From NCBI GenBank assembly GCA_018714085.1, contig DVNY01000054.1:1-44133 (forward strand): a stretch of 44,133 bases of DNA, written 5' to 3'. This document shows positions 1 through 44,133 of this stretch, in pieces (position 1 is the first letter of the stretch; every line of letters begins with the position of its first letter). The stretch is from Candidatus Caccomonas pullistercoris. GTDB taxonomy: Bacteria; Bacteroidota; Bacteroidia; Bacteroidales; Bacteroidaceae. A model generated the notes under the pieces. It did no database searches, was not told the origin of the DNA, and saw only the letters and a program-made list of their open reading frames with translations. The position numbers and the translations under genes were made by a program.

Positions 1-28
1 CATTATTCACGCTTAAACATACATACGC

Positions 29-535
29 ATGACACCGTTAGTTAGCATCATCATGGGAAGCACGTCCGACCTCCCTGTCATGGAAAAGGCCGCCGTCCTG
101 CTTGACAAAATGGAAGTACCTTTCGAAATGAACGCCCTGTCGGCACACCGTACGCCCGCCGAAGTTGAAAAATTTGCCCGCGAAGCCAAAGGCCGCGGCA
201 TACGGGTCATCATCGCCGGCGCAGGCATGGCTGCCGCGCTGCCAGGTGTCATCGCCGCCGGCACTACGCTGCCCGTCATCGGCGTACCTATCAAAGGCAT
301 GCTCGACGGCCTCGACGCCATGCTCTCTATCATTCAGATGCCTCCCGGAATCCCCGTGGCCACCGTCGGTGTGAACGGCGCACAGAATGCCGCCATCCTG
401 GCTCTCGAAATGCTGGCCCTGTCCGACGAAGCTTTGGCCGACCGCCTCTGCGCCTACAAAGAAGGACTGAAAGAAAAGATTGTGAAAGCCAATGCCGACC
501 TTAAAACCGTGAAGTACAACTTCAAAGTCGACTGA
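29..535 (+). CDS. purE: N5-carboxyaminoimidazole ribonucleotide mutase (PurE class I)
   Basis: Translation MTPLVSIIMGSTSDLPVMEKAA...SAHRTPAEVEKFA...IIAGAGMAAALPGVIAAGTTLPVIGVP is typical of PurE. Confidence 0.96.
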   Translation: MTPLVSIIMGSTSDLPVMEKAAVLLDKMEVPFEMNALSAHRTPAEVEKFAREAKGRGIRVIIAGAGMAAALPGVIAAGTTLPVIGVPIKGMLDGLDAMLSIIQMPPGIPVATVGVNGAQNAAILALEMLALSDEALADRLCAYKEGLKEKIVKANADLKTVKYNFKVD

Positions 536-562
536 CTCCGTGACGGGAAAACCGAACAAACC

Positions 563-2521
563 ATGTCCATCTTCAACTATCAGCCCCGGACGTCGCACGA
601 AGTGCGGATAGGCAACCGCCCGCTCGGAGGCGACCATCCGCTCCGCCTGCAAAGCATGACCACCACGGCCACCACCGACACGGAAGCCTGTGTGGCACAG
701 TGCAAACGCATCTTCGACGCCGGCGCCGACTACGTCCGCCTGACCACACAGGGCGTCCGCGAGGCCGAAAACCTGCGCGCCATCCGCGAACGCCTCCATG
801 CCGACGGCTACGACCGCCCCCTCGTGGCCGACGTGCACTTCAACCCCGACGTGGCCGACGTCGCGGCCGCCATAGTGGAGAAGGTGCGCATCAACCCGGG
901 CAACTACGTCGACCCGGCACGCAAGTTCAAACACCTTGAATACACGGACGAAGAATATGCCGCCGAACTCGAAAGGCTCGAAGCCCGCTTCCGCCGCCTG
1001 CTCGCCATATGCCGACAACACGGCACGGCGCTGCGCATCGGCGTGAACCACGGCTCGCTCTCCGACCGCATCATGAGCCGCTACGGCGACACTCCCGAAG
1101 GCATCGTCGAGAGCTGCATGGAGTTCCTGCGCGTCTGCCAGCGCGACGGGTTCGCCGACGTGGTGGTCTCCATCAAAGCCAGCAACACCGTGGTGATGGT
1201 CCGCTCGGTCCGCCTCCTGTGCCACGCCATGCAGGAAGAGGGAATGGACTTCCCGCTCCACCTCGGCGTGACCGAAGCCGGCGAAGGCGAAGACGGACGC
1301 ATACGGAGCGCCGCGGGCATCGGGGCACTGCTGGCCGACGGCATAGGCGACACGCTGCGCGTCTCGTTGAGTGAGGAGCCCGAACAGGAAGTGCCCGTGG
1401 CCTACAAGCTGGCCGCCTACGTCGTGCGCCGTGCCGGACACGAATTCATCCCCGGCACGCCCGCCCCGGCCTTTGACTACCTCCGTCCCGAACGCCGCCC
1501 GACCTGCCCCGTGCTGAACATCGGCGGCACGAACGTGCCTGTCGTCATCAGCGTCCGGCTGGCCGGACACCCTGACGGCGCACTGGGAAAAACAGCCAGC
1601 CGGCCGGAAAATCCTGAAGCAGTGACAGAAAATCCTGTCAGCCGTCCCGTAAATTCTGTCAGCCGTCCGGGAAAAACGGGCACGGCGACCGTCCGGCCCG
1701 ACTATGTCTACTGTGGTGCCCAACTGCCCGATGCGGCCGCGCGTGAGGACTTCCCCTACCTTGTCGATGCCCCGGCGTGGACAGGCGAGGCCGGAACCTA
1801 TCCCGTCTTCACGCCCGAGACTTTGCTGGCGCTCTCGATGAATGGCGCGGAAGCCAAGTTCCTCTTCCTCTCCTACCCGGCGATGGACGACGAAGTGCGG
1901 GCGTGCCTGCGCCATCACCCCGAAGTGGTGGTCATCGCCCAATCCGACCACGCCAACAGGCAGGGCGAACTGCGGGCCCTCGTGCACGAACTCTGGCGCG
2001 AACAGCTGACAAATCCTGTCGTCGTCTTCCAACATTTCAGCCACCCGTCCGACGAAACGGAAGACCTCATGCTCGAAGCCGCCGCAGAGACGGGCAACCT
2101 CGTCTTTGACGGCCTGCTCGACGGGCTTATGCTCTGCAACCTGAACACGGCGGACGGCGACGCCATCGCTCCCCAGCGCGTGGACGACATAGCTTTCGGC
2201 ATCCTGCAAGCCACACGCGCCCGCACCACCCGTACGGAATACATCAGCTGTCCGGGATGCGGCCGCACGCTCTACGACCTGCAAACTGCCGTCGCCCGTG
2301 TCAAAGCGGCTACCTCCCACCTCGTCGGCCTGAAAATAGCTGTGATGGGTTGCATCGTTAACGGCCCGGGCGAGATGGCCGACGCCGATTACGGCTACGT
2401 CGGCGCCGCGCGCGGCAAGGTAAGCCTCTATCGCGGCAAGCTCTGCGTCGAGCGCAACATTCCCGAGGCCGAAGCCGTCGAACGCCTGCTCCGCCTGATC
2501 GAAGCCGACGGACGGGGATAA
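563..2521 (+). CDS. ispG: 4-hydroxy-3-methylbut-2-enyl diphosphate synthase, long (Bacteroidetes/plant-like) form with central insert domain
   Basis: N-terminal TIM-barrel motifs (GNRPLGGDHPLRLQSMTTTATTDTEACVAQ) and C-terminal Fe-S motif (YISCPGCGRTLYDLQ...GCIVNGPGEMADADYGYVG); 652 aa. Contains an in-frame repeat-derived linker (see findings). Confidence 0.95.
   Translation: MSIFNYQPRTSHEVRIGNRPLGGDHPLRLQSMTTTATTDTEACVAQCKRIFDAGADYVRLTTQGVREAENLRAIRERLHADGYDRPLVADVHFNPDVADVAAAIVEKVRINPGNYVDPARKFKHLEYTDEEYAAELERLEARFRRLLAICRQHGTALRIGVNHGSLSDRIMSRYGDTPEGIVESCMEFLRVCQRDGFADVVVSIKASNTVVMVRSVRLLCHAMQEEGMDFPLHLGVTEAGEGEDGRIRSAAGIGALLADGIGDTLRVSLSEEPEQEVPVAYKLAAYVVRRAGHEFIPGTPAPAFDYLRPERRPTCPVLNIGGTNVPVVISVRLAGHPDGALGKTASRPENPEAVTENPVSRPVNSVSRPGKTGTATVRPDYVYCGAQLPDAAAREDFPYLVDAPAWTGEAGTYPVFTPETLLALSMNGAEAKFLFLSYPAMDDEVRACLRHHPEVVVIAQSDHANRQGELRALVHELWREQLTNPVVVFQHFSHPSDETEDLMLEAAAETGNLVFDGLLDGLMLCNLNTADGDAIAPQRVDDIAFGILQATRARTTRTEYISCPGCGRTLYDLQTAVARVKAATSHLVGLKIAVMGCIVNGPGEMADADYGYVGAARGKVSLYRGKLCVERNIPEAEAVERLLRLIEADGRG
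1594..1675. repeat. 21-bp phased palindromic repeat, copy A (inside the ispG coding sequence)
   Basis: ccggaaaatcctgaagcagtgacagaaaatcctgtcagccgtcccgtaaattctgtcagccgtccggg; 'gaaaatcctg' recurs at +21 and 'ctgtcagccg' recurs at +21; matches intergenic copies D, E and I. Confidence 0.85.
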
Positions 2522-2544
2522 GCTCTGCGCTACACATTAATAAT

Positions 2545-2598
2545 ATAAAGCATCCTCCCCCGCACGGACGTCGTTCTGTGCGGGGGAGAATGCTTTAT
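2545..2598. terminator. Bidirectional terminator-like hairpin between convergent ispG and nadA
   Basis: ataaagcatcctcccccgcac / gtgcgggggagaatgctttat, 21-bp arms with one mismatch, 12-nt loop. Confidence 0.8.
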
Positions 2599-2635
2599 GT
2601 CTTGCCTGTCAGGCCTTACCCGAAAACGGCCAGCT

Positions 2636-3580
2636 TCATTTGCTCATCTCGAGCATACGCTGGATAGGGCGGATGGCCTTTTCGGCGATGTCGGCAGGGA
2701 CATGGATTTCCGGCTGGCCGTCGCGGAGGCAAGCGTAAACCTTTTCGAGCGTATTGAGACGCATGTAGCTGCATTCGTTGCAGGCACAACCGGGATCGTC
2801 CGGCGGAACCGGGATGAACGTCTTGCCCGGACATTTTTTCTTCATCTCGTGCAGAATACCGCTCTCCGTGGCTACGAGAAACTCGCACTCCGGGCTTTCG
2901 ACGGCATACTTCAACAGGGCGGCCGTCGAACCCACGACGTCGGCCAGATGCAGCACCGCGCCACGGCACTCAGGGTGGGCCAGCACCTTGGCAGCGGGAT
3001 GCTGCTGTTTGAGAGCTATTATCTTTTCGACCGAAAAGCGTTCGTGCACGTGGCAAGCCCCGTCCCAAAGGAGCATCTGCCGCCCTGTGATGGCGTTGAT
3101 ATACGACCCGAGATTACGGTCGGGGCCGAAGATGATTTTAGCGTCCTTGGGGAAACTCTCGACAATCTGACGGGCGTTGCTCGACGTGACCACGACGTCC
3201 GTGACAGCCTTGGTGGCAGCCGAAGTGTTGACGTACGAAATCACGGTGTAGCCCGGATGTGCATGGACAAAGTCGGCGAACTTGTCGGCAGGGCAACTCT
3301 CGGCCAGCGAGCAGGTCGCAGCGGCGTCGGGAACGAGGACGGTTTTCCCGGGACAGAGAATCTTGCACGTCTCGCCCATGAAGTGGACACCACACATAAC
3401 GATGATGTCGGCGGTCGTCGTGGCGGCTTTCTGAGCCAGTGCGAGCGAATCGCCCACGAAGTCAGCGATGTCCTGCACGTCGCCTTCCGTATAATAGTGA
3501 GCCAGTAAAATGGCATTCTTCTCCTTGGCCAGCTCGCGGATGGCCTGTTTCAGTGTTTCTTTCGACTGCGTCTGATTCAT
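2636..3580 (-). CDS. nadA: Quinolinate synthase
   Basis: LAKEKNAILLAHYYTEGDVQDIADFVGDSLALAQKA...; conserved Cys motifs (DDPGCACNECSYMRLNTLEK). Confidence 0.96.
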   Translation of the reverse strand: MNQTQSKETLKQAIRELAKEKNAILLAHYYTEGDVQDIADFVGDSLALAQKAATTTADIIVMCGVHFMGETCKILCPGKTVLVPDAAATCSLAESCPADKFADFVHAHPGYTVISYVNTSAATKAVTDVVVTSSNARQIVESFPKDAKIIFGPDRNLGSYINAITGRQMLLWDGACHVHERFSVEKIIALKQQHPAAKVLAHPECRGAVLHLADVVGSTAALLKYAVESPECEFLVATESGILHEMKKKCPGKTFIPVPPDDPGCACNECSYMRLNTLEKVYACLRDGQPEIHVPADIAEKAIRPIQRMLEMSK

Positions 3581-3588
3581 TGTTATGC

Positions 3589-4791
3589 CTATTTTTCTTG
3601 TATGATGTAGTAACCGGCCTGCTCAATTCCCTGATGGATTTCGCGGATATGGTCGGCGTTTCGCGTTTCAAGCACAATGCGCAAGTTACAGGAGTTCACG
3701 TCGGGACTCTCGCCGTTTCGCTCATGATGGACAGAAATGATGTTGGCGCCAAAGCGGACAATGACATTACAGAGACCGAGCAAGGAACCCGGGCGGTCGG
3801 GCATCTCGATGAGCATCTCGGTTGTCCGTCCGCCTTTCATAAGACCACGGTTGATGACCCGGCTGAGAATCGTCACGTCGATATTGCCGCCGCTCACGAT
3901 GCAGCAGACATGTTTGCCGGCCAGTTCGACCTTGTTGAACATCGCGGCTGCCACGCTCACCGCTCCAGCTCCTTCGGCAATCAGTTTGTGGTGTTCGATG
4001 AGCGCAAGGATAGCGGCGCAAATTTCGTCTTCACTGACCGTCACGATTTCGTCTACATACTGCTGGCACAAAGCAAAGGTGTTTTTCCCAGGTTCTTTGA
4101 CCGCAATGCCGTCCGCAATAGTCAGCACCGACGGCAGGCATTCAATCTGATTGTGCCCTATGCTCGTGGCCATGCTCGCCGCACCCTCAGCCTGCACTCC
4201 GACGATGCGCACTTCGGGCTTTAAGCTCTTAATGGCGAAAGCTACGCCAGCCGCAAGTCCTCCGCCTCCGATAGGCACGATGACTACGTCGAGATTAGGC
4301 AGGTCGTTGAGGATTTCCATCCCGACGGAACCCTGACCGGCTATCACGTATTCGTCGTCGAACGGATGTATGAACGTCATGCCGCGCTCGGCGTTGATTT
4401 CAAGCGCCCGGCGATAAGCATCGTCATACACACCGTCGACCAGACAGATTTCAGCACCCAGTTCACGCGTAGCCTCGACCTTGCTGATGGGTGCCCCGGC
4501 CGGCATGCAAATCAGTGCGGGAATGCCATAGCGCCGGGCAGCCAAAGCCACGCCCTGTGCATGGTTGCCGGCAGAACAAGCAATGACGCCTCTTTGTTTT
4601 TCTTCTGGCGAAAGCTGAGATATTTTGAAACCCGCGCCTCTTACTTTGAACGAACCTGTCACTTGGAGATTTTCTGGTTTCAGGTATACGTCGCAAACTG
4701 GATTTATCTTGTCCGTGTGTATCAGGCTGGTGTGCCTCACGACATCGGCGAGCACCGTGGTGGCCTTATAGACTGTATCGAGTGTCAGCAT
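3589..4791 (-). CDS. ilvA: Threonine ammonia-lyase (threonine dehydratase)
   Basis: PLP fold-type II motif KPENLQVTGSFKVRGA, IPIGGGGLAAG, C-terminal ACT-like region. Confidence 0.93.
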   Translation of the reverse strand: MLTLDTVYKATTVLADVVRHTSLIHTDKINPVCDVYLKPENLQVTGSFKVRGAGFKISQLSPEEKQRGVIACSAGNHAQGVALAARRYGIPALICMPAGAPISKVEATRELGAEICLVDGVYDDAYRRALEINAERGMTFIHPFDDEYVIAGQGSVGMEILNDLPNLDVVIVPIGGGGLAAGVAFAIKSLKPEVRIVGVQAEGAASMATSIGHNQIECLPSVLTIADGIAVKEPGKNTFALCQQYVDEIVTVSEDEICAAILALIEHHKLIAEGAGAVSVAAAMFNKVELAGKHVCCIVSGGNIDVTILSRVINRGLMKGGRTTEMLIEMPDRPGSLLGLCNVIVRFGANIISVHHERNGESPDVNSCNLRIVLETRNADHIREIHQGIEQAGYYIIQEK

Positions 4792-4813
4792 GGTAGTAAT
4801 GAGAATGGTTGTC

Positions 4814-5923
4814 TTATTTTTCCGTATCTATACGTTTGAAATTGCAATAAAGGGGATAGTGGTCAGAGACGGCGATGCTCTTGTCCACACAAGCGCCATA
4901 AGGGCGCAGGTCGGGCGAACAAAACATATTGTCAATGCGCACAAAGATGGCATCACGGTTGAACGAACGTCCGACGCCCTGCCCGGTGGCCACGTATGCG
5001 TCAGTCAGTCCTTCGGCCATACGATGGCGGCTGTACGAAATGGGGGTATCGTTGAAATCGCCGCACACAATGGCAGAACGACCACGGCGATGCGCAGAAA
5101 CATAACGGGCCACAGAATCCGCCTGCACGGCGCGGGCCACGGTGGCTTCGGCGATCTTCGGAACCAGCTGGCGTATGCCTTGCTTCATCGGAGCATCCTC
5201 TGGATCTTTCACTATCTTTTTGTACATCTCCCGGTCGGCCGGACCGAGCTTGTTCGACGCCAGATGATTGTTGATAACGAGCAGGGTGTCGCCCCGCTTC
5301 AACAGTATCTCGTAAGCCACCGACGCGTTGAACCCCACGCGGTAAATGACTTCACGGCTGACGATGGGGTATTTCGAAAAGCAGCCAAGGTTGTTGTTGA
5401 AGTTAAGGTTGAGCGTGTCGCGGTAAGGATAGGCATCCCGGAGAACGGGCGTGATGTGCCTGTCCCACTCGGTGGGCGACGTGTGTCCCTCCTGAAAACA
5501 TATGACGTCGGCTCCGGAATGCAGCATATACTGCGCCACAACGTTGCGGTCCTCATCGTCGTGCGCACCACTGCCGAACTGAAGCGTGTTATACGTGAGC
5601 ACCCGCAAGCTATGCTTTGGCGGAGGCGACGGGATATTGACAGGCACGTAGCGCCGTATGCTCATCACGCACGTCAGCAGTCCCAGCAATGTGATCCAGG
5701 CAGTGCGCCGCGCAAAAAGCAATGAAGCCACAAAGAGTACGGCAGTACCGCCGAGAAACATGGGAAACGTCAAACCCAGCACACCGACATAGCGGAACGT
5801 GGCAGGAGAAACGTATTGTGACGCCGCAGACAGCCAAAGCCCCACGACGGAACACCATCCCGCACCGGCCATCAGCCGGGCGAACCACCCGAGCGGGCGA
5901 CGTTTTGGCTTGCGGGCAGGCAT
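4814..5923 (-). CDS. Endonuclease/exonuclease/phosphatase family protein, N-terminal membrane segments
   Basis: RVLTYNTLQFG...DVICFQEGHTS...VICGDFNDTPISYSRHRM...DHYPLYCNFK. Start set at ATG 5923 rather than the TTG used by the ORF track. Confidence 0.85.
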   Translation of the reverse strand: MPARKPKRRPLGWFARLMAGAGWCSVVGLWLSAASQYVSPATFRYVGVLGLTFPMFLGGTAVLFVASLLFARRTAWITLLGLLTCVMSIRRYVPVNIPSPPPKHSLRVLTYNTLQFGSGAHDDEDRNVVAQYMLHSGADVICFQEGHTSPTEWDRHITPVLRDAYPYRDTLNLNFNNNLGCFSKYPIVSREVIYRVGFNASVAYEILLKRGDTLLVINNHLASNKLGPADREMYKKIVKDPEDAPMKQGIRQLVPKIAEATVARAVQADSVARYVSAHRRGRSAIVCGDFNDTPISYSRHRMAEGLTDAYVATGQGVGRSFNRDAIFVRIDNMFCSPDLRPYGACVDKSIAVSDHYPLYCNFKRIDTEK

Positions 5924-5937
5924 AATCAAAGCGACTG

Positions 5938-6882
5938 TTATTTATTACTGTAATCGAAGAGATCCTTCTTCTCCTGCGCGGTCAGGCTGTCGTAGCCCGA
6001 GCGTTTCACCTTGTCGAGGATGTGGTCAATGCGTTCCTCGCGGGCTTTTTTGCGGGCGTTGTAGTCGTAATCGGCGGTGCGGTCCTTGAACTTGCGTGTC
6101 GGCTGGCTGGTGCGGAGACGGCTGAAAAAACCTTTCATGCGGAGACGGAAATCTTCGAAGTGCGATTTCTTCCGACGGGGCGGCTGATAGTTTTCCCACC
6201 CGGTGAAACCGCCTCCACGGGGTCCTTGATGATGGCGCCAATAGAGGATGAGCAACCAACCGAAGAGCATACCGCCAAGGTGGGCAAAGTGGGCGATGTT
6301 TCCACCACCCGACCCGAAGGCGGCGAACAGTTCGATGGCGGCATATCCGATAACGAAGTATTTTGCTTTCAGCGGAATGGGTGGGATGAGCAGCATGATG
6401 CGTTCGTTGGGGAACGTCATGCCGAATGCCAGCAGCACACCGTAGCAGGCGCCCGAGGCACCTATCGTGGTCCACATGTTGAGGTATTCATCCATCGTAA
6501 TTCGGAAACCATCGAGATTGACGAACTCGTAAGCCGCCAAGCCCTCCACGCCATACTGGCCGAACTGGAAAAGTTCCTGCATCAGTCCTGCGCCTATCCC
6601 GCAGACGAAATAGAAAAGCAGAAAGCGTTTCGGGCCGAACACTTGCTCTATGATGCGACCGAACATCCACAGGGAGAACATATTGAAGAAGAGATGGAAG
6701 AAACCACCGTGCAGAAACATGTACGTCACCAACTGCCAGATTTTGAAATCGCTGGCCAAGACGAAATGAAGTCCGAGCAAGTTCGCCAGATCGACGCCAT
6801 AGCGTTCGAAGACGAGCTGGGCGAGATAAACAAGTACGTTGATGATGAGCAGGTTCTTGGTGATTGGAGGCAACTGATTCAT
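5938..6882 (-). CDS. Rhomboid family intramembrane serine protease
   Basis: GASGACYGVLLAFGMTFPNERIML (GxSG) plus FAHLGGMLFGWLL; multiple TM segments. Confidence 0.93.
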   Translation of the reverse strand: MNQLPPITKNLLIINVLVYLAQLVFERYGVDLANLLGLHFVLASDFKIWQLVTYMFLHGGFFHLFFNMFSLWMFGRIIEQVFGPKRFLLFYFVCGIGAGLMQELFQFGQYGVEGLAAYEFVNLDGFRITMDEYLNMWTTIGASGACYGVLLAFGMTFPNERIMLLIPPIPLKAKYFVIGYAAIELFAAFGSGGGNIAHFAHLGGMLFGWLLILYWRHHQGPRGGGFTGWENYQPPRRKKSHFEDFRLRMKGFFSRLRTSQPTRKFKDRTADYDYNARKKAREERIDHILDKVKRSGYDSLTAQEKKDLFDYSNK

Positions 6883-6904
6883 AGGCTGTTCTTTCTGTCG
6901 GCGG

Positions 6905-6979
6905 CAAAGTTAGTGCAAACGAGCGGAACGGCGGGCGAAATGCCGAAGGAATTTCGACAAGACGTTCCCGAGTGAAGCC
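6905..6979 (-). promoter_or_regulatory. Stem-loop promoter element, copy p3 (upstream of rhomboid gene)
   Basis: Reverse complement: cactcgggaacgtcttgtcgaaattccttcggcatttcgcccgccgttccgctcgtttgcactaactttgc; -7 box TAACTTTG at 6905-6912. Confidence 0.75.
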
Positions 6980-7088
6980 TATCTTAACTTAAAGATTTAC
7001 TTTTTCAGCAACCGTGCCTACTGCGGCAGCCTTTCGTATGCCAGCTTCCGGATGCGTCTGACTGAGCGGAGCGACACGTAGGAAAACC

Positions 7089-7546
7089 GGTGGATAACGT
7101 CGTGGAGAAAGCCGGGAAAAACGCTGGAAAAGTATTGGAAAAACTATGGCGTCAACGAATGCAGGACGCATTGGGTTATTCGATTTCTTTTCCACTTCTT
7201 CACAGGGGTTTTCCGCTTTTTCCCCTGAGTTTATCCCCCGGCCTGAAAAACTTTTTTCAACGACCGGAAAGTTTTCCACTGCATGTGAATAAAATCAAGC
7301 TTTTCGCGCCGAAAGACCCGCAGACAAAAGAAAAACAAACGTTTTGGAAGCGGTGGATAAACAGGCCTCCTCCGGTGGATAAAACACTGCTTTCAAAATG
7401 AGCAAACCTTTCCGTAAAAACTTATCCACCGTTTCCACAGGCTTTATCCTACGCATTGTTTTTCTAAACAAATTTCTATAAAATCAAAATAACCTGTACA
7501 AAAGAATAAGAAAGAATTCATTGTGAATAACGCAGCATGTGGAAAA
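7089..7546. other. Candidate replication origin (DnaA-box cluster with AT-rich tract)
   Basis: ggtggataa at 7089, 7352 and 7374; ttatccacc at 7422; tgtgaataa at 7284 and 7522; tgtggaaaa at 7538; AT-rich stretch about 7455-7520; no supportable ORF. Confidence 0.5.
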
Positions 7547-7734
7547 ACGGGAGGGCGCTACGGAGATTCCCAACCGACCTGCCGGGACGGACAGGCAGGT
7601 TTTTGGGAAGATAGAAGCAGTTGGGCAAAACGACGGAGTAGTTTTGAGATGTCAAACCGGACACCTTATAATATATAGAGAACCATCAAGAGAATGTTTC
7701 AGGCTTTCTGTGGGCAAAAGGAACGAAGTTGGAA

Positions 7735-7815
7735 AAACGGTCAGTGAAGTAGCAAATCCTGTCAGCCGGATAGAAATTACAAGTCGGCTGACAAGAAAAA
7801 CGGTCAGCCGACCTC
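7735..7815. repeat. 21-bp phased palindromic repeat, copy B
   Basis: caaatcctgtcagccggatagaaattacaagtcggctgacaagaaaaacggtcagccgacc; gtcggctgac/gtcagccgac inverted repeat. Confidence 0.75.
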
Positions 7816-7850
7816 TAAAACGACATAGGGCATGAGGGAAGCAAGGCTTA

Positions 7851-7935
7851 CTTTTCATAAGACAAGGCGGCACTCGGGAACGTCCTGTCGAAAAACCTGA
7901 GGCTTTTCGCCTGCCGTTCCGCTCGTTTGCACTAT
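7851..7935 (+). repeat. Stem-loop promoter element, copy p1 (first of an 85-bp tandem duplication)
   Basis: Nearly identical to 7936-8020 (two differences seen by eye); the -7 region reads TATCTTTT instead of TATCTTTG. Confidence 0.9.
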
Positions 7936-8025
7936 CTTTTCATAAGACAAGGCGGCACTCGGGAGCGTCCTGTCGAAAAACCTGCGGCTTTTCGCCTGCC
8001 GTTCCGCTCGTTTGCACTATCTTTG
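7936..8025 (+). promoter_or_regulatory. Stem-loop promoter element, copy p2 (second tandem copy, with intact -7 box)
   Basis: ...gttccgctcgtttgcactatctttgc; -7 box TATCTTTG at 8018-8025, 7 bp upstream of ATG 8033. Confidence 0.8.
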
Positions 8026-8032
8026 CGGCGGA

Positions 8033-8929
8033 ATGAGTAAGCTGACCGACTTTTTTATAGAACGGGGGTTCAAGGCGTTGTCGCGCCTTCCGTTCGGCGT
8101 GCTCTACGCCCTTTCAGACATGTGCTTCCCCTTGGTTTACTACATAGGTCGATACCGTCGTGGAGTGGTGCGTACAAATCTCGAAAATTCCTTTCCAGAG
8201 AAGACGGCAGCCGAGCGGAAAAGCATCGAGCGGGACTTCTACCGACGCTTCTGTGACTACGCGGTCGAGACAGTGAAACTCATCAGCATTGATGAAGCGG
8301 ACATACGTCGCCGCATGGAGTTCGTTGGGCTGGACGAGGTGGAAGCACAGCTCGGCAGCCATCCGTTCGTTTTTCTCTACTTGGGCCACGTGTTCAATTG
8401 GGAATGGGTGTCGACCATTCCTATGTGGACCAAGCGTGAGGCAACTCACGGCGCGCAGCTCTACCGTCCGCTGAACAATGCAGCTTTTGACCGTCTTTTC
8501 GAACACCTGCGCACGCGTTTCGGTGCCGAGAACATTTCGAAGTATGACGCTCTGCGGCGCATCATGCGGCTGAAAGCCGAAGGTGTCCCGACGATCATCG
8601 GTTTCATCTCGGACCAAGCGCCTCGCGTTCAGAACATACACGATTGGACTACTTTTCTGAATCAGGACACTCCTGTGTTCACAGGCACTGAACGTATCGG
8701 AAAGAAAGTCGATGCCGCCATCTATTATGTCGACATGGAGCGGGTGAAGCGCGGATACTACCGGGCGACGTTCCGCCTGATGAGCGACGACGTGCGGTCG
8801 GTGCCTGATTATGAACTGACAAACCGCTACATGCAACTGCTTGAACAGACAATCCGTCGCCAACCGGCCGGATGGCTCTGGTCGCATCGACGGTGGAAGC
8901 ACAAGCGACAGCCCGAGACGCAAATTTAG
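8033..8929 (+). CDS. Lipid A biosynthesis (KDO)2 lipid acyltransferase, LpxL/HtrB family
   Basis: MSKLTDFFIERGFKALSRLPFGVLYALSDM...LGHVFNWEW...GFISDQAPR...PAGWLWSHRRWK. Start moved to ATG 8033; the ORF-track start lies in the promoter element. Confidence 0.92.
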   Translation: MSKLTDFFIERGFKALSRLPFGVLYALSDMCFPLVYYIGRYRRGVVRTNLENSFPEKTAAERKSIERDFYRRFCDYAVETVKLISIDEADIRRRMEFVGLDEVEAQLGSHPFVFLYLGHVFNWEWVSTIPMWTKREATHGAQLYRPLNNAAFDRLFEHLRTRFGAENISKYDALRRIMRLKAEGVPTIIGFISDQAPRVQNIHDWTTFLNQDTPVFTGTERIGKKVDAAIYYVDMERVKRGYYRATFRLMSDDVRSVPDYELTNRYMQLLEQTIRRQPAGWLWSHRRWKHKRQPETQI

Positions 8930-8985
8930 CCAAGGGAAGAGACGGAGATGTCGTTCGGAATGCGTATCTTTGCTCTCGGTTTTAC

Positions 8986-9057
8986 GCCTCCGTAGTTCAA
9001 CGGATAGAATAGAAGTTTCCTAAACTTTAGATCCGAGTTCGATTCTCGGCGGAGGTA
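8986..9057 (+). tRNA. tRNA-Arg (anticodon CCU)
   Basis: gcctccg...tagttcaacgga...gaagtttcctaaacttt...ccgagttcgattctcgg cggaggt a; complete cloverleaf, anticodon loop ttCCTaa. Confidence 0.95.
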
Positions 9058-9059
9058 CG

Positions 9060-9093
9060 ACGGGTTTGCCCAAAGAGGGCAAGCCCGTTTTTT
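9060..9093 (+). terminator. Rho-independent terminator after tRNA-Arg
   Basis: acgggtttgccc aaaga gggcaagcccgt ttttt. Confidence 0.9.
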
Positions 9094-9108
9094 GTGCCCG
9101 ACAGTTTT

Positions 9109-9190
9109 AACGGTCAGCGTGTCCGTAAGAACTGAAGTAGTGACCGGAATTTCTGTCGCTACTTCAGTTCTTACGGGTCGCCGACCCGGA
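9109..9190. repeat. 21-bp phased palindromic repeat, copy C, with 22-bp inverted repeat
   Basis: ccgtaagaactgaagtagtgac (9123-9144) / gtcgctacttcagttcttacgg (9155-9176), one G:T pair, 10-nt loop cggaatttct. Confidence 0.8.
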
Positions 9191-9263
9191 AAAAGCACAT
9201 CCCCTGCCCTTGTTCGTGCGATGGAGGCAGGGGATGCGGAAAAGGCAGTAGCCGTTTTGCGGA

Positions 9264-10658
9264 CTACATGGGGATGTTGAAACCTAAGCTGATGTTCGTG
9301 TTGGCACGGTTCAAGGGGATAAAAGGTTTGCCGAATTTTCCCCAGATCATGCGGTCGGAAGCCACGTAGAAGTTGAACTTGTTCACGTAGAAGCTCAACA
9401 TTCCGCCAAGTTGCCAACCGGTGCTCGAACCACTGGTGTTGAGGTTCGCCTCGAACCACTTGACGGGACGGACGGCGGCCGAGAGCATCCCCTGGTGGTA
9501 GGAGTAACGCCCGTGGATGCGTGAAGTGTAGAGGAAACCGACACGGAATTTGTCGTAGAACGGCATCGTGTATTCAGCACCGATGTTGAGCGTAGCGGCG
9601 AGGCCTTGGGTCTTTTTGCCCTTGCCGTCGTCATAGATGGAGAAGACGCGGTTCAAGTCGTCGCCGAGGTTCTCGAACTGGTCGCCGATCTTGTTGCCCT
9701 CGTCGTCGCCGCTGACCCAGATGTCGGTGAATCCGTCGAACGTATATTCGCCGCGCGAACTGGCCATGTTGACATCCTTCCAGCTGATAAAGCCGAGGTC
9801 AGTGATTGAAGCGCTGACCGTCAGGTTGTCCAGTACTTTGTAAGTGGCGCCAAAGTCGAACGCAAGTCCGAAACCGGGAAGCGAGAAGCTGTAATCGTCG
9901 AGTCCGTCGACCTTTCCGCCGCGGTTGGGGTCGATGGTGGCGGGGTCGTTGCTGTCGTCATAGCTGAACTGCGATTTGCCCAGTGCGGCTGCCAGTTTGG
10001 CATCGGCGTTGATGGCCCATTGGTCGCCGGTCATCGTCACGTCCATGTGCTCCACGTTGAAGTCAGCGTATGCCGCTCCGATCAGGAACTTCATCTTGGC
10101 GCCCACTTTCAGGCGGTCGTTGATCTGGTGGGAGTGGCCGAGAGCCAGTTCAAGGTAATTCTGCGTGCGGATGCCGAGGTTGTCGATGCTGTATTGCTCA
10201 CGGGCGCCCGTCTCTTTCATGAATTCGAACAGCTCGTAGGGCATGGTCACGTTGGTGCTTGATTTGAGGTTCAGCTCGACGGAGTTCATTCCCTTGAAAG
10301 CCTGGAAGGCGAACGAGAAGAGGTTGTAGTTCAGATAGATGTCGATTCGGTTCTTGTCGTGCAGGTTGCCGAGAAATTCGCCCGCACTGATCTCGGGATT
10401 CATGAACGTGGTGAGATCGTAGCCCGGGCGATTGCTTTTGTAGACAAAGTCAGCCATGCCGACGTTCCCTGTCGTGCCGATGTTGATGTTATTGAGCAGA
10501 GGAACGCCCACGTAGGCTGAATCGAGCAACGCAGGATTCATCTGATGGCGGTTGACCGACGTTTGCATGAAGTAAGCTGAACGCAGGTCTTGCGCAGCGG
10601 CGCCGGTGGCTGTCGAAGCGAGTAAAAGTGCAGCCGTATATTTAAGGATACCTTTCAT
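9264..10658 (-). CDS. DUF5723-like outer-membrane/secreted protein
   Basis: Signal peptide MKGILKYTAALLLASTATGAAAQ; QTSVNRHQMNPALLDSAYVGVPLLNNINIGTTGNVG; beta-barrel-like C-terminus. Confidence 0.75.
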   Translation of the reverse strand: MKGILKYTAALLLASTATGAAAQDLRSAYFMQTSVNRHQMNPALLDSAYVGVPLLNNINIGTTGNVGMADFVYKSNRPGYDLTTFMNPEISAGEFLGNLHDKNRIDIYLNYNLFSFAFQAFKGMNSVELNLKSSTNVTMPYELFEFMKETGAREQYSIDNLGIRTQNYLELALGHSHQINDRLKVGAKMKFLIGAAYADFNVEHMDVTMTGDQWAINADAKLAAALGKSQFSYDDSNDPATIDPNRGGKVDGLDDYSFSLPGFGLAFDFGATYKVLDNLTVSASITDLGFISWKDVNMASSRGEYTFDGFTDIWVSGDDEGNKIGDQFENLGDDLNRVFSIYDDGKGKKTQGLAATLNIGAEYTMPFYDKFRVGFLYTSRIHGRYSYHQGMLSAAVRPVKWFEANLNTSGSSTGWQLGGMLSFYVNKFNFYVASDRMIWGKFGKPFIPLNRANTNISLGFNIPM

Positions 10659-10680
10659 AATGGAGTGTCAGTCTTAGGGG

Positions 10681-12492
10681 TTAGTTGAAATCGCCGATTA
10701 CTTGTCCCAGGAGTTTCAGACGCAGGTTGTCGAGATAGAAGTACTGGTCTGAGCGCAGTTCGCCGGTGGCCGGGGAGGCTGCGACGATGTGGAAGCGCAG
10801 TTTGTCGAGGCGCGAGATGTCAGCGGGGTTCTGCGCCGTCAGCGTGAGGGTGATGGGCGTCTTCACGGCTGTCGTCCCGTCGCCGGCGGCAATGAGGTCG
10901 GTGGTCACGTCGACGCCGTCGAGCACGCGGCCGTCGATGCCGACGGGCTCAACGCTGATTTCGAGTTGCATGGGAACGAGGTTGTACACGTCGGCAGTGA
11001 TGTCGACTCCCTTGGCTTGGTAGTCTTTCAAATCGTCGTTCATGTCGTCGACCGAGTCGTTGTAGACGATGGTCGTGCCAGCGTTGAAGGTGAACGGGAC
11101 GAGGACTTCATAGTTCACGTCGGCCGAGTAGCTGCGGTCGAGATAGATGTCGTGGAGCACGCCCTGCTTGACGTTGACACGGCCGTCCTTGCAGTCGACT
11201 TGGATGTGGTCCGGAAGTTTCCGGATCAGGCTGTTGAGATCGTTGACAACCTCGACGTGGCTGCCGGCGGCGACGCCGTCGGGATCATAGGGCGTGTCGG
11301 TCTGGCTGTAATAGTAGGTGGAAGTCTGTCCGAAGGGGATGTCGTTCTTGCCGCTTTGCGGGAGGTTGGCGGCGCCGATGGTCTGACCGCCGTCGGCCAC
11401 CGAGGTCACGCTGCCGGAGAACTCGACGGGGACGGGCAGGTTTGTCGCGTCGATGTCAAAGCGGATGGTCGGGTTCTGCATATTGAGCGTCACGCGGTTG
11501 TCGGTGAGGAAGTCGGGCAGGTCGTTGCTGATTTCGATGGGGTCAATCTCCGGGTTAATTTCGGGGTTGACTTCGCCTTGCACACGTTCTGCTTCGATTT
11601 GTCCGCCGCCTTGCAATTCGACAAAGAGGCGCATTTTGACTACGTCGCCGTCGTGCATGGATTGCTCGCGGGTCGAGGTGACGGCGAAGTCGCCGCGCAT
11701 GGTGATGTCGTCGGTGAAATAGATGTAGTGGTTACCCTGTTCGTCGGTTTCGATGGGGAGGCCGAGACCGTCGGAGCCCTCACCGAAATCCAGGTGGTCG
11801 AGGTAGACTTGTCCGAGGACGACCGACTTCGCTCCGATGCCTGACTGGTTGGCGATGTGGAGCACATTGTCTGCATCGGCGTTCAGGATCTTCACGTAGT
11901 CAGGGAACTGGATTTCCATGTTGCGGACACTCTCGATCACGAAGTCGAGGTTGGGATTGCTGGGCGAGACTTCGAGTTTCAGGTCGAAGACGGAGCTTTT
12001 CGGATAAATGGCCCGGAGGCTGTTGATGTCGTCAGAGATGTCGTCGATGTTGGCTTCGAGCGGGCTGGAACCGTCGACGTCGGTTTTCGAGAACTCACGG
12101 CCGGCGGCCACAATGACCGACGAGGCTCCGTCGGGGTTGTCGAAATCTTCGAAGCTCACCACGTCTTGTGAGGAGTTGATTTCGACGTGCTTGATGCTAC
12201 CGATGGCGTTCTTGACGCTGACATCGAAAGACGTATGGTCGGTCTTGACTAAATAATAAAGGTTCTGGCCGTCTGTTTCGACGAGGTCGTTGTCCTCAAT
12301 GTCAAGCACGTCGTTCAGCATGACGTGCTCGGTGTTTCCGAGACGGAGCGAGAGTCCTTCGGCGCCCAAACCAACGGTCATGTCGAACTCTTTGTCAAGG
12401 TCGTACGTGTCGTCGATGCTGCACGACGTCGTCACGCCCGAAGCAAGCGCCATGGCGATGAGGCTTGCGCACAAGTTCATACGTTTGTTCAT
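10681..12492 (-). CDS. Large secreted lipoprotein
   Basis: MNKRMNLCASLIAMALASGVTTSCSIDDTYDLDKEFDMTVGLG (lipobox TTSC). Start set at ATG 12492. Confidence 0.8.
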   Translation of the reverse strand: MNKRMNLCASLIAMALASGVTTSCSIDDTYDLDKEFDMTVGLGAEGLSLRLGNTEHVMLNDVLDIEDNDLVETDGQNLYYLVKTDHTSFDVSVKNAIGSIKHVEINSSQDVVSFEDFDNPDGASSVIVAAGREFSKTDVDGSSPLEANIDDISDDINSLRAIYPKSSVFDLKLEVSPSNPNLDFVIESVRNMEIQFPDYVKILNADADNVLHIANQSGIGAKSVVLGQVYLDHLDFGEGSDGLGLPIETDEQGNHYIYFTDDITMRGDFAVTSTREQSMHDGDVVKMRLFVELQGGGQIEAERVQGEVNPEINPEIDPIEISNDLPDFLTDNRVTLNMQNPTIRFDIDATNLPVPVEFSGSVTSVADGGQTIGAANLPQSGKNDIPFGQTSTYYYSQTDTPYDPDGVAAGSHVEVVNDLNSLIRKLPDHIQVDCKDGRVNVKQGVLHDIYLDRSYSADVNYEVLVPFTFNAGTTIVYNDSVDDMNDDLKDYQAKGVDITADVYNLVPMQLEISVEPVGIDGRVLDGVDVTTDLIAAGDGTTAVKTPITLTLTAQNPADISRLDKLRFHIVAASPATGELRSDQYFYLDNLRLKLLGQVIGDFN

Positions 12493-12578
12493 TGCGTTTG
12501 TTTTAAGTGGTGGTTGATATGAAATAAGTGTGACTGTTTCACCTTTGTCTGAAAGTGGGAAAACATTCCCTAACGCCA

Positions 12579-12586
12579 CAAAAGTA
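12579..12586 (-). promoter_or_regulatory. Bacteroidetes-type -7 box (TACTTTTG) upstream of the lipoprotein gene
   Basis: caaaagta on + strand, 87 bp from the start codon. Confidence 0.5.
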
Positions 12587-12748
12587 ATAATAATTAAGCT
12601 AATGAACGTTATAAATCCGGTGATTTGTAATCTTAATGTAAGGAATGATTGAAAATGTGACAGTATCCGTCACGGAAAACAGTGAGCAGGAAAATATGAA
12701 CAGTCGTGTCGGAACGCAGGTCGGGCGGTCGCTCTCAACGGTCAGGGT

Positions 12749-12845
12749 GACGAAAAATCCTGTCAGCCGTCCAGAATTTTTCGGACGGCTGACAGGATTT
12801 TCTAAATAACTGACAGGTTTTTCTGGACGGCTGACAGGAAAGCCG
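12749..12845. repeat. 21-bp phased palindromic repeat, copy D
   Basis: aaaatcctgtcagccgtcc / ggacggctgacaggatttt 19-bp perfect inverted repeat, followed by gacagg motifs at 12791, 12812 and 12833 (exact 21-bp spacing). Confidence 0.9.
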
Positions 12846-12867
12846 TTTCCTTTTCCAGAATAAAAGA

Positions 12868-12913
12868 GCGCCCCGCCGGCCGCTGCGACTGCGCAGGCTG
12901 GCCGGCGGGGCGC
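12868..12913 (-). terminator. Terminator downstream of murI
   Basis: gcgccccgccggcc / ggccggcggggcgc 14-bp arms; T-rich tcttttatt follows on - strand. Confidence 0.85.
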
Positions 12914-12931
12914 ATTGTGTGGATTGTCGGG

Positions 12932-13786
12932 TCAGGGTTGGACGCGTTCGGCCTCGCAGGGCTCGTGCATGAAAAGCGTGGCCGATTCGGCGAACTTGTC
13001 GGCCGCTTCTGTCGTGAGGTAGTGGCAGTGCCCCCCCTTGGTGCATTGGGCGTCCATCTCGGGGTGACGCTGGAAATAGTCGCGCAACGAAGAGGCCACG
13101 TATTCCCCTTGCGGCACGATGCGCACGCCGGGCGGCGTGTATTTCAGTATTTTGTTCATCAGTAGCGGGTAGTGCGTGCAGGCCAGCACGAGGGTGTCGA
13201 TTTCCGGGTCGGCGCGCAGGATGCCTTCGACACGTTTACGCACGAAGTAGTCTGCGCCGGGCGAATCGAACTCGTAGTTCTCCACAAGGGGCACCCACAT
13301 CGGGCAGGCCATCTGGCTGACGGTGATGTCGGGATAAAGTTTGTGGATTTCCAGCTCGTAGGATCGCGAGTTCACCGTACCGGCCGTGGCGAGTATACCG
13401 ACGTGGCGCGTCCGCGTCAGGCTGCCGAGGGTTTCGACCGTCGGTCGGATCACGCCGAGCACGCGGCGCGTGGGGTCGAGCCGGCCGAGGTCGTTTTGCT
13501 GGATAGTGCGCAGAGCTTTGGCCGAAGCGGTGTTGCAGGCCAGCACGACGAGGTGGCAGCCGCGGGCAAAGAGCAGTTCGACAGCCTGCCTGGTGTATTC
13601 ATAGACCACTTCGAACGAATGTGCACCATAGGGCGCCCGTGCGTTGTCGCCGAGATACAGGTAATCGTAGGCCGGCATCAGCTGGCGGATTTGGCGCAGG
13701 ATGGTGAGCCCGCCGTAGCCCGAGTCGAACACACCGACTGGACCCGGCGTTGCGGGAAGCGTGAGCGGTTGATCGGGCGGGGTCAT
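12932..13786 (-). CDS. murI: Glutamate racemase
   Basis: PVGVFDSGYGGLTILRQIRQLMP...LACNTASAKALR...LACTHYPLL. Confidence 0.96.
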   Translation of the reverse strand: MTPPDQPLTLPATPGPVGVFDSGYGGLTILRQIRQLMPAYDYLYLGDNARAPYGAHSFEVVYEYTRQAVELLFARGCHLVVLACNTASAKALRTIQQNDLGRLDPTRRVLGVIRPTVETLGSLTRTRHVGILATAGTVNSRSYELEIHKLYPDITVSQMACPMWVPLVENYEFDSPGADYFVRKRVEGILRADPEIDTLVLACTHYPLLMNKILKYTPPGVRIVPQGEYVASSLRDYFQRHPEMDAQCTKGGHCHYLTTEAADKFAESATLFMHEPCEAERVQP

Positions 13787-14394
13787 GGTCTCAGTTTGTT
13801 CAGCTGTGTGCGGACGTAGGGCGCTGCGTCTTCTGACAGCAAGGGGTTGTAGTAAGGGCAGGCGCCCCGGTCGGTGTTGATGATGAAGTCATAGCCTCTT
13901 TCGGCGCCGGCAGCGCGGATAGCGGCGTCGAGGCGCGAACGCACGGGACCCATGAGGTCGGCCTCGGCTGCACGGAGCAGGCTGTCGGCTTGCTCCCGGA
14001 AGGCAAGGTCACGCTCCATCTCGTTTTGCAGGTCGCGCTGGCGTTTGAGCAGGATGCTTTTCGGGAAGTTTTTCTGGCCGTCGAGGAATTCCGCAAAGAG
14101 GCGTTTGAAGTTGCTGGCGTTGTATTCAGCTTCTTCCTCGTACTGTTGGCGGAGCCGGCTCAGGCTTTCGAGGGCACGGACATACTCCGGCATGGCCGTG
14201 AGCAGGGAATCGTAGCTCAGCACGCCGTAGCGGGGACGGGCGATGAGGGTGTCAGGAGTTGTGTTGAGCCCGTTTGCTGCGGCGGGTTGTGCGCCGGACG
14301 GTGTGGCCACTTGGGCACGGGCGCCGGCCAGACAGCCTGAAACGGCCAGCACGGCCACCAGGCAAATGTGTCGGTACAGGTAGGAAAAACGCAT
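13783..14394 (-). CDS. OmpH/Skp family periplasmic chaperone-like protein
   Basis: RYGVLSYDSLLTAMPEYVRALESLSRLRQQYEEEAEYNASNFKRLFAEF; signal peptide. Start moved to ATG 14394; the upstream MHYLC extension is promoter DNA. Confidence 0.82.
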   Translation of the reverse strand: MRFSYLYRHICLVAVLAVSGCLAGARAQVATPSGAQPAAANGLNTTPDTLIARPRYGVLSYDSLLTAMPEYVRALESLSRLRQQYEEEAEYNASNFKRLFAEFLDGQKNFPKSILLKRQRDLQNEMERDLAFREQADSLLRAAEADLMGPVRSRLDAAIRAAGAERGYDFIINTDRGACPYYNPLLSEDAAPYVRTQLNKLRP

Positions 14395-14413
14395 CGTTTG
14401 TTTCTGTTTGCTG

Positions 14414-14488
14414 CAAAGGTAGTGCAAACAAGCGGAAAGGCCCGCGAAAAACCGGATGATTTTCGCTGACCTTTCCCGAGTGCTGCCG
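14414..14488 (-). promoter_or_regulatory. Stem-loop promoter element, copy p4 (upstream of ompH-like gene)
   Basis: Reverse complement: cggcagcactcgggaaaggtcagcgaaaatcatccggtttttcgcgggcctttccgcttgtttgcactacctttg; -7 box TACCTTTG at 14414-14421. Confidence 0.75.
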
Positions 14489-14545
14489 TTATTTTTTGCA
14501 GTGGTAATGTTTTTTCCCGGAGTGTTCCCGGGTTTCCCTACTTGC

Positions 14546-16207
14546 TTAGTATTTGAATGTGCTCCCTCCGAGAAATTCGCGCAGCAGCGACGTGGGCGGC
14601 AGACCGCGTGTCGAAATGGGTTTCAGGTAGCGGAGGAATTTGCTGAGGCGGTAGGCCTCCGAATACTCAGGCACATTCTCGGGCACTTGTTCCAACAAGG
14701 GAAGCGCCTGACTGCGCAAGGCGGCAAACTCAAAGAGCAAGGCCGAATTAAACATGGCATCGGCGTTCTCCTGGTAGGGGAAGATCCAACGGTCTTCACC
14801 TTCGCGCACCGAGGGCCAGCGACGGATGGTCTCCGTGGCCGAATAGCCGCGGTAGCGGTAGTCGCGGACGATGCGGCGCAGGAGCCTGTTGTCCGTGGTG
14901 GGGATGTAGTTGTGGTCGTCGAGCAGGATGGTGGTCAGGGCCGAAGCATATATCTTGTATTTCCGGCTGTCCGGGATGTCGGCCGTCAGTTGCGGGTTGA
15001 GCGCATGGATACCTTCGAGCACGAGGAGGGTGTTCCGGTCGATGTGAAGGCGGTTCCCGCTTTTCTCGCTCTTTCCTGTCTGGAAATTGTAGCGCGGCAG
15101 TTCGACCTCCTCGCCTGCCAGGAGGGCTTGGAGCTGTTCGGAGAGGAGCGGGAGGTTGAGTGCTTCGATGTGTTCGTAGTCATAGTCGCCGTTGGCGGCG
15201 AGTGGCGTCTTTTCGCGGTCGACGAAGTAATCGTCGAGGGAGATGGGGACGGGTTTGAGTCCGCAGGCCATGAGCTGGACGGACAGGCGCTTCGAGAAGG
15301 TGGTCTTTCCGCTCGACGAGGGGCCGGAGATGAGGATGACTTTCACCTCGGGGCGCGCTTCGATGGCGTCGGCGAGGCGGCTGATCTTCTTTTCCTGCAA
15401 CGCCTCGGAGACGTTGATGAGTTCGTTGGTAAATCCGTGTGCGCACGCTTCGTTGAACTCGCCGACGGTCGAGACGCCGAGGATTTCCTGCCAGCGGTGG
15501 TGTTCGTTGAAGACCGTGAAGATTTTGCGCTGCGCCGTCGGCGGTTGCAGGCGTGTCGGATTGTGGCGGTCGGGCAGGCGGAGGAGCAGTCCGTCGAAGT
15601 AGGGCACGACGTCGAACAGGCGGATCTGTTTCGTGTTGACGAGCAGTGAGCCGTAGAAGTAGTCTGCCGTGCCGTCGAGGGTGTAGTAATAGGTGTAAAG
15701 GGAGCCGGTGCTTTCGAGCAGTTTCGCCTTGTTTTCGAGTCCTTCGCGGCGGAAGAGTTCGACGGCCTTCTCCGTGGGGCATGTGATGCGGTGGAAGGGG
15801 ATGGCGGCGTCGACGATTTCGTGCATGCGCCGGCGCAGGGTGTCGATGTCGTCCTTTTCGAGTTCGCGGCCGAGGTCGAGGCGGCAGTAGTAGCCGTTCG
15901 GGACGGGCGTGTCGATGCGCAGGCGGGCGCCGGGATAGAGGTCCGTGACGGCCTTGTAGAGCACGAAGAAGAGCGAACGGGTATAGGTGCGCATGCCCGA
16001 GGGCGACGTGACGTCGAGAAACTCCACGTCCTTGTCGTTGAAGCACATGAAGTGGAGGCCCTCGACTTTGTTGTTCACTTTGGCGCTTGTCACGCCGTAA
16101 GGCATGTCGAGCCCGATGAGGTTATAGATGTCTTCGAGCGTCGAGCCGATGGGGACGTCGTGGCGCTCGCCGGTGTTGAGGCAATGGATGGTGATTTTCT
16201 TGTCCAT
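14546..16207 (-). CDS. Nucleoside (uridine) kinase-like protein with N-terminal TGS/ThrRS-like regions
   Basis: P-loop ILISGPSSSGKTTFSKRLSVQL; PISLDDYFVDREKTP; LLVLEGIHALNPQLT; N-terminus resembles TGS. Confidence 0.87.
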   Translation of the reverse strand: MDKKITIHCLNTGERHDVPIGSTLEDIYNLIGLDMPYGVTSAKVNNKVEGLHFMCFNDKDVEFLDVTSPSGMRTYTRSLFFVLYKAVTDLYPGARLRIDTPVPNGYYCRLDLGRELEKDDIDTLRRRMHEIVDAAIPFHRITCPTEKAVELFRREGLENKAKLLESTGSLYTYYYTLDGTADYFYGSLLVNTKQIRLFDVVPYFDGLLLRLPDRHNPTRLQPPTAQRKIFTVFNEHHRWQEILGVSTVGEFNEACAHGFTNELINVSEALQEKKISRLADAIEARPEVKVILISGPSSSGKTTFSKRLSVQLMACGLKPVPISLDDYFVDREKTPLAANGDYDYEHIEALNLPLLSEQLQALLAGEEVELPRYNFQTGKSEKSGNRLHIDRNTLLVLEGIHALNPQLTADIPDSRKYKIYASALTTILLDDHNYIPTTDNRLLRRIVRDYRYRGYSATETIRRWPSVREGEDRWIFPYQENADAMFNSALLFEFAALRSQALPLLEQVPENVPEYSEAYRLSKFLRYLKPISTRGLPPTSLLREFLGGSTFKY

Positions 16208-16417
16208 AGACGTAGGGTTTAGGCGGACCGGCGCAGTCGCGGAGGCGGCGGGTGCCGGTTTTGTTCGGTTTCCCCAAAGTTGAGGAAAAAAGTCGGACCG
16301 TACCGCGTCTGCCGTCGACTTTAACGTTTTTTACTTTGCAGGCGTCCGCTCTGCGCGGCGGGCTGGCCTACAGGTTGTTTGGCGGACTCGTGCCAGCAGG
16401 CCGGCGACCAGGAAATG

Positions 16418-16570
16418 CGAGACGGCTGACAGAATTTTCTAAATAACTGACAGGATTTTCTGGACGGCTGGCAGGAATTACGGGTCGCCGGCCTGTTCGG
16501 ACGGATGGTGTGCGGGTCGGAAACAGCCAGAGCGACAGGAACTCCTGTCGCTCTGGCTGAAACATCTGTC
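16418..16570. repeat. 21-bp phased palindromic repeat, copy E (two modules)
   Basis: gacggctgacagaattttctaaataactgacaggattttctggacggctggcagg (three 21-mers) and cagccagagcgacagg/cctgtcgctctggctg inverted repeat (16524-16559). Confidence 0.88.
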
Positions 16571-16614
16571 GTATATGGTGGCCGTACGATGCGGATGGCC
16601 TGATCAGGCGGGCA

Positions 16615-19393
<2,779 letters not shown>

Positions 19394-19431
19394 AAAAAGA
19401 CGGTCGCCCTGTCGGTTCTCATTATATTTCG

Positions 19432-19439
19432 TAATTTTG
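19432..19439 (+). promoter_or_regulatory. -7 box TAATTTTG (dapA promoter)
   Basis: cgTAATTTTGcccc 33 bp upstream of ATG 19473. Confidence 0.55.
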
Positions 19440-19472
19440 CCCCCGGAAGTAATGACAATTTGGTGAAAAGCA

Positions 19473-20357
19473 ATGAATAATATCTTCAAAGGTGAGGGCG
19501 TGGCGCTGGCCACCCCGTTTACGGAAAGCGGCAGTGTGGACTACGATGCGCTTGGCGGACTGATCAGTTCGCAGATAGCGGGCGGCGTGGACTTCGTCTG
19601 TGTGCTCGGCACCACAGCCGAGACGCCCTGTCTTTCGGCGGCCGAGAAGCAGACGGTCAAGGACTTTGTCGTGCAGGAAGTGGCCGGACGTGTCCCCTTG
19701 TTGCTTGGCTGCGGCACGAACTGCACCGAGACGGTGGTCGACTTCTTGCGCCACGGCGACCTGTCGGACATCGACGGCGTGCTGGTGGTCTGCCCGTACT
19801 ACAACAAACCGACGCAGGCCGGGCTTTTCGCCCATTTCAAGACAATAGCCGACGCGACGACGCTGCCCGTCGTGCTCTATAACGTGCCGGGTCGCACGGG
19901 CGTCAACCTTGAAGCCGAGACGGTGTTGAAACTCGCCATGGAGTGTGAGAACGTCGTAGCCGTCAAAGAGGCTTCGGGCCGGTTGGACCAGGCTGAGGCC
20001 ATCCTTGACCGGGCGCCCAAAGGTTTCGAGTTGCTGAGTGGCGACGACGGCCTGACGCTTGAACTGATCCGCCGTGGCGCCACAGGTGTCATCTCTGTCG
20101 TGGCCAACGCCTATCCCGCTGAGTTCGGCGACATGGTTCACGCCGCGCTCGACGGCGACTTCGACAAGGCCGAGGCGGCCAACGACCGCTTGGCTGCGCT
20201 CTATCCCCTCCTCTCTGTCGAGGGCAATCCGGCCGGACTGAAATCCCTGCTCGACGTGCAGGGCAAGGCGGGCAACTACTTACGCCTGCCCCTCGTGCCG
20301 GTCAGCGCGGCGACTTATGCGAAGATAAAGGCTTTCGCCGACGCCATGAACGCCTAA
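19473..20357 (+). CDS. dapA: 4-hydroxy-tetrahydrodipicolinate synthase
   Basis: GVALATPFTESGSVDYDALGGLI...LGTTAETPCLS...YNVPGRTGVNL...VAVKEASG. Confidence 0.96.
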   Translation: MNNIFKGEGVALATPFTESGSVDYDALGGLISSQIAGGVDFVCVLGTTAETPCLSAAEKQTVKDFVVQEVAGRVPLLLGCGTNCTETVVDFLRHGDLSDIDGVLVVCPYYNKPTQAGLFAHFKTIADATTLPVVLYNVPGRTGVNLEAETVLKLAMECENVVAVKEASGRLDQAEAILDRAPKGFELLSGDDGLTLELIRRGATGVISVVANAYPAEFGDMVHAALDGDFDKAEAANDRLAALYPLLSVEGNPAGLKSLLDVQGKAGNYLRLPLVPVSAATYAKIKAFADAMNA

Positions 20358-20382
20358 GGGCGTCCGGACGCGATAAGAAAAG

Positions 20383-20424
20383 CGCGAAGAGGCACCGTCC
20401 CTGCGGGGGCGGTGCCTCTTCGCG
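20383..20424. terminator. Terminator-like hairpin downstream of dapA
   Basis: cgcgaagaggcaccgtccc / ggggcggtgcctcttcgcg, 19-bp arms with one wobble; T-rich tract only on - strand side. Confidence 0.7.
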
Positions 20425-20540
20425 TGTTTGGGGGCGACCCCTGCCCTACCCTGTCGTTTTCCCGTGCTGCGAGTGTCTCCGCGTGCGGGATTTTTCGTTT
20501 CGGGCGGCAATGGTGTCGCTCCTACGCGACGGCGGGTTTT

Positions 20541-20635
20541 CTCAGTCAGAGCGACAGAAAATCCTATCGCACTGACAGAATTTTCTGTCAGCCGTCCCGT
20601 TTTTCTTAGTCGCCGACTTGTGTTTTCTGTCAGGC
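20541..20635. repeat. 21-bp phased palindromic repeat, copy F
   Basis: gcgacagaaaatcctatcgcactgacagaattttctgtcagccgtcccg; gacag at 20552 and 20573; ctgacagaa tt ttctgtcag perfect palindrome. Confidence 0.8.
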
Positions 20636-20683
20636 TGCGTGCGTTTTGCGTGTCGGCTCATGAAGCCTGCGAGATGGGACACG

Positions 20684-20723
20684 AAAAAAACCGCCCGGCG
20701 GCTTTGCGGAGGCCGCCGGGCGG
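20684..20723 (-). terminator. Rho-independent terminator of the GH2 gene
   Basis: ccgcccggcggc / gccgccgggcgg followed by TTTTTTT on the - strand. Confidence 0.93.
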
Positions 20724-20750
20724 AGTAATCATCGAAGACAGGACGTTGCT

Positions 20751-24803
<4,053 letters not shown>

Positions 24804-24865
24804 TTATGGATTAGTGTTTCAGCGTTTTCGGACGCAGCATATGGGTAGATGCCACGTAATATCCG

Positions 24866-24873
24866 CAAATATA
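24866..24873 (-). promoter_or_regulatory. -7 box TATATTTG (GH2 gene promoter)
   Basis: caaatata on + strand, about 84 bp upstream of start. Confidence 0.45.
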
Positions 24874-25100
24874 CGAACAACGTCGCGCAAAACGCCTGTT
24901 TTTTCCGAAAAAATGACAAGTCCGGCGGTTTTTCGGGGACAGGATGTGGATTGTCCCGGAGCAGCGGTTGGTCTCTCTCCCACCCGATCCGTTCTGCTCG
25001 CCCGGCTTCCGGCGGGCTGCCACGGGGCGGACGGAACGCCGTCCGGAGCGAAGGCTCACCTTGTCGCAGTGGTGGAAAAGTAAGAATGACTGGTGGGAAT

Positions 25101-25178
25101 CACGGGATGGCTGACAGTTTTTACGGGTCGGCTGACAGAAATTCCTGTCAGCCGGATAGGAATTTCTGGACGGCTGGG
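25101..25178. repeat. 21-bp phased palindromic repeat, copy G
   Basis: ctgacag at 25111 and 25132 (21 bp apart); ggctgacag aaattc ctgtcagcc inverted repeat. Confidence 0.85.
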
Positions 25179-25265
25179 CGTTTTATGGGGAGAAAGCGTC
25201 TGCTTTCCGTGGAGGCGGGACAGGGAAAACGACAAGTGATGGGGCGGCAGCGGGCGGGCTCTCCC

Positions 25266-26822
25266 CTACTCGCCCCACGACGAGCGGTCGAGCTGGCGGT
25301 AGCCGACGGCTTCCATGATGTGTGGCCGCCCGACGGTGTCGCAGCCGTCGAGGTCGGCGATGGTGCGGGCCACTTTCAGGATGCGGTCGTAGGCGCGCGC
25401 CGAGAGGTCGTAGTGCTCCATGGCGCGGCGGAGCACCTCGGCACCGGCCGTGTCGGGCTGGGCATGTAGGCGCAGGAGGCGCGAGTCCATCTGTGCGTTG
25501 CAATGGACGCCCGGCACGTCGGCAAAGCGGGCGGCCTGGCGCTGGCGTGCGGCGACGACGCGGCTGCGGATGGCACTTGACGGTTCGCCAGGCGGGGCGT
25601 CGTTGAGGTCGGAAAAGGGCACGGGGGTCACCTCCACCTGGATGTCGACGCGGTCGAGCAGCGGGCCGGAAATCTTGGCGACGTAGCGTTTGATCTGGCC
25701 CGGCAGGCAGGAGCAGGCGTGCGTCGGGTGGTTGTAGTAGCCGCATGGGCAGGGATTCATCGACGCCACGAGCATGAACGAGCAGGGCAGCGTGATGTTG
25801 TACTTGGCCCGTGAGATGGTGATTTGGCGGTCTTCGAGGGGCTGGCGCAGCGTTTCGAGGGCCGAACGGCTGAACTCGGGCAGCTCGTCGAGGAAGAGGA
25901 CGCCGTTGTGCGACAGGCTGATCTCGCCGGGCTGGAAGTTGCTTCCCCCGCCGATGAGGGCGACGTCAGAGATGGTGTGGTGGGGTGAGCGGAACGGGCG
26001 TTGGGCGATGAGCGAGGTGCCCTCGGGCAGGCGGCCGGCCACGGAGTGGATTTGGGTCGTTTCGAGGCTTTCGGCCAAGGTCAGGGGCGGAAGGATGGAG
26101 GGCAGGCGCTTGGCCATCATGCTTTTTCCGCAGCCTGGACTTCCGACGAGGAGGATGTTGTGGCCGCCGGCTGCGGCCACTTCAAGGGCACGCTTGACGT
26201 TTTCCTGCCCCCGCACGTCGGCAAAGTCAAAGGGGCAGTCTTGCTGGCGGGCGTAGAACTCGCCACGGGTGTCGACTTCGACGGGGCGGAGGCTGTCCCG
26301 GCCGTTGAGGAAAGCGACGACCTCAGTCAGCGTCACGGCGCCGTAGACGGCCAGACGGTCGACCACGCCGGCCTCGCGCACGTTCTGGTGCGGCACGATG
26401 AGCCCCTCGTAGCCCGCCCGGCGGGCCATGATGGCGATGGGGAGCGCTCCACGAACCGGGCGCAGCGACCCGTCGAGCCCGAGTTCGCCCACAAACATGT
26501 AGCGCCCGAACCGGCCGGTCTGGACGTAGTCGTAGGCGCCCAGCAGGCCGAGGGCGAGCGGCAGGTCGTAGGCGGTGCCTTCTTTGCGCACGTCGGCGGG
26601 GGCGAAGTTGACGACGGTGTTGCGCAGGGCCAGCCGGAAGCCTGTGTTGCGCAGGGCGGACTGCACGCGGGTGCGGCTTTCGCGCACAGCGCTGTCGGGG
26701 AGGCCGACCATGAAGAAGTCTTTTCCGATGGATGTGCTTACTTCGATCTGAACGGGAGTGGCTTCGAGGCCGTTGACGGCGGCACTGAGCACGCGGACCA
26801 GGCGGTTGGCTGTTTCGGGCAT
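25266..26822 (-). CDS. YifB/ComM family Mg-chelatase-like AAA ATPase
   Basis: MPETANRLVRVLSAAVNGLEATPVQIEVSTSIGKDFFMVGLPDSAVRESR; NILLVGSPGCGKSMMAKRLPSILPPL; SMNPCPCGYYNHP. Start set at ATG 26822. Confidence 0.95.
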   Translation of the reverse strand: MPETANRLVRVLSAAVNGLEATPVQIEVSTSIGKDFFMVGLPDSAVRESRTRVQSALRNTGFRLALRNTVVNFAPADVRKEGTAYDLPLALGLLGAYDYVQTGRFGRYMFVGELGLDGSLRPVRGALPIAIMARRAGYEGLIVPHQNVREAGVVDRLAVYGAVTLTEVVAFLNGRDSLRPVEVDTRGEFYARQQDCPFDFADVRGQENVKRALEVAAAGGHNILLVGSPGCGKSMMAKRLPSILPPLTLAESLETTQIHSVAGRLPEGTSLIAQRPFRSPHHTISDVALIGGGSNFQPGEISLSHNGVLFLDELPEFSRSALETLRQPLEDRQITISRAKYNITLPCSFMLVASMNPCPCGYYNHPTHACSCLPGQIKRYVAKISGPLLDRVDIQVEVTPVPFSDLNDAPPGEPSSAIRSRVVAARQRQAARFADVPGVHCNAQMDSRLLRLHAQPDTAGAEVLRRAMEHYDLSARAYDRILKVARTIADLDGCDTVGRPHIMEAVGYRQLDRSSWGE

Positions 26823-26839
26823 GGCGGACGGGTGTTTTT

Positions 26840-27847
26840 CTATCGGGCAAGGAGATCGCCGAGTGCGTTGTAGAGTTCTTCGGAAGGCAAGTCGCGCGCG
26901 ACGATCTTGCGGTTCTTGTCGACAAGGAGCAGGCCGGGCACGTAACGCATGCCGAGCGTGCGGGCCAGCGGTGAGCCGAACGCTTCTCCGTCGCAGACGA
27001 TCGGTTTGGGAATGGAGTCGGTCTCTGCGCGTCGGCGGACGGCGGGGACAGAATAGTCGAACGAGAGGGTCAGGGCGTCGAAGTGGTTCCCGTAGGCACG
27101 TCGGCAGCGGCGCAGGGCGGCGGCGTAGCCACGGCTGTCGTTGCTCCACGATGCCCAGAAGAGCACGACGAGCGGCCGGCGGCCGTAGTCGGACGAGCGG
27201 ATCGTGTCGCCGTCGATGTCGACGGCAGTGAACGGGGGCAGTGTGGCTCCGGGCGACATGGCGGCCACGTGGCTCAGGCGGCGTTCGTAGGCGGTCAGGA
27301 CGCCGTTCGTCGGTTGGGCACGCCGCATCGCTTTGAGCAGTTCGAGCGTCCGGGCGTCAAATTGTTCAGCCTGGGCAAAATACTGCATGAAGAGGGCTTG
27401 CGCGGCGAGGCTCGATGCGTGTGAGCGGATGAACTCGGCGGCTGCAAGGAGTTGGTCGCCAGCCGGATGGCTTCCGTTTTCGAGGCGGAAGCGGGTCAGC
27501 GTCTCGTTGGTCTCGGTTCCGCTGATGTCGGTTTTCATCAGCTGTGAGGCTTCTCCCTTGACGGTAATTTCTTTTCCGGGTTCGGCCACGAGGCGCAACT
27601 CAGTGAAGTTCGGGAAGAGCAGGGTGAGCACGCAGGGTGTTTCGATCGGTCGCTCGTAAGTGAAGCGTCCGTCGCGGATTTGCAGGGTGTCGAAGATGCC
27701 CGTCTCGCCCGTTTCGTCGTAAATGTAGAACTCTGCGTCGCTGATGTTTGTGTACTCGCCGGTGATGCGGACGTGGTCGTCGGGCAAACCGCAGGAGGCC
27801 GTAAGCAGGGCGGTCAGCAGGGCGATGAGCAGATTCGGCGTTTTCAT
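26840..27847 (-). CDS. Thioredoxin-like (TlpA/AhpC-type) lipoprotein with N-terminal DUF4369-like domain
   Basis: Lipobox LLTASCG; PPFTAVDIDGDTIRSSDYGRRPLVVLFWASWSNDSRGY. Start set at ATG 27847. Confidence 0.8.
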   Translation of the reverse strand: MKTPNLLIALLTALLTASCGLPDDHVRITGEYTNISDAEFYIYDETGETGIFDTLQIRDGRFTYERPIETPCVLTLLFPNFTELRLVAEPGKEITVKGEASQLMKTDISGTETNETLTRFRLENGSHPAGDQLLAAAEFIRSHASSLAAQALFMQYFAQAEQFDARTLELLKAMRRAQPTNGVLTAYERRLSHVAAMSPGATLPPFTAVDIDGDTIRSSDYGRRPLVVLFWASWSNDSRGYAAALRRCRRAYGNHFDALTLSFDYSVPAVRRRAETDSIPKPIVCDGEAFGSPLARTLGMRYVPGLLLVDKNRKIVARDLPSEELYNALGDLLAR

Positions 27848-27879
27848 ATGGCGTGGAGGTGGATGTGGCGTGTCAAATG

Positions 27880-27916
27880 AAAACCCCTGCCTGCGCACAG
27901 GGGCGGCAGGCAGGGG
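27880..27916 (-). terminator. Terminator of the TPR lipoprotein gene
   Basis: cccctgcctgc / gcaggcagggg followed by TTTT on - strand. Confidence 0.8.
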
Positions 27917-27971
27917 CGGAATAGTCTTTCAGCAGACTCTCAGCTTCTGCATGGGGCTGAGGGCACTGTGC

Positions 27972-29669
27972 TTATTTCACGAGGCTCTGGAAAGCAGCAT
28001 CCTCGAAGAGGGCGCGGAACTCGAGGTCGGTGGCGGCGTGGCTGCGGAGCGAGCTGTCCTTTGCGATGGCGTCACGCAGGTTGGCGATGGCCGTGGAGTT
28101 CTGGTTCGTGCGGGCGGCGACGATGGCTTTCAGGTAGCTCGTCATGGCGTCCGGCTGGGCAACGGCTGCCAGTGTGCTCTGGGCGGCATTGTAGTCCTTG
28201 TTCAGAATCTGGGCAAGGGCGGCGCTGTTTGTCTTCGCATCTCCGAAAGCGTTGATGGCCTGGCTGTAATTACCCTTGGCGATGTAGAGGCAACCGAGTG
28301 CTTCGTTGTAAGCGTCGGCTTCGCTGCCCTTGGCGAGCAGAGTTTCAGCCTTGGCTGCGTCATCGTTGGCAAGAGCTACGAGGGCGCTGTTAACAGCCAC
28401 TTCGGAGGCATTGCTCGATGCGAGTTGGTCGAGGTACTGCTGTGCGGCAGCCTTGTCGCCGGCTTTGAAAGCGAGGGCGGCGAGGTTGTTCGTTGCGCGG
28501 TAATCGTTCGGATACTGGCGGGCGGCTGTCTTGTAGATGTCGGCTTTCTCAGCGTCGTTGTCGGTGAGCGAAGCGGCGTAGAGGAGTTCTTCCACGCTGA
28601 GCTTCGTTGCGTCGGCCTTATACTGGGCTTTGATCTCGTCGTCACTGCGGCCCACGATGTTATAGTTGATCGTCAGGCGAGAGCGGCGGAGTTCGGGCAG
28701 CACTTCGTCTGCCAATTCGCTGAATGCAGCCGAGAGGTTGCGGATCTGCGTCTCGCGTTCCTCGGGGTCTTTATACATCGAGAGGACGCGGAGGATGACA
28801 TCCTTGTCTTGGATGTTGGAAGCCTGAACGAGCTCTTGGAAACCTTCCCAGTCCTGAGCGGTGTACTTGGAGTCTACGTTTGCTTCAATCTCTTCCTTGG
28901 CCAGTTGGTCCTTGACGTACTTGTTGGTGTTTTTCTCACGGTTGGCGGCGAGGCCGGTGTTGAGTTTCACACCACCATCGGGCGAGGCGTAAGCCGAGAT
29001 TTCGATGTTCTCGAGCGCGAGACCCTTCTGGTCAGCCTTGATGTCGCGCAGAGTTTGGATGAAGTCCTGCACGGAAGTCGACTTCAACTCGCTGTTGCGA
29101 ATGTTGGCCTGCTGGATGAGGAACTTAATCTGAGCGTCTTTCTGTTGTTTGATGATGCGTTGATAGGCGTCGGGGGCGATGGAACCACCGGTGCTGGCGA
29201 GCGTGCGGCCGAGGAGCTCGGACGTAGCGATGACGCCATCGGCAATCTTCACGTCGGGCACGGTCACGGTGCGCTTGCCCACCTTGGCTTCGAAAGTGAG
29301 GTAGAGCTCGCTCTTGGCCATGTCGTCGACATAGTCGAAGTTGTTCTTCATCGTGTAGTTGCCACCGACTTTATAGTTGATGGTCTGGGCGTTTCCTTCG
29401 ACTTTTTCGCCTTGGAAGGTCTCACTTTGGCCGACGGCTTGTCCACCGTTGTAACGGATGACGGGAGTGACGGTGACAACGGCCTTTTTCTTCATGTATT
29501 TTTCCGGGAAGCGGCCATTGATGGTCACGGGCACGGTGCCGCTCACAGTTTCCATGGGTGAGGGTACCACGGTGAAGTTGTCTGCGGTCAGTTCGCCCAA
29601 TTTTTTACACGAACTCAGCGCGATGGTGGACGCAAGAGTCAGCGTGAGATACAGGTTCTTGTTACGCAT
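27972..29669 (-). CDS. TPR-repeat lipoprotein
   Basis: MRNKNLYLTLTLASTIALSSCKKLGELTADNF; C-terminal helical repeats (ATNNLAALAFKAGDKAAAQQYLDQLAS). Confidence 0.8.
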   Translation of the reverse strand: MRNKNLYLTLTLASTIALSSCKKLGELTADNFTVVPSPMETVSGTVPVTINGRFPEKYMKKKAVVTVTPVIRYNGGQAVGQSETFQGEKVEGNAQTINYKVGGNYTMKNNFDYVDDMAKSELYLTFEAKVGKRTVTVPDVKIADGVIATSELLGRTLASTGGSIAPDAYQRIIKQQKDAQIKFLIQQANIRNSELKSTSVQDFIQTLRDIKADQKGLALENIEISAYASPDGGVKLNTGLAANREKNTNKYVKDQLAKEEIEANVDSKYTAQDWEGFQELVQASNIQDKDVILRVLSMYKDPEERETQIRNLSAAFSELADEVLPELRRSRLTINYNIVGRSDDEIKAQYKADATKLSVEELLYAASLTDNDAEKADIYKTAARQYPNDYRATNNLAALAFKAGDKAAAQQYLDQLASSNASEVAVNSALVALANDDAAKAETLLAKGSEADAYNEALGCLYIAKGNYSQAINAFGDAKTNSAALAQILNKDYNAAQSTLAAVAQPDAMTSYLKAIVAARTNQNSTAIANLRDAIAKDSSLRSHAATDLEFRALFEDAAFQSLVK

Positions 29670-29701
29670 AATTACTATTTTTGTTTAACGTATTGTAGCG
29701 G

Positions 29702-29709
29702 CAAAGATA
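29702..29709 (-). promoter_or_regulatory. -7 box TATCTTTG (TPR lipoprotein promoter)
   Basis: caaagata on + strand. Confidence 0.55.
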
Positions 29710-29853
29710 TAAATAAGCGCGTGAAGTGGGACGGGCTTTGCTTCTTTTTTTTCAATAAGTCTGAAATTTTTTCTTAATTCGTTGTCAAAATGCCCATATT
29801 GTAAAGATGAAACAGACAATAAGTGAGGAAAAAATCCTCGCTGGTGTGACGTT

Positions 29854-30711
29854 TTAGAGGGCTGGCTTGTTTGTCTCTCCCAAGCGCCGGCACCATTTTC
29901 CGCCCAGCCAGCAGTAGAGCCCGATGACTATGAAGGGTAGGCTCAGGAGCTGTCCTTGGTTGAGTCCGATGGCTGCCACGAGGTTCTGTTCCCAAGGTTC
30001 TTGCACTTCTTTGAGGAACTCGACGAAGAAGCGGAACGTGAAGATGGCCGTCAGGCAGTAGCCGAAGAAGTAGCCGGTGCCCACCTTTTGGCTGTGGCGG
30101 CGATAGAGCCACAGGCCGGCGAAGAAGAAGACAAGGTAGGCGATGGCTTCGTAAAGCTGAGCCGGATGGCGCGCCACGACGTCGCCGTTGTGGGCGAAGA
30201 CGAAGCCCCAGGCCACGTCGGTTGGGCGGCCGACGATTTCGGAGTTCATGAGATTGCCCAGCCGGATAAAGCACGCTGTGATGGGTGTGGCGATGGCGAT
30301 GTTGTCCAGTACGCGCATCAGGTTCACCTTCGTTCGCCGGACATAGAGCCAAAGCGCCAGGATAAGCCCGAGCGTGCCGCCATGGCTCGCCAGGCCGGCG
30401 TAGCCCGTGTAGCGCCAGCCGTCGGCGGTGCGGCTGATGGGGAGGAACATCTCGACGGGGTGGCTGAGGAAGTAGGCTGGCTCGTAGAAGAGGCAGTGAC
30501 CGAGCCGCGCGCCGACGAGGATACCGATGAGGCAATAGAAGAAGAGGGGGTCGAACTTTTCGCCCGGGATGCCTTGACGGCGGTAGAGGCGGGCCACAAT
30601 GAAGTAGGCCAGCACGAGGCCGATGCCCCAGCAGAGCGAGTACCAGCGCAGGCCGAAGTTACCGATGTGCAGGGCGACGAGGTCGGGGTTCCAGATGATG
30701 GGTCCTTCCAT
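29854..30711 (-). CDS. lgt: Prolipoprotein diacylglyceryl transferase
   Basis: LRWYSLCWGIGLVLAYF...GARLGHCLFYEPAYF...ASHGGTLGLILALWLY...RLGNLMNSEIVGRPTDVAWGF. Confidence 0.96.
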   Translation of the reverse strand: MEGPIIWNPDLVALHIGNFGLRWYSLCWGIGLVLAYFIVARLYRRQGIPGEKFDPLFFYCLIGILVGARLGHCLFYEPAYFLSHPVEMFLPISRTADGWRYTGYAGLASHGGTLGLILALWLYVRRTKVNLMRVLDNIAIATPITACFIRLGNLMNSEIVGRPTDVAWGFVFAHNGDVVARHPAQLYEAIAYLVFFFAGLWLYRRHSQKVGTGYFFGYCLTAIFTFRFFVEFLKEVQEPWEQNLVAAIGLNQGQLLSLPFIVIGLYCWLGGKWCRRLGETNKPAL

Positions 30712-30721
30712 GGCGAGCGGC

Positions 30722-31825
<1,104 letters not shown>

Positions 31826-31959
31826 TGTGTGTATGTTGTATTGTTTTGTTGTCTTTTGCAGGGTGCCGTGTGGCGGTAGCCTTCGGCCGTCCGGCGCTTT
31901 GAGGGGTGGGGGATGCCTCTTCGGTTTTCCGGCCTGTGCGCCCGTTTGTCCTGTCGCGG

Positions 31960-32050
31960 TGTCAGGCTTTTTCCCGACGGCTGACAGAAATTTCTGGACG
32001 GCTGACTGAAAATCCTGTCAGCCGTCTGGGGTTTCCTGTCACTGCTCCCG
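31960..32050. repeat. 21-bp phased palindromic repeat, copy H (overlaps the folK-GNAT stop codon)
   Basis: tgtcaggctttttcccgacgg|ctgacagaaatttctggacgg|ctgactgaaaatcctgtcagc|cgtctgggg. Confidence 0.85.
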
Positions 32051-33022
32051 TTTTTCCGCTGTCGCCACGGCTGTCCAGCGTGTCAGGGAGTCGCCTTTGA
32101 TCTGGTAGGTGTTGGTTTCCCGCAGGGTGAATCCCATCTTTCTGTAAAGGGCGTTGGCGGCCTTGCGTGCCGGGCGCGAGGTCAGTTCGAGGCTTTGGAT
32201 GCCGGCGGCGGCTGCGTGGGCCAGTGTGTTGGCCATGAGCCTTTTGCCGAGTCCTTTTCCGCGGTGGACGGCGTCGACTACAACGTCCTCCACGTGGCCT
32301 TTCAGGCCGGTGAGCTGGGGTGTGGTCAGGAGTGAGGCCATCCCTATGAGTCTTCCTTCGGCGTTGCTGAGGGCGAGCAGGCAGAGCGCCTCCTCTTTGA
32401 GCAGTGTGCGGAGCCCTTCGGTCTGCCATGGCTGGCGGCCGGGGCTGAGCTGGGCGAGCAGGCGGTTGATCTCGGCGGTCAGTCGTGGTGTCACGTCGTC
32501 CGCTCTCAGGCGGCGGCAGGGCCGCGGGGCGGTGTGGGGCAGGCGCATGGCTTCCGTCGAGTCGCACCGGCTGGCCAATTCGGCGTAGGTCTGTCCTGTG
32601 CCCGCGTGGCGCAGTCCGCCGGCAATTTCGGCCAGCGGCAGGAGTACGAAAGCCCGTTCCGTCATTCGTGGGTGGGGCAGGGTGAGCGACGGGGTGTCGG
32701 TCTTCACGTCGTCCCAGGCCAGGAGGTCGATGTCAATGGGGCGGTCGGCGTAGTGGCCGCCGTGGCTTTTCTGCGTGCGGCCAAGCAGGCGTTCGACCTG
32801 GCGGCAGCAGGCAAAAGCCTCGGCCAGCGGCAGGTTGCAGGTGAAGCGGGCGGCACAGTTGAGGAAGCGGTGGCCTGATGCGAAACCGACAGGGTCGCTC
32901 TCATAACAGTCCGAGACGATGCCCTCGCCCCCCAGCGCCAGGGCGAGCAGGTCGCAGGCCGTGGCGAGTGTAGTGGCGCGGAGACCCAGGTTCGAGCCGA
33001 GTGAGAGTAGAAGGGTGGGCAT
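32039..33022 (-). CDS. folK: Fusion: 2-amino-4-hydroxy-6-hydroxymethyldihydropteridine pyrophosphokinase (FolK) + GNAT N-acetyltransferase
   Basis: N-terminus MPTLLLSLGSNLGLRATTLATACDLL...YADRPIDIDLLAWDD...LPHPRMTERAFVLLPLAEIA (HPPK); C-terminus VEDVVVDAVHRGKGLGKRLMANTLAHAAAAGIQSLELTSRPARKAANALYRKMGF (GNAT). Confidence 0.9.
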   Translation of the reverse strand: MPTLLLSLGSNLGLRATTLATACDLLALALGGEGIVSDCYESDPVGFASGHRFLNCAARFTCNLPLAEAFACCRQVERLLGRTQKSHGGHYADRPIDIDLLAWDDVKTDTPSLTLPHPRMTERAFVLLPLAEIAGGLRHAGTGQTYAELASRCDSTEAMRLPHTAPRPCRRLRADDVTPRLTAEINRLLAQLSPGRQPWQTEGLRTLLKEEALCLLALSNAEGRLIGMASLLTTPQLTGLKGHVEDVVVDAVHRGKGLGKRLMANTLAHAAAAGIQSLELTSRPARKAANALYRKMGFTLRETNTYQIKGDSLTRWTAVATAEKREQ

Positions 33023-33030
33023 GGCGTCGG

Positions 33031-34083
33031 TCAGTCGACAATGAGCATCACGTCGCCGTAGGGGCCGAACTGGTAGTCCTCTTTCAGGGCCACGTCGTAG
33101 GCCGCCATGGTCTGCTCGTAGCCTCCAAAGGCAGAGGTGAGCATCAGGAGGGTCGAGTAGGGGAGGTGGAAGTTAGAGAGCATAGCGTCGGCCACGGAGA
33201 ATTCGTAGGGCGGAAAGATGAACTTATTGGTCCATCCTTCGAACTCTTTGATGCGTTTGTCTGTGCCTACGCAGGCTTCGAGCGCCCGTTGTACCGTTGT
33301 CCCGACCGCCACGATCTTGTGTTCGTTGTCTTTGGCGCGGTTGACGATCTGGCAGCACGTCGCGTCGACGTGCATCTCCTCGCTGTCCATCTTGTGCTTC
33401 GTGAGGTCCTCGACGTCTGTCGTGCGGAAATTGCCCAGTCCGCAGTGCATCGTGAGGAACGCGAAATCGATGCCCTTTATCTCCATGCGTTTCATCAGTT
33501 CCCGCGAGAAGTGCAGTCCGGCCGTCGGAGCCGTCACGGCGCCTTCGTGGCGGGCGAAGATGCACTGGAAGCGTTCCAGGTCCTCCGGTTCAGACTCCCG
33601 GCCGATGAAGCGGGGGATCGGAGCCTCGCCGAGGGCATAGAGCTGGCGCTTGAATTCGTCATGGTCTCCGTCGTAGAGGAAACGGAGCGTGCGGCCGCGG
33701 CTCGTGGTGTTGTCGATGACTTCCGCCACGATGGAGTTGTCTTCGCCGAAATAGAGTTTGTTGCCGATGCGTATCTTGCGGGCCGGGTCTACCAGTACGT
33801 CCCAAAGACGCAGTTCCTGGTTCAGCTCGCGCAGCAGGAACACTTCGATGCGCGCGCCGGTCTTTTCCTTGTTTCCATAGAGGCGGGCGGGAAACACCTT
33901 GGTATCATTGAAGACGAAGACGTCGTGTTCGTCAAACATGTTCAGTATTTCCTTGAACATGTGATGCTCTATCTCGCCTGTCTTGCGGTGCAGCACCATC
34001 ATGCGGCACTCGTCGCGGTGTGGCGCGGGATACTTTGCGATTTTCTCCTCAGGCAGTTTGAATTTGAATTGCGACAGCTTCAT
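33031..34083 (-). CDS. queA: S-adenosylmethionine:tRNA ribosyltransferase-isomerase
   Basis: [40 protein letters not shown]...[22 protein letters not shown]. Confidence 0.96.
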
Positions 34084-34107
34084 AATGTCTATATGCTTGT
34101 TTGTTTT

Positions 34108-34815
34108 TTACGTCGTTGTGTCTGTCGGACGGGGCAGGGATTCGATCCATTGCGTCGCCTCGTCGAGTGTCATGCAGTCTTCGACGCGGTATTCGCCCAC
34201 CCGTGTGCGGCGCAATGCGGTCAGATGGGCGCCGCTCCCGAGGGCTTGCCCGATGTCGCGGGCCAGTGCCCGGATGTACGTCCCCTTCCCGCAGACCACG
34301 CGGATGTCGATCTCGTCGGGCAGCCGGCATCCTGTGAGCTCGATCTCGTCGATGCGGATGAGCTTGGCACGCAGGGGGACGTCCTCGCCCTTGCGTGCCA
34401 TTTTGTAGGCACGCTTTCCCTCTATTTTGCAGGCCGAGAAAGCGGGCGGCACCTGCTCGATGTTTCCTTCGAAACGGCGGAGCGCCTCACGGACAGCTTC
34501 CTCGGTGATGTGGGCAGTGGGATAGGTGGCGTCGATGCCGTGTTCGAGGTCGAAACTCGGCGTCGTGGCGCCCAGCCGCAGGGTAGCCGTGTATTCTTTG
34601 GTCTGTGCTTGGAGTTCGTCGATGCGCTTGGTGGCTTTCCCGGTGCAGAGCAGGACGACGCCAGTGGCCAGCGGGTCGAGCGTGCCGGCGTGTCCCACTT
34701 TGATCTTGCGGCCCAAGTGTTGCGTAAGCAGCCATCTCACCTTCGCCACAAGGCCGAAGGATGTCCATTCGTAGGGCTTGTCGATGGCGAGTATCTCTCC
34801 CTCCAAGAAGTCCAT
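34108..34815 (-). CDS. truB: tRNA pseudouridine(55) synthase
   Basis: LAIDKPYEWTSFGLVAKVRWLL...KVGHAGTLDPLATGVVLLCTGKATK. Confidence 0.96.
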   Translation of the reverse strand: MDFLEGEILAIDKPYEWTSFGLVAKVRWLLTQHLGRKIKVGHAGTLDPLATGVVLLCTGKATKRIDELQAQTKEYTATLRLGATTPSFDLEHGIDATYPTAHITEEAVREALRRFEGNIEQVPPAFSACKIEGKRAYKMARKGEDVPLRAKLIRIDEIELTGCRLPDEIDIRVVCGKGTYIRALARDIGQALGSGAHLTALRRTRVGEYRVEDCMTLDEATQWIESLPRPTDTTT

Positions 34816-34824
34816 GCGTCCGGT

Positions 34825-35664
34825 TTATTCCAAAGTGAGTTCGTAGCCCAGGGCGGCCATGATGAGAATCGCGGCGCCGACGATGATGCGATACCATCCG
34901 AAGGCGACGAAACCGTATTTGGCGACGTAGTTGATGAAGAACTTGATGGCCAAGATGGCGACGACGAATGCCACCACGCAACCGACGAGGAGCAGGCTCA
35001 GGTTATCGCCCTGCGTGAGGATATTACCTTCGTCGTGGCTCATCAGTTTGTAGAGTTCGAGGCACGTGGCGCCGAACATCGTCGGCACGGCGAGGAAGAA
35101 CGAGAACTCGGCGGCGGCCTTGCGTGTCAGTTTTTGCGCCATGCCGCCTACTATTGTGGCCATGGAGCGCGATACGCCCGGGATCATGGAAATACATTGG
35201 AAACATCCGATCAGGAAGGCGCGTTTCAGTGTCATGGGAGTCTGTTCGGACGAATGGCTGAACAGACGGTCGCAGAACAACATGAACACGCCGCCCACTA
35301 TGAGCATCACGGCTACGAGCATGACGTTGTCGAGGTTCGATTCGATGAAATCGTTGAACGCCAGTCCAAGCACGACGGCCGGCAACACGCCGACGATCAG
35401 GCGCAGGTAGAAGCGCCAGATGGCCTGCCACCAGGTGTAGCCTTTGGTCTGCATGGTTTCCGGGTAGAAGAACTTGCGCCAATAGAGGCAGATGACGGAG
35501 AGGATGGCGCCGAACTGGATAATTACGGTAAAGGCTTTGAGGAACGGGGTGCTCTCCATGCCGAGCAGGCCTTGGGTGATGATCATGTGGCCCGTCGAGG
35601 AAACGGGGAGGAATTCCGTGAGGCCTTCGACGATGGCAATGATGATGGATTCAATCCAAGTCAT
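34825..35664 (-). CDS. uppP: Undecaprenyl-diphosphatase (BacA/UppP)
   Basis: IIIAIVEGLTEFLPVSSTGHMII...MIPGVSRSMATIVGGM. Confidence 0.96.
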   Translation of the reverse strand: MTWIESIIIAIVEGLTEFLPVSSTGHMIITQGLLGMESTPFLKAFTVIIQFGAILSVICLYWRKFFYPETMQTKGYTWWQAIWRFYLRLIVGVLPAVVLGLAFNDFIESNLDNVMLVAVMLIVGGVFMLFCDRLFSHSSEQTPMTLKRAFLIGCFQCISMIPGVSRSMATIVGGMAQKLTRKAAAEFSFFLAVPTMFGATCLELYKLMSHDEGNILTQGDNLSLLLVGCVVAFVVAILAIKFFINYVAKYGFVAFGWYRIIVGAAILIMAALGYELTLE

Positions 35665-35680
35665 GAGTTTTCAGTATGGT

Positions 35681-35935
35681 TTAGTTGTTCTGTTCGTCGT
35701 GGTTTGCGTTTTTGTCAGCGGGCCGACGCAGGATGCCGTAAATCATGAAGAGGAATCCGAACAGGCAGACCGCCGGGGCTACCTTTATTCGGCGTGTGCT
35801 GAATATGTCGGGGTTGAAAACTGTCTCGGTCGAGCCGGGGCCTGACATAAGGATGAAACCGACGATGACGGCGATCATGCCTGCGGCGAGCAGGATGAAG
35901 TTCGTGCGGTCGAATGCGAAATTTCTTCTGTCCAT
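35681..35935 (-). CDS. DUF3098-like small membrane protein
   Basis: FAFDRTNFILLAAGMIAVIVGFILMSGPGSTETVFNPDIFSTRRIKVAPAVCLFGFLFMIYGIL; between ftsX and uppP. Confidence 0.8.
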   Translation of the reverse strand: MDRRNFAFDRTNFILLAAGMIAVIVGFILMSGPGSTETVFNPDIFSTRRIKVAPAVCLFGFLFMIYGILRRPADKNANHDEQNN

Positions 35936-35992
35936 ACGATTGATTTTGTTTGTTGGCTGAGGGGGATGTGGGGTGGCGCTTCTCTTCCGGCG

Positions 35993-36865
35993 TCAGCTGA
36001 CGTAGACTTGCGCGGTGTCCATGCGCAGGTGTTTGTTGACCGAGAAGAAGGCGCACACAAGGGTGAGCAGGATGCCGCAGACGGCGACGACGCCCATGGT
36101 GCCTGCCCACACGACGGTGTCGATAAGGCCGGCCAGCGCCGGGTCCCAGTCGAGCAGGAGCATGATGCCGCCTGCAAGGAGCCCGTCGGCGAGCACAGCC
36201 GACACCACGCCGATCCAGAAAGCGCGCGCCATGAAAGGCCTGCGGATGAAACTGCGGCGCGCACCGACCATTTTCATCGTGTGGATGGTGAAACGGCGTG
36301 AATAGATGTTCAGGCGCATCGTGTTGTTGATCAGTGAGAACGAGACGAACGCCAGCAGCACGGCGACCACGAGGAGCACCAAGCTGATTTGACGGATGTT
36401 GTGGTTGACGTTGTCCATAAGGTCTTTCTGATACACAACGTCGATCACCTCGTTCCGGCCGGAGAGGGCGGGGATGTGGCGGCTGAGGCTGTCGTTGTTG
36501 GCGTAGTCCGCCTTCAAATGGATTTCGAACGAGGCGGGGATGGGGCTTGTGCCGAGGAACTCGGCGGGGTCGGTGCCCAGTGCTTCGGCCTGTTCGCGTG
36601 TGGCGGCTTCCTTCGAAGTGTAATCCACACGGCGCACGTAGGGCAGCCGGCAGAGCTCGGCTTGCAGGCGACGCGTCTGGGCGGCGTCGACGCTGTCCGA
36701 AAGCATCACCTGGATGGTGAAGTTTTCCCTGACGGTGCGGCCCAAGTTGGCTGCTGTCGTGACGAAGAACACCACGATGCCAAGCAGAATGAGCACCAGC
36801 GTAGTGCTGATGCACGACGTGACGGTGTTGAACACGCCCCGGCTGTGTCTCTTTCTTTTCTTCAT
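35993..36865 (-). CDS. ftsX: Cell division protein FtsX (permease)
   Basis: Four TM segments; RRLQAELCRLPYVRRVDYTSKEAATREQAEALGTDPAEFLGTSPIPASFEIHLK; MKMVGARRSFIRRPFMARAFWIG. Confidence 0.9.
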   Translation of the reverse strand: MKKRKRHSRGVFNTVTSCISTTLVLILLGIVVFFVTTAANLGRTVRENFTIQVMLSDSVDAAQTRRLQAELCRLPYVRRVDYTSKEAATREQAEALGTDPAEFLGTSPIPASFEIHLKADYANNDSLSRHIPALSGRNEVIDVVYQKDLMDNVNHNIRQISLVLLVVAVLLAFVSFSLINNTMRLNIYSRRFTIHTMKMVGARRSFIRRPFMARAFWIGVVSAVLADGLLAGGIMLLLDWDPALAGLIDTVVWAGTMGVVAVCGILLTLVCAFFSVNKHLRMDTAQVYVS

Positions 36866-36918
36866 GATTCTAACGCCTGGCGCACTGCCCGACGGCTCTT
36901 AATTTGGCTAAATTGCTA

Positions 36919-36926
36919 CAAAAGTA
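36919..36926 (-). promoter_or_regulatory. -7 box TACTTTTG (ftsX cluster promoter)
   Basis: caaaagta on + strand, 53 bp upstream of ftsX ATG. Confidence 0.55.
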
Positions 36927-37085
36927 GTACATTAAATAACGCAAGCCCTGATAATTTAGCACTTTTAACGTTTTCGGTGTCCTGCCTGCACTTGCAGTGA
37001 GGCATGGAGCGGCCGGCCGAAGCGCTTCCGGACAGCCGCTAACCTCCGTTCGCAGAACTGCAACAGCAGGGTGGCTCGTGGGATT

Positions 37086-37170
37086 TCCTGTTGGCCGACC
37101 TGTAATTTTCAGACGGCTGACAGGAAATCCTAAATAACTGACAGGATTTACGGGACGGCTGACCGGGAAA
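37086..37170. repeat. 21-bp phased palindromic repeat, copy I
   Basis: cgacctgtaattttcagacgg|ctgacaggaaatcctaaataa|ctgacaggatttacgggacgg|ctgaccgggaaaacgg. Confidence 0.88.
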
Positions 37171-37281
37171 ACGGTAGCCGCAGCCCGGCGGACGGCGTCG
37201 ACGCCCGTGGTTCGGACAGACCTGTCCGCCGTCGCAACTGCTATGGCGGGGTGGGGTGGTGGCTGCCTCGAAAAAAATGAC

Positions 37282-37289
37282 TACCTTTG
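37282..37289 (+). promoter_or_regulatory. -7 box TACCTTTG (miaB promoter)
   Basis: acTACCTTTGccc 18 bp upstream of ATG 37308. Confidence 0.6.
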
Positions 37290-37307
37290 CCCGGAAATCT
37301 CAAAGGC

Positions 37308-38672
37308 ATGAAGAAACTCCACATAGAAACCTACGGTTGCCAGATGAACGTGGCCGACAGCGAGGTTGTCGCTTCGGTGATGCGTATGGCGGGCTATGAG
37401 CCCTGCGAGACCGAGGCGGAAGCCGACGCCGTCTTCCTGAACACATGTTCAGTGCGCGACAACGCCGAACAGAAGATCCTGCACCGCCTTGAATCCCTGA
37501 CAGCCCAGCGCCGCAAGGGGCGCCGGCTCATCATCGGCGTGCTGGGCTGCATGGCCGAGCGTGTCAAGGACGACCTCCTCAACCGCTATGGCGCCGACCT
37601 CGTCGCCGGTCCCGACGCTTACCTGTCCCTGCCCGACCTTGTGGCTCAGGCGGAGAACGGCCAGAAGGCCATCAACATTGAGCTCTCGACCACGGAGACC
37701 TATCGCGACGTCGTCCCCGAGCGCTACTGCGGCAGCCGCCTCTCGGGCTTTGTGAGCATCATGCGCGGTTGCAACAATTTCTGCCACTACTGCATCGTGC
37801 CTTACACCCGCGGACGCGAGCGTTCGCGCGACATCAGCAGCATCCTCGCCGAGGTGCACGACCTTGAAGCCCGCGGTTACCGCGAAGTCACCCTGCTCGG
37901 GCAGAACGTCAATTCCTACCGTTGGGTGTCGGATCAAGGGGAGGAGGTCGGTTTTCCCGAACTGTTGCGCCGCGTGGCCAGGGCGGTGCCGTCGATGCGC
38001 GTAAGGTTCACCACGTCACATCCTAAGGACATGAGCGACGAGACCCTGCACGTCATTGCGGACGAACCGAACGTCTGCCGCCACATCCACCTTCCGGTGC
38101 AGAGTGGCTCCGACCGGATTCTCAAGCTGATGAACCGGAAATACACCCGGGCATGGTACATGGACCGCATCGCCGCCATCCGCCGCATCGTGCCCGACTG
38201 TGGTCTCTCGACCGATATCTTCGCCGGCTATTGCTCCGAGACGGAAGACGACCACCGCCAGACCCTCTCGCTCATGGAGGAGTGCGGCTACGATTCGGCC
38301 TTCCTCTTCAAATACAGCGAGCGCCCCGGCACCTATGCAGCCCGCCACCTGCCCGACGATGTGCCGGAGGATGTCAAGGTGCGCCGGCTCGAAGAGCTCA
38401 TCGCCCTGCAAAACCGCCTGAGTGCCGAGAGCAACCAGCGCTGCATAGGGCACACGTTCGAGGTGCTGGCTGAGGGAGTGAGCAAACGCTCACGCGACCA
38501 GCTCTTCGGCCGCACGGAGCAGAACAAGGTAGTGGTCTTCGACCGTGGGTCGCACCGCCCGGGCGACTACGTCCGCCTGCGCATCACCGCGGCGTCGTCC
38601 GCCACACTTCATGGTGTCGAGCCGGACAGCGCCGAAAGCTTACCACAGGACGGCCCGGCGGAAAATGATTAA
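37308..38672 (+). CDS. miaB: tRNA-2-methylthio-N6-dimethylallyladenosine synthase
   Basis: MKKLHIETYGCQMNVADSEVVASVM...FVSIMRGCNNFCHYCIVPYTRGRERSR (radical SAM CxxxCxxC); TRAM domain. Start at ATG 37308. Confidence 0.96.
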   Translation: MKKLHIETYGCQMNVADSEVVASVMRMAGYEPCETEAEADAVFLNTCSVRDNAEQKILHRLESLTAQRRKGRRLIIGVLGCMAERVKDDLLNRYGADLVAGPDAYLSLPDLVAQAENGQKAINIELSTTETYRDVVPERYCGSRLSGFVSIMRGCNNFCHYCIVPYTRGRERSRDISSILAEVHDLEARGYREVTLLGQNVNSYRWVSDQGEEVGFPELLRRVARAVPSMRVRFTTSHPKDMSDETLHVIADEPNVCRHIHLPVQSGSDRILKLMNRKYTRAWYMDRIAAIRRIVPDCGLSTDIFAGYCSETEDDHRQTLSLMEECGYDSAFLFKYSERPGTYAARHLPDDVPEDVKVRRLEELIALQNRLSAESNQRCIGHTFEVLAEGVSKRSRDQLFGRTEQNKVVVFDRGSHRPGDYVRLRITAASSATLHGVEPDSAESLPQDGPAEND

Positions 38673-38691
38673 CCAACAAACTCTTAACGCA

Positions 38692-39879
38692 ATGAATATC
38701 CAAGGCAAAGTACACTACGTCGGCGTCAACGACCGCGTGAAGCACCGCTTCGAGGGGCTTTGGCTCCTACCGCAGGGCGTGTCGTACAACTCGTATCTCA
38801 TCGACGACGAGAAAGTCGCCCTCATCGATACGGTCGACGTCGCCTTCTTCACTGAATATCTCGATAACATCCGCGCCGTCATCGGCGACCGCCCCATTGA
38901 TTATCTCGTCATCAATCACATGGAGCCCGACCACTCCGGCTCGATTGCGCTCATCCGCAAGTATTATCCCGGAGTTCGCCTCGTGGGTAACAAAAAGACA
39001 TTCGAGATGGTCGAGGGCTTCTATGGCGTGCCGACCGGCGACGATCTCGTCGTGGCCGAGGGCGACAGCCTCCCGCTGGGCCACCACCGGTTGCGTTTCC
39101 ACCTTGTCCCGATGCTCCATTGGCCCGAGACGATGGTCAGCTACGACGAGACGGAGCACATCCTCTTTTCGGGCGACGCTTTCGGCTGCTTCGGCGCGCT
39201 CAACGGCAACGTCGTCGACGAGCAGATGGACACCGCGCCCTACTGGCCGGAGATGGAGCGCTACTATGCCGCCATCCTCGGCAAGTTCTCGCCCATGGTG
39301 AAGCGCGCATTGGCCAAGTTGGGCGGTTTGCAGATAGACATGATCTGTTCGACGCACGGCCCGGTGTGGAAGAAAGAGGTGGCGCGCGCCGTCGGCGTAT
39401 ATGACCGCATGAGCCGCGGCGTGACGGAGCCGGGTGTCGTTGTTTGCTACGGCTCAATGTACGGAAACACGCAACGTGTGGCCGAAGCTGTCGCCGCGGG
39501 GGCTGCCGAAGCCGGGTTGCGCAAAGTCATCGTGCACAACCTCTCCGTCTCGCAGCCGTCGTTTGTGCTGGCCGACATTTTCCGTTACAGCGGTCTGGCC
39601 ATCGGCGGGCCGACCTATAACGGCGGACTCTTCCCTGTGGTCGAAGACCTGCTTCGCCGTTTGGCCGGGCGCGAGGTCAGCGGCCACAAACTGGCTTATT
39701 TCGGTGGCTTCACCTGGGCCAGTGCAGCCTGCAAGACCGTTGCGCATTATAATGAGCAGATGAAGATGGACCTCGTGGCTGATCCTGTGGAATGGAAGCA
39801 GGGTGCCGGCGCTGCGACGCTCGATGCCGCCCGCGCCATGGGGCGGCGGTTGGCCGAGGCCGTGTTGTCGGCCGATTGA
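38692..39879 (+). CDS. FprA family A-type flavoprotein (flavodiiron protein)
   Basis: MNIQGKVHYVGVNDRVKHRFEGLWLLPQGVSYNSYLIDDEKVALIDTVD...INHMEPDHSGS...VVCYGSMYGNTQRVAEAVAAGA. ATG 38665 is an alternative start overlapping the miaB stop. Confidence 0.93.
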   Translation: MNIQGKVHYVGVNDRVKHRFEGLWLLPQGVSYNSYLIDDEKVALIDTVDVAFFTEYLDNIRAVIGDRPIDYLVINHMEPDHSGSIALIRKYYPGVRLVGNKKTFEMVEGFYGVPTGDDLVVAEGDSLPLGHHRLRFHLVPMLHWPETMVSYDETEHILFSGDAFGCFGALNGNVVDEQMDTAPYWPEMERYYAAILGKFSPMVKRALAKLGGLQIDMICSTHGPVWKKEVARAVGVYDRMSRGVTEPGVVVCYGSMYGNTQRVAEAVAAGAAEAGLRKVIVHNLSVSQPSFVLADIFRYSGLAIGGPTYNGGLFPVVEDLLRRLAGREVSGHKLAYFGGFTWASAACKTVAHYNEQMKMDLVADPVEWKQGAGAATLDAARAMGRRLAEAVLSAD

Positions 39880-39901
39880 CCAGCGGACTGCGACGCATCG
39901 T

Positions 39902-39947
39902 TATGCGAGGAGGCACTCTCCCGGCCGGGGGAGTGCCTCCTCGCATA
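39902..39947. terminator. Terminator-like hairpin downstream of the flavoprotein gene
   Basis: tatgcgaggaggcactctccc ggcc gggggagtgcctcctcgcata, 21-bp arms with one wobble; no T-tract. Confidence 0.6.
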
Positions 39948-39957
39948 CGGTCGCGAT

Positions 39958-40084
39958 GGGCTGAATGCCGCACGCTGACTCCCGAAAGCGCTTTCAGCGA
40001 GTGGGGAACATGCTCGCGGATTTGCGCACACCTGTGCAGAGTTTTGCACGTTTTGTGCAACGCTTCGCGTTCGGCATTCAGCCC
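39958..40084. other. 127-bp structured element closed by an 18-bp inverted repeat (candidate ncRNA or MITE-like element)
   Basis: gggctgaatgccgcacgc (39958-39975) / gcgttcggcattcagccc (40067-40084), 17/18 complementary; internal gcacacctgtgc and ttgcacgttttgtgcaa hairpins. Confidence 0.5.
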
Positions 40085-40149
40085 CGGCGCACACCGTGCG
40101 TGTGCAAGCATCGTGGCTGGATGAGGATAGAGTATGGAGACTTAGAATT

Positions 40150-40215
40150 TACGGTTGCTGTGATAGTAAAAACGAACGCACTGATAGTTTTTACGGTCAG
40201 TGTGTTCGTTTTTGT
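40150..40215. repeat. Palindromic repeat J (divergent family member or bidirectional terminator)
   Basis: aaaaacgaacgcactga (40168-40184) / tcagtgtgttcgttttt (40197-40213), one G:T pair; located between convergent genes. Confidence 0.6.
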
Positions 40216-40290
40216 TCTTTCCTGCGGTGGTGCTGCATGTCACGCCGCCGGGGCTGTCGGGTACGGCAGTCGTGCAGCCGGCCGGGGGAG

Positions 40291-41268
40291 CTACTTGTCG
40301 CGTTCGACGACGTAGCTGATATATTCGGCCAAGGCGCTGCCCACGGGGGTGTCGCCGGCCAGTTCGCGGGCCAGTTCGTAGCCCCGCCGGGCATATTCGG
40401 CCATGACGCGCTCGGCGTAGTCGATGCCGCCTGCCGTTTTCGCGAAGTCAACCAGCCGGGCGATGTCTTCGTCCGTGGCCAGTCCGCTTTTTGCACGCTG
40501 TGCCAGTGCTTCCATGTTGTTGTCGGCTTGTGTGCGGAGGGCGTGGATGAGGGGCAGGGTCAACTTGCCTTCGCGCAGGTCGTTGCCGGTGGGTTTTCCG
40601 ATGTTGCCTTCGTCATAATAGTCGAAGATGTCGTCGCGGATTTGGAAGCAGATGCCGATGATTTCGCCCAGCTCGCGATGTCGGGTGACGGTGGCGTCGT
40701 CAGCCCCGGCCATGAGGGCGCCCAGTTCGGCGCAGGTGGCGAAGAGGGCGGCCGTCTTCTGGTGAATGATGCGGAAGTAGGCTTCTTCGGTGGCCGTCTC
40801 GTTGTGGATGTTGGAGAGCTGGAACACTTCGCCTTCGGAGAGCGATTTTCCGAGACGGGCGATGCTGGCCACCACGCGGGTGCTGCCTGTGGCGGCTGCC
40901 TGTTCGAGCGAGGTCGAAAGCAGGTAGTCGCCCACGAGGACGGCCACTTTGTTGTCATAGGTGGCGTTCACCGAAGGCTGTCCGCGGCGTTCGTCGCTTT
41001 CGTCGACGATGTCGTCGTGCACAAGGCTGGCCGTGTGCAGCAGTTCGAGGGTCACGGCGGCGCGTGTCACACCGTCGTTCACACCACCTGCCGCCTTGGC
41101 GCAAAGCAGCACGAGCATAGGGCGCATGAGCTTGCCCTGGCGGTTACGGATGTGCGCCAAGGCGCTTCCCAAAAGGCCGTCCGGGTGTTCCAGTGTGGCG
41201 TGGAAAGCATTTCGGTAATCGTTCAGCTCGCCCTCGATGGGGCGTTTGATGAGGGACAGCGTAGCCAT
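40291..41268 (-). CDS. Polyprenyl (octaprenyl-type) diphosphate synthase
   Basis: LLHTASLVHDDIVDESDERRGQPSVNATY (DDxxD) and GICFQIRDDIFDYYDEGNIGKPTGNDLREGKLTLPLI. Start set at ATG 41268. Confidence 0.93.
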   Translation of the reverse strand: MATLSLIKRPIEGELNDYRNAFHATLEHPDGLLGSALAHIRNRQGKLMRPMLVLLCAKAAGGVNDGVTRAAVTLELLHTASLVHDDIVDESDERRGQPSVNATYDNKVAVLVGDYLLSTSLEQAAATGSTRVVASIARLGKSLSEGEVFQLSNIHNETATEEAYFRIIHQKTAALFATCAELGALMAGADDATVTRHRELGEIIGICFQIRDDIFDYYDEGNIGKPTGNDLREGKLTLPLIHALRTQADNNMEALAQRAKSGLATDEDIARLVDFAKTAGGIDYAERVMAEYARRGYELARELAGDTPVGSALAEYISYVVERDK

Positions 41269-41288
41269 TGTTCGATTTAATTTAGGCA

Positions 41289-41296
41289 CAAAATTA
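41289..41296 (-). promoter_or_regulatory. -7 box TAATTTTG (polyprenyl synthase promoter)
   Basis: caaaatta on + strand, 20 bp upstream of ATG 41268. Confidence 0.55.
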
Positions 41297-41368
41297 CGAA
41301 AAACCTCGGGCGGGCGGTCGGCCTCCCCGATAAAATTGCGTATTTTTACGCTACAAAACGCCATCGCA

Positions 41369-44131
41369 ATGAAAAAATTATTCCTCTTAGACGCTTATGC
41401 GCTCATCTACCGTGCCTATTACGCCTTTATCCGTACCCCGCGTATCAATTCAAAGGGACAGAACACGTCGGCGGTGCTCGGCTTTGTCAACACACTTGAA
41501 GACGTGCTCGCGAAGGAGCGTCCGGACTACATTGCCGTTGCTTTCGATCCTGCCGGACCGACGTTCAGGCACGAGGCATATCCTGACTATAAGGCCCAGC
41601 GCGAGGCCACGCCGGAGGACATCCGTGCCGCGGTTCCCGTCATCAAGGAGATTGTGAACGCTTACCGCATCCCGATTGTCGAGGTGCCGGGTTACGAGGC
41701 TGATGACGTCATCGGGACTCTTTCAGTGCAGGCGGAGGCTGCGGGCGTCGACGTATTCATGATGACGCCCGATAAGGACTATGGGCAGCTCGTGACTGAC
41801 CATGTGCGCATGTTCCGCCCCAAGCATGGCGGTGGCTACGACGTGATGGGCCCTCAGGAGGTCTGTGAGAAGTATGGCGTCGAACGGACGTCGCAGATCA
41901 TCGACCTGCTCGCCTTGATGGGCGACGCGTCGGACAATGTGCCTGGCTGTCCCGGCGTGGGGGAGAAGACGGCCGCCAAACTCATTGCCCAGTTTGGCTC
42001 GGTCGACGCGCTGCTCGGCGCGACGGCTGAGTTGAAAGGTGCCCTCCGTCGTAAGGTGGAGGAGAGCGCTGACAAGATTCGCTTCTCCAAATTCTTGGTG
42101 ACCATCAAGACCGACGCGCCTGTCAGTCTCGACCTCGAAACTTTCAAGAGGACAGAGCCAGACCTTGAAGCCTTGGGTAAACTTTTCGAAGAGTTAGAGT
42201 TTCGCACGCTGATGCAGCGAGTGAAGAAAAACCATGGTGTGAGTGAAAAAACAGCCGAACCGCAGCTCGATTTGTTCGCCGAATTTGCAGACAACGGGGC
42301 AGAAGAAGAAAAATCGGCAACTCTCACGACGCTGAAAGATGTAGCTCACGAGTATCATCTCATTGATAGCGAGGATACTATGGCTTCATTAGTTGAAATT
42401 CTATTGACAAAAGAAATTCTCAGCATAGACACAGAGACGACTTCCACGTCGGCAATGACCGCTAAACTGGTCGGAATGAGTTTTTCCGCAGCCGAAGGCG
42501 AGGCGTGGTACGTTGCCGTGCCGCAGGATGAAGCTTTGGCGCAGGCTGTCGTCGATCGCTTTCGTCCGGTGTACGAGAACGAACGTTCGCTCAAAGTGGG
42601 GCAGAATCTTAAATATGACATCATGGTGCTCGCGCGTTATGGCGTGGAGGTCCGCGGGCCGATTTACGACACCATGCTGGCGCACTACGTGCTTCAACCC
42701 GAGCAACGGCACAACATGGACGACATGGCCGAAGTGTTGCTCGGTTATCGCACCATTCATATCGACGAGCTGATCGGCCCGAAAGGGAAGGGACAGAAGT
42801 CGATGGCCGACCTGGAACCTTCGGACGTCTATGAATATGCGTGTGAGGACGCTGACGTGGCGTTGCGCCTCTACCATCGGTTGAAAGAGTTGCTTCCGCC
42901 TGAGGCCGACAAGTTGCTCCATGAGGTTGAGTTGCCCCTTGTGCGCGTGTTGGCTACGATGGAACGCAACGGCGTCCGCCTCGACACGGAAGCACTCGCT
43001 GCTACCGGCAGGCTCTTCAACGAGCGGATGCAGCAGATTGAGGCAGACATTTATGCCGCCGTCGGTCATGCGTTCAACGTCAGTTCGCCCAAACAGGTGG
43101 GCGAAGTGCTCTTCGACGAACTCAAAGTGAGCGAAAAACCGAGACGTACGAAGACGGGGCAGTACGTTACGTCGGAGGAAGTGCTCGAAGCGTTGAGGGA
43201 GACGCATCCCGTGGTCGGGAAAATCCTTGCTTACCGCGGATTGAAGAAACTTGTGGGCACTTATGTCGACGCGTTGCCGAAACTGATTAATCCCGAGACA
43301 GGGCACATCCACACTTCGTTTAACCAGGCCGTCACGGCAACCGGACGCCTCTCGTCGAGCGATCCTAACTTGCAGAACATCCCCGTGCGAGGCGAGGACG
43401 GGCGAGAGATACGCAAGGCGTTCGTTCCGGACGACGGGTGTCTCTTCTTCTCGGCCGACTATTCGCAGATAGAGCTGCGCATCATGGCTCACCTGAGCGG
43501 CGACGAGCACCTTCGCCGTGCCTTTGTCGAAGGCGACGACGTGCATGCTGCCACCGCCGCGCGCATCTTCCATAAGGACATTGCCGACGTCACTCGCGAC
43601 GAACGCCGAAAAGCGAAGACAGCGAACTTCGGCATCATCTATGGCATCTCGGCCTTTGGCCTTGCGGAGCGGATGGGTGTCTCGCGCACCGAAGCCCGGA
43701 CGCTGATCGAGAACTACTTTTCCATGTATCCCGGCGTCAAGCGCTATATGGACGAAAGCATCGAGCGGGCGCGCCGGCAGGGCTACGTGGAGACGGCTTT
43801 CGGCCGGCGGCGCTACTTGCCCGACATCACGTCGCGCAATGCTACCGTCAGGGGCTTTGCGGAGCGCAACGCGATCAACGCGCCGATACAAGGGACGGCG
43901 GCGGACATAATCAAGGTGGCGATGGCGCGTATTGACGAACGGATGAGGGCAGCCGGAATGCGTTCGAAGATGGTGTTGCAAGTGCACGACGAACTGAATT
44001 TCAGTGTTGTTCCTGATGAACGCGAAGCGATGGAAGCACTCGTCATCGAAGAAATGGAACGCGCGTTCACGATGGCCGTACCGCTGAAAGCCGATTGTGG
44101 CTGGGGAAGCAACTGGCTCGAAGCCCATTAA
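41369..44131 (+). CDS. polA: DNA polymerase I (5'-3' exo, 3'-5' exo, polymerase domains)
   Basis: MKKLFLLDAYALIYRAYYAFIRTPRINSKGQNTSAVLGFVN; ILSIDTETTSTSAM; ATGRLSSSDPNLQNIPVRGEDGREIRKAFVP; QVHDELNFSVV. Start at ATG 41369. Confidence 0.97.
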   Translation: MKKLFLLDAYALIYRAYYAFIRTPRINSKGQNTSAVLGFVNTLEDVLAKERPDYIAVAFDPAGPTFRHEAYPDYKAQREATPEDIRAAVPVIKEIVNAYRIPIVEVPGYEADDVIGTLSVQAEAAGVDVFMMTPDKDYGQLVTDHVRMFRPKHGGGYDVMGPQEVCEKYGVERTSQIIDLLALMGDASDNVPGCPGVGEKTAAKLIAQFGSVDALLGATAELKGALRRKVEESADKIRFSKFLVTIKTDAPVSLDLETFKRTEPDLEALGKLFEELEFRTLMQRVKKNHGVSEKTAEPQLDLFAEFADNGAEEEKSATLTTLKDVAHEYHLIDSEDTMASLVEILLTKEILSIDTETTSTSAMTAKLVGMSFSAAEGEAWYVAVPQDEALAQAVVDRFRPVYENERSLKVGQNLKYDIMVLARYGVEVRGPIYDTMLAHYVLQPEQRHNMDDMAEVLLGYRTIHIDELIGPKGKGQKSMADLEPSDVYEYACEDADVALRLYHRLKELLPPEADKLLHEVELPLVRVLATMERNGVRLDTEALAATGRLFNERMQQIEADIYAAVGHAFNVSSPKQVGEVLFDELKVSEKPRRTKTGQYVTSEEVLEALRETHPVVGKILAYRGLKKLVGTYVDALPKLINPETGHIHTSFNQAVTATGRLSSSDPNLQNIPVRGEDGREIRKAFVPDDGCLFFSADYSQIELRIMAHLSGDEHLRRAFVEGDDVHAATAARIFHKDIADVTRDERRKAKTANFGIIYGISAFGLAERMGVSRTEARTLIENYFSMYPGVKRYMDESIERARRQGYVETAFGRRRYLPDITSRNATVRGFAERNAINAPIQGTAADIIKVAMARIDERMRAAGMRSKMVLQVHDELNFSVVPDEREAMEALVIEEMERAFTMAVPLKADCGWGSNWLEAH

Positions 44132-44133
44132 GC

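Follow-up and report, generated by a model that had tools for sequence, protein, structure and literature searches.

The window, meaning the whole stretch of 44,133 nucleotides that was analysed, carries short palindromic units of 21 bp in its intergenic regions and once inside ispG, raising the question of what kind of repeat keeps so strict a spacing and how far it extends beyond this stretch. The window belongs to an incomplete 2.15-Mb MAG of 181 contigs (86.5% complete; hereafter G000). Array statistics were taken from 296 kb of this genome (the window plus L001-L020), in stretches picked around matches and not at random, together with whole-genome searches. The element model was a cyclic 21-state HMM trained on these 296 kb, and the reversed control consisted of the same letters read backwards. 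The IspG of the window matches the long-form IspG model of NCBIfam, which fits Bacteroidales without proving the assignment.

Arrays of a 21-bp unit in the window and its genome

The ten loci A to J listed in the initial annotation are all present where it placed them, and the HMM delimited 11 array segments in the window, with locus E consisting of the two pieces E1 and E2:

Array A, 1553..1692, forward strand: in frame within ispG (ORF 563-2521, forward strand); HMM, IspG alignment, NCBIfam
Array B, 7731..7813, no strand assigned: intergenic, 4 units; HMM
Array C, 9096..9194, no strand assigned: intergenic, with the partly inverted pair CTGAAGTAGTGACCG / CTGTCGCTACTTCAG; HMM
Array D, 12737..12841, no strand assigned: intergenic, between 10681-12492 (reverse strand) and the glutamate racemase gene 12932-13732 (reverse strand; NCBIfam); HMM, Tandem Repeats Finder period 21
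Array E1, 16397..16497, no strand assigned: intergenic; HMM, Tandem Repeats Finder period 21
Array E2, 16521..16570, no strand assigned: short piece with the perfect inverted pair CAGCCAGAGCGACAG / CTGTCGCTCTGGCTG; HMM
Array F, 20536..20638, no strand assigned: intergenic, in a convergent gap; HMM, context
Array G, 25096..25176, no strand assigned: intergenic; HMM
Array H, 31922..32058, no strand assigned: intergenic, phase broken by one indel, extending to the 3' end of the folK-like gene 32039-33022 (reverse strand; NCBIfam); HMM
Array I, 37081..37176, no strand assigned: divergent gap upstream of miaB (37287-38672, forward strand; NCBIfam); HMM, context
Array J, 40144..40213, no strand assigned: convergent gap before the polyprenyl synthase gene 40291-41268 (reverse strand; NCBIfam); HMM

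In total, 68 elements of 50-158 nt each were found by the HMM in the 296 kb, 64 of them without an indel, while the reversed sequence yielded only one 30-nt segment. A word-free pattern, defined as three G-N-W4-N-C spacers 21 bp apart, matched the same stretches 77 times against 0 in the reversed control, and shifting the spacing to any other value from 16 to 29 left 0-2 matches, so the 21-bp phase proposed at the outset is borne out by both the HMM and the spacing scan. Across the whole genome, the word CGGCTGACAG occurs 341 times, compared with 10 times in the reversed control. As the stretches had been chosen around matches, the element count was scaled by the share of whole-genome matches that they hold (90 of 341 core-word and 77 of 301 pattern matches, ~26%), resulting in an estimate of ~260 arrays in the assembled genome. 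The enrichment thus reaches well outside the window, and the hundreds of copies that had been extrapolated from it are confirmed.

Each unit comprises a 15-bp near-palindromic block and a 6-bp A/T-rich spacer (for instance GAAATC, AAAATC, GAAAAA or AAATTC), held in strict 21-bp register. The block starts with C and ends with G (96% each), its consensus skeleton is self-complementary, and it can be read as a 5-bp arm, a 5-bp core and another 5-bp arm, with the arms CTGTC, CGGGA, CGGTC and CTATC and the cores AGCCG and ACTGC recurring in both orientations. Units in both orientations had been noted before along with the palindromes they produce, and both kinds of dyad occur, centred on the spacer and on the middle of the block. 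When units are compared between loci, 13.2% of pairs agree at 13 or more of the 15 positions, compared with 0.7% if the columns were independent, indicating that each block is passed on as an entire word. Within a single array, non-adjacent units reach this level in 14.0% of pairs, no more often than the 13.2% between arrays, so arrays are mosaics drawn from a vocabulary of the species.

Spacing and words among relatives

The exact word CGGCTGACAG showed no enrichment in 12 sampled congeners or in 188 other members of the family. The scan of related Bacteroidales called for by the initial annotation instead recovered the same architecture in congeners with different words, and a 22-bp version in other genera. 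At least 12 of 57-58 congeners contain equally dispersed arrays of the same 15+6 build with words of their own, as counted with the word-free pattern against its control in G234 (451/9), G215 (259/13), G209 (195/10), G242 (127/1), G229 (116/6), G142 (104/16), G207 (98/22), G237 (85/9), G236 (63/1), G243 (62/1) and G221 (50/8), and further congeners also lie far above the control. In G015 and G210, it is the reversed-polarity control that shows the excess. A two-block skeleton pattern (CnGnCnG...) was discarded, being too near the base composition of GC-rich congeners.

Among the matched sequences listed, each species has different words. G234, the closest relative identified (81% IspG identity), shares the build and uses words such as CTATCGCAGCGATAG and CTGTCGTAGTACTTG; its word CGTAGTACTTG is present 229 times in G234, 0 times in G000 and at most 14 times elsewhere in the genus. 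Across 681 kb from 25 other congeners, the distances between exact direct repeats peak at 21 (110), 42 (58) and 63 (40), compared with ~22 at most other multiples of three. No examined congener shares the words of G000: the words are species-specific and the architecture is genus-wide. Each species arranges a single block vocabulary as a mosaic, and another species fills the same architecture with a different vocabulary.

In 20 other genera of the family, the peak at 21 is missing and 22 is the top period. The 22-bp pattern exceeds its control in G086 (202/8), G087 (57/0) and G136 (52/0), and with reversed polarity in G008 (1/33) and G058 (0/24). These arrays are built from 16-bp blocks and 6-bp A/T spacers, adding up to 22 bp, as exemplified by CAATCTCAGCCAAACG attttt CATTCGGCTGAGATTG in L142 and GTTTGACGACCCAAAC aatatt GTTTCGTCCGTCGAAC in L151, and in the congener G128 a long 21-bp array adjoins a long 22-bp one. 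No comparable dispersed 21-bp excess was detected in 78 other families of the order, represented by one genome each, where the listed matches of the two highest genomes (G461 and G469) resemble local tandem repeats or repeats of coding sequence. The two-block pattern gave a single stray match across genome contigs, in a gammaproteobacterial MAG (L021), and zero matches in IMG/VR viral contigs.

The constant feature across species is the geometry, in which palindromic blocks recur at every second helical turn and are joined by 6-bp A/T linkers. The period of 21 bp had initially been equated with both two helical turns and seven codons. Since most copies are intergenic and 22 is not a multiple of three, the 22-bp relatives uphold the two turns and rule out a seven-codon periodicity as the primary constraint.

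Genomic context and copies inside genes

With genes called by our own simple hexamer-based caller, arrays are present in 36 of the 43 intergenic gaps longer than 300 nt, in agreement with the early impression that most longer intergenic regions carry one. Elements in the 296 kb are distributed over 25 tandem, 16 divergent and 15 convergent gaps and 8 genes. Seven of these eight in-gene copies share one codon phase, encoding peptides such as AVTENPVSRP. One of the three frames carries nearly all stops and the other two are almost stop-free, with an average of 3.33 open frames per element compared with 1.99 after shuffling. The genes hit include ispG, aroA, rho, uppS, an argC-like gene and a protein kinase gene (NCBIfam).

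Alignment of IspG revealed 35 extra residues in the window protein (105 nt, five units) compared with none in 27 congeners. In G234, IspG carries an insertion of 21 residues (63 nt, three units) at this position, spelled in the words of G234. Either a single old insertion has been rewritten lineage by lineage, or one tolerant linker received two insertions. AroA contains ~27 extra residues that most congeners lack, within a linker that varies in its own right. Through their in-frame copies in IspG, AroA, Rho, UppS and ArgC, such elements add peptide segments to core enzymes. In-gene copies may be tolerated since units of 21 bp leave the reading frame intact and stops are nearly absent from two of the three frames. 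The frame-keeping suggested in the initial annotation is therefore real, given the common codon phase of seven copies, but looks secondary and not the primary constraint.

Turnover between species and possible readings

Comparison of proteins and of conserved neighbouring gene pairs showed that elements are gained at new sites, in frame within proteins included. None of three intergenic arrays at such pairs is shared between G000 and G234. One site has a 200-nt gap in G000 compared with 17-20 nt in G234, G209 and G215, and the gaps of arrays H and J measure 213 and 411 in G000 as against 115 and 93 in the sister G234, where both are array-free. The sister species G209 and G215, with a median protein identity of 93%, have 11 sites in common and disagree at no more than five, one or two of these apparently being spurious. 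At three orthologous sites the central block of one is the exact or near-exact reverse complement of that of the other, so the central block inverts between sister species. Empty-site alignment in search of target-site duplications met intergenic flanks that had diverged too far between species to be aligned.

The best explanation, accepted here with about even confidence, is that the arrays form a superfamily of palindromic repeats, dispersed and non-autonomous, which act at the DNA level and are read by a fast-evolving DNA-binding protein or recombinase. From the architecture and distribution of the arrays we infer both this reader and a mechanism of mobility. A sequence-specific dimeric DNA-binding protein or recombinase would read the blocks on one face of the helix, and copying together with unit-level inversion or exchange at the A/T spacers would spread the elements and keep them uniform. 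Reader and words would co-evolve, with rapid turnover, and the in-gene copies would be the survivors of otherwise random insertion. Recent copy-and-paste fits poorly, however, with the absence of near-identical young copies in G000, where the best pair of elements reaches 0.94 and the 99.9th percentile lies at 0.84.

Arrays of host-functional binding sites for nucleoid structure, chromosome organisation or global regulation are an unlikely alternative, in which fixed, selected sites would hold a cooperatively bound dimer phased at two turns and the words would be convergently selected instead of copied. Symmetric blocks on one helical face, the mosaic of independent-looking units and the occupation of nearly all long intergenic gaps agree with it, as do the shared sites of G209 and G215, where arrays are better conserved than their flanks (identity 0.80 vs 0.65), a difference that also counts in favour of the repeat superfamily. 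Blocks inherited as whole words and not as independent columns nevertheless favour copying, the lack of sharing with G234 at all three array-bearing gene pairs bespeaks a high turnover of sites, and in-frame insertions in enzymes are hard to explain as regulatory sites.

Rather improbable is a role at the RNA level, with the arrays as bidirectional terminators or 3'-UTR stability hairpins that each species amplified on its own. Two observations speak for it and against the superfamily of DNA repeats: of the 25 cases in tandem gaps, 22 have the array closer to the upstream stop codon, as expected of 3'-UTR elements, and the elements of G209 and G215 are strong long palindromes with outer arms that covary from site to site, as would likewise be predicted for an RNA hairpin. 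Many elements, in addition, have A-tracts at the left end and T-tracts at the right. Divergent gaps are nonetheless as frequent as convergent ones, and the fixed 21/22-bp period is unexpected for RNA. Compensatory pairing in G000 was rejected, as variable positions across the spacer and block dyads showed no complementarity beyond that given by the vocabulary. Canonical intrinsic terminators, a GC stem followed by a T-run, were likewise rejected, with E. coli-style terminators as the model: terminator-like matches did not exceed those in shuffles, none coincided with an array, and T-runs were not enriched just outside the elements. Rfam families gave zero matches in the window. The RNA processing once considered for these hairpins is accordingly disfavoured.

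A mere by-product of mutation, through minisatellite slippage and quasi-palindrome template switching with no reader at all, is very unlikely. Adjacent units are somewhat more alike than units of different arrays (23.5% vs 13.2% at 13 or more of 15 positions), as slippage would have it, and the central inversions in G209 and G215 can also arise without an enzyme, by way of a cruciform or template switching, a point that tells against the repeat superfamily with its reader as well. The vocabulary shared genome-wide, the fixed 6-bp A/T spacer and the recurrence of one period in many species whose words are unrelated would all be left unexplained.

Mobilisation by RAYT (Y1 transposase), as for REP/BIME-type repeats, shares with the arrays small extragenic palindromes in high copy and with species-specific sequences, but is scarcely credible and was rejected as the driver, since Y1_Tnp (PF01797) has 0 matches in G000, is absent from further array-rich species (G234, G242, G229, G142, G236 and G243) and does not track array number across the genus, divergent gaps are not avoided, and no GTAG, CGTC or GGAG tag is invariant across species (CGTC in 78% of elements in G000 vs 6-33% in G234/G209/G215; GTAG in 6% vs 58-76%). 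A CRISPR array, with identical repeats and unique spacers of similar length, was also dismissed, since the units here adjoin one another, differ in sequence and form palindromes with A/T linkers of 6 bp.

A repeat family is usually identified by the sequence that its members have in common. In the present case sister species share the geometry and not the sequence, so sequence-based repeat finders would see unrelated families or miss them. The same spacing with entirely different sequences in relatives points to an undescribed, fast-evolving DNA-repeat system. A bolder claim, tentative and open to considerable doubt, is that it forms, in a single bacterial family, a categorically new class of genome-wide DNA element, whose architecture is inherited and whose vocabulary is rewritten in each species, implying a fast-evolving sequence-specific reader or recombinase acting at hundreds of loci, in-frame protein copies included. 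Over a dozen species keep the spacing while their words differ, a natural series in which the reader protein, the joint change of words at hundreds of loci and movement at the DNA level become testable.

A search of the literature on dispersed palindromic repeats in Bacteroidetes, Prevotella and Bacteroidales, with subscription journals mostly outside its range, returned only BrickBuilt, general REP surveys and unrelated mitochondrial repeats. Rfam yielded no characterised family for the arrays of the window, the comparison with REP/RAYT did not support membership, and BrickBuilt and Rickettsia palindromic elements are analogues only. The BrickBuilt MITE of Porphyromonas gingivalis resembles the arrays in belonging to Bacteroidales and in having short tandem repeats of 23 nt that adjoin one another at scattered intergenic sites, and it consists of 19 intergenic-only copies of one repeat sequence, framed by a leader and tail with IS5-like terminal inverted repeats (PMC4596501). 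None of the latter features (leader and tail, IS5-like ends, 19 copies, intergenic restriction, one sequence) holds for the arrays. A BrickBuilt-like leader and tail was rejected because outward flanks had no common k-mers above control, consistent with the earlier remark that the repeat does not look like a standard MITE.

REP/BIME/REPIN elements with RAYT, known from Enterobacteria and Pseudomonas as GTAG- and CGTC-tagged families (PMC3733652), and Rickettsia palindromic elements had been named as the nearest analogues, and the likeness is indeed conceptual only. REP/BIMEs are likewise small extragenic palindromes in high copy, often grouped and differing in sequence by species. The arrays are set apart by their strict 21/22-bp tandem phase, 6-bp A/T spacers and lack of a constant tag, as well as by a genome without RAYT, divergent gaps that are not avoided and a mosaic of many words per genome. 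As far as is known, each Rickettsia palindromic element is a single palindrome. In the passages of PMC3733652 and PMC10969869 that cite Ogata 2002 and Claverie and Ogata 2003, these elements are presented as palindromic repeats, ~150 bp long (PMC10969869), lying between genes and in frame within unrelated housekeeping proteins, as the arrays do. The arrays differ in their 21-bp unit, phasing and mosaic order, and in words that change fully between sister species. Phase-variable invertible elements of Bacteroidales likewise flip a segment flanked by short inverted repeats; in the arrays, the inverted segment is a 15-bp block, and the loci number in the hundreds.

Array periods and words in related genomes

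In the congener G128, arrays of the two periods lie side by side within a single gene-free stretch of 2.7 kb, and their words are unrelated between periods (CTATGGGAAGGCTAG+6 and CTAGGTGCGCTCCTAG+6). The 22-bp period is also found close to the end of a contig in another congener, G221.

L113:9964-10414 (G128), 21-bp array of 11 units, directly followed by a 22-bp array of 10 units
L110:193-481 (G221), palindromic array of 22-bp period, 13 units of the GAAGTACCGGCCGCTGGCACTC type

One site common to the sister species G209 and G215 (L063:19385-19496; L067:2138-2225) is written in a differing word set, TGGCAAGGCCTGCCA / TGGCAAGCACTGCCA, which suggests a second vocabulary within the same genomes. 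A single exact match to the two-block pattern at L021:2800-2827, in the gammaproteobacterial MAG contig JASHSR010000236.1, possibly reflects chance or contamination.

Arrays of reversed polarity

Word-free pattern counts revealed a strong excess of the reversed-polarity pattern (C...W4...G) in G015, G210 and G301, as well as in L073. In such arrays the spacer lies between C and G, in contrast to G and C in the usual polarity. In G015, the CTGTCGGCCGACAG block alternates with AATAAGG and the period is still 21 bp.

Neighbouring elements in the window

Intergenic array C is immediately preceded by a strong terminator-like hairpin located 3' of a tRNA gene.

8986-9057, + strand, tRNA gene
9059-9089, strong terminator-like hairpin

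Another dispersed repeat, AGTGCAAACGAGCGGAA...TTTGC(A)CTATCTTTGC, is present in the window as well.

7851-8020, tandem duplication (85 bp, 98%)
6889-6980, copy in inverted orientation at 6898-6980
14398-14465, further copy

Bacteroidetes promoters feature TTTG / TAnnTTTG elements, and this second repeat looks like a Bacteroidetes promoter region.
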